A stretch of 64,000 nt of DNA from Terriglobia bacterium. Its GTDB lineage: Bacteria; Acidobacteriota; Terriglobia; JAIQFV01. Every line of letters starts with the position of its first letter. The stretch's first letter is position 1. Under the pieces are notes generated by a model. It had not been told where the DNA came from. It saw only the letters and a list, made by a program, of their open reading frames with translations, and made no database searches. Below, in pieces: positions 1 through 64,000 of the stretch. Where the stretch lies: the NCBI GenBank assembly GCA_020073085.1, contig JAIQFV010000020.1, forward strand, positions 1-64,000, in the 5' to 3' direction. Both the position numbers and the translations under genes were made by a program.

Positions 1-122
1 CGTTCCACCAGAGGCTTCAGCGGTTTCATTGCTTCCACCGCTGCTCCGGTTGCTACCGGCTGGAGCGACAGTTGCCGGGAGGGATTTTCACCCCCTGAAG
101 ATCGCCGCCTTTTCACGGCGCA
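1..122 (-). other. Possible 5' end of a group II intron, cut by the window edge
   Basis: Read on the minus strand from position 122, the sequence begins GTGCGCC, a GUGYG-like start typical of bacterial group II introns. It then shows short paired segments (GCCGTG...GGCGGC; AGGGGGTGAAAATCCCTCC; CAGCCGG...CCGG), like domain I stems. The rest of the element would lie left of the window, so neither domain V nor a reverse transcriptase can be checked. It could equally be the end of another structured element. Weak call. Confidence 0.25.
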
Positions 123-148
123 CTGAATTATCCGGGCTAAGAGATTGA

Positions 149-2221
149 TCAATCTGGCTCATTGATCGGGAAGAGCGGTTTCCAGCATTGTCCCCGATGT
201 TTGCCATGCTTTTCCCAGAGAAGTGTCACGGTAGCCTTGGGAACGTTGTAACGAAAAACCACGAGTGCTTGGTCATCCCCGTACCCGACAGCGTTTCGCC
301 TTCGGCGTTCAAGCCTGAGAGCCTCTCGTTCTGATTCAGACATTTTGGGATCATTAAACCAACCCAGAGATCTTTTCTCAAGAATCGAATACCCAACATC
401 TCGGAAGAATTTCTCGGCTTCTGCAAGAACAGTTCCGGGAAAAAGCGTGTTCTGAGGCTCAAACAATTTTGTCCAACCAAGCGATGCTGCCCCTTTTACG
501 ATCAATCGAGGAAGATAATCGTGCAAATCTCTTCCGTTAGCGCGGGTCTTCAAGACAACGTTTGGTCCTTCTGGGGTCGCGAGCGCAGTTAGCAATACTA
601 CTTCCGCTTGGCAAAACTTCTCTTTTTCCTCTCCACCAAGAGGAGTGACGTCGCCGGACGGGGCAGAAAGACCTAGATATTCCAAGAAGACGCCACCAGC
701 CTGTTTTCCACTCAGAACGCAGTCATCGAGCAAGATAACCCGCGTCTGCGCGCTCTTGGTCTCCGCCAGAGCCCGTGCGAGAGTGGGGTAGACCTTAATT
801 CCCATAGACTTCTCAAAGATATATTTTATATTCGAATCGCTTCCTGAACCCTCTGTAAAAGAAGCAAATACAGCATTTTCAAAAAGGTGACCATTCTGTG
901 CGGCGAACGCTTTGAAGATGTTCTCAAATTCCGCGTTGTCATAGCATCGCACAGAATTCAGAATCGCAATGACACCGGCATGTAGTTCTTTTGGAAACTG
1001 GTCGACGAAGTCCTTTACATCCTTCGGGGTTGGTCTCGTCCGATAATTCAATCTCTGGGACAATTGCGTCCAAATCGAATCTTTGTCGGCATTGAGAAAG
1101 ATAATCGGACAAGCCGTCGGGTGTCCGCCCAATTGAGGAAAAATCTGAAACAGCCTGGTCAAATAATCAGTTGGATGCTCTAAGCGCCGAGAGAACATAA
1201 ATGATAAAGACCGATCGACTGGAAAGATGAACTTTCGCGCTACTTGGAGGGCACCGCCTCTCTCAGCCCGTTCGATGGCTTTAAGCAGCTTGGTCCTTTC
1301 CCTTTGCTCGCCGGTGTCAGCAAGTTCGGCGAGTTTTTCGCGTAGCGGTTGATACTCTTTCGCATCAGCTTGGCGCTTGAGTTCATTGAGAAAATCTTTC
1401 TGGCCTTGTATACGGGTGTTGGCTAGAATGTTCGAGACTACTGAGCGACTCAAGGCAATATTGATTTGGAAATCGAGGGCCCGCGCCCCGTTTGCATCTA
1501 TGACATCCAATAGGGAGCTACGGGTGGCATAGGGTGTCCAAAAGCCCCTGACGGCCCTGACAAGGTGGTGGTACCACCTATAAATCAGGAGGTGTGCAAC
1601 GATGTTCCTGGTTATGAATTCCCTTAGAGCCGAGTCGTGGGCATCTTTGCCTATGCCAGCTTTTCGGACGACACCCAGGAGTTGGTCGACGCATTCCTTC
1701 GGGACCTTTGCTTGGGTGTCTGGAAGGGGCCAGAACTTCTTCTTGAAAGGGTAGTTTAGCGGGTTGGCCTGTTCGACCAAAACGGAGGGGTCGTCTGCAA
1801 GACCGAGTTCCACTTCCCGTAACATGAAGCCCTCCCATACATCACGATATCCAAAGATTGCTTGTGGCAATCCTTTCAAAAGGGCTTCAATCGCTTCAAT
1901 GGTGTCGCTTCTGGTTCCCTCATCGAGTAAAGCGTCGGGGCCTCTCTCATCCTCCTCTACTGGCATGGTGTGCCCAGGAAATTCCTGAAGGAGTTGCGCA
2001 CCTGGCGCGGCAAGGTTTCGCGACACAGCAATCTTGTCGCTACATGTTATTCCAAAGCAAAATTCTTCCAATCCCTGGATTGTTGGATACGGATAATTGG
2101 AACGGATCATCGAAGTGCTCTCCAACCCTGAGAACAACTCTGCAACATGCATGACCGTGATCCCATCCAAGACAATGATTGGCTTCTTCCGGTTCGCCAC
2201 ATTTGAATCTTTGTTCGCCAT
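149..2221 (-). CDS. Phosphoribosyltransferase-like (PRTase-CE type) conflict-system protein
   Basis: A predicted soluble protein of about 690 residues with no signal peptide or membrane segment. Around residues 490-505 it has VILLDDCVLSGKQ, which matches the PRPP-binding loop of type I phosphoribosyltransferases (hydrophobic strand, two acidic residues, then T/S-G). The long helical N-terminal part matches no enzyme I recognise. Large proteins of this build are placed among effectors of prokaryotic conflict systems (PRTase-CE), which fits the defence-rich surroundings. I chose ATG 2221 because GGAGG lies just upstream; an in-frame ATG four codons earlier overlaps that site. Two small membrane proteins lie upstream on the same strand and may be partners. 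The PRTase fold is fairly likely; the role is inference. Confidence 0.6.
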   Translation of the reverse strand: MANKDSNVANRKKPIIVLDGITVMHVAELFSGLESTSMIRSNYPYPTIQGLEEFCFGITCSDKIAVSRNLAAPGAQLLQEFPGHTMPVEEDERGPDALLDEGTRSDTIEAIEALLKGLPQAIFGYRDVWEGFMLREVELGLADDPSVLVEQANPLNYPFKKKFWPLPDTQAKVPKECVDQLLGVVRKAGIGKDAHDSALREFITRNIVAHLLIYRWYHHLVRAVRGFWTPYATRSSLLDVIDANGARALDFQINIALSRSVVSNILANTRIQGQKDFLNELKRQADAKEYQPLREKLAELADTGEQRERTKLLKAIERAERGGALQVARKFIFPVDRSLSFMFSRRLEHPTDYLTRLFQIFPQLGGHPTACPIIFLNADKDSIWTQLSQRLNYRTRPTPKDVKDFVDQFPKELHAGVIAILNSVRCYDNAEFENIFKAFAAQNGHLFENAVFASFTEGSGSDSNIKYIFEKSMGIKVYPTLARALAETKSAQTRVILLDDCVLSGKQAGGVFLEYLGLSAPSGDVTPLGGEEKEKFCQAEVVLLTALATPEGPNVVLKTRANGRDLHDYLPRLIVKGAASLGWTKLFEPQNTLFPGTVLAEAEKFFRDVGYSILEKRSLGWFNDPKMSESEREALRLERRRRNAVGYGDDQALVVFRYNVPKATVTLLWEKHGKHRGQCWKPLFPINEPD

Positions 2222-2681
2222 AGTTCCCTCCAACGCATTCGCGTGCGACCAGAGTTTGTCCTCGAGCGAAGCTGCGGTCGGTCAGATGTAAAATGAATTG
2301 GGTCGTATCTTTCCAATCTTCAACTGGGATTTTGTTGGATGGAAGATCTCGGCTCACTGCTTGTCTTTCTCCATCCTTTCATCAAACCGACGGAGCGCAG
2401 CGCACGCCGTGACCTAGCCCGTTACACGTACCAGAACACCCTGTGCGGTGATGTGATACCATACCCCTCCATAGACGACCGGTAGCGCTCTCGCTATTCG
2501 CACTCCGTCACGAGGGATCGGTTGATCGTACTGAGGAGGAAAACCCAGCCCAAATCAGATCATGCCGCTGAAGTGGAGATTGGAAAGAGACGACCCCAAT
2601 TGAAGATCCTGCTTTCTTCATCTCTTTCAAACGAAGAATAGATAAACCAGTCTTTGAGCTTTTCTGTTCCTTATTTCACGT
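2222..2681. other. Intergenic, no gene seen
   Basis: About 460 bases between two minus-strand genes. The reading frames are short and the only possible coding frame runs into the leader of the downstream gene without a convincing ribosome site. No clear attC hairpin or terminator was found. Confidence 0.4.
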
Positions 2682-3215
2682 CTAGAGACAACGCGGCCAG
2701 AATATCACAACCACAATCCACGCGACGACGACTGCACATGTGAGCACCCACCTCATTATTTGAACAGCTGCGGGAAAAGTTAGCAGGCGGTTCAGAAAAT
2801 TACCTCGGATCTTGGGCCCTCCAGTTTTGGTAAGCCCGATTGTGTGTTCGATAGCCACGATCCAAGCCATCGATTTTTGTTGGAAGGCCCGATGGTTCTC
2901 GGCGATGAAAAGCCATGTGACCATAACCACTGATGATGCGACTGCGAGAGTTAGAATGTGTATCAACCTTGAAGAACGAAAGCCGGGGAGAGCTGCAAAC
3001 CCCGCGAGAGACAGGGGAATCATAATGGACCCTGTCGTCCAAATCCTACTGTTATCATTGATGAACATCTTCGTATAGCTCGAGTAGAGGGTACGCAGCC
3101 ATTCGTCTTGTTGTAAACTCTCATATGCTGTGTTTTCTATCAGGTTTTGCTTCAGCTGAAGTTTCAGATCCTCCACAACGCGGTTGAATTGACTACTATC
3201 GGTTTTTGCACTCAT
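2682..3215 (-). CDS. Small multi-pass membrane protein, unknown function
   Basis: 177 residues from an ATG preceded by GGAGG. The N-terminal ~60 residues are soluble and helical. Then come two adjacent hydrophobic segments (around 65-85 and 90-110), a cytosolic-looking helical stretch, and a last hydrophobic segment near the C terminus (VLTCAVVVAWIVVVIFW). A soluble helix with paired membrane helices resembles SLATT-type membrane components of conflict systems, but no diagnostic motif is visible. It is followed in the same direction by the PRTase-like gene, so a membrane partner or effector role is possible. Unlikely to be a transporter at this size. Confidence 0.6.
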   Translation of the reverse strand: MSAKTDSSQFNRVVEDLKLQLKQNLIENTAYESLQQDEWLRTLYSSYTKMFINDNSRIWTTGSIMIPLSLAGFAALPGFRSSRLIHILTLAVASSVVMVTWLFIAENHRAFQQKSMAWIVAIEHTIGLTKTGGPKIRGNFLNRLLTFPAAVQIMRWVLTCAVVVAWIVVVIFWPRCL

Positions 3216-3443
3216 AAAGCCCTCCACTTCAATCTTACTTGTATGTTGGTGTGAGAATTCCAAATTTCGCGTGGGTGTAATGGGAGTAAACTGTCGGTTT
3301 CAAAGCCAGCTAAAGACAGACACGGGACCAGGCGCGATCATAACCCGAGCTACTTCTGAACTGTTAATTGTGGGAGGTTGTCCCCGTTTGTTCGAACCGA
3401 CGGAGGAATGTCGGTGCCTGACTCTTCCCCCAATCGCGTTTAG

Positions 3444-3878
3444 TTAGGGACCACCCCCGTAAGATTGTGTTGCCCTATGCCCAAAGATTAGGTAGAGCAA
3501 CATCATGATCCACCCTACAGTAAATACACCGGGAACGTAAAAGCTCATAATTGTGAGTGGATCCGTGATCCAACGATACTTCCTTTCTCTCTTGCCGACA
3601 GTTCTGTTCCAGAGTTGTTCGTCTATCCTGTCCTTTCCTGCATCTCTCAGAGTGCGGATAAACCTTCGGGCGTTAGGCGCCCATAGAACCCAAGCTCCAT
3701 CAACCAACAGAACAAGGCATACGAAACCGATCTTGACTGTGCGATCACCTACCAGTCCGACTGCTACGGCGAGGAATCCATTAAGGCTGATGAACATACC
3801 GGTACGAGAAAGGTTGAGCACGTCTTCGTGGTCGGCCCGCCTATGAACGGACTGGCCGTTTTCTTGGTCAGAACTCAT
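3444..3878 (-). CDS. Small membrane protein, RipA-like organisation
   Basis: 144 residues with a GAGGAA ribosome site before the ATG. Two hydrophobic segments lie in the first half (FISLNGFLAVAVGLVG and IGFVCLVLLVDGAWVLWA), then a basic stretch (residues ~75-105), then a third, stronger membrane segment (VFTVGWIMMLLYLIFG). The N-terminal DxxxLSRTGMFISLNGFL resembles the start of small membrane proteins annotated as RipA-family, but this is only an impression. The TAA stop lies inside CCCTAAC, as in the cassette genes at 5-7 kb, so it could be an old cassette, though I could not find the other half of an attC. Confidence 0.55.
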   Translation of the reverse strand: MSSDQENGQSVHRRADHEDVLNLSRTGMFISLNGFLAVAVGLVGDRTVKIGFVCLVLLVDGAWVLWAPNARRFIRTLRDAGKDRIDEQLWNRTVGKRERKYRWITDPLTIMSFYVPGVFTVGWIMMLLYLIFGHRATQSYGGGP

Positions 3879-4123
3879 ATGTTCCTCACGGAGGCGATGA
3901 GTGCGTGTGCTTCCTAACCATCGAAAGGCCGCATTAGGCTACAGGGGATGAAAGAGCGAACAGTTCAACTCTCGCAGCCGAGCGGCGAATCGAGTGCACG
4001 TCACCGTGATCAGGACGAGTGGAATGAACCAAAGCCTCAATTGCCAGTCGGTCTTTATGGTGCTGAGGGGCCGACACAGGAGCGGCTGGCCCTTAAAAAG
4101 TGTAGAACTCGCCCGGTGCGATT

Positions 4124-4360
4124 TCAAGGGGAATGTTTCACAAGTTTCTTTTCAGAGTCGAATAGTCCGGACGTGAAGCCCAACACCAACTTCCAAGCCT
4201 TTCCAACTTTTGCCTGGAGAGTGATGTTGGTGTTGCCGCTGAACGAGGCTAAATCGTGGGCAAAATTCAGAGCGTCAAACTGGGAATCGAATTCTCTCCT
4301 TTCACAGGTGAGAGCATTGCCCTTTGAAGAAAAAATTGGGGTCGCATCTCCATTTTCCAT
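4124..4360 (-). CDS. Possible small protein (78 aa), uncertain
   Basis: An ATG-started minus-strand frame of 78 codons whose middle (FDALNFAHDLASFSGNTNI) has an amphipathic, protein-like pattern. No good ribosome site precedes it, and its first codons lie inside one arm of the inverted repeat at 4339-4531. It may be a decayed cassette gene or chance. Confidence 0.2.
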   Translation of the reverse strand: MENGDATPIFSSKGNALTCERREFDSQFDALNFAHDLASFSGNTNITLQAKVGKAWKLVLGFTSGLFDSEKKLVKHSP

Positions 4361-4531
4361 TTTTCAGTTCACCAGAAGCGGGCCGGATCTTAGGTGGTCA
4401 ACTCAAGGTGACGTAGGTCTCAGGTCTTCACACCAAGCGTCGCCGACTTGACGAATCGCGATGTACGATGTTCAAAGAGGTGGATTCCCATATTGACTCA
4501 ACATGAAAAATGGATAATGGAGATGCGACCC
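4339..4531. repeat. 28-base inverted repeat around about 137 bases
   Basis: Arms 4339-4366 and 4504-4531 are reverse complements with one mismatch (core GGGTCGCATCTCCATT). The interior has no gene. It could form a long hairpin or be the ends of a tiny non-autonomous element; no target duplication is obvious. Confidence 0.6.
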
Positions 4532-4690
4532 TCAAAATGCCCAGCAAATAAACGACGTTGTCCATGTTTCACTCTCCGAAACTTAGAGTACAGAGGAGGT
4601 TGGTCTCCCAACCATTCGACGGGGGAAATAAAGCGATTGTTCACTTCGAAAATTCATGCAGCACCTCTAAATCGACTCGATGCAGTGGCT

Positions 4691-4798
4691 CTCTAACGCT
4701 TGTTGACTTTATCATCATCATCATCATCACGGTGGTACGTTTTCCCGTTCTCCCAGACACTCCCACTTCCAGAAGATTCCTGATCGCGCTTTTAGGTC
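4691..4798 (-). other. attC-like recombination site, degenerate
   Basis: On the minus strand the segment runs from GACCTAAAAGCGC to CAAGCGTTAGAG over 108 bases, close to long VCR-type attC length. The outer boxes (CCTAA / TTAGA) and the inner GCGC/GCG pair roughly. It follows the stop of the 4847-5233 gene, where the attC of that cassette should be. It is weaker than the sites at 5336, 5904 and 7092. Confidence 0.35.
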
Positions 4799-4846
4799 AA
4801 CAGATTACTCTCTTGTGGCACCATAATCGGCGCACCTTCTCATGAT

Positions 4847-5233
4847 TTATCTCTTAAAGCCGAGATCCTTTATTACTTCAAGCTCAAACTTTCCAACAGC
4901 TCTCACCAAGTGTCGTTTTCCGACTCTGATTCGGATTGTTTTCTTAGGCCAAGGAAGCGCATCAAGTTCCGTCTCAAGCGTGGCATGTCTTCCATCCACT
5001 GTGACTGTTATCTTGGATTTTAGAAAATGTGCCAATACCACGCGCGCGCCCCTTCGAGCGCCGATCTTGTACCACCGAAGAGCTGTCCTGGTGAGTTGCT
5101 CTTGAGTCTTCTCAACAGCATCATCCGGATATAAGGTGTCGTGCTCTAAGAGGCCTTCCTTCTTGAAGGCCTTGAGCGCGGACCGGATGCCAATCACGCG
5201 ATGTTTCCGAAGCTCTTTATTCATGTCAATCAT
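4847..5233 (-). CDS. Cassette-encoded hypothetical protein (128 aa)
   Basis: A basic protein of unknown family. The start is ATG 5233, with AAGGGGA six bases upstream; an upstream in-frame ATG would give 153 residues but lacks a ribosome site. The first half is helical and charged (MNKELRKHRVIGIRSALKAF). The second half has alternating strands (ITVTVDGRHATLETELDALP, then KKTIRIRVGKRHLVRAVGKF). The upstream cassette boundary is the attC at 5336-5395. No catalytic motif is visible. Confidence 0.6.
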   Translation of the reverse strand: MIDMNKELRKHRVIGIRSALKAFKKEGLLEHDTLYPDDAVEKTQEQLTRTALRWYKIGARRGARVVLAHFLKSKITVTVDGRHATLETELDALPWPKKTIRIRVGKRHLVRAVGKFELEVIKDLGFKR

Positions 5234-5335
5234 GTGTATCCCCTTTCGATCAATATTCTTGAATTTGAGTTGTGCGGGCGGAAAGTACCCGGGGGGCCGC
5301 AAAGACAAGGTGACTTCGTCAGCCTTACGACAGGG

Positions 5336-5395
5336 CTCTAACCCGCGGCCGCTCGGATCGGACCGGTGAGCGTCGGGTTCAGCCGCTTGTTAGGC
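5336..5395 (-). other. attC recombination site (gene-cassette boundary)
   Basis: On the minus strand this 60-base site starts GCCTAACAAGCGGC and ends GCCGCGGGTTAGAG. The outer boxes are complementary (CTAAC/GTTAG), the inner boxes pair AGCGGC with GCCGC, and the extra base between boxes is present. The TAA stop of the 5390-5884 gene lies within the first box, as is usual for integron cassettes. Length and layout match a standard attC. Confidence 0.8.
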
Positions 5396-5884
5396 AACGC
5401 TCTTGCCGATGTCCCAGTACTGCACCGCGAACTGAAGCGTCCGAAGGTGCGGGAACTCCTCAGGGATTGCGGCGCTTGCGACCTTCCGTTGGCCAATGCC
5501 CGCGTGGATTTCGACCATGAAGTCCTTGATGAACATGACACGTCCCCCGGCCAGCTGAGTCCGGCCGACGCCTCCGCCGTACACGAATAGCGCGACTTGA
5601 TCGATGTGGTTCGGAATCGGGATGCCCCTGAACAATGTTGGGATGTACTGGCGTCCAGCCTCGAACTTCTTCTGGTATCTCAGCTCGCGCTTTGCCCAGC
5701 TGTCCGAGTCGAGAGATGGCTCAAGATGCACGAGGGCACGCTGCTCGGGATGGAAGGCGACGATATCGAGTTCGCATTCGTAGCCACCCTTTGGGCGCTT
5801 GCCGACCTGTATATTCCGCCGGACAAAGAACCCTCTGAATTCATACCACTCGGCGACGAGCGATTCGAGATGATTTCCAGCCAC
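5390..5884 (-). CDS. Cassette-encoded PD-(D/E)XK-like nuclease domain protein
   Basis: 164 residues. The start is GTG 5884 behind GGAGGAG, eight bases away. The N-terminal half begins with a helix (NHLESLVAEWYEFRGFFVRR), then a strand pair with ELDIVAF and ALVHLEPS. This D-x(n)-E-x pattern is that of restriction-endonuclease-fold proteins, although the usual lysine after the Glu is replaced (E-P-S). The rest is a strand-rich tail. Flanked by attC sites on both sides, so a mobile cassette. Nuclease assignment is from motif shape only; the missing Lys could mean inactivity or a moved residue. Confidence 0.6.
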   Translation of the reverse strand: MAGNHLESLVAEWYEFRGFFVRRNIQVGKRPKGGYECELDIVAFHPEQRALVHLEPSLDSDSWAKRELRYQKKFEAGRQYIPTLFRGIPIPNHIDQVALFVYGGGVGRTQLAGGRVMFIKDFMVEIHAGIGQRKVASAAIPEEFPHLRTLQFAVQYWDIGKSVA

Positions 5885-5903
5885 TTGTTTCTCCTCCGAG
5901 TCT

Positions 5904-5984
5904 GGCTAACGTTCGCCATAGCCGGCAGGCAAAAGCAAAGGGAAGCGACGCTTTTTGCTGTCCGAGTTGATGGCGTTGTTAGTC
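5904..5984 (-). other. attC recombination site (gene-cassette boundary)
   Basis: On the minus strand this 81-base site opens GACTAACAACGCC and closes GGCGAACGTTAGCC. TAAC-AACGCC pairing with GGCG-AAC-GTTA is very close to the ends of Vibrio VCR attC sites. It lies between the TGA of the 5986-6498 gene and the GGAGGAG ribosome site of the next cassette, with almost no spare DNA. Confidence 0.8.
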
Positions 5985-5985
5985 T

Positions 5986-6498
5986 TCATGTCAATTGCGC
6001 TGCAACTCCAATGAATTTGTTGATTTCGATCGTTGCCTTCCACTCTTCTTTACCTTTGGTTCCGTAGAGATGAACGAATGGGGCGAGGGCCATGCCCATT
6101 TGCGGTTTTTTAGAAAGGTAATGAAAGTTGATTGAGAGGCAATGAACGAGTTTGTTACACGCCTCGCGGAAATTAAGAACTGACGCCTTTTCTCTTCCAT
6201 GCGTCAGATTTCTTATTGTTCCAACTTCGTCCTCGACGCCTTGGAGCCAGTATTCAGCCCGCGATGGGTTTTGATCCATAGCATTTCGCAAGGCAACTGC
6301 AATTGTGAGCAGAACTCGACCGATCTCTCTCTCTTGAAATTCCTGACGCAGATAGCAGAGAGGATGATTTCCCAATTTATCAAATGCTGGTCCTGCGTGG
6401 ATCATGCAGCCTAAGAGATAAAGCTGGTGATTAAGAAACTCAGCTGAAATATCGAGCCCTTCATTCCAGGGGGATTTTCGGAGATCTAGTTCTGTCAT
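5986..6498 (-). CDS. Cassette-encoded protein, paralogue of the next cassette
   Basis: 170 residues from ATG 6498; a longer frame would run through the upstream attC-like site, so the short start is preferred. The mid-region ALRNAMDQ and the later FREACNKLVHCLSI recur in the neighbouring cassette protein (VMLRNSLDA, LREACNKIIHAELV), as does the C-terminal G-x(5)-EW-x(2)-I pattern. The R-E-A-C-N-K-x-x-H block is reminiscent of HEPN-like helical domains, but its spacing differs from the canonical R-x4-6-H, so I do not assign that family. No membrane segment. Confidence 0.6.
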   Translation of the reverse strand: MTELDLRKSPWNEGLDISAEFLNHQLYLLGCMIHAGPAFDKLGNHPLCYLRQEFQEREIGRVLLTIAVALRNAMDQNPSRAEYWLQGVEDEVGTIRNLTHGREKASVLNFREACNKLVHCLSINFHYLSKKPQMGMALAPFVHLYGTKGKEEWKATIEINKFIGVAAQLT

Positions 6499-6507
6499 AT
6501 GTTTGAA

Positions 6508-6579
6508 CGTTAACGTCTGGCGCGTCACCCACAGCACGCTTTTCCTTTTTATGTCGGTCGGGTGACCACGTAGGTTTGG
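6508..6579 (-). other. attC-like site, one box degenerate
   Basis: Between the two paralogous cassettes. The inner arms GTCACCC and GGGTGAC pair perfectly, and the distal end has GCGCCAGACGTTAACG, like an L'-R' end. The proximal box (CCCAAACC) no longer matches CTAAC, so the site may be inactive. Confidence 0.45.
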
Positions 6580-6583
6580 GAAT

Positions 6584-7054
6584 TCAGAACTTTGTGCACG
6601 CCGCATTGAGAAAGGAGAGGACATCAATTTGCGCCTCCCATTCCTTCTGTCTGTGAGTACCTTGCAGCTTGATCGTGTCGGCTAGCGGCGGACACTCCTC
6701 ATGTTCGTTTGAGCCGAGAGATAAATCAACTAACTCTGCATGAATAATCTTGTTGCACGCTTCACGAAGCGAAAGTTCCACAGTCTGGGACGGCCGTGAA
6801 ACATCGGCTACTAACCGACCGACGACGGCTTTCGACTTTGTGCCGATGCGGGCATCTAGGCTATTGCGGAGCATCACAGCCAAGCCAATCAGGCGACGTG
6901 ACGCCTCGGAGGTTTCAAAGGTGGCACGAACCCACCGAAGGCATGGATAGGTAGACTCTATTCTTGCCAGACTCTGACTGGCAGAGAAGACACAGACCAA
7001 TTGAAAAATCTCTAAATCTAGAGCCTCGGCGGCAACGGGATAGCCGGTAGTCAC
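6584..7054 (-). CDS. Cassette-encoded protein, paralogue of the previous cassette
   Basis: 156 residues with a GTG start at 7054 preceded by GGAGG at good spacing. It shares with the 5986-6498 product the VMLRNSLDA-type helix, the LREACNKIIHA block near residue 100 and a C-terminal EWEAQIDVLSFLNAA segment. Both are about the same size, so this is one family present twice in a row as separate cassettes. No known domain recognised with confidence; all-helical in appearance and soluble. Confidence 0.65.
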   Translation of the reverse strand: MTTGYPVAAEALDLEIFQLVCVFSASQSLARIESTYPCLRWVRATFETSEASRRLIGLAVMLRNSLDARIGTKSKAVVGRLVADVSRPSQTVELSLREACNKIIHAELVDLSLGSNEHEECPPLADTIKLQGTHRQKEWEAQIDVLSFLNAACTKF

Positions 7055-7091
7055 GAACGTACCTCCTGCCTTCTCTGAAAAGAAGAAATCT

Positions 7092-7155
7092 ACCTAACGA
7101 AGTGGCACACAGGCGCGGCCCAATTCTGGGCGCCGCCTGGAGCGCCGAGTTAGCC
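7092..7155 (-). other. attC recombination site (gene-cassette boundary)
   Basis: On the minus strand this 64-base site begins GGCTAACTCGGCGC and ends GCCACTTCGTTAGGT. The central stem CAGGCGGCGCCC/GGGCCGCGCCTG is long and GC-rich. The TAA stop of the 7150-7752 gene lies within the first box. The ribosome site of the next cassette follows within about 20 bases. Confidence 0.8.
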
Positions 7156-7752
7156 AGCGGCTGTGACATAGCCCCGGTGGCGGTGGCACAGGCTTTCCCA
7201 AAAGTGTTCATATCTCATAACGCTCTCATGTCGCGAACGCCAGTGTGCATCGATGCCATCCCATCCGTTTCCCTTGAAAACGTAGCCACACTCAGGACAC
7301 ACTCGCGGCAACTCGTACGGGACACTGCGCTTGCAACACGCGCAAGGGGGTTTGCCGGTAAGCCAGTTTGGAAAACATCTGCTGAGGGGCTCGACTGCGA
7401 CGTCGTCGGGACCTCCAAGCTTTGCTTTGACCCACTTTACACGGTGGTCTACCACGAACACCACCACGGAATCGGACCAAGTATCGTCTATGACTTTCGT
7501 TTCATTGATCAATCGCTTGCGAACGACCGGAATCCACTCGCGGCGTCGACGAATTTTGTCGATGAACCTCGCACTCGGCGTTTGGGCGGACGACACCTCG
7601 ATGTATAGTAACCTCCTACCGCGAAGATCTATACCGACGAAATCGATGGACCATTGCTCCCCGGGTGGGACCGCGTACTGGGGAATCATCGCGACATGCG
7701 TGTTGCCGTTAGCGGTGTAAAGTTCCAATACCTGAAGTTCGTAAGGGTCCAT
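7150..7752 (-). CDS. Nuclease-like protein with C-terminal zinc-binding domain
   Basis: 200 residues; ATG 7752 has CGGAGGAA seven bases upstream, so the longer in-frame start is rejected. The N-terminal half holds IDFVGIDLRGRRLLYIEVSS, a D-x(n)-E-V-S arrangement like a PD-(D/E)XK core. The C-terminal third has CACC, then CPECGYVF, then HWRSRHE, giving two Cys pairs plus His residues that would bind one or two zinc ions. Such an architecture suits a DNA- or RNA-targeting nuclease, but the family is not recognised. It is the first cassette-like gene downstream of the methylase operon and ends in an attC. Confidence 0.6.
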   Translation of the reverse strand: MDPYELQVLELYTANGNTHVAMIPQYAVPPGEQWSIDFVGIDLRGRRLLYIEVSSAQTPSARFIDKIRRRREWIPVVRKRLINETKVIDDTWSDSVVVFVVDHRVKWVKAKLGGPDDVAVEPLSRCFPNWLTGKPPCACCKRSVPYELPRVCPECGYVFKGNGWDGIDAHWRSRHESVMRYEHFWESLCHRHRGYVTAAG

Positions 7753-7787
7753 GAAATTCCTCCGTACACTTGTAGAGGTCCGACAAC

Positions 7788-7937
7788 TCACGCATCCCCC
7801 GGCAGCGCAAAGAGTGAACTGCTCGAGTGCACTCGGGTCGACCACCAGGCGTAGCGAAGCTGCATCTCCAACAGGTGCATCCTGCCACGTTCGATCATGC
7901 TCACCAACTCTGCGAGAGTGGCTTCAAGTTTGGCCAT
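7788..7937 (-). CDS. 49-residue protein overlapping the methylase gene end
   Basis: Starts ATGGCC at 7937, 14 bases before the end of the methylase gene, in another frame, and ends TGA at 7788. GGGAGAAACACTCG lies upstream as a possible ribosome site. The product is mostly one amphipathic helix (AELVSMIERGRMHLLEMQLR) with a Trp-Trp pair after it, similar in style to tiny accessory proteins in restriction operons. Overlap suggests translational coupling. Function unknown, and it could be chance. Confidence 0.4.
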   Translation of the reverse strand: MAKLEATLAELVSMIERGRMHLLEMQLRYAWWSTRVHSSSSLFALPGDA

Positions 7938-10900
7938 CGAGTGTTTCTCCCTTCTGCTTCAATCTCAACGAGTCAAGGGCCTCGGCCAAGCTAGTTGTAC
8001 CGGTCAGAGCCAAGATCTCGGCGACGTAGCTTGGTGTGAGGGCGGTCTCTACTCCCACTTGGATCAAACTCATCAGGTAACTGATCCCGTCCTGGCCAGG
8101 ACTGGCCTTCGGCACACTGCTGATGGCCGCGCGGGCAAGCGAGAGGGGATCAGGATTCACGAGCTCTCCCTGCGGATTGAAGTCTGTGTACAGAACATGA
8201 TCCAGGCCGCAGAATCCAGGGACGTCACGAATCAGCACCGCATTGACTGAGTTCCTTTCACTGTAGAGTTGACCGGAGAGCTCCTTCCGGGTTTCCCGCC
8301 GCCAAAGCATGCTCCTGGCCTCCTCGAGTCGTATCGAGTCCGAAAGCACCAACACCTCGGCATTCACTGGATTCCCCGAGGAATAGGGCACGACGGTGGG
8401 GGCGCCTCCGCGCGTTTTGGAGAGCCAGGCGTACTCCACAGCAAACGGCGTCGTCGTAGGCACACGACGCACGATACTCGGACCAATCTCGATCCCTGGA
8501 TCGTTAATCAAGGAGCCGTAAGCCAGGATGCCCACACTGCTCATGGTTCGAGGAGGATGGCAGCAGCGCGGATCCGCTGGCGGTGGGTCGAGGCGAGTCT
8601 GGTAGGGCTGGCCGGTGCGGATGCACTCCTGCATGGCGTCGTAGATTTCTAGGATGACACTCTTGGTACGGTAGTCGCCGTTGTACTTTTCTTCATCCTT
8701 GCGGCGGACGATGGGGAAAGTGTCCATGATGTAAGCCACGGCGTCACGCGGGGTTGGAAAGCTGGCTTTGAGCCGCGCCTGATCTTCCGCCGTCTCGCCC
8801 TCCGCGAGGAGCCAGTCACTGCTCTTGTCCACCGGCAGGTAGAGGTGGAAGAAGGCGGCATCGAGCTCGCAGCGAAGCAAGAAGCGGCGCCCCTCGTCCC
8901 AGCGGAACGGCGGGCCGAACCAACCGCAGTCCTGTGCGAACGGCTCAAGATCCCATGCTGTGTAGGTCAGCTCCAACACACGTGGTAGCAGCCAGTCCCG
9001 AAGCGTTGGCGGCCCGCCTGACCATGAACAAGATTCGGGATAGAAGTTCGGCGGGATGACAGGAAGCTGCTCCAACGCCCCGGCTCCCATACCTGTGCCG
9101 ATTATCTTCTGCCGAGCCAGGTAATCGAATACGAACGCATTCATATTCGACATCAGGCATGTCGTCAGGATGGGGTCCGCCACCTCCACGTAAACGTTAC
9201 GGCAATGGGTGTCGCATCCAGTGCGTGGAACAATCGCGGCAATCGATGTTCGTTCATCCGTCGCCCGAGCAATGTCGCGATAACCGAACAGCCATCTGGC
9301 TGGGAACTTGCCAGCGATCCTTGAATCGATCTCCTCGACTCTAGCGTAGTATTCCGTGACAGGCACAAAAGTCGCGTCGGACAGCTCCGAAGCTGTTGCT
9401 GATCTCCAATCCGAGCCAACAAATGTGGCATATCGGTGGTTGAAGGCGTGAATGGTCTTGCCGGAGTATAGGCGCGCAAATCCGCCCGGGATCACTTGAG
9501 GCAACTCGTCGCGTCGCCGGAAAAAGTCGCCTTCGTCAGACAGGCTAAGCATTCTCTGAATCGAAGGCTTCCACGGGCTGAGCCTTCCATCGCGCCGGTC
9601 GAGAAAGACCCCGAGTCTTCTGTAGCATCTTCTGGCGATGCCCTTGTCCTCCGCGCACTGGAAAATTGGTGGGGCAAGCGTATTCGGGCTGAAGTTCAGT
9701 ATGTCATCGCGGGAAAGGGTGATTCGGCGTCTTGGGTCGCGAAGCTCTTCGACGGAATGCGCGAAGTAGCAAAACCCGATTCCCTGGGAGAATCCCATGT
9801 CTCCTGCTAGGGTCAGCAGACAGAACCGATAGCTCCGATGAACACTGGGGAAGAGTTCCCCAGCATTTTCGAAATCAAACAAGGAAACCAGCCGAGAACG
9901 CTGTAGCAGCCAACCGAAAAGGGCAGCGTTGTAGGCATCCATGGAGATGGCTGAAGGAACTATGATTCCAGCCCTGCCTCCAGGGTGAAGATGAGAAGCA
10001 ACGGACTCGGTAAACAAGGGGTAAAGGTTTATTCGCCCAACCGATGAGAGTGCAAAGCGCCCGCTAGCTTGGATAAAATGCCGACTGCCTCCAACACGCC
10101 GTTTTGCCTCAAGAAATTGTAGCCAGAGAGGTGGGTCGTCATTCTCAAGTTTGAGGATTAATGCCTGACGTTGGCGAGCCGAGGAGGCGTTGGCAATGCC
10201 AGGCGCTCGCTGGGCGAAAAACTCCTTTTCGCTCAGTTCAACCATCTCCCATGGCGGGTTTCCGAGCACGCAGTCGAAGCCACCCCTCGCGAACACCTCC
10301 GGGAAAACCAGATGCCAGTGGAAGAACTGGTACTGGCCTGAGAGGCGTTCGGACTCGGCGACGAGATCGGCGGGCAGAGGCCGACCGGCGGCCAATTCCT
10401 TGAGGTCTTTGTGGGTGAGGCCAAACGGCTCCTTCGAAGGGTATCGCGGGTCGTCGCAGTGAGGCGGAAATTGCCTATTGACGACGAAAGCCGCGCACCA
10501 CGCGTCGGCGAGCTGCTTCTTATGGCGGTACTCCGCGGTCTCTTCGTGGCGGCGGAAAGCCAGCTCCTTAGCCCGGAGGTCATCGGGCCGGTCGTCAGGA
10601 AGTTCTTCTAGGGCAGCAGAGGCCTGCTGCAGGTGGGCCTGAGTCTCGGCGTCCTGCTGGGAGAAGAGCGAACCTAGCCCCGCACGCTCGGCCTTATTAC
10701 GCTTCCTTAGCAGTGAGCAGGCTTTCTTGTCGTCACCTTCGATGGGAGTGAAGGCATCGTCAGGCAGGCCAGCGGCGATTAGCCCCGGGGTGGCCCCGAG
10801 CAGGCTGTTGCCCACGCGGATGTGGTGGTCGAGGAAAGAGAGCGGTTTGCCAGGCTCCAGGGCTTCGAGCCATAGGCTCACGCGGCACAGCTCAGCTGCC

Positions 10901-12615
10901 ATGGGGTTTACGTCCACGCCGTAGAGGCAGCGGCCGATCACGTCGCGTATGGCGTGCTGGTAAAGGAGCGGCGAAGGTTCGCTCTCGCCTTGGGCCAGCG
11001 CCCGCATGCGAGCGAGGTGCCGGGCCAGCCGATGCGCCGCGCCCACGAGGAAATGGCCGGAGCCGACGGCGGGGTCGCAGACCTTGAGGGCGAGGATGGC
11101 CTTTTCGGCCTCAGCGCCTGACTTGCCCTTGATCGCTTCCTCCACCACTGGGTCGAGTGCGGAGTCAAGTAGGCATTGCACCAATGAATCTGGCGTGTAA
11201 TAGGAACCCGAGGTTTTGCGCTCATTTCCAGCAAACTCGGCAAAGGAGAAGCGGGCGCCGTCGGCGCTAATTTGTGGCGTGAGCGCGAGTAGGCTTTCGT
11301 AGACGCCGCCCAACTCCTCCGCACCTAGATTCTTGTAGTCCACAGGACGAAGCACTTTACCTTGGCGGGTGAAGGCGAGATCCCGCAGGGCTTCAAGAAA
11401 GTCATGGTTGGTTAGCTCGGCGTCGTTAAGGGCGGCTGTGGAGGCGGGGTTCCAAAGGAAGCAGCCGAGCGCCGGCAGAGCCAGATGCTCGCGCACGGTA
11501 GTAAAGGCTGCGTCGCCGGAAAGAGCACCCACCATGACCTGGAACTGTCGCCACAGGTCAGCATGACGACTTCCTTTGATCCTGTTGGCCAGCTCGCGCA
11601 TGCGGGCGGTACTGTAGTGGGCCGCGTATCGTTCGCGGGCAGTGTGGGCTGCATTGGAGTCGTCGTGCAAGTGGAGGAGCGACTGTCCTTCGAGGGTGCG
11701 GTCCTCGGCCACGAATAAGAAGATCAGTCGGTAGACCACGCGTAGAAGCTGGCCGTGAAAGTCAGCAGGCGTAATCTCGCTTGTGCGAAGCGCGTCGCGC
11801 AGGCTGGTGTTTTTCGGGTGGCTGGTGAAGCCCTCGCCTAGGATCTGCAGTGCGCGCTCAACGCCGCCGCGCAGGTCGCCCAGAGCCCGGGTGCCCTGAT
11901 CTTCGGCAAGTTTGGTCCACTGCTCCAGCCAGCAGGTTTCCGGCCGCGCACTCTCGCGGGGGGCGAAGCGCGTGGCGTGAGCGGTCAGCCAAAGGAGGAC
12001 GAAGTCGGAATAGACCTCGCCTTCGAACATGGCCTCGAGGTTGAACTCGAGGAAAGATTGGCGTGAAAGGGCCTGGTTATCACGAAGCACACGCAGGATC
12101 AGGCCGTTTGAGACGAGTGCCCACAGATGGCCGGAACTGCGGTTGAGGAACTCTTGCACGAGGCCATGAGGGTTGGCGGCGGCAGCCCCGCGCTGGCCAG
12201 CGGCGCGGTGGTCGAGCGAGAGCCCACAGCCGACAAGATGAACGGGCACGGGGCCAAAGAAGCGGCTGATCGCGTAGCTGCGGTCGCCGACCTCGGGGCC
12301 AGCGCTGGTGGGCAAAAGTCCAAAGCCCAGCTCACGCAAGAGCGGCAAACTCCACTTGTCGTTGGTGAGGCCGGTGCCGGCTTCGCCCTCGGGCAAACTC
12401 GCGGTGGTGGTGCGGAACTCGGTCCAGTGCTTGCGCAGGCGGTTCCATGACTGGGTGATGACCTCGTTGAGGCGTTCATCCTGGGGCAGGCCATAGTCTT
12501 CAGGCCTTGTGCCGTCGAGCTTCGCCCTTGGATCGAGCACGCGGCGGAGCAGGTCGGGTGGCAGCAGGCCCCCTTCGGAGCGGATCGTCTGGAAGTCTTG
12601 GTTGCGGCGGGCCAT
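7924..12615 (-). CDS. Eco57I-type adenine methylase with fused GGCT-like domain
   Basis: 1563 residues. GSYYTPDSL near residue 470 is the usual entry to N6-adenine methylases; CDPAVGSGHFL near 515 is the AdoMet-binding motif; NPPWE near 790 is catalytic motif IV. Target-recognition and helical parts follow, up to about 1350, ending in DPPPADPRCCHPP, a typical terminus for this family. The frame then continues without a stop into ILAYGSLINDPG (about 1362-1373), the signature of the gamma-glutamylcyclotransferase/AIG2-like fold, up to 1563. No ribosome site precedes the internal ATG. Two bases separate this gene from the SNF2 gene. Comparable to DrmMI of class 1 DISARM; it would mark host DNA. 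Confidence 0.85.
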   Translation of the reverse strand: MARRNQDFQTIRSEGGLLPPDLLRRVLDPRAKLDGTRPEDYGLPQDERLNEVITQSWNRLRKHWTEFRTTTASLPEGEAGTGLTNDKWSLPLLRELGFGLLPTSAGPEVGDRSYAISRFFGPVPVHLVGCGLSLDHRAAGQRGAAAANPHGLVQEFLNRSSGHLWALVSNGLILRVLRDNQALSRQSFLEFNLEAMFEGEVYSDFVLLWLTAHATRFAPRESARPETCWLEQWTKLAEDQGTRALGDLRGGVERALQILGEGFTSHPKNTSLRDALRTSEITPADFHGQLLRVVYRLIFLFVAEDRTLEGQSLLHLHDDSNAAHTARERYAAHYSTARMRELANRIKGSRHADLWRQFQVMVGALSGDAAFTTVREHLALPALGCFLWNPASTAALNDAELTNHDFLEALRDLAFTRQGKVLRPVDYKNLGAEELGGVYESLLALTPQISADGARFSFAEFAGNERKTSGSYYTPDSLVQCLLDSALDPVVEEAIKGKSGAEAEKAILALKVCDPAVGSGHFLVGAAHRLARHLARMRALAQGESEPSPLLYQHAIRDVIGRCLYGVDVNPMAAELCRVSLWLEALEPGKPLSFLDHHIRVGNSLLGATPGLIAAGLPDDAFTPIEGDDKKACSLLRKRNKAERAGLGSLFSQQDAETQAHLQQASAALEELPDDRPDDLRAKELAFRRHEETAEYRHKKQLADAWCAAFVVNRQFPPHCDDPRYPSKEPFGLTHKDLKELAAGRPLPADLVAESERLSGQYQFFHWHLVFPEVFARGGFDCVLGNPPWEMVELSEKEFFAQRAPGIANASSARQRQALILKLENDDPPLWLQFLEAKRRVGGSRHFIQASGRFALSSVGRINLYPLFTESVASHLHPGGRAGIIVPSAISMDAYNAALFGWLLQRSRLVSLFDFENAGELFPSVHRSYRFCLLTLAGDMGFSQGIGFCYFAHSVEELRDPRRRITLSRDDILNFSPNTLAPPIFQCAEDKGIARRCYRRLGVFLDRRDGRLSPWKPSIQRMLSLSDEGDFFRRRDELPQVIPGGFARLYSGKTIHAFNHRYATFVGSDWRSATASELSDATFVPVTEYYARVEEIDSRIAGKFPARWLFGYRDIARATDERTSIAAIVPRTGCDTHCRNVYVEVADPILTTCLMSNMNAFVFDYLARQKIIGTGMGAGALEQLPVIPPNFYPESCSWSGGPPTLRDWLLPRVLELTYTAWDLEPFAQDCGWFGPPFRWDEGRRFLLRCELDAAFFHLYLPVDKSSDWLLAEGETAEDQARLKASFPTPRDAVAYIMDTFPIVRRKDEEKYNGDYRTKSVILEIYDAMQECIRTGQPYQTRLDPPPADPRCCHPPRTMSSVGILAYGSLINDPGIEIGPSIVRRVPTTTPFAVEYAWLSKTRGGAPTVVPYSSGNPVNAEVLVLSDSIRLEEARSMLWRRETRKELSGQLYSERNSVNAVLIRDVPGFCGLDHVLYTDFNPQGELVNPDPLSLARAAISSVPKASPGQDGISYLMSLIQVGVETALTPSYVAEILALTGTTSLAEALDSLRLKQKGETLDGQT

Positions 12616-12617
12616 GG

Positions 12618-15455
12618 CTAATTTAACCTCGGCAATAGAACGTAGGCTCCGAGGATGTCCACGGGAAGCACAGGCTGAATGGTCACTCGACCTTTGGAGC
12701 GTGAGGCTTCGCGCACCCGTTCGTGAGCGGCAAGCTGCGCCGCTGCGCGTTCGTTCGCGATCGGCACGAGCGAGATCTGGAGCTTGGACAGCGCAGGCAA
12801 CAGCAAACCAACCTGCTGGTTGACTGCGGTAAGAGTGAGGTTTCGATCAGGACGCGATGCCAGCAGCCGTTCGCCGTCCTCCGTCTTCAACCACTGCGGC
12901 GCATCTGCTGGGCCTGTGCAGGCCAGGGGGGCGATCTCCTCGCATAAAATGGTTGCCATATCGGATCCAGCGATCTGCAAGTGGTAGCGGAAGCGCACCA
13001 CCAGAAGGGTGGTGCGTATGGTCACTTCTGAGGTGGAGACGATGCCGCAGCGCGATGCCACCGGTCGGCTGTCACGCGCCACCGGGTCGAGCGCCTGATC
13101 GAGCGTCCAGCTCGCGAGACCCTCGATCACCCGGCTCGTGCGACCGAGATAGATCTCTCCATCAAGAAGCGGGAGATCGAAGCGGCCTGTGAATGGTTCG
13201 TCGAGCGCGATGGCTTGGCGCAAAGCACGCGGGACTTCATTGCTGAGAAAGATGGTCACGGCGTTACCCTTTACTTGTACTGGAACCGTCGCCGCCTGAA
13301 GGACAGTCCCAAAGAATCGAGCGACGTCCTCACTGCGACCAATGGCGGTTCGCACGCTCTGAAGCTCGGCCGCAACCGCCTCCGGGCTCAGGGTGTGCTG
13401 GGCAAAGCGCGAGCGGCTCGCCTTCTCGCGGTCGCGGGCGTTCTCCCACTCAGCATGGATGGCCTGTTTCTTCGGCGCGAGGTTTTCGATGAAGTCGAGA
13501 TTAAGCTGGAGGCCTCCCGATCTGGTCTTCTCGCGGAAGAGCGCGCCCTCGAACAACGCCTCTGCAATCTGCTCGCTGGAGCCAGGCACCGCAACAGTGA
13601 CGCCAAGATCGCTCTTGATGCTTTTGTGCTTGCGGATCAGCACATCGAGGATCACGCCGTCGATGGGGTTGTCGGTACCGTAATAGGTAACGACACGCAC
13701 CTCGGTTTTCTCCTGGCCAAATCGGTCCACCCGACCTTCGCGCTGTTCGTGGCGCGTGGGGTTCCAGGCAAGGTCGTAATGCAACACGGCGTTGAAATGC
13801 TTTTGGAGGTTGACGCCCTCCGACAGACAGTCGGTGCAAACGAGCACGAACTGGCCGGGGTCGGCGGCCAGAGCGGCGATACGCGCCTCGCGCTCCGTCG
13901 GGGGAAGCTGGCTGGTAACGGACTCGACCCTTACCGTGTTCGGCAGTGCCTCACGCAGTTGGAGGGCGACGTACTCCGCCGTGTCAACGAAGCGGCAGAA
14001 CACAACCGGGTGGAAACCATCCTTGAGCAGCGTCTTAATTTCGCGGACTGCACCTTGAAGCTTCAGATCGTCAGCGGGATTGATGGCTTCGGCACGGCGA
14101 GTGAACTCCAGAAGCTTGCGTCTTGTGGTTTCCTTGCTCGATTCCGTATCGGTACCCGGGCTGAAGTCGAGGGTGACGTTGTCATCATCATCTCCCTGGT
14201 CAAGAACCGTTCGGCGACCAATCTCGTCCACGTCCTCGTCTTCGGCCTGATCTACAGCGGCGCGGCTGCGCAAGGTCGCTGCGGCTGCAGCGGGACTGGA
14301 TGAGACACAACGGAGGAGTGCCAGGGCCGACCAGTATCGAACGCGTTGGCGGCTTTGGCTACCGCCTTCCTCGGACACGTACTCGCGGGCGAAGGCCACG
14401 ATGTCATCGAAGAGCACGCGGTAGTTCTTACTGAAGGTGTATGTGGCCTCCTTGTCCTTTCGCTCAGGGAAGGCGGTGTCGCTTTCCAGGTAGTGGCGGA
14501 TGTCGGCTCGCCGGCGCTGCACGAGATGGCGGGCAAGCTTACGGCGTATTCCTTCGAGGCCGGCGCGGTCGAGATCCAAGGGCAGGTCGGCGAACTCGCC
14601 ATCGAGCAGGCTCAACAGCGAGCGGAACGCCTGTTCGTTGCCGCTATGGGGCGTGGCGGTGACAAGCAAAACGTGCCGCGCCGGGTCTTCGGTCATGCGG
14701 CGAAGGAGTTCGAAACGCTGTTGTCGGCCGCGCCCAACACCGCCCGCCAGCGTGCAACCGTGGGCCTCGTCCACGATCACGAATTCGGGGCATTTGCGGA
14801 TGAAGTCCTCGGCGTGACGAGGGGTCTTGATAAAATCGGTGGAGACGACAGTAAAGCGATGGCGGTCGAAGACAGACTCATCACGACGGCTGATCTCGTT
14901 CTCCAGGCGCTGGATGGTACTGCTCAAAATCAGCTCGGCCTCGATGTGAAATTTTTCGGCCAGCTCGCGTTGCCATTGCTCGGCCAAGTGCGGTGGGCAA
15001 AGCACAGCCATCCGTCGGATCTCGCCCCGATCCAGAAGTTCGCGGGCGATCAGGCATGCTTCGATTGTCTTGCCAATTCCCACGTCGTCGGCGATCAGCA
15101 GTCTCACCGGGTCGAGCTTGAGCGCCATCATGAGTGGCACGAGCTGATAAGGTCGAGGCTCCACGACGATGCGGCCGAAGCTACGGAAGGGTCCCGCGGC
15201 AGCGCGGGTCGAGAGGCGCGCCGCGTCCCGCAGGAGCTGTCCCGAGGTGAAATCGCCCACGTCCGCTTCGCTTGGAAGCCGGAACGTTGCAGACGAAACT
15301 GGCTCTACCACCGGGAGGACACCAGTGATCTCCTCGTCGAGCCCGCCGACGGGGCGGAGGAGCAGGAGGTCGTCCGTAGAGTCGGGCAGAACGACCCACT
15401 CACGGCCGCGGGCATGGACCAGGGTTCCGGGTTTGGATAGTGACGCGGTACTCAT
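12618..15455 (-). CDS. SNF2-family helicase (DrmD-like)
   Basis: 945 residues with a full SNF2/superfamily-2 set: ADDVGIGKT (Walker A, about 122), VDEAHG (Walker B, about 228), TATPHSG (motif III), EGVNLQKHFN and GRVDRFGQ (motifs V and VI, about 560-580). There is no nuclease domain; the C-terminal ~250 residues are family-specific. ATG 15455 overlaps the stop of the upstream gene as ATGA, showing translational coupling. A SNF2 helicase beside an adenine methylase and a DUF1998 helicase is the DISARM class 1 gene set, where DrmD fills this place. It probably remodels or translocates on unmethylated foreign DNA. Confidence 0.85.
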   Translation of the reverse strand: MSTASLSKPGTLVHARGREWVVLPDSTDDLLLLRPVGGLDEEITGVLPVVEPVSSATFRLPSEADVGDFTSGQLLRDAARLSTRAAAGPFRSFGRIVVEPRPYQLVPLMMALKLDPVRLLIADDVGIGKTIEACLIARELLDRGEIRRMAVLCPPHLAEQWQRELAEKFHIEAELILSSTIQRLENEISRRDESVFDRHRFTVVSTDFIKTPRHAEDFIRKCPEFVIVDEAHGCTLAGGVGRGRQQRFELLRRMTEDPARHVLLVTATPHSGNEQAFRSLLSLLDGEFADLPLDLDRAGLEGIRRKLARHLVQRRRADIRHYLESDTAFPERKDKEATYTFSKNYRVLFDDIVAFAREYVSEEGGSQSRQRVRYWSALALLRCVSSSPAAAAATLRSRAAVDQAEDEDVDEIGRRTVLDQGDDDDNVTLDFSPGTDTESSKETTRRKLLEFTRRAEAINPADDLKLQGAVREIKTLLKDGFHPVVFCRFVDTAEYVALQLREALPNTVRVESVTSQLPPTEREARIAALAADPGQFVLVCTDCLSEGVNLQKHFNAVLHYDLAWNPTRHEQREGRVDRFGQEKTEVRVVTYYGTDNPIDGVILDVLIRKHKSIKSDLGVTVAVPGSSEQIAEALFEGALFREKTRSGGLQLNLDFIENLAPKKQAIHAEWENARDREKASRSRFAQHTLSPEAVAAELQSVRTAIGRSEDVARFFGTVLQAATVPVQVKGNAVTIFLSNEVPRALRQAIALDEPFTGRFDLPLLDGEIYLGRTSRVIEGLASWTLDQALDPVARDSRPVASRCGIVSTSEVTIRTTLLVVRFRYHLQIAGSDMATILCEEIAPLACTGPADAPQWLKTEDGERLLASRPDRNLTLTAVNQQVGLLLPALSKLQISLVPIANERAAAQLAAHERVREASRSKGRVTIQPVLPVDILGAYVLLPRLN

Positions 15456-18400
15456 GTGCGAGGGACTCCGAAGATATCTGGGTGACGAAGGAAGATCGCG
15501 AGCCAGTCAGCCTTATGGTGGAAACGTATAACGATGTAGCCCATCTCTTTCAAGGCCTGCGTCGTGCCGTCGTCATCACGAATCTTATCGGCCCCATCGT
15601 GCGGTGGCCCGTCGATGTAGATTGCCGCGTTGTGCTCGCGGTAAAAGAAATCAGGTTGGCTGAAATAGCCGGGAATTTTGTACTGCCCATCGGTCGGCGG
15701 CCGGAGCATGAGCTCGTCCACCATGTCGAGCCAACGCTTCTCGAGCTGGCTGTCGCAGCGTTTGCGCAGTGCGATCATGCGCTCCGCACGAGAGCCTGCA
15801 CCTCCTGCCGGGCGGCACTCGGCGCGCGATAGTTCGGACATTAGATCCCGGATGAGCGCACGATCGAGATCTTTGTGATCCGGCTGGTTGCCGTAGTCGA
15901 GGAGACACTCGTAGCATGCTCTGCCGCAGTGGCTTGCTCCGCGATCTTCCAAGGCGTCAGGATCGTAGTGGCAGATCACAAGCGCCCGGCGCGCAAGAAC
16001 GGGCAGCACCGCCGGATCCTCAACAAGCTGCCGAAGCACTCCCGCGCCACCTTCCGACGCCTCGTAAAAGAGGATCTCTTGGCGGTCCTGGGCCGACGGC
16101 ATGGGCTCGCATGAGAGCTCTCGTGGCTCCAGCTGAAAGTTCTGCTGAATCGCCTGCTTGAACGCGGCTTGAAGACCGGCCATTTCGGGGCCGGACCGAG
16201 GCGGCTCGAAACGCATCACCAGAGCGTTCTTGGCATCCTTCACGTAAGGCACCACCCGTTGTAACCGCGATTGTGCCGTGGCGTCGTCCTGGTCTTCTTC
16301 GTCTGCCTGATTGCGCGACCAGTAACCACGTTCAAGGTCGAGGTTGAAACCAGGAGGTTGCGTCCCGCGCTGTCTTGCCCAGCCCAAGTTGATGCGGTAG
16401 AGGTCGGTTGAGTCGCCGTAGCTGAGTCTCAGGGCAAGAGTGCCGTCGCAAAACACCTCCGCATCCTTTCGGTCCAGCTTGCCGCCAATCTCCGGGAACC
16501 GGTAGGACGAAACGAGCTTGTAGCCAAAGCGCTGCCGCTCCTCCTCGTCGCAGGTGATGCGCTGGGCGAGCTTCAGACTCACGTTTTGGAGTTGGATGAG
16601 ATTCTCGATGCGTGCTGTTCCGTCAAGAGCCACACCGCAGCGGTCACACAACTCGGACAGGTTGATACCCTGCTCCATGTGCGCGTAGCCGCATTTCGGA
16701 CAGCGCTTCATCGTCGCTGTCACGAGCTCGTGCGTGGCCTCGATGTCGTCCGATCCGAAATCCAAGTTGACCTTGTACACGCGGTAGCGGGCGCCTTCGT
16801 GATACACCAGGGCGCGCGGGCCGAATTCGGAGATGGCGAGAAATCGTGGACGGGAGACGAACTCATCGTGCCCCTTCCGTTGCCGTCGCCCGGGCACATA
16901 GGCCGACAGTGGGAGCCGCGGGAAGTTGTAGCCGGGAAGGAAGCCCTCCGAAGCGAAGTAGCGGTAAGAGTAGAAGTCGCCCTCGTAAATGCCCTCGGCT
17001 TCGGTGAGCAATCGGATCTGGCTTTCCGCCTGCGCCCGCAAACGACGCGAGTGGTTGCGCTCGATCTCGGGCCTGGCGTGATCGCCGATGATCCTGTGGT
17101 GCAGTTCGCGCTGGCGCACGGCGGAACGATACAGGCTTCGCCAGCGTTCGCAGGCGGAATCAAAGCTGCGTTCAACCTGATTGAGAACCTCTGCTCCCCA
17201 GTTCTCGTCGAACCATACCGTCGTTTCGAGCTCGCCGCGTATACCCGCGATTAACTGATTCGCCTTCGCAAGCGCTGCTGCGTGGTGGGCCGGGTTGTGT
17301 AACTCCTGCCTCAGAACATCCTTGACGGGCAAGGGGAGCTTGCCGTCGGACGAAGTAAGGTCCAGAACTGTTGTGAGTGTCCTACCGAGATCCGGCTTGG
17401 CGACCTCCATCCAGATCGCGTTGAGGTGCGACCGGATCAGATCGCGATTGCGCAGATCGATTGGCGGCGGGGCCACTGAGCCCGCCACCATTTTGCTCGG
17501 TTCCCGGTAAAAGTACTGATCGTGGGGGCTACGACCCGCACAGTAAGTAAAGACAAGCGCCGGCTGTCCGCCACGACCCGCACGACCGCTGCGCTGAGCG
17601 TAGTTGGCCGGCGTCGGTGGGACATTGCGAAGGTTGACGAGATTCAACTGGGCAATGTCGACACCCAGTTCCATCGTCGGCGAACAGAATAGTAGCGGTA
17701 GATCGCCGGTTCGAAACCGATCTTCCCGCTCCTGCCGATCCTCGGAGGCGACCTGTGCCGTGTGCTCGCGGGCTTCAAGCACGCACTTGAGGTCCACGAA
17801 GTGTCGGTAGCATTCGACAAAGTAGCGGTTGACCTCCGGCGGGATTTCTCCGGCCTCGAGCAACCGCGTGCGGTCGATCGGGCGGATCTCGCCATCGCCA
17901 GGAAGCCAGCGGAGCGCGTCTGCGTTCATTTGGTATCCTGGATCGTCGTTATCACGGCCGCTGCGGACCTGCTCAACAATGCCATATCGCTTGAGGGCGA
18001 GGAATAGGAACCGAATGACTTCATCGACCTCGGGACGGCCGAGCCTGTGACCATCTGGAAGATGTGTTGCAAGAGAACGCTTGAGGTAGCGACCGTAGGA
18101 ACCGTAAGATGAAATGAAGAAGCCATAGCGGTCTTGTTGGCGCTTGGACCGCGGGTAGGCCACTTCGGATTTTGTCAGCCCGCGGGCGTCCTCGAGATAC
18201 CAGACTGTATCTTCGAGCAGGCGAGGCTTGGTCTGTTCCACGAGATCGAGCTGCCTCTGTGGATCTAGGACATCAACCTTCACCGCCAGGGAACGGCGCA
18301 TCACATCCAAAAGCGTACGGAGAATCTCCTCCCGTGTCACGACTGGACACAAGCGGAGTGCTGTTGGGGTATCAATCAATTGCTCGGCTTCGCGGCCTTC

Positions 18401-20731
18401 CCGAACCGAGAACCCGGTATTCCAGAGCTCGGCCTCTCCGAGCAGCCCTTCGTTACCACTTAGTCCTTCATAATTGAATTTTAGGAGCCCGCAGTCCTCG
18501 AGATTGGGAGCGGTCACGCGCCATCCGCGCTGAAGATCCCGGTAGAGGAAGTAATCAATCACGCGGCGGAGAGCGTCATGCGTCGCATTCCTGGCGGGGC
18601 CGCGCACTTCGGAATCTGCCGCATAATCGTCGAATCGCAATTGCATCGCATCGAAGACACTTCGCGACAACTCGCCGTGAGTAAGACCAACAGGGCTTCT
18701 CTCTTGCGTTGCCTTGTGCAGTGCTGACCGCAGAAGGGCAACCTGAGCGAAGTCATTAAAGTGGCCCGCCTGCAGGGAAGCGTCCTGGCGGTTGTCTGTA
18801 AAGCTGAGGAGCTTGCGTGCCTCCGGCTTCAGGTCTCTATCTCCTTGCAGTTCGATAAGCGAGCGGACGGCCAGGATCGTGGTGGCGGTGCTTCGGTTGT
18901 CGACACCCAGCGTCGCCAGCTTGTTGCGCTCTGATCGCTGGCTCCTAGTGTAGGCCACGCCGCAAGATGGCTCCAGACAGAAGAGGAAGTTGCGACGGAT
19001 GAGGGCAGCCGGCATTCCTTCACCCTCGCGAGAAATCCGCCCCGCAGCATCGACGAAGACAGATTCGGGAACATCGACCCGTGAGTCTGGACGAACGCGC
19101 TCTACGCCCTGAGAGGTCGTCTCCTTCATAAAGTCAGGCAGTCGCTCGAGGAAAGCTTGACCTTCCGTTCGCGGCCAGGGTGCGTCCTTAGAGACGTACA
19201 GGTAGGCATCACTGGTTCCGTCATCGATGCTTTCGCGGCGGTCCTCGCGTGGGAGCAAAATCTTTCCTTGCTCGTTGGAGACCACCGTCACGCGATAGTA
19301 GGCCGTGCCACAATGTCGACAGAAGACCAACGGAAAAAGCGGCTTGTCGGGTTCGCCTGGTTTGGCTGCTTTCTTCGCCATCTCGAGATGACGTGTATCC
19401 TCAGGCTCGAGCGTGGACCACACTGTATCCCCCCGGGTGAAGAACTGGTGCAGCCGAAAGGCGAAGATGGGGAAGCGGCTCGATTCACTGCGACGAAGAT
19501 TTGCTCCGTGCAGGAGGAAGCGGCGCAGGACTGCTGGACATTGCTCGGGGTCAGTGCCGGTCAGGTCGGCGAGTTCCGACGCCGCACTCTTCTGGTTTTC
19601 GATTTCGTCGCCCTGAAGTCGGCGGGGTGCTTGGCGGATCAGGTTCTTGGTCCCTTCTTCCTCCTGAACCCCAAACGTGGACTCGATCCATGATGCCAGA
19701 GGATGGAGACGGAACTCGTCGTACTTCTCTGGGGGGGCGGCGTCAGACGTGACGGCAGCCCGGATCGTCTCGATCACCCGGTTGTCTGTGAGATCGACCT
19801 CAGGCGTCGAGCGCTCCAATGTCTCGCCGATGACTTGCTCCGGTCCAAATTTCACTCCGAAAAGCGATTGAGCTACTTTCGCGACCTCGCGTCGTTGGTC
19901 GTCCGTGGATCGGCCACTGGCCATCGTCGCCGATGTTCCGATGCAAATGATGTCGTGACCACCGAAGGCCTGCCGGCATCGCCGGATCAGGAGCGCCACG
20001 TCCGCCCCTTGGCGTCCCCGATAAGTGTGGAGTTCATCAAAGACGAGAAAGCGCAGACCTTGCGCGGCCCGAACCAGTTCGCGATCCTCGGTTCGCGTGA
20101 GCAGAAGCTCGAGCATCATGTAGTTCGTGAGTAGAACGTCCGGCGGATTGCTCCTGATCGATTCGCGGGCGTCGCCTTTTTCCTGCCCTGTGTACTTGGC
20201 GAAGCGAACTGGAGACTGACCCTCAGGATATCCCTTCTCGAGAAACTTTTTGAGTTCTTCCTCCTGACTATTCGCCAATGCATTCATCGGGTACACCACG
20301 ATGGCTTGAATGCCACGTCCCGAACCGTTGCGGAGGACATGGTCCACGATCGGCACGATGTAGGTAAGGCTCTTTCCGGACCCCGTACCGCTGGTCAGGA
20401 CATAAGACTTCCCCTCTTTGGCCTTGACGATCGCCGAGCGCTGGTGTTCATGAAGGATAAGTTTTGCGCCACTATGATCGGAGTCGGATTTGTTGATACG
20501 GAAGATGCGGGCACACTCGGTATGCAGAACACCCTGCCCCACCAAATCATCGATGGTCCCGCTGGGGAGAAACGTCGGATTGAGCTGGAGAAGCGGCTCA
20601 GGCCAGAACGCCCCTGCATTTAGGGCGTTGTCGACATGCTGGTTAATCCGGGGGTCCCGAATCTTGATGAAGCTCCGCGTATAGCTTTGATAGTCGGCAA
20701 CCAGCCGCGATCTGAGATCAAAGACGTCCAT
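15452..20731 (-). CDS. YprA/DUF1998 helicase fused to a Vsr-like nuclease
   Basis: 1759 residues. Helicase motifs: TSGTGSGKSLTY (Walker A, about 115), FDELHTYRGRQG (motif II, about 230), GTSATMASG (motif III) and QRSGRAGRGG (motif VI, about 1050). A CPKCGY...CDRCG zinc ribbon lies near 1345. The DUF1998/MZB region (YEASEGGAGVLRQL, then HC-x3-C-x2-C near 1600) is that of MrfA/YprA and of DISARM DrmA/DrmB. The last ~90 residues hold QPDFFY, AAIYIDGPPHD and MGYIVIRFHH, matching the Vsr/DUF559 short-patch nuclease fold. DISARM usually carries its nuclease (DrmC, PLD type) as a separate gene, so this fusion is a variant. ATG 20731 follows AGGAG. First gene of the operon. Confidence 0.85.
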   Translation of the reverse strand: MDVFDLRSRLVADYQSYTRSFIKIRDPRINQHVDNALNAGAFWPEPLLQLNPTFLPSGTIDDLVGQGVLHTECARIFRINKSDSDHSGAKLILHEHQRSAIVKAKEGKSYVLTSGTGSGKSLTYIVPIVDHVLRNGSGRGIQAIVVYPMNALANSQEEELKKFLEKGYPEGQSPVRFAKYTGQEKGDARESIRSNPPDVLLTNYMMLELLLTRTEDRELVRAAQGLRFLVFDELHTYRGRQGADVALLIRRCRQAFGGHDIICIGTSATMASGRSTDDQRREVAKVAQSLFGVKFGPEQVIGETLERSTPEVDLTDNRVIETIRAAVTSDAAPPEKYDEFRLHPLASWIESTFGVQEEEGTKNLIRQAPRRLQGDEIENQKSAASELADLTGTDPEQCPAVLRRFLLHGANLRRSESSRFPIFAFRLHQFFTRGDTVWSTLEPEDTRHLEMAKKAAKPGEPDKPLFPLVFCRHCGTAYYRVTVVSNEQGKILLPREDRRESIDDGTSDAYLYVSKDAPWPRTEGQAFLERLPDFMKETTSQGVERVRPDSRVDVPESVFVDAAGRISREGEGMPAALIRRNFLFCLEPSCGVAYTRSQRSERNKLATLGVDNRSTATTILAVRSLIELQGDRDLKPEARKLLSFTDNRQDASLQAGHFNDFAQVALLRSALHKATQERSPVGLTHGELSRSVFDAMQLRFDDYAADSEVRGPARNATHDALRRVIDYFLYRDLQRGWRVTAPNLEDCGLLKFNYEGLSGNEGLLGEAELWNTGFSVREGREAEQLIDTPTALRLCPVVTREEILRTLLDVMRRSLAVKVDVLDPQRQLDLVEQTKPRLLEDTVWYLEDARGLTKSEVAYPRSKRQQDRYGFFISSYGSYGRYLKRSLATHLPDGHRLGRPEVDEVIRFLFLALKRYGIVEQVRSGRDNDDPGYQMNADALRWLPGDGEIRPIDRTRLLEAGEIPPEVNRYFVECYRHFVDLKCVLEAREHTAQVASEDRQEREDRFRTGDLPLLFCSPTMELGVDIAQLNLVNLRNVPPTPANYAQRSGRAGRGGQPALVFTYCAGRSPHDQYFYREPSKMVAGSVAPPPIDLRNRDLIRSHLNAIWMEVAKPDLGRTLTTVLDLTSSDGKLPLPVKDVLRQELHNPAHHAAALAKANQLIAGIRGELETTVWFDENWGAEVLNQVERSFDSACERWRSLYRSAVRQRELHHRIIGDHARPEIERNHSRRLRAQAESQIRLLTEAEGIYEGDFYSYRYFASEGFLPGYNFPRLPLSAYVPGRRQRKGHDEFVSRPRFLAISEFGPRALVYHEGARYRVYKVNLDFGSDDIEATHELVTATMKRCPKCGYAHMEQGINLSELCDRCGVALDGTARIENLIQLQNVSLKLAQRITCDEEERQRFGYKLVSSYRFPEIGGKLDRKDAEVFCDGTLALRLSYGDSTDLYRINLGWARQRGTQPPGFNLDLERGYWSRNQADEEDQDDATAQSRLQRVVPYVKDAKNALVMRFEPPRSGPEMAGLQAAFKQAIQQNFQLEPRELSCEPMPSAQDRQEILFYEASEGGAGVLRQLVEDPAVLPVLARRALVICHYDPDALEDRGASHCGRACYECLLDYGNQPDHKDLDRALIRDLMSELSRAECRPAGGAGSRAERMIALRKRCDSQLEKRWLDMVDELMLRPPTDGQYKIPGYFSQPDFFYREHNAAIYIDGPPHDGADKIRDDDGTTQALKEMGYIVIRFHHKADWLAIFLRHPDIFGVPRT

Positions 20732-20867
20732 CCAATTGCTCCTGACTATGCCGTTCTGGATTAAATCTCTACAATGAAACGTCGACGGTGTGAATCGAAA
20801 GCCCTTGTGGCGCGCGCTGCTTGCCGCATACGATCGACAGGTTGGTTGGGGATTAAGCTGTCGTTAT

Positions 20868-21518
20868 TCATTGCCACGCCTTCATCACTTCTTTCGCAGC
20901 ACTCTTGAAGGCGGTGAAGTAGATCTCGTACCGACGCTGTGTTGGTGAGGAGCGAAACACGGTCCGCAAGAAGGGGCCAGGGCGGCGACGGGGGTGAGGC
21001 AGTGTAGATACCCCCGGCACCTTCTCTCGGAACACGCGAAGTGAGTGGTCGCTCTGATGAGCAATGGCATTGCGTATCCAAACCGCCTGTTGGATGTGGG
21101 TTTGGTTGGGCTCACTTATTTGACTGAGTGGCCGACCTTGATTCACAAGCAGGGAAGCCATCGCAATCCCCTGCTTGAGCGATGGGAGGGAGATATAGTC
21201 TTTGTCAGGGTAAAGCAACAAACGGCGTAGGGCAGCACGTGATTGAAACTCCACGTGACGGTAGTTCGTCCGACTGCGGCTTTCGCGACCACATGAGGCT
21301 TCGATTATACTGTCCTCCATGAAGGACTGCCACCTGGCGCATACAGAGAGGAAAGCAGACGTGTAAAGCAACTCTGCGTCGGTGACCGAGACCTCGCGGT
21401 TAACGAGATGCTTCTCGAGTCTTTCGACGCAACCGGCCAAGCGATCAATGTGCCGTTGGAATGACTCCGAGAGTGCTTCAATGGGCTGCAAGGTGGAGTT
21501 CCTTCGCCAGAAATACAT
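20868..21518 (-). CDS. HEPN-domain protein paired with DUF262
   Basis: About 216 residues from ATG 21518, overlapping the end of the DUF262 gene by 41 bases; longer starts lie further inside that gene. The helical body has WIRNAIAHQSDHS, the R-x4-H motif of HEPN ribonuclease domains. An earlier helix, ELLYTSAFLSVCARWQSFMEDSI, is typical of MAE_28990/RiboL-PSP-type HEPN proteins, which are known to sit next to DUF262 proteins. Likely an RNA-cutting effector or toxin whose partner senses or restrains it. The tail beyond the motif is basic. Confidence 0.75.
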   Translation of the reverse strand: MYFWRRNSTLQPIEALSESFQRHIDRLAGCVERLEKHLVNREVSVTDAELLYTSAFLSVCARWQSFMEDSIIEASCGRESRSRTNYRHVEFQSRAALRRLLLYPDKDYISLPSLKQGIAMASLLVNQGRPLSQISEPNQTHIQQAVWIRNAIAHQSDHSLRVFREKVPGVSTLPHPRRRPGPFLRTVFRSSPTQRRYEIYFTAFKSAAKEVMKAWQ

Positions 21519-22557
21519 GGCGCAGATCTCGGCGTACCTTGTCACCGGTCGAACGCTCAACTGCGTCTTGGATTTTCGTCGGTAGGGTCTTCGCACGAAT
21601 CCTGTCGCTGACTTTCACAAGGTTCTGATCCAATGATGACGGCAGTTTGGCTTTTGGCGTGCCCTTGGTCAATGGCGACCCAATGCCATACATGTGGTCG
21701 TAGACCACGCCAAACAACGAGTAGAAGAGGGCGGGTCTGGAGAAACTGGTGTCAGCTAAGATACTTCCAGCAGCGGAGTTGATACTATCAAGAGTCGTCC
21801 GGAAGCGTTGCTGAAGAATGTCGGCATGCGGCAACCCACTATCATACTCCCGGTAGTAATCAGAAATCGCCTTTTGTTTCTTCGCTGTGATGCCGTGCAG
21901 GATGGTAAGAAGATACTCAGAAACGGCTTCCGCTTCCTCCATGCGCGCGATGGCGTCGTCGCTGAATAGTCGCCAGCGTCGCCACGTGTCAAGGTGCTGG
22001 AACCCCAACTCATACACCAGGCTCTTGAAGAAGCCGTGGTATTCCGCATTGCGAATCTCCTGCTGCGTGAGACGCAGTCCTGTGGAGTTCAAACGCGCAA
22101 AGATTCTGAAGACAACATCATCGCCCACCGATGATGGGAATACATGTGTGCTCAATTCATAGTCAAGGATGTCGTGTTTCACTGAGTCCGGGAACTGTTT
22201 GAAGCGCTTGCCCGCAATGGACTCATTGTGGTCCTGACGTACCATGAAGTCATCCTTTGCTGCGTCATAGTCCGGTAGCGCAGAGGAATCGAGAAATGAG
22301 ATCAGCGTGCGGAGGCGTTGTTGTCCATCAACAACTTCCATAGTCATCTTGAGGCTCTTCAGGTCTTGAACTTGACGTAGAAAGATGATGGGAATGGGAT
22401 ACCCTCTCACAATACTATCAATGAACTGGGACTTTGCCGGCGGCTTCCAGACCTCCCTACGCTGGAAGATCGGTTTGAGCTCGAGTATTCCCGAGCGCTG
22501 CCAGTCGAGGAACTGAGCTATCGTGAATACGGTTTTGGTGGGGCGCAGGCTTGCCAT
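21478..22557 (-). CDS. DUF262 (ParB-like, GmrSD N-terminal type) protein
   Basis: 359 residues; ATG 22557 follows GAGAGGAAA. Near the N terminus FQRREVWKPPAKSQFIDSI and YPIPIIFLRQ precede EVVDGQQRLRTLISFL, the D-G-Q-Q-R signature of DUF262, a ParB/sulfiredoxin-related nucleotide-binding fold also found in GmrS of type IV restriction systems. No HNH nuclease (GmrD, DUF1524) follows; a HEPN gene does. Such DUF262-HEPN pairs are classed as defence or toxin-antitoxin-like units. The start of a minus-strand transcript that could run on into the DISARM-like operon 137 bases downstream. Confidence 0.8.
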   Translation of the reverse strand: MASLRPTKTVFTIAQFLDWQRSGILELKPIFQRREVWKPPAKSQFIDSIVRGYPIPIIFLRQVQDLKSLKMTMEVVDGQQRLRTLISFLDSSALPDYDAAKDDFMVRQDHNESIAGKRFKQFPDSVKHDILDYELSTHVFPSSVGDDVVFRIFARLNSTGLRLTQQEIRNAEYHGFFKSLVYELGFQHLDTWRRWRLFSDDAIARMEEAEAVSEYLLTILHGITAKKQKAISDYYREYDSGLPHADILQQRFRTTLDSINSAAGSILADTSFSRPALFYSLFGVVYDHMYGIGSPLTKGTPKAKLPSSLDQNLVKVSDRIRAKTLPTKIQDAVERSTGDKVRRDLRHVFLAKELHLAAH

Positions 22558-23518
22558 GTTAGGTTTCCTCTCATGTGTTCGCGCTCTGGCAGTTGATAGC
22601 TATCTGTCTGCCCAACTTATAAATATAAGGTTTCCAGATACCCCCATCATCATAGTTTTCCCTCCTGATAAATCTCCGATGGAAAGCTTTTCCAAGCCCC
22701 CTTTAGTCAAAGGATTGGGGGCATTTCTGTCTTTAGCGTGCATCTTATATGGCTTCCGTCCAAACGTTTGCGATAATTCTCAAAGACAGTCACCCAGCCT
22801 GCACAGGTAACGCCCACCTCGGTTCAGTACATCCGTATCTGCTGCTAACGGATCGTGGACTTCACTTCTCTGTGATTTAGAAGCTCTTGCATCCGGCAGG
22901 TATTGGAGCCCTCCTATACGGAGTCGTTGCAAGACAACGGGACAATACGCGAACACTCACGTGCCTAATCATTCCGTCCTCCCGCACCTCTTCTGTACCG
23001 TTCAGTTCGTGGAATGGGATCGCATGTAAGGAAGCATCAAGCGCCAGCCCGTCGGAACAATCTCGGGGGCCGACCCGGGGGCGGCTGGCGACGAGTGAAT
23101 TCTACTCCCCGAAGAGATTTCGATTCAAGCAGATTTCATCTCAAATGATGCGGGAGGGATCCTCTAGGAACTGGTACCGTTTGAGTTGCGCCGAATCGGG
23201 GGCAAGAAGATTCGTTATTCCAAGATCAACGCGGAGAATGCCTCGCCATCGCGCAGACATGTCCTAGGACGCGCCTGAAGGAATCTTGTGAAGTGAAGGG
23301 CCGCGGTGAACTCAGGGGCACCATTTTAGAGTAAAAAATTTGGTTACCATTTTGGTGCACACCTAGATCAAGAACGTCGCAATTGGTCACCCTCAGCAAA
23401 GGCGAGAAAACCTCACGGCAGGTGTATAAACATTGGTTAATCTCACATTGTCGCCATCGATCGCAGAAACCCTTTGCGCATCTGTTAACTTAAGGGTTGG
23501 AGGTTCGAGTCCGTTTTG
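22558..23518. other. Non-coding stretch between two defence/element blocks
   Basis: About 960 bases without a supported gene. Frames are short and lack ribosome sites. Near 22990-23250 there are short frames of no clear composition. Near the right end the bases TTGGAGGTTCGAGTCC resemble a tRNA T-arm, but the stem and anticodon do not fold. The promoter of the DUF262 operon should lie in the first ~150 bases, which are A/T-rich. Confidence 0.4.
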
Positions 23519-24439
23519 TCATTCTTTTCTCTTCTTCTTGCGGTAAGGCTTGCGGCCGCCTGGCCGAATGGCATCTGGGCGTACTTGGAATTTACTTTGT
23601 TCAATTGGAACAACAAGCTGACCTCCTCTCTTTAATTTTTCCTCTTTTTGTTCCTTCCTCTTTTTCTTGCGCTTCCTTTCTGCGCGGGCCTGTATCTTCT
23701 TTGCTTTTTGGGGATTCCTTTTGCGCCACTTCTTGACACGACACTCGGAGCAGGTTTTTTTGTCGGCACGTACCAACCAATAGGCCTCCTTGCAGAAAGA
23801 GCATTGTCGAACGCGGGCGATGTCCACATGTCGGAGTGTTAATTGGAAATTTTCGTAAATACTCGAGCTCAGCCTTATCCGATTCCGACCCCTCTTGTTG
23901 AGCCAGTTGGAACTGGAAAAAGGTCCGTCAATGCATCTCCTTCTGAGTTCTTCTTGGGTCTCATATGGTCCGACGTAGTCCAGCAGAGTCCTCATCGATA
24001 GCGAGTGTTTAATGGCGTGACGCTTTTCCTTGAATCTGCGGAGAGCCCGAAATGCCCAGTCGAGTGTTCCTGGGAAAGCAAAGTGAAATGCTTTTCTGAA
24101 TTTAGATTGACCACGTGCTTGGGACAACTCGAGCAGATCCTCTCGGATCCCTGCGAAGAAAAGGTAAAACTCTAGTGTCCCAACTGGGTCGCCTAGAATA
24201 ATCAATGGTGAGCGGCTGAACTTTGGGCCAGCACTTTTGATGGTGGACTCAAATTTCGTCAATAAAACCTCAGGCGGCAGATCAAACCAGCCTTTGAGAT
24301 CCTTCATCTTCCAAAGGTCTCCAGCCCACTTCGCCTGATCGATAAACCACTCCATGTTCTGATTCCAGAAACGGATCTCGCCGGTTTTTTCTTCCCGACC
24401 GCGTGCAGCAGGAATTTTTGACTTAAGGGGTGCCTTCAT
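23519..24439 (-). CDS. Protein with C-terminal zinc finger and long basic tail
   Basis: 306 residues, no membrane segment. Residues 1-200 are helical (EFYLFFAGIREDLLELSQA, FPGTLDWAFRALRRF). Around 215-245 lies CSFCKEAYWLVRADKKTC followed by SECRVKKWRKRN, a C-x2-C...C-x2-C zinc ribbon resembling CGNR-type fingers at the ends of bacterial regulators. The last 60 residues are almost all Lys/Arg/Glu, suggesting nucleic-acid binding. It diverges from the replication-type gene at 24536, so both may share the 96-base intergenic control region. Probably a regulator of the small integrated element. Confidence 0.6.
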   Translation of the reverse strand: MKAPLKSKIPAARGREEKTGEIRFWNQNMEWFIDQAKWAGDLWKMKDLKGWFDLPPEVLLTKFESTIKSAGPKFSRSPLIILGDPVGTLEFYLFFAGIREDLLELSQARGQSKFRKAFHFAFPGTLDWAFRALRRFKEKRHAIKHSLSMRTLLDYVGPYETQEELRRRCIDGPFSSSNWLNKRGRNRIRLSSSIYENFQLTLRHVDIARVRQCSFCKEAYWLVRADKKTCSECRVKKWRKRNPQKAKKIQARAERKRKKKRKEQKEEKLKRGGQLVVPIEQSKFQVRPDAIRPGGRKPYRKKKRKE

Positions 24440-24535
24440 CGGACACTCGTGACCGTTAGCGTGGGAGTTCGACTGTGAATGTCGCTTAGTATTTACTCCA
24501 AAGCCAACTGAAAAGCCAGAGGCTCAGATCGAACG

Positions 24536-25366
24536 GTGAGTATCAAAGTCGCGAAAATAGTCTGGGAGTTTTCACAGCACAGGGGTAACGCCTTGGTCCT
24601 ACTGTTGGCGATCGCCGACCATGCTCATGACGACGGAACAGGCGCGTGGCCCAGTGAGTCTCGGTTAGCCAAAATGACTCGATTGAGCAAACGCACTGTT
24701 CGGCGCCTTCTTCGCGTACTCGAGAGGTCCGGGGAGATTTCGACCCTTGTTGGCCGCGGCCGAGGGGGGACAAACTTATATGCCGTCACCCTAATCGGAC
24801 GTGACGAGATGGCCCCCCAGGACGGACGCCCTCAGACGGTCCCACGGACAACAGGAGTCGCCCCGAGGACACCGGTGTCCTCCCCCCTGGGGACAAGGGT
24901 GTCCGCCGAACCATCAGTGGAAATATTAAAACAACCCCCAAGAACCAGAAATAAACCGCGAAAGAACGATTTCGTGCCCCCCGAGGACGACGATGTCTGG
25001 TTTGAGATGAGCGATAGGGGACTGGGGCCTACCGAGGCCGAGGAGCAGGCGGCTGCGTTCATAGACCACCATGAGACCCGCGGCTGGATCCTGCGTGGAG
25101 GGACCCGGATGGTTGACTGGAAAGCGGCCGTCGGCACCTGGATACGTTACATGAAGCAATTCTCATCCGGAGGCAACAATGGAACAGGAAAACAAACAGC
25201 AAGTCCTGCTCAACAGCGAGCCCAACGAACCGACGAAGCCAGCCGGCGATTTCTCGAGCGTACTCACCCGGTGGATGAATCTCTGGAGCCACGCGCTGGA
25301 CCGGGAACTGAACGAGAAGAAACTCGCCGCCTACGCGCTCATGTTGAACCACATTCACCCCACTGA
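24536..25366 (+). CDS. HTH replication-organiser-like protein (phage O type)
   Basis: 276 residues from a GTG start. The first ~90 residues form a winged helix (GNALVLLLAIADHAHDDGTG, then SESRLAKMTRLSKRTVRRLL), as in phage replication protein O/DnaD-like organisers. A Pro/Arg-rich linker follows, then a C-terminal block with DWKAAVGTWIRYMKQF (about 190-205), the typical end of such proteins. After that the frame continues for another ~60 unusual residues overlapping the next gene by 188 bases, as if the original stop had been lost. Likely replication initiation for the element ending at the tRNA. Confidence 0.65.
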   Translation: MSIKVAKIVWEFSQHRGNALVLLLAIADHAHDDGTGAWPSESRLAKMTRLSKRTVRRLLRVLERSGEISTLVGRGRGGTNLYAVTLIGRDEMAPQDGRPQTVPRTTGVAPRTPVSSPLGTRVSAEPSVEILKQPPRTRNKPRKNDFVPPEDDDVWFEMSDRGLGPTEAEEQAAAFIDHHETRGWILRGGTRMVDWKAAVGTWIRYMKQFSSGGNNGTGKQTASPAQQRAQRTDEASRRFLERTHPVDESLEPRAGPGTEREETRRLRAHVEPHSPH

Positions 25367-25775
25367 GCTCGATCGCGCGTGCAAGGATCTCTCACCGATC
25401 ACGACGTTTCCCGCGCCGGGAGATATTAACCGCGCCTGGTTGGAACCGCACGCGAAGGCGGCGTTGGACAGCGTGTTCAAGTTCATCTCCGAATGGGGAA
25501 CTAATCCGGTGCGCCGCATCAAGGCAAGACTACAACCATTTGGTGAAACGGATCCCCGCGGCAAGGAGGGCATCACCCTTGACTACGAACTCCCTCCCGC
25601 CTTTGATCCAGTCACGGCCGCTGCCATCCTGAGTGCCGGCGGCCTCGATGCCATCGCACGATCCCAGGAAACGGAAAAATCGTTCTACTTCACGCAGTCC
25701 CACTGGGTTAAGAACTACATCCAAGCTGCGACCGAGTCGGCACGTAAAAGTCGCTTGGAAGGTGAACGTCTTTGA
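25179..25775 (+). CDS. Replication-accessory-like protein of the element
   Basis: 198 residues. GGAGG sits right before ATG 25179, so the start is sound even though it lies inside the previous gene. The middle (ALMLNHIHPTELDRACKDL, then TFPAPGDINRAW) resembles the helical domains of phage replisome loader/P-type proteins, where one helix-rich protein counts on an O-type partner upstream. No ATPase motif is visible. Family not recognised with confidence; assignment rests on position and general build. Confidence 0.55.
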   Translation: MEQENKQQVLLNSEPNEPTKPAGDFSSVLTRWMNLWSHALDRELNEKKLAAYALMLNHIHPTELDRACKDLSPITTFPAPGDINRAWLEPHAKAALDSVFKFISEWGTNPVRRIKARLQPFGETDPRGKEGITLDYELPPAFDPVTAAAILSAGGLDAIARSQETEKSFYFTQSHWVKNYIQAATESARKSRLEGERL

Positions 25776-26126
25776 CTTCATTTCATCTTGTGGTTTTTCA
25801 GAAATGGAATCGGGGTGTCAAACTCAGTAGTCCATTAAGCATCACGAGGAGCAGGGCTGAGGCGACCTGAACGGGGATGAAGTCCGCGATTGGCCCTTGG
25901 AGGCTTGGCTCTGGCCAAGTTTTTGGGTGTGGTGACAACTGAAATCAAGAAATTCTACTGACGACATGGAGAAGCACCAAGTGGAAGGCAGGTGCGATAC
26001 ATCTGCAAGAACGAACATATCGAAGTTTGTAGAGCAATCCTTCGGAGCCATAGGCTGAGAAATCAATTCAGATTTTCCTCCAGATCGTAAGCTTCGTTGC
26101 TCAATTAAATCGAGGTGAAAACATCA
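25776..26126. other. Non-coding stretch before the excisionase gene
   Basis: About 350 bases with no supported gene; the only closed frame (from ATG 25964) is 30 codons. GAGGTG just before 26127 is the ribosome site of the excisionase gene. Confidence 0.4.
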
Positions 26127-26363
26127 ATGATCGAAAAGCGGCTTATCAATATTCGTGAGCTTTCTGAATGGACTGGGTTTACGGAGGGGACTCTTTACCA
26201 GTGGGCGCACATGGGCAAGATTCCTTGCGTGAGGCCAAACGGTTCAAGAAGATGCTTGAGGTTTGACGTGATCGCTATCGAAGAGTGGATTCAAACCAAC
26301 TCCAGTGAAGCATCGGTCGCTGGAGAAAAAAGCTTGACACGCCCAACGGGTGATGTAACATAA
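26127..26363 (+). CDS. Excisionase / MerR-like HTH_17 DNA-binding protein
   Basis: 78 residues from ATG 26127, eight bases after GAGGTGAA; the in-frame GTG upstream is that ribosome site itself. LINIRELSEWTGFTEGTLYQ, then HMGKIPCVRPNGSRRCLRFD and IEEWI, is the standard winged-helix excisionase/helix-turn-helix 17 pattern. It sits two genes before the integrase, as Xis genes do, and its end overlaps the promoter of the XRE gene. Likely directs excision of the element by the integrase. Confidence 0.8.
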   Translation: MIEKRLINIRELSEWTGFTEGTLYQWAHMGKIPCVRPNGSRRCLRFDVIAIEEWIQTNSSEASVAGEKSLTRPTGDVT

Positions 26364-26370
26364 TGTTACA
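26334..26370 (+). promoter_or_regulatory. Promoter with palindromic operator before the XRE gene
   Basis: TTGACA (26334-26339), 16 bases, then TAACAT as the -10 hexamer. Overlapping the -10 is a perfect palindrome GTAACATAATGTTAC (26355-26369), two bases before the ATG. An operator this close to the start would let the XRE protein shut off its own gene and the overlapping integrase gene. The transcript would be leaderless or nearly so. Confidence 0.65.
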
Positions 26371-26607
26371 ATGACTGGCGACACTCTCAGGCGGCTCAGG
26401 AACTCCCTCGACATGACGCAGGAAGCATTTGCTCGATGCGCCCATGTTCACAGGGTCACGCTGGCTCGATGGGAAGCGGAGTTGGTGCCGATTCCTCCAA
26501 TTGTTGAGTGGGCCTTCAATCTGCTTCGGGAGAATCGTCAGCTCAAACAAAAACTTAAGCAGAAAGGAGCAAAGAAATCCTATGGGCGTATTCAGAAAAA
26601 AGGGTAG
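26371..26607 (+). CDS. XRE/Cro-family repressor
   Basis: 78 residues. TLRRLRNSLDMTQEAFARCA, then VHRVTLARWE, is the classic Cro/C1-type helix-turn-helix (residues 5-40). A short helical tail with Lys/Gln repeats follows (RENRQLKQKLKQK). There is almost no leader, so translation is probably of a near-leaderless message. Its 3' end overlaps the integrase start by 26 bases, so the two are expressed together. The palindrome over its -10 is the likely binding site. Confidence 0.8.
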   Translation: MTGDTLRRLRNSLDMTQEAFARCAHVHRVTLARWEAELVPIPPIVEWAFNLLRENRQLKQKLKQKGAKKSYGRIQKKG

Positions 26608-27697
26608 TCCATACTGGTGGATCAACTGGTGGGACCCCTCGAAGAAAAAACAGTTCTTTGAATCAACAGGAATTCAACTGGGAAAGCCTAAACGGGAAGC
26701 CAAGGAGGTGCTCAAGCAGCGCGAAGGTGCCACCGCCAACGGATTGAATGTATCACCCAAACAAATGAAATTTGAAGACGCGGTTGAAATCTTCAAACAA
26801 GAATATGTCCCCCGGAAGAGTGTGGGAACCCAACGATTCTACAAGTACAACCTCCCCACCCTGAAGGGACATTTTGGGGCCATGAAGCTTGGAAAAATAA
26901 CTGTTCAGGATGTTGAGACCTATCGAACCCAACGTCAACAGGCGTCGCCCAAGCATGATTCTGAGGGCAAGACAAGGATTAAGAACGCGACCATCAACCG
27001 AGAAATTGCCGCACTGGGCAAGTTGTTTACTTTTGCCTGGAAGAAGGAATGGGTGATCAAAAACCCCGTGCGGATGTTAGAGCCGCGTTTATTGCCCGAA
27101 GAGGAGCAGCGCCGGGAAGCTCACTATATGGACTTCGTTGAACAGGGAAAAATCTGCGCCAAGGCCCCGGAGTTCTTGCGTGACATCGTGGAGCTTGTTC
27201 TGAATACCGGGGTGCGTTACCAAAAGGAACTGCTACCACTGCGTTGGGAGAACGTGGACCTGAATCTCGGGGTTATCGGGATTGTGGCTTCCAAAACAAG
27301 AGCAGGCATCAGAGAGATCCCTCTCAATGATGCCGCCATTGCAATCCTGAAGCGCAGGAAGGCTGATTCTGCCTCCGAATGGGTATTTCCTTCATCCGTC
27401 GAGCCAGGGAAGCATCTGAGTGCTCCCAGGAAGGCGTGGGTGAAAACCCTCAAGGATGCCAGGGTGGCATATTTCCCCATCTACAATCTGCGCCACACCC
27501 ACAGGACCCGGGCCAAACTGGTGGGAATGAATGTTGAGGTGATGCAAGAGGTGATGGGGCACTCTGATCCGTCGATGGCGAAGCGATATTCGTTGCAGAG
27601 AATTGATTTTCAACGAGCCGAGTTGAACAAGCTTTGTGCGAGCCCCGCCGTTACCGCATCCGAGGACAATCTCACGCTAGAGGAACTGGTTCAGTAG
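26582..27697 (+). CDS. Tyrosine recombinase / phage-type integrase
   Basis: 371 residues from ATG 26582, with AAAGGAG upstream; a longer frame through the XRE gene is rejected. The N-terminal arm-binding part (GVFRKKGSPYWWINWWDP) and SAM-like core-binding domain are followed by the catalytic domain: TGVRYQKELLPLRWENVDL (Arg I), SKTRAGIREIPL (Lys), YNLRHTHRTR (Arg II; first His of the H-x-x-R box is Tyr), GHSDPSMAKRYS (His and the nucleophile Tyr). It points at the tRNA-Ala gene 93 bases downstream, the usual layout for integration into a tRNA 3' end. Confidence 0.85.
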   Translation: MGVFRKKGSPYWWINWWDPSKKKQFFESTGIQLGKPKREAKEVLKQREGATANGLNVSPKQMKFEDAVEIFKQEYVPRKSVGTQRFYKYNLPTLKGHFGAMKLGKITVQDVETYRTQRQQASPKHDSEGKTRIKNATINREIAALGKLFTFAWKKEWVIKNPVRMLEPRLLPEEEQRREAHYMDFVEQGKICAKAPEFLRDIVELVLNTGVRYQKELLPLRWENVDLNLGVIGIVASKTRAGIREIPLNDAAIAILKRRKADSASEWVFPSSVEPGKHLSAPRKAWVKTLKDARVAYFPIYNLRHTHRTRAKLVGMNVEVMQEVMGHSDPSMAKRYSLQRIDFQRAELNKLCASPAVTASEDNLTLEELVQ

Positions 27698-27789
27698 GTT
27701 TACATGACAATTTACATGTCAAAATGGAATGGTGGGAAGGAAGCTGAGTTGGGGAGAACGGGGAAGCCCATGAAAGGATTGAAGAAGAT

Positions 27790-27866
27790 TGGTGGACCTG
27801 ATGGGGCTCGAACCCACGACCTCATGACTGCCAGTCATGCGCTCTCCCAAACTGAGCTACAGGCCC
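27790..27866 (-). tRNA. tRNA-Ala (GGC)
   Basis: On the minus strand the acceptor starts GGGCCTG and ends CAGGTCC-A-CCA with CCA encoded. The D-arm GTAGCTCAG...GAGAGC, the anticodon stem CATGA/TCATG around CTGGCAG (anticodon GGC) and the T-arm GTGGGTTCGAGCCCCAT all fold. Its 3' end faces the integrase, making it the probable attachment site. Confidence 0.93.
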
Positions 27867-27982
27867 ACTCTCGCAGAGCGACCAGCATACTACTCGATGT
27901 AGGGAAGTTTTGCAAGAAGTGCGCGGGTCTTTCAGGGCGGGTCCGTTGTGGAGCGATGAACCAGGGCTTGAATAAAGTCTCG

Positions 27983-28383
27983 GGTGCCGCAGGCATGCGC
28001 TCTTTGCATGCCTGCGAATGATGATTATTCAGGCCTCCGCCCGAGGCCCTTTCGCGGGTACCGCAGGCGTCCGGAACATCTGGTGTATGGTTACGGGAGA
28101 CGCGTTTCCACGCGCAGGCATACAAAGAGCGCCTGCCTGCGGCACCCGGGGTTTCCGGGGACCCCTACACGGGGCATTCCGCATGCTCGCTTGTTCGCAG
28201 GCATACAAAGAGCGTATGCCTGCGGCATCCAAGGCCTGCCTCGGACCCACAAAGAACGTATACCTGCGGCACCCGGGGTTTTCTGGGACCCCCACCCGGG
28301 GCCTTCCACATGCTCGCTTGTTCGCAGGCATACAAAGAGCGTATGCCTGCGGCACCCACAAAGAACGCCTGGCTGCGGCACCC
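27983..28383. repeat. Cluster of palindromic REP-like repeats
   Basis: At least six copies of a ~33-base imperfect palindrome (core GCAGGCATACAAAGAGCGTA) at about 27983, 28113, 28197, 28249, 28323 and 28357; the first is inverted, the fourth and sixth are shorter. Between copies runs a second element ending GCGGCACCCGGGG and CACCCGGGGC. Spacing is irregular. They lie between the island's tRNA and the first permease gene. Confidence 0.85.
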
Positions 28384-28545
28384 CGCGAACTCTCTGCGTC
28401 TACTGCGGCTCCGCGTTATATTGTTCAAGGAAATTCGATCCTGTCCGAAATCTACGAAAAATTTTGGCGGGCAGTTGAAAATTCTGCGGAACCTCAGCCG
28501 GGTTTTTTCGTCTAAGTGGATGAATCTCCCCGGAGGTTGACGCGA

Positions 28546-31083
28546 ATGGACCATCTTCTGGCCGACGTTCGGTATGCCGTCCGTGTGCTTCTGAAGGATC
28601 CGCTGTTCACCGCCCTGGCGGTACTGACCCTGGCACTCGGCATTGGCGCGAATACCGCCATCTTCACTCTGCTGGACCAGGTTTTGCTCCGGCTCTTGCC
28701 TGTAAAGAATCCGCAACACCTGATGCTGCTCACCATGCGCGGCCGCCATTACGGCAACAACTGGGGCGGCAACGCGATCTCGTATCCGATGTACCGTGAT
28801 TTTCAGGATCACAACGAGGTTTTTTCGGGCATGTTCTGCCGCTTCCCGACCCGGGTGAACCTCACCTTCGGAGGGCAGGCGGAGCGCGTGGAAGCGGAGC
28901 TGGTATCAGGTACCTATTTCAACGTGCTCGGGGTGACCACGGTCCTGGGACGTCCGTTTACGCCGGAAGACGATCGCCTCCCCAACGGGCACCCCCTGGT
29001 GATCCTGAGTTACAATTTTTGGAAACAGCGGTTTGGCGGCGATCCGGCGATCCTCGGAAAAACGGTGACGGTCAACAAGCACGATATGACCGTGATCGGA
29101 GTGGCGCAAGCCGGCTTTGATGGCGTGGAATTGGGCTATACGTCAAAGCTGTTCATTCCGGTCATGATGCAGCCACAAGTCTTGATCGTTCCCATGGAAA
29201 TGCTCACGGACCGCCGCAGCCGTTGGGTAAATGCGTTCGGACGCCTGAAGCCGGGGGTGACGCAGAAACAGGCCAAAGCATCCCTGCAGCCGTTCATGCA
29301 TTCGATGCTCGAAATGGAGGTGCGCGAGCCGGCCTTCAGCCGTGCCTCGACCTATGATCGGGAGCAATTTCTCAAATGCTGGATCGACGTGTTGTCCGGG
29401 TCGCAGGGCCGGTCCTATTTCCGCCAGGAGCTCTCGACGCCGCTGTGGGTGCTGATGGCCATCACCGGGGTCGTGCTGCTGATCGCTTGCGCCAACCTGG
29501 CAAACCTCTTGCTGGCCCGGGCGACCGGACGGCAAAAGGAAATTGCGGTGCGCTTGTCGGTGGGCGCGAGCCGGGGACGCATTGTTTCTCAACTCCTCGT
29601 GGAAACACTGTGTCTTTCCGCGGTCGGCGGTCTCGCCGGTCTCGCCCTGGCTTTTTGGGCTGACAGGGCGCTCATGGCGATCTATCTCCCGGCGGACTCC
29701 GGGGGATTAAGTATCTCAACGGTGCCTGATTTTCGAATTCTTCTGTTTACCTCGGCGGTGACCATATTGACCGCACTCCTTTTTGGTCTCGTGCCGGCCC
29801 TGAAGACGACGAAGCCGGATATCGGGAAGACCTTAAAGGATCAGGCGGGGTCCGTTGTGGGCGGCGGGCATGGGGGACTGCGCAAGACGCTGGTCGTCAC
29901 CCAGGTCTCTCTTTCCCTCCTGCTTTTGATCGGCGCCGGCCTTTTCCTCCGCAGTCTGAATAATCTGAGCCGCCTGGGCCCGGGCTTTTCCGCGGAGCGG
30001 CTAGTGGGATTCAACATTGACCCGTCGCTTGGCGGTTACTCGGTCGAAGACCAGAAGATTTTTTATCAGCAGTTGACCGACAGCCTCAGTTCAATTCCAG
30101 GGGCTCAATCGGTGGGCCTGGCCTCGATGCGTATTCTTGAAAACAACGAATGGGACAGTGGAATGACAGTGGAAGGGTACACGCCCGGGAAACCCGATGA
30201 TCATGCCCAGCCTTACATGAATCAGATCAGTCAGAACTATTTCGCGACCCTCGGCGTGCCCATCGTCGCGGGCCGCGATTTTACCGTCAAGGACAACCAC
30301 GAAGTGAAATTCGGCCCCCAGCCCGAGGACTGGAGCCCGACCACAGTCATGATCAACCAGGAGTTTGCACGGCGCTATTTTCAAGGGCAAAATCCCGTCG
30401 GTCACCACCTCGGATTCGGGACCGATCCGGGGACGCGCACGGACATGGAAATCATCGGGGTGGTGAAGGATATCAAGTACACGAACCTGCGGGATGACAT
30501 TCCGCCGCAGGCTTTCATTCCTTATTACGGGAGTCATTTCATGGGCAGCATGACCGTTTACCTGCGAACGGCCGTCGATCCGAATCAGTTAATGCCGACG
30601 GTGCGGGCGAAGGTGCGGGACCTCGATCAGAACCTGCCCATCTATGAGATGCGGTCGATGGAGGCCCAAGTCAACAACTCGCTCACCACCGAACGGATGA
30701 TTGCGAGCCTGTCGACGGTGTTCGGTTTCCTGGCAACCCTGCTGGCGGTCATCGGACTTTACGGAGTGATGGCTTACACTGTATCCCAGCGACGGCGCGA
30801 AATCGGCATTCGGATGGCGCTGGGAGCCGAGCCCAGGAATGTGATCGGAATGGTGATGCGCGATGCGCTGTTGCTGGTCGCCATCGGTGTGGCCGTCGGC
30901 GTGCCCTTCTCGTTGGGTGTGATGCGGGCGGTCCAGAGCCAGCTCTTTGGACTGACGGCCCATGACCCCTCAACCCTGGCCCTGGCCACAGTTGGACTGG
31001 TGTTCGTCGCCTGCGTCGCGGGGTACCTTCCGGCTCTTCGCGCCAGCCGCCTCGATCCGATGGCCGCATTGCGGTATGAATAA
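28546..31083 (+). CDS. ADOP-family (FtsX/MacB-like) permease
   Basis: 845 residues; ATG 28546 follows CGGAGG. The N-terminal LLADVRYAVRVLLKDPLFTA, then [20 protein letters not shown], is the hallmark of the acidobacterial duplicated orphan permease group. One periplasmic MacB core domain precedes an FtsX block (WVLMAITGVVLLIACANLAN, then ATGRQKEIAVRLSVGASRGR); a second periplasmic domain and a second FtsX block (QRRREIGIRMALGAEPRNV) follow. No ATPase gene adjoins it, as is usual for this family. The role of these orphans is not established. A good marker that the host is Acidobacteriota. Confidence 0.9.
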   Translation: MDHLLADVRYAVRVLLKDPLFTALAVLTLALGIGANTAIFTLLDQVLLRLLPVKNPQHLMLLTMRGRHYGNNWGGNAISYPMYRDFQDHNEVFSGMFCRFPTRVNLTFGGQAERVEAELVSGTYFNVLGVTTVLGRPFTPEDDRLPNGHPLVILSYNFWKQRFGGDPAILGKTVTVNKHDMTVIGVAQAGFDGVELGYTSKLFIPVMMQPQVLIVPMEMLTDRRSRWVNAFGRLKPGVTQKQAKASLQPFMHSMLEMEVREPAFSRASTYDREQFLKCWIDVLSGSQGRSYFRQELSTPLWVLMAITGVVLLIACANLANLLLARATGRQKEIAVRLSVGASRGRIVSQLLVETLCLSAVGGLAGLALAFWADRALMAIYLPADSGGLSISTVPDFRILLFTSAVTILTALLFGLVPALKTTKPDIGKTLKDQAGSVVGGGHGGLRKTLVVTQVSLSLLLLIGAGLFLRSLNNLSRLGPGFSAERLVGFNIDPSLGGYSVEDQKIFYQQLTDSLSSIPGAQSVGLASMRILENNEWDSGMTVEGYTPGKPDDHAQPYMNQISQNYFATLGVPIVAGRDFTVKDNHEVKFGPQPEDWSPTTVMINQEFARRYFQGQNPVGHHLGFGTDPGTRTDMEIIGVVKDIKYTNLRDDIPPQAFIPYYGSHFMGSMTVYLRTAVDPNQLMPTVRAKVRDLDQNLPIYEMRSMEAQVNNSLTTERMIASLSTVFGFLATLLAVIGLYGVMAYTVSQRRREIGIRMALGAEPRNVIGMVMRDALLLVAIGVAVGVPFSLGVMRAVQSQLFGLTAHDPSTLALATVGLVFVACVAGYLPALRASRLDPMAALRYE

Positions 31084-31421
31084 GGCCGGGGTCAGGGGTC
31101 GAGAGAAGCAGGTATTAGATGGATGATAGGTGATAGAAGGGGATAGGGAAGGCAGTTTCCAGTTCGAAGTCCAAAGTCCAAAGTCCAAAGTTGGGAAAAA
31201 AAATGATTCGCGGGGTCAGACGATTTCGGGTGGTTCCGCAAGCCCGAGAGCGTCAGGGATGCCGAATCAACGAATCAGACCTGTCGAGGCCATTCAGGAA
31301 GTATCGCCACTCGCAGACTTGCGGAAACCGCATGTCTGGTGCCGCCTGCTTTTTTCACCTCTGCGGTGTAAGATCTCACCGGTTAGCGGCTGTTCCTAAT
31401 AATTCATGAGGTGAATCTCTT
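31084..31421. other. Intergenic, no gene seen
   Basis: About 340 bases. A short AAAGTCC tandem repeat (around 31170-31190) is the only visible structure. GAGGTG before 31422 belongs to the next gene. Confidence 0.4.
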
Positions 31422-31988
31422 ATGGCCAAGGTACTGGTGCGGTACACGGATTACTTTGCCCAGACGATCCAGCGTATGCGGGAAGACGGACTGCTGCTGG
31501 TCACCCTGGGCGCGGACGGGAAACCCAATGTCATGACCATCGGGTGGGGAACGATTGGCTCCATCTGGTCGCGATCCGTTTTCATTGTGCTGGTGAGACC
31601 TTCGCGCCACACGTACAGCCGGCTGGAGGAGGTCCGGGATTTTACCGTCAATGTTCCTCCCCGGGAACTGTCGGCGGCGGTCAGCCATTGCGGGACTGTA
31701 TCAGGACGGGATCACAACAAGTTCCAAGAAATGCATTTGACCCCGATGCCGAGCCGGGAGGTGCGCCCTCCCGTCATCAAGGAATGCCTGGTGCACTACG
31801 AGTGTCGGACCCTGCATCGGAATGATTTGGAGCCCGACGCGCTGGTCCAGGCGGTGCGCGAGGAGTTTTACACCACCGGCGATTTCCACCGCGTCTACTT
31901 TGGAGAGATTGTGTCCGCCTATGCCGACGAGGATGCCGGTCAACGCCTGAGCGCCACCCCGGTGGGAGTGATCAAACCTGCTCCATAA
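31422..31988 (+). CDS. Flavin reductase-like FMN-binding split-barrel protein
   Basis: 188 residues; GAGGTG ten bases before the ATG. PNVMTIGWGTIGSIWSRSVF, then VFIVLVRPSRHTY and FTVNVP, are the strands of the flavin reductase-like domain that cradles FMN (compare flavoredoxin and Pht/FlaRed proteins). A Cys in SHCGTVSGRDHNKF follows, also common in this group. Probably binds FMN and reduces a small substrate or metal; no partner gene is adjacent. Convergent with the 32169 gene. Confidence 0.8.
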   Translation: MAKVLVRYTDYFAQTIQRMREDGLLLVTLGADGKPNVMTIGWGTIGSIWSRSVFIVLVRPSRHTYSRLEEVRDFTVNVPPRELSAAVSHCGTVSGRDHNKFQEMHLTPMPSREVRPPVIKECLVHYECRTLHRNDLEPDALVQAVREEFYTTGDFHRVYFGEIVSAYADEDAGQRLSATPVGVIKPAP

Positions 31989-32168
31989 CAGCAAACCCCC
32001 AACCAGCAAATTTGAAGGTTGGATCATTCCGTTGTTCATCGGGCCCGTGGAGTGCGGCCTTCGGGGCGCATTTCGGGGCCACGAAGAGAAAGCGGGGACG
32101 TGCCAGGCGGGCCGAATGGATGAAATCAGGGATAGAAAGCGGTACGGGGCGTTCCGCACTCCAAGCGG

Positions 32169-32747
32169 TTACCGCAGGGGAATTCCTTCACCCAGCTGTA
32201 GCATTCCCGGAAGCTCAATGGACCCGAAGTCCTTTTCGAGCACGACAGTCGTCTCCAGCGCCAGGGAGCCTTGACCCTTGATCGTGCCGGGCCGAATGGC
32301 CTTGATCCTCCCACCCTGGATTTGCAGGACAAACCCTTCCAAGGTGAACTCCGCCGTCAGGGTGAAGTCGATTTGGGTCAGTTTCGCTCCCTTGAAGAGT
32401 ACTTCCACACAGGGGTGATGCTCCGACTTTACCGAGTGCTCCGCCAGGGACACCAGATAGGTATCCGCAGGAGGATATTTCCCCGGATCTGCAAACTCTT
32501 CGACCTCCCGATATTTCTTCCAGGCGGGGAGAAGAATGTCGAGGAGAGGCACGTCGAGTGTTTCGAGAATCTTCTTCGCGAGCACATCCGAGACGGCATC
32601 CCACTTGATCGCCTTCGACCCCTTGGCCAGCGCTTCTCGCAGGGCGGGCATGAACCGGCTGGACTCCACGGCAGTACGTGACGCCGGAGGCAGGGTGTTG
32701 TCGGGCAGCGCGAAGCAATCCCTTAGATTCATCTGATCTTCATTCAT
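32169..32747 (-). CDS. Hypothetical protein coupled to the PASTA/PKD protein
   Basis: 192 residues. Its ATG overlaps the stop of the upstream PASTA gene (ATGAATGA), so it is translationally coupled. First half helical (FMPALREALAKGSKAIKWDA), second half a run of beta strands (LTQIDFTLTAEFTLEGFVLQ and onwards), with no signal peptide or Cys motif. No family recognised. The coupling suggests it serves the membrane protein, perhaps as a cytosolic partner. Confidence 0.6.
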   Translation of the reverse strand: MNEDQMNLRDCFALPDNTLPPASRTAVESSRFMPALREALAKGSKAIKWDAVSDVLAKKILETLDVPLLDILLPAWKKYREVEEFADPGKYPPADTYLVSLAEHSVKSEHHPCVEVLFKGAKLTQIDFTLTAEFTLEGFVLQIQGGRIKAIRPGTIKGQGSLALETTVVLEKDFGSIELPGMLQLGEGIPLR

Positions 32748-34983
32748 GGATCTTCTCGATTCTGGTGCATAGGGGGCCATGAGAAGTCGTTGATTGGTCC
32801 CCGGCCGGGTGCACCACGCGGAACTGCCAGCTGCTGGAAGCGATCGGAGTATCGGGCCCCTGCGGCCACTGTCGGCCCGCATCTCTTTCAACGCGAAGGC
32901 TCAGCTTCTGCATCTGTATCCACCGGTAGGCAGAAAAAGTTCCCGCGCCGGCCAGAAGCACAGCACCCAGGATGGCTCCGATGATACCCCATGCAGGGAT
33001 TTGAGCCGGTGCGATCACCACCTGAATAGGATCGCTCGTGTAAAAATGCTCATGGACGCTCCCGCCGCCCGGCAATGGCTCGTGGATGGTGCGCACCGTG
33101 ACCCATGCCGAGTATTGATTGCCCTGGCGATAGGAATGCTGCGCGTTGGGGGAGTCTGACGCTTCGACCGGTGTGCCGTCTCCAAAGTGAAAATTGTAGA
33201 CTGCTCTGCCAGCTTGGGTGGACGGGGTCACGACCGCATGGAATTGAATGGGCTCGTTCTCCCTGGGATGGCTCGGTGTGGAGAGCAAGGTGACATCGAG
33301 GCGCGCGACGTGCACGGGATACTCGACCCGGTTGCTGATGACTTGCCTGTGGCCGAGCGTGGCCGTAGCGAACACCACATAGTCGCCATCGTCGGCGTAC
33401 TGGTGGGTTACTTCGGGCACATCCAGTTCGCCGGTGCGCTCGCCTTCGCCGAAGGTGAATTGAAATGTCGCGCCGGGAAACGGGGGAATGAGTTCAACAT
33501 TGAAGGTCACCGCCTCCCCCGGCAGGGCGTTTGTCGGGTTGGGTCGCAAAATGAGGGAGTGAATGATCTGCTTGCTCACCTCGAAACTCACGCTTGTCCC
33601 AAGCCGCACCTGCGTGCCTGCTTGCGGATATTGTGACACCACCACCCCGGTTTCTTCCTCCGAATCCACCTCTCTGATCTCGGAGTCACTCGGCTGCAAC
33701 CCGGCATTCTGCAACCGTTGCAGGGCTTCTTCCTTTCTTTCCTGCACCAGGTTTGGGACCTCTACGGTCGGTACAGCGGGCTTGGCAGCAGCGATAGCCA
33801 CCTGGACGGGGGTGCCCCTTTGAACCAGGGTTTCAGGTTGTGGCCGCTGGTCGAAAATGGTGCCCGGCCGCGCCTGGTCCGTTATGATCTCTTTAGCTCC
33901 CCCATACTGCAAGCTGCGCTGTGCTAATACTGCCTTGGCCGCCACCGGTGTCATTGAGTGAAGATTGGGAACGCGCACCAAGTTGCTGTCCGGACGTTTC
34001 TCGGGTGGTCCCTTCGTCCCTGACGGTGATTCAGGCTCACCCGGTGGCGGTTTCTCCGGTTGCTTTCCAGGGCGGGGTTTGGATGATTGTTTCGGCGGTG
34101 GAGGCGTGAGGTTGGGCCCGCGAGCGACCCAGACCGCCACCGCGCTGTCCATCGGCGCACTCTCAGGGGGTTGCGGCCGTTGTCTCGCCACTCGTTCGGG
34201 CGAGGCGTCATAGTTGCCGAAATAAACTTCGCCCATCACGAGATGAGCCCTACGGAGAATCGCTGCCGCTTCATCGACCGTACGGCCTCGTAGGTCCGGG
34301 ACCGGGGTCGTCGGCGGCGCGTGAGGTGACCCGCGAGCGATCCAGACTGACACGGCGCTGCCCGCCGGGGCATTTTCGCCGGACGGCGGCTGTTGTTTCG
34401 CCACTTGACCGGCCGGGGCATCGTAACTCCCGTATTGGATTTCACCCAGCACAAGGTGCGCCTGCCGCAAGGTCTTCCGCGCCCCATCGGGCGTTTGACC
34501 CCGTAGATTAGGTACCGGGGTGGACAGTTGCCCGGGAGGGGGCTCGCGAGCCACCCAAACTGCCACGGCGCTGCCTGTCGGCGCAATTTCGCGGGGCGGA
34601 GGATATTGTCTTGCCACCTGGCCGGCCGGGACGCCGTAGATTCCATAGGTGACCTCTCCCAGAACAAGATGAGCGCGGCGCAGGGTCGCCATGGCCTGCT
34701 TTGGTGTTTGGCCCCGCAGGTCCGGGACTACAGCGGTGGTCTGGGCTGTAGCGAGGTTCGCGACTTTCTGCTTTTGCGGCGCGACTTCCAACTTCTCGAT
34801 GGAATCCTTCGACTTCGCTTGTTTCTGCTGCGGGGGAGCGCCTTCAATGACGCCGCTAAGAAATAAAATGAAAAGGAGGACCAAGCCGATGAATCCGAAA
34901 CCGATCCATAGTCCGGCCTGACCGGCATGGATAGAAAGACCCCTTCGCTTCGTTTCGGAAGAGATTCTTGCCCTCATCCCCAT
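32740..34983 (-). CDS. Membrane-anchored protein with five PASTA and two PKD domains
   Basis: About 747 residues. One membrane helix near the N terminus (GFGFIGLVLLFILFLSGVI), then five PASTA repeats (each VP[DN]L...A...L..A...G, ending in a QxP-x-GT/SAV segment) at about 80-470, a Pro-rich linker between the third and fourth, then two PKD-like folds (FTFGEGE...HQYADDGDY; FHFGDGT...HSYRQGNQY), and a last helix GIIGAILGAVLLAGAGTFSA. Unlike PknB-type proteins there is no kinase domain. PASTA domains bind peptidoglycan or lipid II, so an envelope-sensing or scaffolding role is likely. Start choice is uncertain: an ATG 25 codons upstream is also in frame. Confidence 0.8.
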   Translation of the reverse strand: MGMRARISSETKRRGLSIHAGQAGLWIGFGFIGLVLLFILFLSGVIEGAPPQQKQAKSKDSIEKLEVAPQKQKVANLATAQTTAVVPDLRGQTPKQAMATLRRAHLVLGEVTYGIYGVPAGQVARQYPPPREIAPTGSAVAVWVAREPPPGQLSTPVPNLRGQTPDGARKTLRQAHLVLGEIQYGSYDAPAGQVAKQQPPSGENAPAGSAVSVWIARGSPHAPPTTPVPDLRGRTVDEAAAILRRAHLVMGEVYFGNYDASPERVARQRPQPPESAPMDSAVAVWVARGPNLTPPPPKQSSKPRPGKQPEKPPPGEPESPSGTKGPPEKRPDSNLVRVPNLHSMTPVAAKAVLAQRSLQYGGAKEIITDQARPGTIFDQRPQPETLVQRGTPVQVAIAAAKPAVPTVEVPNLVQERKEEALQRLQNAGLQPSDSEIREVDSEEETGVVVSQYPQAGTQVRLGTSVSFEVSKQIIHSLILRPNPTNALPGEAVTFNVELIPPFPGATFQFTFGEGERTGELDVPEVTHQYADDGDYVVFATATLGHRQVISNRVEYPVHVARLDVTLLSTPSHPRENEPIQFHAVVTPSTQAGRAVYNFHFGDGTPVEASDSPNAQHSYRQGNQYSAWVTVRTIHEPLPGGGSVHEHFYTSDPIQVVIAPAQIPAWGIIGAILGAVLLAGAGTFSAYRWIQMQKLSLRVERDAGRQWPQGPDTPIASSSWQFRVVHPAGDQSTTSHGPLCTRIEKIHE

Positions 34984-35863
34984 CTCTTTTCGTTGAAGTT
35001 CTTCCGTGATGTTTAGAAAACGAAATCGGGCGCCGAATCCTCGATATCTCGAATCCATTGCCGCTTTACCAACGACTGTACGCTCGCTGCATCAAGAGTG
35101 TCAAGAGTGCGAATCGCGCATTCGATTGCGGAATGCGGAGTTCGAATTGCGAAATTGAAGAACGGAGTCGATGGACTCATAGGGATGAGGAATTATGGGG
35201 ACGAGTCGGATTTGTTCCCGAAGCGATTCGTTTGGAAAGCCTTGGTTTGTCTGTTTTCCGGCGGATCACTGGATCTTGCTTCAAGCTGGGGAAAGGAACC
35301 ATTCCTCTGCCGCCGCAGGTCAGGGAGACATCGGTTGCCGAGGTGTGAGGTGTGGCTGCGGGTTGGGACTGAAGAATCCCACGGGTGAGGCCAGGGTAAT
35401 TTCGTCCTGCAGGAGCGCTGCAGTTTCGCCGACAGTATTGGATTCGATGGAGTGACAAACCCAGGGCAGGCTGACCGCGGACCTTCGAAGGAGACCACCC
35501 AAGGCATCGCTACAATCTGCGGGCAATCCTGCCTTCCGCTGTCCGGTTCTGGGATGATATGATTTCACTTTCGAACACTCTCTGATGGACACAGAACTGC
35601 GTCCCCTTCAACAAACTCTTGAGTTTCAATCAGAAGGTGGCGGTTCGGAAATGGCATGAAATATGCTGTTTTTCAGATTCGATACTGCCCGGAGTTTTGA
35701 GATTTCCGTGTCTCCGTTCGAGGAGCAGTGCTAGGGCGACGGAGGCCTCTGAATTACTGTAGAAGTGGACCTTCCCTCTTAGTTCATATTTCGTATTTCC
35801 TGGTCACTCGAAAGATTGTTGGACGGATGTTCCATACAGTCCCCTTTGGCATGAAGAGGAAAG
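34984..35863. other. Non-coding stretch between divergent genes
   Basis: Almost 900 bases. Near 35060-35160 there are short direct repeats of the sort GAATCGCGCATTCGATTGCGG / TGCGGAGTTCGAATTGCGAAATT. Frames are short and lack ribosome sites. Promoters for both neighbours should be here, but none stands out. Confidence 0.4.
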
Positions 35864-38272
35864 ATGAATAGTCTAGCGAACGATCTTCGCTTTGCTCTGC
35901 GGATGTTCCGGAAGAATCCGGGTTTCGCGCTGGTCGCGGTACTGACCCTGGCGCTCGGCATAGGGGCGAACACGGCCATTTTTACAGTCGTCAATTCGGT
36001 TCTCCTGCGTCCCCTGCCGTTCCGCGATGCGGGCCGACTCTTCCGGATCGCCAACGCACCCCCTTCGGCGCCCAACAGCTTGCAGAATATATCAGACCCG
36101 GAGCTCATCGCCCTCCAGCAGCAGACGCACTCATTCAGTGCAGTGGCGGCGTTCGACGGCGGAGTCAAGAGTCTCACTGGGGCGGGCGAACCGGTTGAAG
36201 TGAAGGCTACCGAGGTCACGGCGAATTTTTGGAGCACTGTGGGGGTCGAGGCGGAGCTGGGACGGACGTTTCTGCCGGAAGAGGGCAAGCCGGAAAAAGG
36301 TCGCGTAGTGGTGCTCAGCGACACGTTTTGGCGAAGCCGGTTTCACGCCGGGAAAGATGTCATCGGCAGAACCATCACCCTCGATGGGAAATCATATCTC
36401 GTCGTGGGGGTCATGCCGCCCACCTACACCTTCCCGGGGAATGATGAGCTTTGGGTGCCGGCCCTATTGGAGCCCGACAACACTCATATCGCGTTTCGCA
36501 GTGCCATTGGCAGACTCAAGGAGGGAATCCTTCCGAGTCAGGCGCAAGCCGAGTTGGACACCATCGCGCACCGCCTCAATTCTGACAACCCGATGGCGAT
36601 TCGCGGTGACCTCATACGGATGCATCCGTTGCAGGAAACGATCGTAGGTGAAATCAGGCCTGCCCTGCGCATCCTGCTCGGCTCGGTGGCATTCCTGCTT
36701 CTCATTGCCTGCGTCAATGTCGCCAACTTACTGCTTGCCCGGGCCACGCGGCGTGAACAGGAGGTCGCGGTCCGTTATTCCCTGGGCGCCACCCGGACGA
36801 GGCTGATCCGGCAACTGCTCACCGAGAGTGCTGTTTTGTCGTTGGCAGGAGGCCTGTTGGGAATCGTCATGGCCATGTGGGGAGTTGCGGCACTCCAGTG
36901 GATGGCGCCGCCGCACAGTATTCCCCGTTTCGAAGAAATTCGAATGGATGCACAGGTCTTTGTGTTTACCCTGGGACTCTCCGCCGTCACGAGCTTTCTT
37001 TTTGGCCTGTGGCCTGCCATGCAGGTTTCCAGGATCCACCTGAGCGAGACACTGAAGCACGGTTTTGGCCGGCTTACTGCAAGGTCACAACTCATGCGAA
37101 ATGTGCTGGTGGTGGGAGAAATCGGAATGGCCCTGATACTGCTGATCGGAGCGGGTTTGCTCGTGAAGAGTTTTATCAAACTGCGTTCGGTCAATCCCGG
37201 GTTTCGGGCCAACAATGTGACCACGATGACCGTCCATCTTCCTCAGCAGTACCGCACGGCGGAGCAGATGAAGGCATTTCACGAGAAAGTGCTGGAACGA
37301 CTTACTACCCAGCCCGGCGTGAGCTCAGCTGCCGTAGTCAACTGGTTGCCGATGGGGAGGGCGCTCATCATGGGCAGCTTCTCGGTCGAAGGGGTGCCGG
37401 ATAGCGCCACCCAGTTTAACGTGAGCAAGCCGGCGGTGACGCCGGGGTATTTCCAGACCATGGGAATCCGGCTGCTCAAGGGGCGCGATTTCACCCCTGC
37501 CGATAACGAAAGGACTCCCGGTGTCATGATCGTCGGTCAGAGGACCGCAAGACGGGTGTGGCCCAATGAAGACCCGATCGGGAGACGCATTACCTTTGCC
37601 GACCACCCGGAGCCGGAAGACTGGTACACCGTGATCGGGGTCGTCGATGACGTGAAACAAGAAAATCTGAGTCAGGAAATGCCACCCGCCATCTATCAGC
37701 CCCTGGCCCAGGTTCAAGTGCCGTTCTTCCTGCAGTCCATCAATTATGTGGTGCGGTCAAGCGGGCCGGTTGCGGCCATCGCCGCTTCCATGCGGGCGGC
37801 GTTGCATGAAGTGGATGCCAATCAACCGATCTTTCAGATTGCCACCATGGAAGAATTGCTGACAGCCAACACCGCCGAGCCGCGGTTTTACTCGCGCCTG
37901 CTGGCGGCCTTCTCCGGCATCGCTCTCCTGCTTGCCGTGGTTGGAATCTATGGGGTCATGGCGTTCAGCGTGGTTCAGCGCACGAGGGAAATCGGCATTC
38001 GGGTGGTGCTCGGGGCAAATCGCGAGAACATCCTCGCAAGTGTGCTGGGACGGAGCGCCGCGCTCATCGCCGCAGGTCTTGTCTTTGGCATCTGCGGCGC
38101 CCTGGCGACAACCTGGCTCCTCACCTCATTTCTGTTTGAGGTTCAACCGACCGATGCGGGAACATTTGTTGTTACCTCTTTTTTGTTGGCGGCGGCAGCC
38201 ATCCTGGCAAGCTATGTCCCCGCATCACGCGCGACTAAGATCAACCCCGTGGCCGCTTTAAGGTATGAGTAA
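35864..38272 (+). CDS. ADOP-family (FtsX/MacB-like) permease
   Basis: 802 residues; AAGAGGAAAG before the [23 protein letters not shown] and [20 protein letters not shown] mark the same ADOP class as the gene at 28546, and the halves again each hold a MacB-core and FtsX region ([40 protein letters not shown]). It is shorter by ~40 residues and clearly diverged from the first, so not a recent duplicate. No ATPase partner next to it. Confidence 0.9.
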
Positions 38273-38666
38273 AGCGGATGAGCAGGATTCAGGTGACAGG
38301 GAAGAGAGGTGACAGGTCTTGGGTGGTAGGTGAGTCATGGTTTCAGGATGTGAAGTTCCGTTGTCTGGAGCCCCTCCAAAATCCCTTGCTTTTTGCCCGG
38401 CTGGCGAGCATCCTTTTCATCATCAGATCTGATTTGATGGGGGCGATTACATGAGGAGGCCTGAGGCCACATCGTAGTTTTCAGAACTCACTGGCAAGTC
38501 GCAAGGAACTCTTGGTAAGTCGGGTGCGGCGGCGGACGTGAATCCCTTCACAAACCCAGGGGCCCTTTGATTTTGGGAGGTGGTTCAATCACCGCAGTTC
38601 ACCCCGGCGCTGTCCCCCTTCTAGTCGACCCCAACTACAAACGAGAAGCCGGAGGAAATCTCAACC
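38273..38666. other. Intergenic, no gene seen
   Basis: About 390 bases with no ribosome site except the GGAGGAAA before 38667. No hairpin of note. Confidence 0.4.
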
Positions 38667-39974
38667 ATGCAAGAATCCGAAGGACCATCCGTTCAAAAAA
38701 ACCAGGCGGGATTTCGATTCGACGAAGAGATGCACCGCATGCTGATGGAAGGCGAGAGGCGAACGCCCGTCGCCATTTGGGAAGACCGACTTCGATTGCC
38801 GCAACCCGTGTTCCCGCAGTATCCGGAGAAACTCGGGGACGTGGAGCCGGATCCGAAGTACCTGCCGAAGGGGGAAAATCCATACCGGACCCGTGTCACG
38901 AGCCACATGGTTCATCGCGTGATGCGCGGCTGGTTGTATCCTTATCTGTGGTCACGCATTTTGCCGGGAGAGTACCACCCCATCATCGCCTATCTGTTTA
39001 CCGAGTGGAAGTGCAACCTCGACTGCCATTACTGCTGGGCCTTCGACAACCGCATCAAGGGGATGACCGAGGATACCGCACGTCGATCCATCGACTGGCT
39101 CCATGAAACGGGGTGCCGCGTGCTGGCCCTGATGGGCGGCGAAGTCCTTCTGCGCCCGGAGTTCGTCCATAAGGTGGTCTACTACGGCGCGAAGAAGGGG
39201 TTCTTCGTCTACATCCCGACCAACGGCCGTCTCATGCGGAAGGAAGTCATCGATATGCTGGGAGATGCGGGTGTGGCGACAGTGAACCTGGCGGTTGATT
39301 CCTTTGAGGATCGAAAAGAACTTCCCAAGGCCCTGAAGCCCATTTGGCCCTCCTTCCAGCATCTGGTCAAGAAACAGTATGTGTACGGCTACAGTATGTT
39401 CTTTAACATCAACATCACCCGTATCAACCTCGACGACGTCAAGCATTTGACCGAGATTGCCCGTGATCACGGCATTGCGACCGACTACCACATCAATGAA
39501 TCCCCGATGTTGGAGCAACCTCACTTCAAGCATCAAGACGGGAACAGCACGTTCATTACAGAAGCGGATTGGCCGAAGATCGACGGACTGATCGACTGGC
39601 TCGTCGAGAAGAACCGCTCCGGTTACAAGATGGTCAATTCGGTGCGGCGGTTGCAGGACATGAAGGCTTTCATGCGCGGAAAGGTGGAGCCATGGGACTG
39701 CCGGGCCGGCCACAATTCGCTAATCATCCGCACGGACGGCACGCTGGCGCCCTGTTTTCCGATGTACTCAGCCACATACAACTGGGGCACTGTCGGCAAG
39801 CACGGATTTGAAGGCAGACAGCTCAACGACATGAAGAAGAGCTGTCAAACCCATTGTTTTTCGACGTTGAATCACAACCTCGCTTACTGTTACAAAGCAA
39901 GCCGCGCGATCAAATGGGTGGCACGACAGGCCGCCCGCGGGTTCCGGGGAACAACTGGAAGCTTCGAGGAGTAG
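38667..39974 (+). CDS. Radical SAM protein with SPASM-like C-terminal Cys cluster
   Basis: 435 residues; GGAGGAAATC precedes the ATG. KCNLDCHYCWAF (Cys116, Cys120, Cys123) is the CxxxCxxC iron-sulfur site, with MGGEVLLRPEF as the AdoMet-binding GGE-type motif. Towards the C terminus CRAGHNSLIIRTDGTLAPCF and CQTHCF...CY form the extra Cys set of SPASM/twitch domains. The long N-terminal extension of ~100 residues is unusual. Substrate unknown; no precursor peptide gene is visible nearby, though one this small could be missed. Could also act on a lipid or a sugar. Confidence 0.8.
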   Translation: MQESEGPSVQKNQAGFRFDEEMHRMLMEGERRTPVAIWEDRLRLPQPVFPQYPEKLGDVEPDPKYLPKGENPYRTRVTSHMVHRVMRGWLYPYLWSRILPGEYHPIIAYLFTEWKCNLDCHYCWAFDNRIKGMTEDTARRSIDWLHETGCRVLALMGGEVLLRPEFVHKVVYYGAKKGFFVYIPTNGRLMRKEVIDMLGDAGVATVNLAVDSFEDRKELPKALKPIWPSFQHLVKKQYVYGYSMFFNINITRINLDDVKHLTEIARDHGIATDYHINESPMLEQPHFKHQDGNSTFITEADWPKIDGLIDWLVEKNRSGYKMVNSVRRLQDMKAFMRGKVEPWDCRAGHNSLIIRTDGTLAPCFPMYSATYNWGTVGKHGFEGRQLNDMKKSCQTHCFSTLNHNLAYCYKASRAIKWVARQAARGFRGTTGSFEE

Positions 39975-40139
39975 AGCTCAGGGGCCAAGTGACGGGTGTC
40001 AGGGGCAAGGGAGGACATGACACCTTACCCCCGTTTCTGCAGTCAACAGATCCGGCGAGGGCGTTTGCGATGGACTGAACTCTTTGATAGGGGTTGAGCT
40101 CGGCGCCTCTTGCGGTTCTTGCCCCTGTGAACCTATTGG

Positions 40140-40721
40140 CTAGAGTGTGATCCGGGTTCCCAAGACCTGCAGGAACTTTGCGAGCCACTCCGGATGGGCA
40201 GGCCAGGCGGGGGCAGTCACCAGATTGCCGTCGACATGGGCCTTGTCCATCGGGAGGTCGATGTAACGGCCGCCGGCTCGAGTGACGTCCGGTCCGACCG
40301 CCGGGTAGGCAGAGCAGCCCCTTCCCTCAAGCACGCCGGCTGCAGCAAGAATCTGTGCCGCGTGACAGATGGCCGCAATCGGTTTGCGGGCCTTTGCGAA
40401 GTGTTGAACAACTTTCAGGACTTCCGGATTCAACCGGACATACTCGGGGGCCCTTCCTCCTGGAATGACGAGCGCGTCGTAATCCTCAGCTTTCACCTCG
40501 GCGAAGGTGGCATTTAAAGTGAAGTTGTGTCCGGGTTTTTCGCTGTAAGTCTGGGCGCCGTCAAAATCATGCACGGCGGTTCGCACTTGCTCGCCTGCTT
40601 TCTTGCCGCCACAGATGGCGTGGACGGTATGTCCAACCGCCTGCAGTGCCTGAAAAGGCACCATGACTTCATAGTCTTCGACATAGTCTCCAACAATCAT
40701 CAGGATCTTCTTTGCAGCCAT
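40140..40721 (-). CDS. DJ-1/PfpI family protein
   Basis: 193 residues from ATG 40721, with AAGGAAGG upstream; an earlier ATG has none. [33 protein letters not shown] and [16 protein letters not shown] carry the conserved Glu and the nucleophile-elbow Cys-His of the family. Members act as glyoxalase/deglycase-like enzymes or peptidases (PfpI). This one is near the PfpI branch in length. Stand-alone gene. Confidence 0.85.
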
Positions 40722-41146
40722 AGGGACCTTCCTTTGAGTTTGAGAATGAAGAGATGTCCGCGCCCTGTGAGGCGCCGATCCCGGCATTTTGAACCTTCAT
40801 TGTACCAGACGGTCCACCAGAGAAGGGAAGTGCAGGATTTGAATCACAACTCCGGCCACGAAGTCGTGAGGAAGACAGCATGATTGAGACGGTTTACTGT
40901 CGACCCTGTGTCCCTCCCCATTCCCGTTGCTGTAAGAAACCCATTGCCCTCGGTTGAAGTATGTTCGGATCGGTCGTCGCCGGTTCGAACCCCGTTCCAG
41001 TTTACAAACGTGTACAAAAAGTTGCAGAACCCCACGGCATTTCTCCCGTATCTACCACTAGGACGGCGGTGACGTCCTAACATCGGGACCTATAAAACAA
41101 TTTAAGGCTGAGCTCGCTGAGGTGAGCTTGGCATCGAGGAGGGGTT
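40722..41146. other. Divergent promoter region, no gene seen
   Basis: About 420 bases between divergent genes. GAGGAGGGG before 41147 is the ribosome site of the TPR gene. Nothing else stands out. Confidence 0.4.
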
Positions 41147-42103
41147 ATGCGACGGCTTCCCCTGGGTGTCCTTCTTCTCCTGCCATGTGTAGTGACTCTC
41201 TCTCTGGCGCAGAGATCCAATTACATGATGTCGTACGTCAGTCGTGGACTTGAACGCTATAACAAAGGAGACGTGACCGGGGCCATTGCGGACTACAATG
41301 TCGCCCTGATGATCGATCCGGGCTATTCGGAAACTTACAATAACCGTGGTCTCGCTTTCTATGCGAAGGGTGAGATCGAGGCAGCACTGGCGGACTATGG
41401 CAAAGCGATCGAACTCAATCCGGGGTTTGCCGCGGCATACAACAATCGGGGTATCGCCCGATACAGCCGGCATGATGTCGCGGGCGCCCTGGCCGATTAC
41501 GATCAAGCGGTTGAGCTTAATCCCCAGTATTCGGCCGCATTCAATAATCGAGGTGTTCTTCAGTATGCCCAAGGGAACTTCGAAGCGGCGCTCTTAGACT
41601 TCAACAGAGCCGTTGGGTTGAATCCCAAGTCAGTGTCTGCATACACCAATCGGGCCGATACCCGAAAGACCCTGGGAGATTTTAAAGGGGCCTTGAATGA
41701 CTATTCCCGAGCGATCAAACTCGATCACAATAACGCCATTACCTATGACCACCGAGGGGCTCTGCTGTGGAAGAAAGGAAATCTCGATGGGGCCCTGGTG
41801 GATTTTGAGAAGGCTATTGAATTGAATTCTCATTACGCTGAGGCCTATCAGAATCGGGGCGTCGTGGAACGGGAGAAGGGGCGGTTGGACGCCGCGATTG
41901 CCGACTTTAACCGGGCCATCGAATTAAAACCGGATTACGCCATCGCGTATGCCAGCCGCGGAATCGCCCTCTGGCTTCAAGGCAAGAAAATTGACGCGGA
42001 TCGGGATTTTGCACAATCGGTTAAACTCGATGCGAATATGGGACCCTTCATTGAGGAAAAGACCAGAGAGTCGACTCCGCTGACGGCGACTGTGCGCAAA
42101 TGA
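41147..42103 (+). CDS. Secreted TPR-repeat protein
   Basis: 318 residues. MRRLPLGVLLLLPCVVTLSL is a signal peptide. About eight 34-residue tetratricopeptide repeats follow, each with [YN]NRG...A.G....A..DY..A..L[ND]P. These stack into a protein-binding scaffold; the family gives no further function. In-frame consistency and the unbroken repeat count make the prediction firm. Probably periplasmic; no partner gene adjacent. Confidence 0.85.
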   Translation: MRRLPLGVLLLLPCVVTLSLAQRSNYMMSYVSRGLERYNKGDVTGAIADYNVALMIDPGYSETYNNRGLAFYAKGEIEAALADYGKAIELNPGFAAAYNNRGIARYSRHDVAGALADYDQAVELNPQYSAAFNNRGVLQYAQGNFEAALLDFNRAVGLNPKSVSAYTNRADTRKTLGDFKGALNDYSRAIKLDHNNAITYDHRGALLWKKGNLDGALVDFEKAIELNSHYAEAYQNRGVVEREKGRLDAAIADFNRAIELKPDYAIAYASRGIALWLQGKKIDADRDFAQSVKLDANMGPFIEEKTRESTPLTATVRK

Positions 42104-42205
42104 ATTTTTGTGTGCTTGAAGGGCGCGATGGGTAAAGAGGTGTCTGCAGGAAGTCCATCCGCGCTGGGCTGAGACAATCCGGATGGACCTGTTCGGCGAG
42201 CCGAA

Positions 42206-42568
42206 TCAGTGGATGATCCAATCTCTATTGGGTTTGACGAAGTTCAAGCCGATCAAGAACCTGCCGGGCCGTGATGTGGAAGGTCTGACCGAGGCGACAC
42301 AAGCCTGAGAGCGGAACCCGTCGTAGGGGGCACACACCTGCAGCACAGTACCTAGTTTCAAATCACAGCCCATATCCACGCACAGACCCTTTCGACTCAC
42401 GTTTTCCGTGAAGGCTTCCTCAACGAAGGATTTGCCATCCTTGTCCCGACCCTCAATGAACACGGGTTCGCGGAGAGGGACCCGCTGGTCATCGCGATAG
42501 ATCTTCCAGCCCTCAAACCAGTCCAAGGACTCTCTGGCTTGACTTGGATCCGGTTTATCCCGTTTCAT
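42206..42568 (-). CDS. PilZ-like domain protein
   Basis: 120 residues; GGAGGGAG before ATG 42568 rules out the longer start. DDQRVPLREPVFIEGRD, then FTENVSRKGLCVDMGCDLKL and LNFV, follow the PilZ pattern (R-x3-R-like start, then D/N-x-S-x2-G). The first Arg motif is weak, so c-di-GMP binding is uncertain. Near a second PilZ gene and an HD-GYP gene lies further on. Confidence 0.65.
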   Translation of the reverse strand: MKRDKPDPSQARESLDWFEGWKIYRDDQRVPLREPVFIEGRDKDGKSFVEEAFTENVSRKGLCVDMGCDLKLGTVLQVCAPYDGFRSQACVASVRPSTSRPGRFLIGLNFVKPNRDWIIH

Positions 42569-42853
42569 GTGCTCCCTCCTTCGATTGGATATGCCCTGCC
42601 GGCTCAAACCCGGGGAAGACGCGTTACTCCGAAGGAATTCCTGAACTCGGAACATCATTCTCACAAACGATCATGTCAAGATTGTTACGAGCCTTGCGGA
42701 ATCCGCTCCGCCGGGCGGGGAGGATAATCGACACAGGTTCCCGGCGTGTTTTGGTTTTTTTCGGAGAGAATTTTTGGGTCCGCCTGTGACTGGGCTCACA
42801 TTCGGCTGAAGGCCGCGTGTTAATCTCTGGAAGCGACGAGCGAGGTGAATTTT

Positions 42854-43207
42854 ATGCCACAGAATGTGGGCCGGGCTCTCCCCGATCCAAGTCTCTTTGT
42901 CGTTGAACGACGCAAAGAATATCGCCTGGACATACGAATTCCTATTGTGATCTCCGGGATTGATTCCAAAAAACTCCAGCGGTTTGAAGTAAAGGCGGTC
43001 ACCCGAAATGTCACCCGCTATGGGGCGTGTTTCGAGTTAGGCCGTGGACTGGTTCGAGAAGGATCGACGTTGACCCTGGCCCTGGGAAACAAGTTCGAGG
43101 CGAAATGCCGGGTGGCCTGGATCAACGAAGGCGCCAATAACTTAGAGGTTCTGGGTGTGGAGTTCGTTTCGGTCAAGGGACAGTGGGTTCTGTATGACAG
43201 TCAGTAA
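42854..43207 (+). CDS. PilZ domain protein
   Basis: 117 residues; ATG 42854 with GAGGTG nine bases upstream. ERRKEYRLDIRIPIVISGID, then VTRNVTRYGACFELGRGL, has the R-x4-R-x(n)-N-x-T/S-x-x-G pattern of PilZ c-di-GMP receptors. Ends in a clear terminator. Divergent from the PilZ-like gene at 42206, so the two may share control. Likely an adaptor relaying c-di-GMP to an unknown target. Confidence 0.75.
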   Translation: MPQNVGRALPDPSLFVVERRKEYRLDIRIPIVISGIDSKKLQRFEVKAVTRNVTRYGACFELGRGLVREGSTLTLALGNKFEAKCRVAWINEGANNLEVLGVEFVSVKGQWVLYDSQ

Positions 43208-43236
43208 TTGATTGGTTTCCCCTTCAGTCATCCCCT

Positions 43237-43275
43237 ATGCGGCGAAGGTATCCTCCCCTTCGCCGCATTTTTTTT
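43237..43275 (+). terminator. Rho-independent terminator
   Basis: Twelve-base perfect stem ATGCGGCGAAGG/CCTTCGCCGCAT with an eight-base loop, followed by eight T. It lies 30 bases after the PilZ gene. Confidence 0.93.
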
Positions 43276-44072
43276 ACCCGCAAAATCGAAAATACAGATG
43301 GGGAATTAGTCCAGGAGACGGTCAGAAATCGAATACCTCCAAACGATTGGTCCGAGATTTTCCGGGAGCGATTTTCAGTCCGGCGCTGGAGTTCTCGGAC
43401 TCCCGTCGTCCCGGGTTGCAGTGCGATGACCGCGCCCGGTGGCCTGCTCGGACATCAACTGAAACTCTGAATCGTTGTGTGATGGGGGCACGAACCTCCA
43501 TGGGGCAGGGTCAGGGAGTCATTTTTAGCTTGCAGAAAATGTGGGATGACCGTTAAAAGGTGTGGGGCAGATTCGGGGTCATCCCTGGGTTTACCCAGAT
43601 CAGACCAGAACCGCGACTTGCCGCCCGACCGGATCTTTAGAAGCAGCAGCGGCTGGGAGGGAAGAATCCAAGGGAATGACCGGTCCAAATTTCGATTAAA
43701 CTGCTAAACAATTTCATCAACTTAGCCGAAAAGTCATAGTGGATAGGGTGGTAGACAATTTCGCGGATTCTTCCTGGGTTGTCCCCGCCTTTGGCCCTCG
43801 GAGGAGATTCCTGTGCAAGTTATTGAGAGTTGGTAGACTCGCGTGGATCTGAGAACGGGAGGGGAATGCTCCCGGTCTCAGTCCCGGCGGCCCTCTTTTG
43901 GTCTGAGAGTGGAATCGTCATCGTTCAATTTTTCGAAACATTTAGAAAATACAATTTGTGCCTGGAAATTGGTGCTTCAGCACAGTTTGGAAGAACCGGG
44001 CGACCGGGTCTCGACGCGGCAGGGTGAGCAGTGAGATTCCATTTTCATGTCTTTCCAGAGGGTCAAAATTCA
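43276..44072. other. Non-coding stretch before the peptide-binding protein gene
   Basis: About 800 bases with only short frames and no protein-like composition. AGAGGG upstream of 44073 is the ribosome site of the next gene. Confidence 0.4.
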
Positions 44073-45914
44073 ATGGCGATCAAACTGAATAACGAAGGGG
44101 TTCGAAGGGTTCCCCATGCAGGCAAGGCGCCCGCCGGGCGGGTGTCGCGTCTTCGCTTTGCGATGCTGCTGTTGTGTCTGAGTGTTGGATTGGGCCTGTG
44201 CTCCATATTGGTTGCCCAGCCACGAACCCAGTCTGCGACCGGCGCTTCCAAGGACGCTGCGATCGTCAACGTGCAGGGGCAGCGAGGAGGACGTCTGGTT
44301 GTGGGAACCACGGCGGCGCCCCGGTCCTTCAATTGGGTCATTGCGAACGACAGTGCCTCCCGGCAGGTGACCTATCAGCTGTTGGGCGATCTGATTCACC
44401 TCAATCGCGCGACGCAGCAGATTGAGCCCGCCCTAGCCAAGTCCTGGCAGATTTCCAAGGACGGGTTGGTCTACACCCTACGCTTGCGGGAAGGGGTCCG
44501 TTTCTCGGACGGTCATCCCTTTGATGCGGATGATGTGATCTTCACCTTCCAAGTCTACCTTGACCCCCAAGTGAACTCAACGCAACGGGCGCTCTTGACC
44601 ATCAATGGGAATCCCTTGAAGGTGGAAAAACTGGGGCCGTTGGCGGTGCGCTTTACCTTTCCGCAAGCCCATGGGCCTGCCGAGCGGGCTTTCGATGTCA
44701 TTGGGATCCTGCCTCGACACTTGCTCGAGGGCGCTTATCGTGAAGGGCGTTTTGAGAAGATGTGGACGCTGGCAGAGGACCCCAAGAACGTGGTCGGGTT
44801 AGGCCCTTTTCGTTTGCAGAAAATCATCCCGGGGCAGCGCGTGATCCTCGAACGCAATCCCTATTACTGGAAGGTCGATGCTCAAAAAAATCCGCTGCCT
44901 TATCTCGATGAGCTCCTTTTTGAGGTCCTGCCGGACCAAAACGCCGCGACCTTGCGGCTTCTCAGCGGCGATATCGACTTGCTCGACAAGGTGCTCCCCA
45001 CCGACTATGAGTTTCTGAAGAAATCGGAGGGGGAGAAGGGGATCTCCCTGATCAATGCCGGGCCCAGCCTGCAATACCTTTTTCTCGGGTTCAATCTGAA
45101 CAACAGTGTGAACGCGGCGACGCAGAAGCCCTATGTGGACCCGGAGAAGGAAGGCTGGTTTTCCAACCTCAATTTTCGCCGTGCCATCGCCTATGCCATC
45201 GATCGCGCCTCCATCATCAAGCTGGTGTATCACGGGACCGCGCACGAGATTTTTGCGCAGACCAGCCCCAGCAACAAGTTCTGGTTCAATCCGAAGATCA
45301 TGCAGTACGACTTCAATCCCAGCCGGGCACGGGAACTGCTCTCTCAGGCGGGTTTCCGCGTGCGGCCCGGTGATGGGGCCCTGCTGTCTCCCTCCGGCGC
45401 CCGAGTTGAATTTACCCTGGTGACCAACGCTGACAACCGCGAGCGGACCCGGATCGCCAGCCTCATCCAGTCCGACCTGCAGCAGCTGGGAATCCAGGTG
45501 AAGTTTCAGGGGGTGGAGTTCAATGCCCTGGTTGGGAAGCTGACCCAAACCTTCGACTACGAAGCCGTCATCATGGAACTCGGAGGGGGAGATGACGATC
45601 CGGGGAGCGAAATGAACGTGTGGCTCTCGAGCGGGAATCTCCATGTCTGGCACGTCGGAGAAGACAAGCCGGCAACGACATGGGAAGCCCGGATCGACAC
45701 CTTGATGAAACAGCAGATGACCACGGTCGCGCGACCAGTCCGCAAGCGGGCGTATGACGAGGTTCAGAAGATTATCTCTGAACAACTGCCGATCCTCCCC
45801 CTAGTCAGTCGCGATGTGGTGGTCGCAGCGAAAAAACAGATTGGTAATCTGCAGCCGGCAGTCATGGTCCCGTATGCCTTATGGAACTCCGAACAACTGT
45901 ATCTCAAGCACTGA
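44073..45914 (+). CDS. Extracellular solute-binding protein, family 5 (peptide/nickel type)
   Basis: 613 residues from ATG 44073, preceded by AGAGGG. Signal peptide around residues 23-45 (LRFAMLLLCLSVGLGLCSIL). PALAKSWQISKDGLVYTLRL, VRFSDGHPFDADDVIFTF and NFRRAIAYAIDRASIIKLVY are the conserved stretches of SBP_bac_5. Permease and ATPase genes do not follow. Instead its last 34 bases overlap an ECF sigma gene, so this protein is transcribed into the CHAT/sigma cluster. It may bring peptides in, or act as an envelope sensor for that cluster; inference only. Confidence 0.85.
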   Translation: MAIKLNNEGVRRVPHAGKAPAGRVSRLRFAMLLLCLSVGLGLCSILVAQPRTQSATGASKDAAIVNVQGQRGGRLVVGTTAAPRSFNWVIANDSASRQVTYQLLGDLIHLNRATQQIEPALAKSWQISKDGLVYTLRLREGVRFSDGHPFDADDVIFTFQVYLDPQVNSTQRALLTINGNPLKVEKLGPLAVRFTFPQAHGPAERAFDVIGILPRHLLEGAYREGRFEKMWTLAEDPKNVVGLGPFRLQKIIPGQRVILERNPYYWKVDAQKNPLPYLDELLFEVLPDQNAATLRLLSGDIDLLDKVLPTDYEFLKKSEGEKGISLINAGPSLQYLFLGFNLNNSVNAATQKPYVDPEKEGWFSNLNFRRAIAYAIDRASIIKLVYHGTAHEIFAQTSPSNKFWFNPKIMQYDFNPSRARELLSQAGFRVRPGDGALLSPSGARVEFTLVTNADNRERTRIASLIQSDLQQLGIQVKFQGVEFNALVGKLTQTFDYEAVIMELGGGDDDPGSEMNVWLSSGNLHVWHVGEDKPATTWEARIDTLMKQQMTTVARPVRKRAYDEVQKIISEQLPILPLVSRDVVVAAKKQIGNLQPAVMVPYALWNSEQLYLKH

Positions 45915-46516
45915 AATCGTCGACCCCCGAATCGTCTGTGGATGATCAGGAACTGATCCGGCGGTGCATGAACGGGGAGGAGTTGGCCTGGGAGTGTCTG
46001 GTCGAGAGGTACAAACGGTTGATATATTCCATTCCCATTAAGAATGGTTGTCAATCCAGCGATGCCGCCGACATTTTCCAGTCCGTCTGCCTGGATTTGC
46101 TTGAAAGCCTGGCCAGTTTGCGAGACTCCACCAAACTCAAGACCTGGCTGGTCACGGTGACGGTCCGCAAGTGCATCGATTTGCGGCAGAAGATGAGCCG
46201 CGAGGGGGTGACGCTTTCCGAGGGAGAGGCGGACCTCGTAGCGGACCACAGATCGGACATTTCCCGGATTTCCCTGGAAGTGGAGCAGGAGCAGGTGATT
46301 CGAGAGGCGTTGAAGAAGCTCCCGCTGCGCTGCGCCACCCTGATCCAGCACCTCTTTTTTGACGAGCCCCACCTTTCGTATTCTGAGATCGCCGTGCGGT
46401 TCGGGGTATCCAGCAACAGCATCGGGCCGGCACGCGACCGATGCCTCGAGAAGTTGAAGGATCTCCTCGAAGGAGCTCCCCCTTCGGCGGACGAACCGAA
46501 CGGATCGAAGAAATGA
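45881..46516 (+). CDS. ECF-type sigma-70 family factor, copy A
   Basis: 211 residues. Region 2 is about residues 25-95 (LIRRCMNGEELAWECLVERY, then DAADIFQSVCLDLLESLASL and WLVTVTVRKCIDLRQK). Region 4 is about 145-205 (ALKKLPLRCATLIQHLFFDE, then YSEIAVRFGVSSNSIGPARD). Closely resembles copy B at 53264. It starts inside the solute-binding gene and ends four bases before the CHAT gene, so all three are on one message. No membrane anti-sigma gene is adjacent; the soluble zinc-finger protein at 49741 is the only candidate. Confidence 0.85.
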   Translation: MELRTTVSQALKSSTPESSVDDQELIRRCMNGEELAWECLVERYKRLIYSIPIKNGCQSSDAADIFQSVCLDLLESLASLRDSTKLKTWLVTVTVRKCIDLRQKMSREGVTLSEGEADLVADHRSDISRISLEVEQEQVIREALKKLPLRCATLIQHLFFDEPHLSYSEIAVRFGVSSNSIGPARDRCLEKLKDLLEGAPPSADEPNGSKK

Positions 46517-46520
46517 ACCC

Positions 46521-49463
46521 ATGAAGATTTCCGGTGAACGCGCCATGCCTCTCTCTGACCTTTCTGCGCCGACCCTTTCCCCCGCGGAATGGGTTGAGAA
46601 AATCGCCCATTCAGAATCTCCCGAGGAGATCGCGGATCCGCTGGCGGGCTGGTCGAATCCGGTCGGTCTTTCTTTGGTCGAACACCTGACGCAGGAAGTG
46701 ATCCGGTACAGTCGAAGGGATCCCAAGGCGACCATGCGTCTCGCCCAGGCCGCCCACGTCGTGGCCACTCGATTGGGAGATCCCAAGGCGATGGCCCTGG
46801 CCGAGCGCGCACTGGGAAACGCGGAACAAGTGGGTGGAAACAACAGGGCGGCAGCCGCGCACTACCGTAGCTCCATCCAAAGATTTGAAGCCCTGGGCGA
46901 CGAGATCGAACTCGCGCGTACGCTGTCGTCCTCCGTGGGGGTCCTGGTGTACCTGGGAGAGTACGACCGGGGTCTCGAGGAGGCGGAACGGGCCAAGGAG
47001 ATTTTTGAGCGTTACCAGGATGAAGCGCGGCTGGCGCGCCTGGAAGTCAATCGCGGCAATCTCTACCATCGACTCGATCGATTTCAGGAAGCGATCGCTT
47101 GTTACGATAGCGCTCTTGCCGTCCTGGAGCGAAGCGGCGACTATGAGGCCATTGCAGGGATTAAAAGCAACCAGGCCACCTGTCTCATCACATTGAACCG
47201 GTTCGAAGATGCGCTGAAGAGTTATCGTGAGGCCCGCGCCCTCTGCGAGGAGCATCAAATGCCCCTCCTGGTGGCACAGGCCGATTACAATATTTCCTAC
47301 CTCTATTATCTCCGCGGCGAATATACCCGGGCGCTGGAAATGCTGTCGGCGGCCGCAATCTCGTTTCAGGAGCGCAACAATGTGCAGCACCTCGCGCTGT
47401 GCGACCTCGACCAGGCCGAGATCTATCTCGAATTGAATTTGTCGCGGGATGCCATCGAGCTGAGTGAGCGCGCGGCGGAGCGATTCCTCCAGATCGGGAT
47501 GCGTTACGAACGCGCCAAGGCGATCACCATCTCGGCCACGGCGCGCACGCAGACGCAGGAGTTCTTCAAGGCCCTCGAAATGTTTGACCAGGCCCGATCC
47601 CTGTTTGCAGCAGAAAACAACCTCGTGTGGATGGCGATGGTGGATTTGTACAAGGCCACCATCTTTTATTCAACCGGCCGTCACTTTGAGGCTTTGAATC
47701 TCTGCCGGACCGCACTCCACCACTTCGAATCGCAACAGCTGGTGGGAAAGGCCGTTTTCACGGAAATTCTGATGGCCAAGATCTCGCTGGGACTCGGCGA
47801 GGCGCCCCAGGCCGAACTGCGTGCGCAGTCTGCGACCACCCATCTGGGCCAAGTCAATGCGCCCTGGCTGAATTATCAGGCCTACTACACCCTGGGACTG
47901 ACCCAGGAAGCGGTGGGCGATGTCGCGGCGGCCGAGAAGAGCTACCTCCAGGCCATCGCCGTCCTCGAGACCATGCGCGGCAACATCATGGCCGACGAGC
48001 TGAAGATCATGTTCTTTAAAGACAAGCAGTCGGTTTATGAAAGGTTGGTGACACTCAGTCTGGACAACCCCAAGGGAGGAGGGGTGGCCGAGGCCTACGC
48101 GCTCGTGGAACGGGCCAAGTCGCGGGCCCTGGTGGATCTGCTCTCCTCGGGCGTGGCCCATGTTCGTCGCGCCAGAAATTCCAGCAGCGAAGTCATCGAT
48201 CACCTCCATCAACTCCGCCAGGAGTTGAATTGGTTTTACAGCAAGGTCAATTTAGAAGAAGCCCAGGGGAAGGCGGGGAACGAAGTCAAGGTCACCGCCT
48301 TGCGGGAGTTGATCCAACAGCACGAATCTCAACTACTGAAGGTCCTCCGTCAGTTGCCCGCGGAAGACGAGGAATACGCCTCGTTACATTGTGCGGTCTC
48401 AGTCCGGACGGAGCGCATCCAGCAGTCGCTCACCGAGTCTCAGACGCTGATTGAGTACTTCCTGGTGCGGGACAAGGTGATCGCTTTTCTGTTGACACGG
48501 GAAGGGCTGAAGGTGATCTCCGGGTTAGGAGACGCTTCGGCGGTCAAGAATCAGCTCGATCTGCTGAAATACCAGTTCAGCAAATTCAACTTCGGATCGA
48601 GCTACGTCTCCAACCATCACGCCTACCTCCAGAAATCGATTGATACCCATCTCTCCGACCTTTATGAATCCTTGTTTGAACCATTGACTCCTGAACTGAC
48701 AGGGCGAGATTTGATCTTTGTCCCCCACGAGTTCCTGCACTGTGTTCCATTCCATGCCCTCAAAAGAAGGGACGGCTACCTGATTGAGGACCACAGCATC
48801 TCCTACTCGCCCAGTGCGAGTGTTTTTAAGCTCTGCAGTGGCAAGCCCCCCTCCGGAAAGGCGTCTTCTCTCGTCATGGGAGTGCCCGACATCAAGATTC
48901 CTCACGTGTTGGATGAAGTCCGCGATGCCTCCGCGCTCTTGTCCAATTGCACCCTTCTCGTGGGAGCCGAAGCAACCGAGGAAAAACTCAAGTCCCTGGG
49001 GGGCGAGGCGTCCATTGTGCATATCGCCTCGCATGGCGTCTTCCGCAACGACAACCCGATGTTTTCATCGATCTATCTGGGCTCGTCTTCTCTGAGCCTG
49101 TTCGACATTTACAATATTGAACTGGATGCAGACCTCGTTACCTTGAGCGGCTGCGGAACGGGAATGAACCGCATTGTCGGGGGTGATGAACTGGTGGGTC
49201 TGGTGCGGGGATTCCTGTATGCCGGGGCCCGCTCCCTCCTGGTCAGCCTGTGGAATGTCTACGACCGTTCCACGGCGGAGCTGATGCAGGCGTTTTACAA
49301 ATACCTGAAACACAACAAGAACATCGCCCAGAGTCTCTGTTTCGCGATGCGGGACATCAAGGAAAAATACTCCCATCCCTACTACTGGGCGCCTTTCATC
49401 CTGATGGGGAAGACAACCCTGGGATCCGCCACGGGAAGCGGCTGCCCACCAGGGGAGGTTTGA
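46521..49463 (+). CDS. TPR-CHAT protease, copy A
   Basis: 980 residues, cytosolic (no signal peptide). Residues ~80-520 are TPR-like helical repeats (ARLEVNRGNLYHRLDRFQEA; ADYNISYLYYLRGEYTRALE). About 650-970 is a CHAT caspase-type domain: VHIASHGVF supplies His838 and LSGCGTGMN supplies Cys878, both intact, followed by the GGDELVGLVRGFLYAGA helix and YYWAPFILMG end. CHAT proteases are peptidases activated by their repeats. In the type III-E CRISPR system (Craspase) a TPR-CHAT protein cuts Csx30, which restrains an ECF sigma factor. Here too the neighbour is an ECF sigma, but there is no Cas gene. Confidence 0.9.
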   Translation: MKISGERAMPLSDLSAPTLSPAEWVEKIAHSESPEEIADPLAGWSNPVGLSLVEHLTQEVIRYSRRDPKATMRLAQAAHVVATRLGDPKAMALAERALGNAEQVGGNNRAAAAHYRSSIQRFEALGDEIELARTLSSSVGVLVYLGEYDRGLEEAERAKEIFERYQDEARLARLEVNRGNLYHRLDRFQEAIACYDSALAVLERSGDYEAIAGIKSNQATCLITLNRFEDALKSYREARALCEEHQMPLLVAQADYNISYLYYLRGEYTRALEMLSAAAISFQERNNVQHLALCDLDQAEIYLELNLSRDAIELSERAAERFLQIGMRYERAKAITISATARTQTQEFFKALEMFDQARSLFAAENNLVWMAMVDLYKATIFYSTGRHFEALNLCRTALHHFESQQLVGKAVFTEILMAKISLGLGEAPQAELRAQSATTHLGQVNAPWLNYQAYYTLGLTQEAVGDVAAAEKSYLQAIAVLETMRGNIMADELKIMFFKDKQSVYERLVTLSLDNPKGGGVAEAYALVERAKSRALVDLLSSGVAHVRRARNSSSEVIDHLHQLRQELNWFYSKVNLEEAQGKAGNEVKVTALRELIQQHESQLLKVLRQLPAEDEEYASLHCAVSVRTERIQQSLTESQTLIEYFLVRDKVIAFLLTREGLKVISGLGDASAVKNQLDLLKYQFSKFNFGSSYVSNHHAYLQKSIDTHLSDLYESLFEPLTPELTGRDLIFVPHEFLHCVPFHALKRRDGYLIEDHSISYSPSASVFKLCSGKPPSGKASSLVMGVPDIKIPHVLDEVRDASALLSNCTLLVGAEATEEKLKSLGGEASIVHIASHGVFRNDNPMFSSIYLGSSSLSLFDIYNIELDADLVTLSGCGTGMNRIVGGDELVGLVRGFLYAGARSLLVSLWNVYDRSTAELMQAFYKYLKHNKNIAQSLCFAMRDIKEKYSHPYYWAPFILMGKTTLGSATGSGCPPGEV

Positions 49464-49740
49464 AGAAGAGAGGGGCACTTTGGAATTGACTGGGTCGAAG
49501 GAAGGTTGTCGCAGCGCCCTCGGGAACCCTTGGACCGTCTCCGTTCGGTCATCTTGACCGAAGTTCAGTCAACATTATCGATTCAATGCGATCTTTTAAA
49601 AAAAATTTCAACGGCCATGCACTATTTTTCACATTCGAGCCACTTTATTAGTGTGGAGGGTGTCTCATTTTCGCTGTAATTGACGAGTAGTCTTGCCGAT
49701 GAACGATCCGGTCGACGTGGAAACGGAGAAGGGGAAGAGA

Positions 49741-50394
49741 ATGGACAACAAGCATTTTATCGAAGAGATCTTCGCGCGATTCGTCGCAGGATGCTTGGCG
49801 GGAAAAGAGCGCGAGGAGTTTGAGGTGCACCTCAAGGGGGGCTGTGAATCCTGCGAGGAAGCCATTCGCTGGTACCGCGGGTTGTCGAGCATGCTCCAAA
49901 ATGACCGCGGATTTGAACCGCCGGAGTCGTCCGTCCGAGGCGTCGTGAACGCTTTCCGCCGGCAGAAATCCCGAGTGACGAACCTGGTCTGCACGGTGGC
50001 CGACATGCTGTTTGATAGTTTTGTGGACCCCTTGCCGGCCGGCGTACGGCAACTCGCTGCGACGGAACGCCAGGTCCTCTATCTGGCGGATGAAGTTCAG
50101 CTCGACCTGAAAATCGACAAGACCAACAGGGAACACGAGCGCATGATCATTGGTCAACTATTGCCTCGACGCTCCACGTCTCCGGGGAATCTTGGCCTTT
50201 CGAAAGTGACGCTGCGTTCGGGGGAACGGGTCGTGCAGTCGACATACACCAACGAACTCGGCGAGTTCATTCTCTGTGTGGTGCCCCGTGGGAACTATGA
50301 TCTAGAGGTTCTCCTGGCCAACTCGAGGAAGATCCTTGTTCCCAACGTCCCCCTGGTCAATCGTGAGGAGTCACCGGGAGCAGCGCCACAATAA
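49741..50394 (+). CDS. Soluble HC2-type zinc-finger protein, copy A
   Basis: 217 residues from ATG 49741, which has AAGGGGAAGAG just upstream and makes the N terminus align with copy B; an earlier ATG at 49699 is possible. FARFVAGCLAGKEREEFEVH, then H-x4-C-x2-C (HLKGGCESC), resembles the zinc-binding anti-sigma fold (zf-HC2), but no membrane segment follows. A shared FDSFVDPLPAGVRQ block and a strand-rich C-terminal half with YTNELGEFIL (carboxypeptidase-regulatory-like) come next. Probably a cytosolic regulator of the sigma or CHAT protein. Confidence 0.7.
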   Translation: MDNKHFIEEIFARFVAGCLAGKEREEFEVHLKGGCESCEEAIRWYRGLSSMLQNDRGFEPPESSVRGVVNAFRRQKSRVTNLVCTVADMLFDSFVDPLPAGVRQLAATERQVLYLADEVQLDLKIDKTNREHERMIIGQLLPRRSTSPGNLGLSKVTLRSGERVVQSTYTNELGEFILCVVPRGNYDLEVLLANSRKILVPNVPLVNREESPGAAPQ

Positions 50395-50477
50395 GGGAAC
50401 ATTTTTTGAATGTACTGAATCCTGATGTTTAGCATTTTTACCTCTTTGGTTTTTTTATTCGTTTGAGGAGAAGGATC

Positions 50478-52016
50478 ATGATGAAATCTCTGAAGATGCC
50501 TGCCTCTCCATTTCTTAGAAATCTGATTCAAAAAGCCCTGCCTGCTCTTGTCGCCCTTGTCCTCCTGGCGGGCCTCGCGTACGCAAGACCGGAGACCAAG
50601 AATCAAAGCATCATTACCTTGGAGCGCGGGGCTTCGGTGCGTGATGTACTCAAGGCGTGCCGCGCCCGCGTGGTCAAGGAACTCACCCCGGGCGAGACCT
50701 TCTTGATCCAGGCGATTGACCGGGCTTCGTCCTCGGAGCTGGTGAAACGATGTTCCAAGGCCCGCGGAGTGGAGAGCGTCGAGCCGAACCGCGTCGTTTC
50801 CGTTCCTTCCCGTCTCCGAAACCGGACCGGAGAGTTGAGCCAGTCCACCGTCGCCCTGTTGAATCAATCCACCGTGGCCCTTTTGAACGAGGCCGCCTTG
50901 GCCAATTATTATGGGGCGAACGTAAAATCCAGTTACCCCACCCAGCCGGCTCTGACCCTGATGGGGAATGAGCAAGCCCACACGGTTTCCACAGGGATGG
51001 GCATGGTCGTGGCCGACATCGATAACGGGGTCGACCCCGATAATCCCGTCCTCAAGAGTGTGCTGATCAGCGGCTACAATTTTGTCGATGACAATGCGGA
51101 TGTGAGCGAATGGACCGGGATGGACCAGTCCACGGTCGCATTGCTCAATCAGAACCAATCGCTGGGACTTGACCAGTCCACCGCTTCTCTGCTGGACCAA
51201 TCGACCGTCGCGTTGTTGAATCAATCGACGGTGGCCTTATTGAACCAGTCGACGGTGGCCCTGCTGAACCAGTCGACGGTGGCCCTGTTAAATCAGTCGA
51301 CCGTGGCCTTGTTGAACCAATCCACGGTGGCCCTGCTGAACCAATCGACCGTCGCGCTGCTGAATTCGTTGCCGCCGGACTTCGGACACGGAACCATGGT
51401 TGCCGGGCTGATTCACGTGGTGGCCCCCGATGCTCGAATCCTGCCGTTGAAGGCGTTCGGCGCGGACGGAACAGGAACCCTTTCGGATGTAGTAAGTGCC
51501 ATTTACTACGCGACCGACCATGGCGCCAATGTGATCAACATGTCGTTCTCGTTCTCAGATGATTCCTTGACCTTGAGGAAAGCAATCAGTTATGCGCTTA
51601 ACAAGAAGGTCGTTTTGGTTTCTTCCATGGGGAACGATGGTCTGGAAACTGCGAACGTTTTTCCCTCGGCTTATCCGGGGGTCTATGGGATCGCCGCTAC
51701 GGATAACCAAGACATCGTTGCGCCGTTCTCGAATTATGGGACGGTGACTGGATACACGGCTCCCGGGGTCAACTTAATCACTTTCTTTCCCGGAGGGCAT
51801 TACGCCCTGGTGTCCGGCACGTCTTTTTCGAGCGCCCTGATTTCCGGCGTGTCCGCCTTGGGTGTCTCAGCCCGGGGATCGATCCTCGGTCAAATTTCTT
51901 CGGCGATCTCACTATCGGCAGTCCCCATCGATGCCTTGAATCCTGGCTTTGAAAAGAAGCTGGGCGGGGGTCGCATCGACGAGGCCCAGACGATCCTAAG
52001 CCTGCAGCCCAAGTAA
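50478..52016 (+). CDS. Secreted S8 subtilase with octapeptide arrays, copy A
   Basis: 512 residues; ATG 50478 follows GAGGAGAAGG. Signal peptide (LPALVALVLLAGLAYA), an I9-like propeptide (about 32-115), then the S8 domain: Asp182 (DIDNGVD), His304 (FGHGTMVAG), Ser449 (SGTSFSSAL). Between Asp and His stands an array of ten octapeptides (consensus QSTVALLN), and two more lie before the catalytic domain (about 122-137). The insert makes the Asp-His distance about 122 residues against the usual 30-60. The seven perfect copies differ only at synonymous codon sites. Export suggests an extracellular or periplasmic role. Four bases before an HD-GYP gene. Confidence 0.9.
   Translation: MMKSLKMPASPFLRNLIQKALPALVALVLLAGLAYARPETKNQSIITLERGASVRDVLKACRARVVKELTPGETFLIQAIDRASSSELVKRCSKARGVESVEPNRVVSVPSRLRNRTGELSQSTVALLNQSTVALLNEAALANYYGANVKSSYPTQPALTLMGNEQAHTVSTGMGMVVADIDNGVDPDNPVLKSVLISGYNFVDDNADVSEWTGMDQSTVALLNQNQSLGLDQSTASLLDQSTVALLNQSTVALLNQSTVALLNQSTVALLNQSTVALLNQSTVALLNQSTVALLNSLPPDFGHGTMVAGLIHVVAPDARILPLKAFGADGTGTLSDVVSAIYYATDHGANVINMSFSFSDDSLTLRKAISYALNKKVVLVSSMGNDGLETANVFPSAYPGVYGIAATDNQDIVAPFSNYGTVTGYTAPGVNLITFFPGGHYALVSGTSFSSALISGVSALGVSARGSILGQISSAISLSAVPIDALNPGFEKKLGGGRIDEAQTILSLQPK
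50841..50888 (+). repeat. Two octapeptide codon repeats at the propeptide junction
   Basis: Two 24-base units encoding QSTVALLN twice, placed between the propeptide and the catalytic domain of the copy A subtilase. The same unit recurs in the inner array. Confidence 0.9.
51126..51365 (+). repeat. Tandem 24-base coding repeat (ten octapeptides)
   Basis: Ten consecutive units: QSTVALLN, QNQSLGLD, QSTASLLD, then seven QSTVALLN. All seven last units differ in nucleotides yet encode the same residues (CAA/CAG, TCG/TCC, ACC/ACG, GTC/GTG, Leu codons, AAT/AAC). Not CRISPR: no spacers, and in frame. Confidence 0.95.
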
Positions 52017-52020
52017 AGGA

Positions 52021-52725
52021 ATGCGAGGAAATCCCTTGGGAGACGCCGCATTCTCAAAGTTCTCTGAGTTGGAAGTGCGGGAGACAGCCCGCCAAACTCC
52101 CAAGGCTGTCAACACGGAATACTGCAGTGTCCCGGCGGCCACAGTGGAGGCGCGGCGTTTCCTCCTGTCTGCAGTGGGTTCCTTGGTGGCGCTGCTTGAC
52201 CTGAAAGACCAATACACGGGCATCCACGGCGCCCAAATGAGCAACTGGGCGCTGGGGATGACCAAGATGTTCGATCTGACCCCCCAAGAGATTGAAAACA
52301 TTCAGATTGCCGCAACCCTCCACGATATTGGCAAGGTCGGAATCCCCGATGCCATCCTCAAGAAGGACGAGCCGCTCGAACCTGAAGAGTGGAAGCTGAT
52401 GAAGAAGCATCCAGAATACGGATGGGCCATCACGAAAGAGATCATCGGGATGGAAAAAGTCAGCCTTTACATCCTTCACCATCATGAAAACTACAACGGC
52501 ACTGGGTACCCGGCCGGCCTGAAGGGGGAAGGGACGCCCCTGGGTGCCCGTATCATCACCATCCTCGATTGTTTTGACGCCATGACGCATGATCGCTCCT
52601 ATCGCAAGGCGTTATCGCTCGATCGGGCCCTGGCCGAGTTGAAGAAATATTCGGGAGAGCAGTTCGATCCCGAACTCGTTGAGCTCTTTACGGAATACAT
52701 CCTCTTCACTTCCCAAGAAGGCTGA
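52021..52725 (+). CDS. HD-GYP domain phosphodiesterase
   Basis: 234 residues. LHDIGKVGIPDAILKK carries the HD pair, and HHHENYNGTGYPAGLKGEG the G-Y-P motif of c-di-GMP phosphodiesterases; the metal-binding His/Asp set looks complete. The N-terminal ~50 residues are not a recognised receiver or sensor domain. It begins four bases after the subtilase stop, so likely on the same message. Alternative start codons inside the first 40 residues cannot be excluded. It would lower c-di-GMP, of note because PilZ genes are nearby. Confidence 0.85.
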   Translation: MRGNPLGDAAFSKFSELEVRETARQTPKAVNTEYCSVPAATVEARRFLLSAVGSLVALLDLKDQYTGIHGAQMSNWALGMTKMFDLTPQEIENIQIAATLHDIGKVGIPDAILKKDEPLEPEEWKLMKKHPEYGWAITKEIIGMEKVSLYILHHHENYNGTGYPAGLKGEGTPLGARIITILDCFDAMTHDRSYRKALSLDRALAELKKYSGEQFDPELVELFTEYILFTSQEG

Positions 52726-53263
52726 TCCCCCCATAGACCCTCCTGATTTGACCCTTCGCGTTTTTTCGATTGAAAAAGAATCCTTGCTGCGCCAGAATGA
52801 AAACCCTGGCGAGGGACCGGGAGATGCATCCACAGGTCGGGAAGGTCGCCTCCGTTTCTCAAGGGAATTGTGACCTGTCTCCCTGCATTTCGAGCCTTCG
52901 TGGCCTCCTCATTGGATGGAGCTGCTTCGAGGAGTGGGGTCGCCTTTCTAATTAGACCGGGGAGCCTGCCGAATAGAGCTTGTGGCCGCTTTTAACCCCA
53001 GGCCACACCATGGGGATGATCTTATTTCCCGATAACGCTGCACACCTAGCGGTGATTCGTTTAACCTAACATCAACACAAGCGCGTTTACGAGGGCATTG
53101 CGGGGACTCAGGGGATAGCGGTGACGGGTCCGGCGGCGGACAGGGGAACTGAGGGTTTGCAGGGAGCCCCGCACTTTGCGAAGAAGGTTACGCGGCCTGC
53201 CGGCAAGTTCCACTCGAGATGGGGGCCCATGATGTTGATGTTTTCGGAAAGGTCTCTAATCGG
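52726..53263. other. Non-coding stretch between copy A and copy B
   Basis: About 540 bases. No hairpin terminator with a T-run was seen. A promoter for copy B should lie here. The sigma start at 53264 is preferred over GTG/ATG codons upstream. Confidence 0.4.
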
Positions 53264-53854
53264 ATGACGGTCGAATTGAGCAACGCGGCAATGAAGTGGG
53301 AGGACGCGCAACTGGTCCGTCAGTGCCTCGCTGGGAATGAAGAGGCCTGGACAGCCCTCATCGACAAGTACAAGAATCTGATCTATTCCATTGCCATAAA
53401 GTATCATGCGGCGCCGGAAGACGCTGCCGACATCTTCCAGGCGGTATGTCTGGATCTCTATTCCGAGCTTCCTCGGCTCCGTAAAACGGAGTCTTTTCGT
53501 TCCTGGCTGATCACCATGGCGACTCACAAGGCATTTCACTGGAAGCTGAAACAGCGGCGGCAGACGACCCGGGAAGTCAGTGATGGGGATGAGACCGAAC
53601 TCGGCGACGAACCCGCCGTTTCACCTCAATTGATGGAGGATGTTGAACGCGAACAGATCGTTCGTGAAGCCGTTGCCAGTCTTTCCGAACGCTGCCGGCA
53701 ATTGATTCAACTTCTTTTTTACGAGCACCCTCCCATGCCTTACCGTGACGTGGCGCAGAAACTTGGCCTCGCCACCGGTTCCCTGGGCTTCATCCGCGGT
53801 CGTTGCCTGAGCCGCCTTCAAAAGGCCCTGGGGGAGAGGGGCTTCGAGGAATGA
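53264..53854 (+). CDS. ECF-type sigma-70 family factor, copy B
   Basis: 196 residues from ATG 53264, with AAAGG upstream; an in-frame ATG 15 codons earlier is less likely. Region 2 (LVRQCLAGNEEAWTALIDKY, then DAADIFQAVCLDLYSELPRL) and region 4 (AVASLSERCRQLIQLLFYEH, then YRDVAQKLGLATGSLGFIRG) match copy A nearly block for block. Its TGA overlaps the CHAT start as ATGA, so the two are translationally coupled even more tightly than in copy A. Confidence 0.85.
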   Translation: MTVELSNAAMKWEDAQLVRQCLAGNEEAWTALIDKYKNLIYSIAIKYHAAPEDAADIFQAVCLDLYSELPRLRKTESFRSWLITMATHKAFHWKLKQRRQTTREVSDGDETELGDEPAVSPQLMEDVEREQIVREAVASLSERCRQLIQLLFYEHPPMPYRDVAQKLGLATGSLGFIRGRCLSRLQKALGERGFEE

Positions 53855-56757
53855 CCCTGCCCGTCAACTCAGAGCGCATCGAGCGGTTTGTAACCCGGCT
53901 GCTGCGCCTCGGCAGCCCTTCTTCCCGCCGAAAATTTCTGATGAAGGACAATTTGTTTCATCACCGTGCGGTGGTGGAGCACCTCTATGAAGAAGCGCTG
54001 AAACGCGCTCACGTCGATCTGAGGCAGGCGGACCGGCTGGCGAGCGCAGCCCAATGGATCGCCGAGCGGATCGATGATGACACGGCGCGCGCCCAGTGCC
54101 GGCGTGTCATGGGCCATCTCCGGTACCTCGGGGGAAATTACAAGCGAGCCCTGGGTGATTACAAGGCGGCGCTGCGACTTTTTCAGCGGCTCCATCGAGA
54201 GCTCGAAGTGGGACGGACACTGAGCGGGGCCATGCAGACGCTCATTTACCTCGGCCGCTATGACGAGGCTTTAGCCTGGGCGGAGAAGGCCCGGGCGATT
54301 TTCAGAAAACACAGGGATCGTGCCCGTCTGGCGCGCCTCGAAGGGAACATCGGAAACATCCTCTATCGGCAGGACCGGTTTGCGGAGGCCCTCCGGCTGT
54401 ACCAACAGGTTCTCCGGCAGTTCCGGCGGTGGGGTGAGAAGGTGGATGTGGCCGCCGCGCTCAGCAACATCGCGGTGTGCGAGATCAGCCTGAATAATTT
54501 TACGCGGGCGGAGCAGATCTATCGTGAAGCCCGGGCCTATTGCGAAGAGAATCGCTTGCCCCTGCTGGTCGCGGAAGCGGATTACAACATCGCCTACCTG
54601 CATTACTTGCGGGGGGAATATACGCGAGCGATATCGATGTACCAGGCGGCGCGGGAACATTGTGAGCGCGTGGGCGATGTTTACCACCGCGCGCTGTGCG
54701 ATCTGGACCAGTCCGAAATGTATCTGGAGCTGAACTTAAGTGAAGAAGGGAGCCAACTGGCGGAGCAGGCCTTCGTCAGCTTTAAGAAACTGGGCATGGG
54801 TTACGAAGCGGCCAAGGCGATGACCAACCTCGCGATCGCCGCGAGCCATCGAAATCAGTTTTCTGTCGCCCTGCAATCGTTCCGAAAGGCCCGCCTTCTT
54901 TTTTTGCGTGAACAAAACCTCCTCTGGCCGGCCTTGATCGACCTCTACGGGGCCCTGGTCCTGTTCCGGGCCAATCGGCCTTCCGAGTCGGAGCTGCTTG
55001 CGCGGTCCGCCCTGAAATTCTTTGCGAAAAGCTCTCTTTCCGCAAAGGCGGCGTTGTGCGAGCTGCTGCTCGCGCGACTGTATCTGCAGGGGGGCAAATC
55101 CCTTCGGGCCCTCAAGATCTGCCGCGCCGCCCTCCGGAGGATGAAGCGGATTGAAACTCCGGCCCTGGGATATCAGGCCTACTTTGTGCTGGGTCAGATC
55201 GAGGAGTCGCGAGGGGATCGGGAGGCGGCCATGCGCGCCTATTTCGAAGCCCATTCCCGATTGGAAAACCTGCGCAGTCAAATCCGGGCCGAAGAGTTAA
55301 AGATCGCCTTTCTGAAAGACAAGCTCTCTATTTATGAAAGCCTTGTCTGGATGTCTCTCGATGGCGGCCCGCGGGGCGCGGATCCCGAAGCCGCTTTCAC
55401 TTTTATCGAACAGGCGAAATCCCGCAGCTTGGCGGATTTGATCGCCTTTCGGGCCCAGTCCTTGCCGGCCCCGAGAACCTTTCACCTTCACCGCGTCGAA
55501 CAGGCGCGTCGCCTCCGCGAGGAGTTAAATTGGTATTATCACCAGATCGATTTGCAGGGGATGTTGCAGGAGGAGCGCGGCCGCCGGGGCGTTGAACAGT
55601 TGAGCCGGCACGCGCGCGAGGTGGAGAACCGGCTGCTGAAGACTCTGTCGAGCCTGAGATCGACGGACATGGAATTCAGCTCCTTGCAGGATGCCGGGTG
55701 CGTCAGTCTGGATGAGATCCGGACCAAGATTCCTGCCGACACCCTTTTGGTGGAATATTATCAGGCACGCCAGACCATTTATGCCTGTCTCTTGTCCCCC
55801 GAGCACCTGGAAATAGTTGCCGTGGCTTCTGTATCCAAGGTCCGCGATCTGTTCCGTCTCTTGCAGTTTCAGCTCTCGAAGTACCGTTTGGGGCCGGAAT
55901 ACGTCCGCACGTTTGAACAACTCCTCGACGAGGCCACCCATGCGCACCTCTTTGAACTGTACCAGGAGTTGTTGGCACCGGTTCGAAAGAAGCTTCATGC
56001 GGAACACCTGATTGTCATCCCCCACAGTTTTCTGCACTACCTCCCCTTTCATGCCTTGTTTGATGGAGAGCGTTATCTGGTCGATGATTTCACCGTTTCT
56101 TATGCCCCCAGCGCCAGCGTTTATTATCTCTGCTGCTCCAAACAAACCCGGGCGGAAGACAGGTCCCTCATATTCGGCATTCCGGATGTCCAGGCGCCAC
56201 AAATCCTGGACGAGGTTCATGCGGTGGCTTCGACTCTTCCTAATGCTCAGCTTTATCTGGGAGAGGAAGCCAATGAACAAAGATTGCGCAGTGCGGGGTC
56301 AAGTTGCCGCTATGTCCACATCGCCACCCACGGCTTGTTCCGTCAGGACAACCCCATGTTTTCGGCCATCCGGCTGGGGGACTCCATGCTCAGTTTGTTC
56401 GATCTCTATCACCTGAACCTTTCCTCTGAACTGGTGACGCTCAGCGGCTGCGCCACCGGTTCCAACGTGGTGGTGGGAGGAGACGAACTCCTCGGTTTGG
56501 TCCGCGGTCTCCTTTATGCAGGGGCGAAAGCCGTTCTCGTCACCCTTTGGGATGTGAACGACCAGAGTACCGCCGATTTCATGAAGTCTTTCTACTCGCA
56601 TCTTCCGGGCAGTCCGAACAAATCGAAAGCAGTCCAACTGGCCATCCGGGATCTCCGGCAGAATTACCCGCACCCTTACTACTGGGCCCCGTTTGTGATG
56701 ATTGGCAATGTGATGTCTGCTGAAGGGCCGCCGGAGCGGACCGTGACGGTCTCCTGA
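53851..56757 (+). CDS. TPR-CHAT protease, copy B
   Basis: 968 residues from ATG 53851. Same build as copy A: TPR-like repeats from ~60 to 500 (ARLEGNIGNILYRQDRFAEA; ADYNIAYLHYLRGEYTRAIS), a linker with QAKSRSLADLI, and a CHAT domain with His827 (VHIATHGLF) and Cys867 (LSGCATGSN). Both catalytic residues are present. Runs of identity with copy A around the dyad are high, while the TPR part has diverged, as if the sensing half had changed. Coupled to the sigma gene. Likely a cytosolic, signal-activated cysteine protease. Confidence 0.9.
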   Translation: MTLPVNSERIERFVTRLLRLGSPSSRRKFLMKDNLFHHRAVVEHLYEEALKRAHVDLRQADRLASAAQWIAERIDDDTARAQCRRVMGHLRYLGGNYKRALGDYKAALRLFQRLHRELEVGRTLSGAMQTLIYLGRYDEALAWAEKARAIFRKHRDRARLARLEGNIGNILYRQDRFAEALRLYQQVLRQFRRWGEKVDVAAALSNIAVCEISLNNFTRAEQIYREARAYCEENRLPLLVAEADYNIAYLHYLRGEYTRAISMYQAAREHCERVGDVYHRALCDLDQSEMYLELNLSEEGSQLAEQAFVSFKKLGMGYEAAKAMTNLAIAASHRNQFSVALQSFRKARLLFLREQNLLWPALIDLYGALVLFRANRPSESELLARSALKFFAKSSLSAKAALCELLLARLYLQGGKSLRALKICRAALRRMKRIETPALGYQAYFVLGQIEESRGDREAAMRAYFEAHSRLENLRSQIRAEELKIAFLKDKLSIYESLVWMSLDGGPRGADPEAAFTFIEQAKSRSLADLIAFRAQSLPAPRTFHLHRVEQARRLREELNWYYHQIDLQGMLQEERGRRGVEQLSRHAREVENRLLKTLSSLRSTDMEFSSLQDAGCVSLDEIRTKIPADTLLVEYYQARQTIYACLLSPEHLEIVAVASVSKVRDLFRLLQFQLSKYRLGPEYVRTFEQLLDEATHAHLFELYQELLAPVRKKLHAEHLIVIPHSFLHYLPFHALFDGERYLVDDFTVSYAPSASVYYLCCSKQTRAEDRSLIFGIPDVQAPQILDEVHAVASTLPNAQLYLGEEANEQRLRSAGSSCRYVHIATHGLFRQDNPMFSAIRLGDSMLSLFDLYHLNLSSELVTLSGCATGSNVVVGGDELLGLVRGLLYAGAKAVLVTLWDVNDQSTADFMKSFYSHLPGSPNKSKAVQLAIRDLRQNYPHPYYWAPFVMIGNVMSAEGPPERTVTVS

Positions 56758-57097
56758 TCAAGAATTCGTAGTCCCGATTTCCCCAGGCTCTTCCCAGGCC
56801 GTATCGATCAAGTGGTGTTCACACTGATCAGTAATGCGATGCGTCTCCGGTCTCGCGCGCTTCTCCGGCTGTCATTTGGAGCCGGGTATATTTTCTGAGC
56901 GGGGAGCACACCCTTTAGTAAACGAGCAGAAGAGATCGAATCGCCGGTTCCTGGCCGAGGGGAAAGCCTGGGAAGGAACCCACAAACTAAAATCCAACTT
57001 GACAGTGGAGTGAGCTTCTCAAGGGCATCACCTCATGCCTGAGAGGACCGCGCGGTTCCATCAAAAGATGAATTGACCATTAAATGAGGAGCAGAAC
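56758..57097. other. Intergenic, no gene seen
   Basis: About 340 bases. GAGGAGCAG just before 57098 is the ribosome site of the next gene. Confidence 0.4.
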
Positions 57098-58333
57098 ATG
57101 AAAAATCAAAATCACCGGGGAAGAACTCTTAAGATCGCCATTTTCGCGCTGATCCTGAGTTTCGGACTCGCATCACGGACCGTGGTATTTGGCAGTGACA
57201 ATGAAATTGAATTCAAGGGCAGAATTACGCAAATCGAAAGAACGTCTTCAACCGCCGCGAGACTCACCGTTTCCCTGAGCACTCCCTCTTCAGGGGGACC
57301 CCAGACAGTGGTGTTGGTGGATGATATGACGAAGATCGTCAAAGCAGGTGACGTCGAGAGGTCCCTGGATGACTTGAGTGTAGGACAATTTATCGAAGCC
57401 CGAGGCATCTTCACATCCAAAGGCATCGATGCGCGCAAGTTTGAAATTCAAGCAGAGAAGGAAGCCGAAAATGAGTTTCGCATCCGGGGCGAAGTGGAGA
57501 GTATGGACTTAAGCAGCGGCACTGCAAGGCTGAGCATCGGCGGCTCGAGTATTTCGGTTACCGCTTCCGCTCACATCCGGCATCGGGGGGACAATCAGGA
57601 ACTCCGGCCCGACGACCTGATCGCCGGTCAACCCGTGGACGTGGACGGTTTCATGCAGAACGGACAATTGATCGTCACTCAGGTGGAAGTGGGTCAAAAG
57701 ATGGAGGACCAGGCTGAACTCGAACTCCACGGGACCATCACCGCAATCAACGGAAACAACCTGACGATTGAAATGGCAAAGCAACCCTCGATCAGCGTCG
57801 TCATCACCCGAACCGATGCCACCCGTGTTGAGGGATCACTGTCGGTTGGAGTGGATGTCGAGGTCAAGGGCATGATGGCGAGGGATTTTAGTATTGTCGC
57901 ACAAAAAATCGAAGTGGAGGGTGCGGTCGAAGCGGAGATCGAGCACGCCGGCGGGGATGATCACGGCGGGGCGGGAGATGCCGCCAACAATGCGCCTCAA
58001 AATGTCTCGCGAGAGATTCAATTGAGTGCTGTCGGAATTGCCCCGAAGGAAGCTGAAGGGGATGCCGAAGTGGAGTTCGAATCCCAGGAGGGGAGTGTCG
58101 CACAAAAGCTAAATGTAAAAGGAGATAAGCTCGCCCCTAACTCCACGTTCAGTGTAGCAGTCACTGTCAATGGAGGCTCGGTTAACGTGGGGTCCTTTAT
58201 GACGGACAACCGCGGGCGAGGTGAATTGGCACTGCAGTGTGGTTCGACCTGCCCGGGATTCTCGTCAGTTCTTGACATCCATGCGGTCCAGGTCCTGAGT
58301 GGTGGCTCGGCCGTCTTACAGGGATCGTTCTAA
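57098..58333 (+). CDS. Secreted protein with repeated DUF5666-type domains
   Basis: 411 residues; GAGGAG before the ATG. Signal peptide (IAIFALILSFGLASRTVVFG). Then three or more ~65-residue OB-like units with the pattern EFKGRITQIER...LSVGQFIEARGIF and EVESMD...LIAGQPVDVDGF, the form of DUF5666. The C-terminal ~100 residues differ (an acidic/His-rich joint near HAGGDDHGGAG, then a beta-rich end). Probably periplasmic; function unknown. It lies between the copy B CHAT and zinc-finger genes, where copy A has nothing. Confidence 0.75.
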   Translation: MKNQNHRGRTLKIAIFALILSFGLASRTVVFGSDNEIEFKGRITQIERTSSTAARLTVSLSTPSSGGPQTVVLVDDMTKIVKAGDVERSLDDLSVGQFIEARGIFTSKGIDARKFEIQAEKEAENEFRIRGEVESMDLSSGTARLSIGGSSISVTASAHIRHRGDNQELRPDDLIAGQPVDVDGFMQNGQLIVTQVEVGQKMEDQAELELHGTITAINGNNLTIEMAKQPSISVVITRTDATRVEGSLSVGVDVEVKGMMARDFSIVAQKIEVEGAVEAEIEHAGGDDHGGAGDAANNAPQNVSREIQLSAVGIAPKEAEGDAEVEFESQEGSVAQKLNVKGDKLAPNSTFSVAVTVNGGSVNVGSFMTDNRGRGELALQCGSTCPGFSSVLDIHAVQVLSGGSAVLQGSF

Positions 58334-58992
58334 GGAACGGGTGTGTGGTGGGGCCTTCAACCGCCTCTTTGAGGGATTGGAGGCCCCCAGTGTCTTTGTT
58401 GTCGGGCATTCTTTCTAACCCTCCCCAGACCCCTAAAGAGGACTGCTATCTGAGATCTTCCGACGGCACAGCAGAGATGGACCCCGGGGGAGGCTCGAGT
58501 TTCCGCGTTAGACTGGATCGCTGAAGCTGAGGGAGGCTGGATGCCAGGTGAGGGTGGCTATGGAGCTATTAAATAATGATCTCCAAAGTGGCAGCGGACG
58601 TAAAATTCAGCTCTTGTTTGTAAAAAATTCTTGTCTTGGGTATATTTTTGATCACGAGTCATCACCCTCATACATTGGAGGCTAATGCATTGACTTTCCA
58701 GCAGGAATCGGCCTTCAAAGAGGTTCAAAGGGTGGGAGAGCTCAAGACAAAGATGCCACATGGGGCAACCGGACACTCCCGCCAATCTGCACTAATAAGT
58801 TGATTTTAAATATGTTAGCTTTTACCTGTTTTGAGTTCATGGAGCGAGCCAACCAATGAGAATCAAGACCAATTACAACGCTTTTATGAGTCTGGCTTGG
58901 CTTACGGTTATTCCCGTGAAGACAATGACTTCGGTGGCAAATGAATGGTCGTTGAGGACAGAACTTGTTGTGAAACAAGCCAGGGGTGGCCA
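58334..58992. other. Non-coding stretch with a hairpin
   Basis: About 660 bases. Holds the hairpin at 58350-58387 and otherwise only short frames. A/T-rich around 58790-58850, where a promoter for the zinc-finger gene may lie. Confidence 0.4.
58350..58387 (+). terminator. Hairpin after the DUF5666 gene, weak terminator
   Basis: Stem GGGGCCT/AGGCCCC extended by TCAA/TTGG, 17 bases after the stop. No T-run follows, so it may not terminate by itself. Confidence 0.4.
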
Positions 58993-59685
58993 ATGAAGCA
59001 TTATGACATCACAGAATGGAGCGATTTTGCTCGCGGCTTGACCGAGGGCATCGATCGCAGTTCGATGGAAAGGCATCTAGAGCTCGGTTGCAGTCAGTGC
59101 CGACGCACAGCCCGTCTGTTCATTGATTTGGCGAGGATCGCCAAGGCCGAACCACAGTTTCAGGTACCCCTGTCCGTCGAGCGTCTCGCGAAGGCAATTT
59201 TAGCCATGAACCAGCCGGAAAAGTTGAGGCGCCTGCCCCGATTCGTGCCGCGCCTTGTCTTCGACAGCTTCCGAAGCCCCTTGCCAGCAGGAGTGCGCTC
59301 CCGGCAGGGAATGACCCGGCAGGCGTTATACAGGGATCATGCAGCAAATTTTTCACTTGACCTGAGATTGGATCACGAGCCGGGTTCTTCACAAGTAGTT
59401 CTGGTAGGTCAAATTGCCAATTTCAAGGAACCTTCCAAGAGGCATTCGCATGTGCCGGTTTTCTTGCTGGCTGGAAGGGACATCGTGGCACGGACAGTGA
59501 GCAACCAGCTGGGCGAGTTCCAGTTGGAATGTCAGGCTAAAAAGCGCCTGCGATTGTGTGTGCCGGTCAATGACATGGAAACGACTCGGTTGATGGAGAT
59601 CTCCCTGAACCAGCTCGTCAAGGGAAAGCAGATTGAAGATTCAGCGTTGAGGCCGAAGCGGGCCATGAAGAAGGACAAGAAATAA
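58993..59685 (+). CDS. Soluble HC2-type zinc-finger protein, copy B
   Basis: 230 residues from ATG 58993. WSDFARGLTEGIDRSSMERH, then H-x4-C-x2-C (HLELGCSQC), VFDSFRSPLPAGVRS and SNQLGEFQLE follow the same order as in copy A. Apart from those blocks the two differ greatly, so the conserved parts are probably functional: a zinc site, a loop with Pro-Leu-Pro-Ala-Gly, and a carboxypeptidase-regulatory-like strand set. No membrane helix; basic C-terminal tail. About 300 bases before the second subtilase. Confidence 0.7.
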   Translation: MKHYDITEWSDFARGLTEGIDRSSMERHLELGCSQCRRTARLFIDLARIAKAEPQFQVPLSVERLAKAILAMNQPEKLRRLPRFVPRLVFDSFRSPLPAGVRSRQGMTRQALYRDHAANFSLDLRLDHEPGSSQVVLVGQIANFKEPSKRHSHVPVFLLAGRDIVARTVSNQLGEFQLECQAKKRLRLCVPVNDMETTRLMEISLNQLVKGKQIEDSALRPKRAMKKDKK

Positions 59686-59988
59686 AGGAAGCGCGGGAGT
59701 TGCTGTTGTCTTACGACCGGGACATTTCCCCGGGTTGGAGGGTGGCATGGAACAGGCGATTCGAGAGTGTCTTGGAGTTGGTCTTTGTTTTGCTATTGTG
59801 GGGGTTGCAAGGATGATGGAAATATCACTGAAGCATGTCTTGAGGGAAGATTTCCAGAAGAGAATGCTCCCACGATCCTTGAGCGTACCGCCGGAGGATG
59901 ACCGCGGGTAGCCCTTTGGGTCCACTGGTAATCAGGAAGTGCCAATACGCAGGGTATTCTGCGAAAAGGTTAGGGGATGGAGTCCACC

Positions 59989-61389
59989 ATGGGGTATAGG
60001 GCGAAACGATACATCTGGCTTCACTTATTTTTGGTACTCTGCTGGATTGCATTCCCGCAGGGATTCTTCGGTCGTAGCGCCGCCCAAAGTGCCCCCACTC
60101 AAACCCAGGCCGTCGCCAGCAATTTATTTATCCTCAGGACTCCAGCTGCAACTCGCGACAGTGTGTGCAGCAGAAACAACCTGCAGTTCATTCGTGGGGT
60201 CGATACTCCGGGCCATGATGTTTTCCTGGTGAGTGGACCAGCGGCGACCGATCCGGTGACGCTGGAGGACCATGTCAAGGGTGATGACGCGGTCCAAGGG
60301 TTCGAGCAGGTGGGGGGCGTGTTTGTTCCCGAAGCGCTTGCCGGTGCGAATCTGAACCAGTCGACTGTTGCCTTTCTGGATGCGTTGGGAAACACGGCCA
60401 CCACTTCTTTTTCCGGAGACATCGTCAGGGCAAGCTACGTCAGCCAGCCGGCAACTGCGATCATCAACATGCCGAGCGCCCAGGGCATCGCGAGCGGGGC
60501 GGGGATTGTTGCCATTATCGATACGGGCCTTGATCCCGATCATCCCGCGCTAAGGCGATGGGTGGTTCCCGGTTTTGACTTCGTCCACAATGTGGCCGGA
60601 ACAGCGTCCGAGTGGAGCGACCTTGCCCAGTCCACCGTGGCTTTTCTGGATCAATCCACTGTGGCGTTCCTCGATCAAACGAGTTCTGCGGTATTGAATC
60701 AATCGACCGTGGCGTTTCTGGATCAATCGACCGTAGCGTTCCTGGATACCAACAAGCCTCCTGCCGCCTTCGGTCATGGCACCATGGTCGCTGGGATTGT
60801 GCATCTGGTTGCCCCCACAGCCAAGATCATGCCTCTGAAGGCCTTTCAAGCAGATGGCAGCTCAAATACCTTTGATATTATCCGTGCGATATACTATGCA
60901 GTCGACAATGGCGCGAACGTAATCAATATGAGCTTCAGCCTGGCGGGTTTTTCTCAGGAATTCGTCAGGGCGATCAATTACGCTACCGATCATGGGGTGA
61001 TCTGCGTTGCCTCAGCAGGGAATGACGGGACGGATGACTTGAAGTATCCTGCGGCTTTGCGAAACGTCATTGGGGTGGCTTCCACCACCAACCTCGATGT
61101 CCGCAGCACGTTTTCCAATTTCGGATCGGGTCTGGTGACCCTGGCCGCCCCCGGAGAAGGGATTATCACGACCTATCCGGGTGGCCACTACGCCGCTGCC
61201 TGGGGTACCTCGTTCAGCGCTCCTTTCGTCGCCGGGGCACCGGGGTTGTTACTCCAATTTATTCCGAAAACCGATTTCTTCGGAGGCGTTGATGCACTGT
61301 CACACGCCAAAGAGCTCACCAGTGAGCTTGGCTATGGCAGGCTCGACCTCTACCAGGCGCTGACCTCACGACTCAAGTCTCTTCGCTAG
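59989..61389 (+). CDS. Secreted S8 subtilase with octapeptide arrays, copy B1
   Basis: 466 residues; an in-frame ATG four codons earlier is possible. Signal peptide (LFLVLCWIAFPQGFFG). The propeptide is ~45-120, then one QSTVAFLD (60358-60381) before the catalytic domain. Asp178 (IIDTGLD), His263 (FGHGTMVAG), Ser408 (WGTSFSAPF). Between Asp and His five octads stand: two QSTVAFLD, the variant QTSSAVLN, then two QSTVAFLD. The consensus swaps Leu-Asn of copy A for Phe-Asp. Similar to the next gene (copy B2) throughout. Confidence 0.9.
   Translation: MGYRAKRYIWLHLFLVLCWIAFPQGFFGRSAAQSAPTQTQAVASNLFILRTPAATRDSVCSRNNLQFIRGVDTPGHDVFLVSGPAATDPVTLEDHVKGDDAVQGFEQVGGVFVPEALAGANLNQSTVAFLDALGNTATTSFSGDIVRASYVSQPATAIINMPSAQGIASGAGIVAIIDTGLDPDHPALRRWVVPGFDFVHNVAGTASEWSDLAQSTVAFLDQSTVAFLDQTSSAVLNQSTVAFLDQSTVAFLDTNKPPAAFGHGTMVAGIVHLVAPTAKIMPLKAFQADGSSNTFDIIRAIYYAVDNGANVINMSFSLAGFSQEFVRAINYATDHGVICVASAGNDGTDDLKYPAALRNVIGVASTTNLDVRSTFSNFGSGLVTLAAPGEGIITTYPGGHYAAAWGTSFSAPFVAGAPGLLLQFIPKTDFFGGVDALSHAKELTSELGYGRLDLYQALTSRLKSLR
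60628..60747 (+). repeat. Tandem 24-base coding repeat (five octapeptides)
   Basis: Five in-frame octads, the third degenerate (QTSSAVLN). Codons differ between copies. A single further unit lies at 60358-60381. Confidence 0.93.
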
Positions 61390-61924
61390 ACAGAGTTCTA
61401 ATTTCAATCACAAATCTACTGGCTGTGTACACTTTTGAACCACCCCCTCGTTTCTTGAGGGAGAGGTTGCTGATGGATCCTATGGGTGTGTGTGTTCACG
61501 ACTCTATTGTAAGTTATTAAAATTAAATAGTTTACTGTTGTGACAACGAGTGAGAAGGAAGATCTCCAAGCGACATTTTGCGGGTATCCGAATGCTGGAA
61601 CCAGGATTGCTGTAAATTGGACTTACTCGACAATTGCACGTTTGATCCGCCAAGAAACATAGAATGTGCAATAACAAATCTTTCCATGGTTTAAAGAGTG
61701 TGTTCTAGTTTGAGTCACGACTCAAAAAGGTAGGGTAGATTCCCGATGGAATTCATCCCAGGGATGAAGCTAAGGCGTCATGAGTCAAAGTATTATTAGC
61801 TAAAGGGTTAGTTCTGGGTTGAGAAGGTGAAAAGAACAGAACGGGCGGGTTCGGGAGATGGTATGACGTTTGGTGTAACAATTGCTTTGGTTTCAGTGGT
61901 TAATTTTATTGCGGAGAAGGTGTC
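61390..61924. other. A/T-rich non-coding stretch between subtilases
   Basis: About 535 bases, poorer in G/C than the surroundings (runs such as TTATTAAAATTAAAT near 61515). Promoter for the last subtilase probable. GAGAAGG before 61925 is its ribosome site. Confidence 0.45.
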
Positions 61925-63280
61925 ATGAGACAAAACGCAAGACAACATTTCCGGGTTGCCCTTATTTTGGCTATTTTCCTGATCACGGTTCCGCTTCAGG
62001 CCGCTACCGGCGATATCTGTATTCTGCGGACGAGCGCCTCCTCATTGCAGACTGTGCTGAACAAGTACAACCTGCAACTCCTTGGTTCGGTGGACGGGGC
62101 ACACGATGTTTATTTGGTGCAGGAGCCCGTTACTGCATCTCCCCTCAACATGGATGCGATTGTTAAGGCCGACCCGGCAGTCCAGAATTTCGAGGAACTT
62201 GTCCCGGCAGTGATTCCCGAAAGCCCGGCTACTCTTCAAGCGGGTACAATGAGCCCGTCGACGGGTTCGCTCGCCAATCTGGCTTCCAGCCAAAGTTTTG
62301 TCAACTATGCGGGTGATTCCGTTTGGAGTAGTTACGTCAACCAGCCGGCTGCCAATATCATTAATCTCTCCAATGCCCATCAATACGCGACTGGCAAAGG
62401 AACGATAGCCATCATTGATACCGGCGTTGATCCCAATCATCCCGTGCTGAAGCGGTGGGTTACAACGGGCTATGATTTCGTGAACAATGTTATGGGGTCT
62501 GCATCGGAGTGGGTGGACCTGAGTCAATCCACGGTTGCATTCCTCGATCAGTCCACAGTGGCTTTTCTGGATGGCAGCAATCAAGCCGTCCTCAATCAAT
62601 CCACGGTTGCTTTCCTGGACCAGTCGACCGTCGCATTTCTCGATACGAACAATCTCCCTGTCGCATTTGGACATGGCACGATGGTGGCCGGGATTGTCCA
62701 CCTCGTTGCCCCTACGGCGAAGATCATGCCTTTGAAAGCCTTCCGGGCGGATGGAACATCGAACAGCTATGACATTATTCGTGCCATCTACTTTGCCGTC
62801 GACCATGGGGCCGATGTCATCAATATGAGTTTCAGTATGGCGAGTCCCTCCACTGAGCTTGTGCGTGCCATCAATTACGCCGCGGATCACGGGGTGATTT
62901 GCGTCGCCTCAGCGGGAAATGCGGGATCCGACACGCTTAGCTTTCCAGCCGCATTAAGGAATGTAATCGGCGTCGCCTCCACTGCGTGGAACGATTCGCG
63001 CAGTGCATTCTCCAACTATGGCTCTGGTCTGGTGGCCTTGGCAGCGCCGGGCGAAGCGATCGTCACTACTTACCCGGGTAACCACTACGCTGCGGTCTGG
63101 GGTACCTCTTTTAGCGCGCCGTTTGTGTCCGGCGCTCCTGCGCTGATCGAACAGCTGTATTCGAACACTTCTTACAACAGCAGCATGAACTCGCTCTCCC
63201 ATGCGAAGCAACTGACCACCGATCTCGGATTCGGGAGACTCGATCTCTATCAGGCTCTAACGTATCTCCAGAAGAACTGA
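61925..63280 (+). CDS. Secreted S8 subtilase with octapeptide arrays, copy B2
   Basis: 451 residues; GAGAAGG ten bases before the ATG. Signal peptide (FRVALILAIFLITVPLQA). Asp165 (IIDTGVD), His250 (FGHGTMVAG), Ser395 (WGTSFSAPF). Five octads between Asp and His: two QSTVAFLD, the variant GSNQAVLN, then two QSTVAFLD, the same pattern and order as in B1. In place of the propeptide octad it has a weaker MSPSTGSLAN. The whole arrangement and the equal spacing show that B1 and B2 come from one duplication that has since diverged. Confidence 0.9.
   Translation: MRQNARQHFRVALILAIFLITVPLQAATGDICILRTSASSLQTVLNKYNLQLLGSVDGAHDVYLVQEPVTASPLNMDAIVKADPAVQNFEELVPAVIPESPATLQAGTMSPSTGSLANLASSQSFVNYAGDSVWSSYVNQPAANIINLSNAHQYATGKGTIAIIDTGVDPNHPVLKRWVTTGYDFVNNVMGSASEWVDLSQSTVAFLDQSTVAFLDGSNQAVLNQSTVAFLDQSTVAFLDTNNLPVAFGHGTMVAGIVHLVAPTAKIMPLKAFRADGTSNSYDIIRAIYFAVDHGADVINMSFSMASPSTELVRAINYAADHGVICVASAGNAGSDTLSFPAALRNVIGVASTAWNDSRSAFSNYGSGLVALAAPGEAIVTTYPGNHYAAVWGTSFSAPFVSGAPALIEQLYSNTSYNSSMNSLSHAKQLTTDLGFGRLDLYQALTYLQKN
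62525..62644 (+). repeat. Tandem 24-base coding repeat (five octapeptides)
   Basis: Five in-frame octads, the third degenerate (GSNQAVLN). The degenerate unit is at the same place as in B1. Confidence 0.93.
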
Positions 63281-64000
63281 ACGCCAATGATTAGCGCAGA
63301 CACCTGCCTGATCTAAGGGAAGCCCCCTGAATGCCCAAAGCACTCTGAGTCCCAGCCGTTGGGTTGATGTCACTGGGGGAGGGATGCTTGGGTGCGGGAG
63401 CAGGCCTCGTTCGGTCCTTTCATCCTGCGTTCTTCTGGTCCGCTTTGAGAATTCTGTGACGGCAGCTGCAGGACGTTGTATTCTTTCCCCCCTTCAATAG
63501 ACGCCCATCTTTAGTTGTGCCGCAAACAAGCGGTTGTACCTTCATTCCCGATGCGCTTGCGGGAACTCACTTGGATATCTTGGATATAATGAAAAGCAGG
63601 GGGATTGCCAGGCAGAGTTGCGGTATTCGAGAAGGGAAGCGGAGGGAATCAAACGTGTGCGGTCCGGCCTCGGTGCGTGGCGGCAAGTGGGGGTAGTGCC
63701 ACTCGCCGCCACTTTTCTGCCGCGCGGGAGAGGCTGGATCAAGAAAGAGATCCTCGCGGGCAGAACTGGATGCGGGAGAGCATCGGATCGCGCTCTCCTA
63801 CGACCACGATTCGGCCAGGAAGCCGATCGCCGTGACCTCACCGCTGATGGGATCGTCCCCCTATTCGTGGGGCGGAGCATCCTCTCTGGCTGGGTCCATC
63901 GACGTCAGCTGGGATCCTGGTGTCTATCACTCCCGTCATCAAGGGAGATCAGTCGTGAATGACGGGTTTTAATTGCTTACCTCCTATGCCACAGTTTGTA
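63281..64000. other. Right end of the window, no supported gene
   Basis: About 720 bases. Several overlapping frames exist, but none has a ribosome site together with protein-like composition. A gene fragment broken by frameshifts is possible around 63600-63960. Confidence 0.35.

Follow-up and report, generated by a model that had tools for sequence, protein, structure and literature searches.

Gene organization of the locus

The window analysed here is a stretch of 64,000 nt from a Terriglobia bacterium (GCA_020073085.1, contig JAIQFV010000020.1, positions 1-64,000, forward strand), and it carries two copies, A and B, of a gene module encoding an ECF sigma factor, a TPR-CHAT protease, a zinc-finger protein and a secreted subtilase of family S8 (Table 1). 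The first-pass annotation had read the same four protein types in the same order twice, and the gene coordinates and Pfam domains (Sigma70_r2/r4, TPR plus CHAT, and Peptidase_S8) bear this out; the zinc-finger protein scored under the Pfam cut-offs. The close coupling of the sigma and CHAT genes that it described was also found, as a gap of 4 bases in copy A and as an ATGA overlap in copy B, where the CHAT ATG at 53851 lies in an ORF open from 53803. An OppA-like gene, one of only 3 SBP_bac_5 genes in this genome, overlaps the sigma gene of copy A with its 3' end. In relatives, this gene is the last of the Opp importer that stands at the head of the operon. Here it is the only Opp gene near copy A, and none was found near copy B. 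The two subtilases of copy B share 58% identity and the same octapeptide, and the DUF5666 protein inserted in this copy is a candidate member of the regulon.

Table 1. Features of the two modules (positions within the window)
Feature	Position	Strand	Remarks
OppA-like oligopeptide-binding protein (SBP_bac_5)	44031..45914	+	Pfam PF00496, E 3e-89
ECF sigma factor, copy A	45881..46516	+	TIGR02937, E 4e-22; Sigma70_r2
TPR-CHAT protease, copy A	46521..49463	+	CHAT, E 5e-60; proposed QSTVALLN receptor
Promoter-like bipartite site 5' of anti-sigma gene A	49622..49648	+	CTATTTTT-N-CTTTAT
Predicted ZAS-type anti-sigma factor, copy A	49693..50394 (likely start 49742)	+	CarboxypepD_reg-like C-terminal beta-sandwich
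Secreted subtilase A (S8)	50463..52016	+	10 QSTVALLN and one QSTASLLD
Two octapeptide copies 5' of catalytic Asp, subtilase A	50841..50888	+	
Octapeptide copies between catalytic Asp and His, subtilase A	51126..51365	+	tandem array 51198-51365
ECF sigma factor, copy B	53219..53854	+	TIGR02937, E 8e-26
TPR-CHAT protease, copy B	53851..56757	+	CHAT, E 2e-63; proposed QSTVAFLD receptor
Promoter-like site 5' of DUF5666 gene	56886..56915	+	
DUF5666 secreted protein, inserted in copy B	57098..58333	+	PF18914, E 2e-17
Promoter-like site 5' of anti-sigma gene B	58640..58669	+	
Predicted ZAS-type anti-sigma factor, copy B	58945..59685	+	
Secreted subtilase B1	59977..61389	+	five QSTVAFLD: 60358-60381, 60628-60675, 60700-60747
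Secreted subtilase B2	61925..63280	+	four QSTVAFLD: 62525-62572, 62597-62644

The module is a conserved operon of Acidobacteriota

The first-pass annotation had made its module claim depend on the co-occurrence of these families in other genomes. The sigma, TPR-CHAT, zinc-finger and subtilase genes proved to form a conserved operon of Acidobacteriota, of which we collected 164 distinct modules. Since the proteins of copies A and B are merely 31-43% identical (CHAT 43%, S8 40%, sigma 39%, zinc-finger 31%), the two are not recent duplicates; together with the conservation across families, this rules out one recent local duplication lacking wider conservation, the origin that the annotation had considered fatal to its claim.

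In most cases the operon begins with the genes of a complete oligopeptide importer (oppDFBCA). Among the 96 modules with enough flanking sequence, a sigma gene was present in 90, the zinc-finger gene in 85, S8 in 80 and OppA in 79, in all 79 cases immediately 5' of sigma. In the 49 modules with at least 6.5 kb upstream, we found OppA in 42, OppC in 38, OppB in 37, OppD in 33 and OppF in 31. Of the upstream neighbours Opp is the most constant, co-directional with and abutting the sigma gene, and in one lineage (f3) the Opp ATPase genes still lie beside sigma, zinc-finger and CHAT although no S8 gene is adjacent. Both the OppA-like gene of the window and the importer had been overlooked in the first-pass annotation.

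A repeated octapeptide in the subtilases

The 134 S8 proteins of the modules (420-940 residues) bear 2-17 copies of an octapeptide, located between the catalytic Asp and His and, in 31/134, also before the catalytic Asp. The catalytic residues were recognized by pattern in most of them (Asp 126/134, His 134/134, Ser 127/134), and 130/134 have a hydrophobic N-terminal segment. The octapeptide is constrained: within one protein its copies are near-identical whereas their codons are scrambled, with 3364 synonymous vs 144 non-synonymous differences over 782 within-protein pairs. Because nearly every copy uses different codons, homogenization at the DNA level was rejected. Octapeptides of different S8 proteins differ on average in 3.08 of 8 residues, and about 50 different ones occur among the modules. 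After removal of the window's same-genus relative, nine modules had two S8 genes, and in 9/9 the paralogues (52-74% identical) carry the same octapeptide, while S8 pairs of equal identity from different modules share it in 1-27% of cases. A degenerate DNA pattern of the octapeptide matched 19 times in the 5.8-Mb genome, always within subtilases A, B1 and B2.

The octapeptide covaries with the TPR groove of the CHAT protein

The domain scan of the proposed receptor gave TPR and CHAT only. The catalytic dyad of CHAT is intact (copy A numbering, used for all CHAT residues: H838 in 120/123 and C878 in 122/123). The structure model of copy A (pLDDT 87) has Csx29 (8eey, the top match) and separase as its closest folds. 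In sequence, TPR residues 110-295 match RapJ/RapF, the receptors of imported Phr peptides. The Csx29 profile NF041237, whose cut-off is 300, gave scores of 68 and 58, with the best stretch within the CHAT part.

The octapeptide covaries residue by residue, in antiparallel order, with the inner face of TPR helices A1-A6 (proposed groove: helix A of the TPRs, residues 88-304). At octapeptide residue 8, D/N pairs with R133 in 112/114 and E with L/V/I133 in 9/9; at residue 2, S goes with H290 (97/98), E with R290 (5/5), R with Q290 (8/8) and H with V/I/L290 (9/9). At residue 6, F is found mostly with G176, I mostly with S/T/A176 and V with I/L176, and M at residue 4 accompanies A250 in 5/5.

The weight of the covariation rests on a branch test and not on the maximum CHAT correlation. 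With the TPR pocket left out of the tree, and assuming equal branches and Fitch states, the classes of residue 6 and CHAT 176 changed jointly in 8/9 cases (expected 0.5, p 1e-10), and changes fell on the same branch in 5/6 cases for residue 8 and CHAT 133 (p 2e-8) and in 13/26 for residue 4 and CHAT 213 (p 6e-7). Sigma and the zinc-finger protein each yielded one "significant" pair in this test, which sets its false-positive level. An unselected scan of 7208 pairs left 8 beyond Bonferroni, all at CHAT 103-251, whereas 0/2736 pairs between the octapeptide and the S8 catalytic domain covaried in such a scan. Against a null of random S8 columns, the top 10 CHAT columns all fell inside 100-295 (P about 0.001), while the overall maximum CHAT correlation was within this null (P 0.12), so that only the TPR location is significant. 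The antiparallel polarity was supported by a Spearman coefficient of -0.86 (p 0.0065).

Nearest-neighbour prediction gave the exact octapeptide in 42% of cases from the TPR pocket and in 26% when the remainder of the protein was used, the former being optimistic because the pocket columns were picked on the same data. For 14 modules that had not been part of the training set the mean was 1.4/8 mismatches vs 3.15 for random pairs, although relatedness by itself would account for much of the difference. At the level of sequence, the covariation data strongly support the octapeptide as a putative co-evolving ligand of the CHAT TPR groove. For OppA the covariation with the octapeptide was strong at first and then no better than the random-column null (P 0.11), and only 2 pairs passed the branch scan.

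The zinc-finger protein as a predicted anti-sigma factor

The first-pass annotation had singled out the zinc-finger protein as a candidate regulator. Its H21, H46, C51 and C54 are invariant in the alignment, the pattern H-x23-26-H-x3-4-C-x2-C occurs in 112/120 proteins, and profile searches matched, weakly (E 0.002-0.1), the structures of RslA, RsiW, DdvA and ChrR. The copy A model has four N-terminal helices; Foldseek with this model matched the beta-sandwich alone. In contrast to the hydrophobic N terminus of S8, no signal or membrane segments were found in this protein or in CHAT. From these features we classify it as a predicted soluble ZAS-type anti-sigma factor. Given the conserved module, the ZAS assignment and the intact CHAT with its Csx29-like fold, the cut by CHAT that the annotation had suggested to free sigma is a reasonable candidate step; no cleavage site was identified in the ZAS protein.

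A promoter motif shared by the zinc-finger and S8 genes, also anticipated in that annotation, did not emerge: the first part of the bipartite motif (family consensus CCTATATTTTTT-N13-CCCTTAT) lies 5' of the ZAS gene in 74/120 and of S8 in 0/123, and the motif is missing 5' of about 40% of ZAS genes. The pattern of the copy A site matched the genome once. The S8 genes of some lineages have elements of their own, namely GTAC[TC]AT (31/123) and GGTAC..AGTACC.

A proposed peptide-signalling system

We consider it probable that the operon is a peptide-signalling system. The octapeptides would be freed outside the cell, perhaps by the subtilase itself; the OppA-like protein would capture them, and the Opp transporter encoded in the operon would bring them back into the cytoplasm. 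There, the octapeptide would sit antiparallel in the groove of TPR helices A1-A6, and its binding would turn the CHAT protease on (or off). CHAT would cut the ZAS anti-sigma factor and free the co-translated ECF sigma, which would transcribe from the site 5' of the anti-sigma gene, giving more anti-sigma factor and more octapeptide-bearing subtilase; this would constitute a quorum-type feedback whose signal is built into a secreted public-good enzyme. The module, the zinc-finger regulator and the CHAT protease of the first-pass reading are retained here, and the input that it lacked is supplied by the proposed octapeptide ligand and the Opp importer.

An unlikely alternative is that, inside the cell, TPR-CHAT recognizes octapeptides on subtilase precursors that are still to be secreted, serving as a sensor of secretion backlog, a chaperone or a quality-control protease; no extracellular peptide would be involved, and Opp would be nutritional. 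It would account for the covariation and the multiple copies with no release step, and it agrees with copy B having no Opp gene nearby; against it stand the regular position of Opp, its retention in the f3 lineage, and the likeness of the identical repeats to multi-copy pheromone precursors (PMC9765709). It seems improbable that the system reports on nutrient proteolysis, the subtilase digesting environmental protein, Opp taking up the peptides and TPR-CHAT/sigma reporting supply through an array freed as an internal reporter by active protease; secreted subtilase and Opp do share one operon, but this reading gives no reason to expect about 50 specific octapeptides, each fitted to its own TPR groove, and it differs from the signalling system mainly in purpose, the machinery being alike. 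That the active site of the subtilase reads its own octapeptides (as autoprocessing sites or an inhibitory plug), or that these are purely structural, is scarcely credible in spite of their position at the catalytic Asp and His, because no S8 pair covaried while TPR-CHAT did so strongly, which rules out own-active-site recognition, S8 paralogues carry the octapeptide of their module, and a structural repeat would not stay identical within proteins yet change between them.

The peptide-signalling system may well represent a class of its own among the quorum-sensing systems with an intracellular receptor, with repeats in a public-good protease, Opp in the operon, a peptide-gated CHAT (CHAT being a bacterial relative of caspase and separase), an ECF sigma/ZAS pair, at least 49 pherotypes with a residue-to-residue code, and orthogonal channels in one genome (QSTVALLN for A and QSTVAFLD for B). 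In the open-access literature we found no paper on CHAT with Opp or with an octapeptide subtilase, nor any report of peptide quorum sensing in Acidobacteriota; in these soil bacteria the operon looks like a hitherto undescribed system of peptide signalling between cells. CHAT proteases are common in bacteria, and for most of them the trigger is unknown. Here a single operon would bring together the trigger (the octapeptide), the surface that receives it (TPR helix A), a likely substrate (ZAS) and an output (sigma). Its dozens of natural peptide-groove pairs make the evolution of specificity directly testable, and orthogonal peptide-switched proteases could be engineered from it.

Comparison with known systems

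By analogy, the system would work like RRNPP quorum sensing joined to a Craspase-type output, being a member of neither. The RRNPP(A) receptors (Rap, NprR, PlcR, PrgX, Rgg/ComR, AimR) are likewise cytoplasmic TPR proteins that bind a short linear peptide, and the covariation and the RapJ/RapF match point to a TPR-groove peptide receptor here. Their peptide comes from a secreted precursor that may contain several copies, and Opp re-imports it (PMC9765709). They occur in Bacillota, whereas the present operon is from Acidobacteriota and includes the Opp genes; its receptor is a CHAT protease lacking an HTH, phosphatase or anti-activator output, a full-size secreted subtilase replaces the small propeptide with a C-terminal signal beside the receptor, and the output is an ECF sigma/ZAS pair.

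Craspase (type III-E CRISPR; Csx29, Csx30 and CASP-sigma) shares a TPR-CHAT protein beside an ECF sigma and its inhibitor, and Csx29 is the top fold match of the predicted CHAT A structure. In Craspase, CASP-sigma is kept in check by Csx30, and cleavage of Csx30 lifts the inhibition (PMC10028731). The trigger of Craspase is RNA and that proposed here a peptide; the inhibitor here would be the ZAS protein instead of Csx30, its cleavage being a candidate step. Cas7-11 was not among the module neighbours, which are Opp, sigma, ZAS and S8.

The ZAS anti-sigma factors (ChrR, RsrA, RslA, RsiW) resemble the zinc-finger protein in their H...HxnCxxC ligands, N-terminal helices, solubility and ECF sigma neighbour. 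The known motif is H-X3-C-X2-C (PMC6432622), and the present proteins usually have one extra residue in the HxnC spacing. They also have a carboxypeptidase-regulatory-like beta-sandwich where known members have a cupin or membrane C-terminal part, and the protease gene separates sigma from anti-sigma. The tandem-repeat pheromone propeptides of Bacillota (PMC11343458; PMC9765709) also repeat an identical signal peptide in a secreted precursor; the present precursor differs in that it is a full-length protease, whose catalytic residues enclose the inserted copies.

A conserved operon

The octapeptide repeated in the S8 subtilases of the module is constrained to match a partner acting in trans, the groove that the TPRs form in the cytoplasmic TPR-CHAT protein. 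The operon is conserved and places an ECF sigma factor and an anti-sigma-type (ZAS) protein next to TPR-CHAT. The entire analysis was computational. The gene positions of the first-pass annotation were confirmed for all named genes, with domain types that agreed with Pfam and NCBIfam, as was the sigma-CHAT coupling (a 4-base gap in copy A, an ATGA overlap in copy B). Proteins of the two copies are 31-43% identical; copy B carries two subtilases, 58% identical to one another, and a DUF5666 gene as an insertion. An OppA-like gene, one of only three SBP_bac_5 genes in the window genome, lies directly 5' of sigma A and overlaps it by 34 bases. No ZAS/S8 set accompanies the genome's three other CHAT genes.

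The same annotation had considered that these families might seldom be neighbours elsewhere, or that the copies might stem from one recent duplication; instead, the module proved widely conserved. A whole-genome search of the same class found it in 51/200 genomes and 26/82 genera. Further searches covered three families of the window's class, the whole phylum (nine genomes of other classes also positive) and named genome contigs (80 loci, nearly all with Acidobacteriota titles), giving 164 distinct modules after pooling and removal of duplicates, with MAG contigs that are fragmentary and start codons that are approximate. The nearest relative of the window is the MAG Terriglobia bacterium SRVP_39, at 90% identity. 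The one module on a contig labelled Betaproteobacteria (L137, CAJCHZ010000049) probably belongs to a mislabelled Acidobacteriota MAG.

Gene order is oppD-oppF-oppB-oppC-oppA-sigma-CHAT-ZAS-S8, on a single strand throughout. Of the 96 modules whose flanks were long enough, 90 had sigma, 85 ZAS, 80 S8 and 79 OppA; where 6.5 kb or more of upstream sequence was available (49 modules), OppA was present in 42, OppC in 38, OppB in 37, OppD in 33 and OppF in 31. A side lineage, f3, has the order sigma-ZAS-CHAT, then a mutase-like gene and oppDF, with no adjoining S8.

The octapeptide of the subtilases

By pattern, the octapeptide was recognized in the S8 proteins of 123/127 modules, the remainder having degenerate copies or none recognized. 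Its consensus is Q-S-T/S-x-x-I/V-L-D/E/N (49 distinct sequences), with 2-17 copies per protein, chiefly between the catalytic Asp and His, and an additional copy ahead of the Asp in 31/134 proteins. The subtilase at L016 10075-11976 has 17 copies, 15 of them exactly QSTGAILD, the majority before the catalytic Asp. Within a protein the amino acids are the same and the codons scrambled (782 pairs, 3364 synonymous vs 144 non-synonymous codon differences); between proteins, octapeptides differ on average at 3.08/8 residues. This codon pattern indicates that the copies are kept identical by selection rather than by DNA copying, which implies one recognizing partner. In every two-S8 module both subtilases bear the same octapeptide, although measured pairs are only 52-74% identical, against 1-27% of cases for equally diverged S8 proteins from different modules, so the partner acts in trans. 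A search of the window genome found the octapeptide nowhere else.

Covariation with the TPR groove

After correction for overall divergence, octapeptide differences were associated with positions in the TPR part of CHAT, and the ten highest-ranking CHAT columns all fell within residues 100-295 (P about 0.001 vs random S8 columns of equal variability), and no sigma or ZAS column showed an association above 0.25. Octapeptide and TPR positions pair in antiparallel order (Spearman -0.86, p 0.0065), and the residue pairings read like a physical code (Table).

Table. Octapeptide-CHAT pairings (copy A numbering) and features of the window
Feature	Location	Remark
Octapeptide residues 1-2	CHAT 254-294	association
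Octapeptide residue 3	CHAT 231-264	association
Octapeptide residue 4	CHAT 213/216/250	association
Octapeptide residue 6	CHAT 176/210	association
Octapeptide residue 8	CHAT 103/133/151	association
Position 8 D/N	R133	112/114
Position 8 E	L/V/I133	9/9
Position 2 E	R290	5/5
Position 2 S	H290	97/98
Position 2 R	Q290	8/8
Position 2 H	V/I/L290	9/9
Position 6 F, I, V	CHAT 176	mostly G, S/T/A, I/L respectively
Position 4 M	A250	
Promoter-like site	49622-49648	variant form, genome-unique
Promoter-like sites	56886-56915 and 58640-58669	two of genome's three matches
Secreted DUF5666 protein gene, copy B	57098-58333	own promoter-like site at 56886-56915
HD_5 (HD-GYP-like) gene	52021-52725	starts 5 bases past subtilase A; may be a chance neighbour or a cyclic-di-GMP output
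Phage-integrase family gene	26429-27697	~18 kb ahead of module

On a tree of CHAT minus the TPR pocket, plus sigma, changes fell on the same branch in 8/9 cases for residue 6/176 classes (p 1e-10), 5/6 for 8/133 (p 2e-8) and 13/26 for 4/213 (p 6e-7), these pairs having been chosen post hoc, with the data already seen. An unselected scan of 7208 octapeptide-CHAT pairs, with branches weighted equally, left 8 past Bonferroni, all at CHAT 103-251. The same scan gave two pairs for OppA and one each for sigma and ZAS, which indicates its false-positive level, and 0/2736 for the S8 catalytic domain.

The concave groove of TPR proteins is lined by the first helices of the TPRs. An AlphaFold2 model of CHAT A (pLDDT 87) has regular 40-residue TPRs with first helices at 88-104, 128-144, 168-184, 208-224, 248-264 and 288-304. 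These helices, 97/902 columns, hold 20 of the top 40 pairs, and the twelve strongest all lie within 85-325. Asn217 and Asn257 are invariant and Asn177 occurs in 120/123, all in first helices, a placement that would be expected of backbone-binding residues. The TPR stretch matches the RRNPP receptors RapF and RapJ and also LGN and kinesin light chain; the closest folds to the whole model are Csx29 in active Craspase and separase.

For modules without a usable adjoining S8, which lay outside the training set, the octapeptide was predicted from the TPR pocket and the genomes were then scanned for distant S8 genes. Among the examples, the prediction was exact for L074 (QETTPILD) and one residue off for L070 (QSTTSILD vs QSTTAILD found) and L012 (QSTAAILE vs QSTAAILD found, where R133 demands D). 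L134, with Arg at 290 and QESAAILD, fits the E2-R290 rule, and L215 combines Leu140 with Gly at position 5. Outside f3, the search turned up one or more S8 genes of the module subtilase family in 18/19 genomes. Several lay far from the module, and most bore such octapeptides; thus, receptor and signal tend to remain paired even when unlinked. The f3 genomes have diverged octapeptide arrays in unlinked subtilases, and other TPR pockets (L256, L258 in genomes G026, G002: QNMDMLLD; QSMMDLLE/QSCMDVLD).

Proposed signalling and output

As a signal peptide is present in the subtilase and absent from the TPR-CHAT receptor, we infer that the octapeptide would be released outside and then re-enter the cell, the linked Opp importer being the obvious route. 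The main rival is that an unsecreted subtilase is sensed in the cytoplasm, which the Opp linkage disfavours. Once imported, the octapeptide might gate CHAT by binding, much as target RNA gates Csx29 (PMC10028731), and the likeliest CHAT substrate would be the ZAS protein. The input side resembles RRNPP quorum sensing (PMC9765709) and the output side CASP, but the module lacks defining features of both and is therefore classed as a new kind.

In the ZAS protein, the HC2-like protein of the first-pass annotation, H21, H46, C51 and C54 are invariant, which is the ZAS arrangement. Its profile weakly matches RslA, RsiW, DdvA and ChrR (E 0.002-0.1), and no membrane segment was found in it. The CHAT-ZAS gap contains a bipartite site, CCTATATTTTTT-N13-CCCTTAT, a candidate sigma promoter, whose first part occurs in 74/120 and whose spacing is 14 in 35/36 strict matches; of 63 matches in 2.5 Mb of module-locus sequence, 52 lie in this gap. 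A promoter motif shared by the ZAS and S8 genes had been suggested and was not found, the site preceding ZAS and standing before S8 in 0/123. The S8 genes may be read through from ZAS, the gap between them having a median of 117 bases. The DUF5666 gene is a candidate target of sigma B.

The third match to the promoter-like site in the window genome (L269 1501-1530, G000:C18:99300-99329) lies about 600 bases ahead of a secreted-protein gene. At L023, L024, L092, L104, L115 and other loci, a GGTAC-N4/5-GTACC inverted repeat is found ~45 bases before CGTACTATT and ~100 bases before S8, perhaps reflecting a separate regulator of the subtilase. A further CHAT gene of the window genome (L006, G000:C7:16001-36000, 9161-14204, minus strand) has a signal-like N terminus and directly follows 344-aa and 222-aa genes, which by eye resemble an anti-sigma/sigma-type pair and with which it possibly forms a second, envelope-located CHAT regulatory unit.
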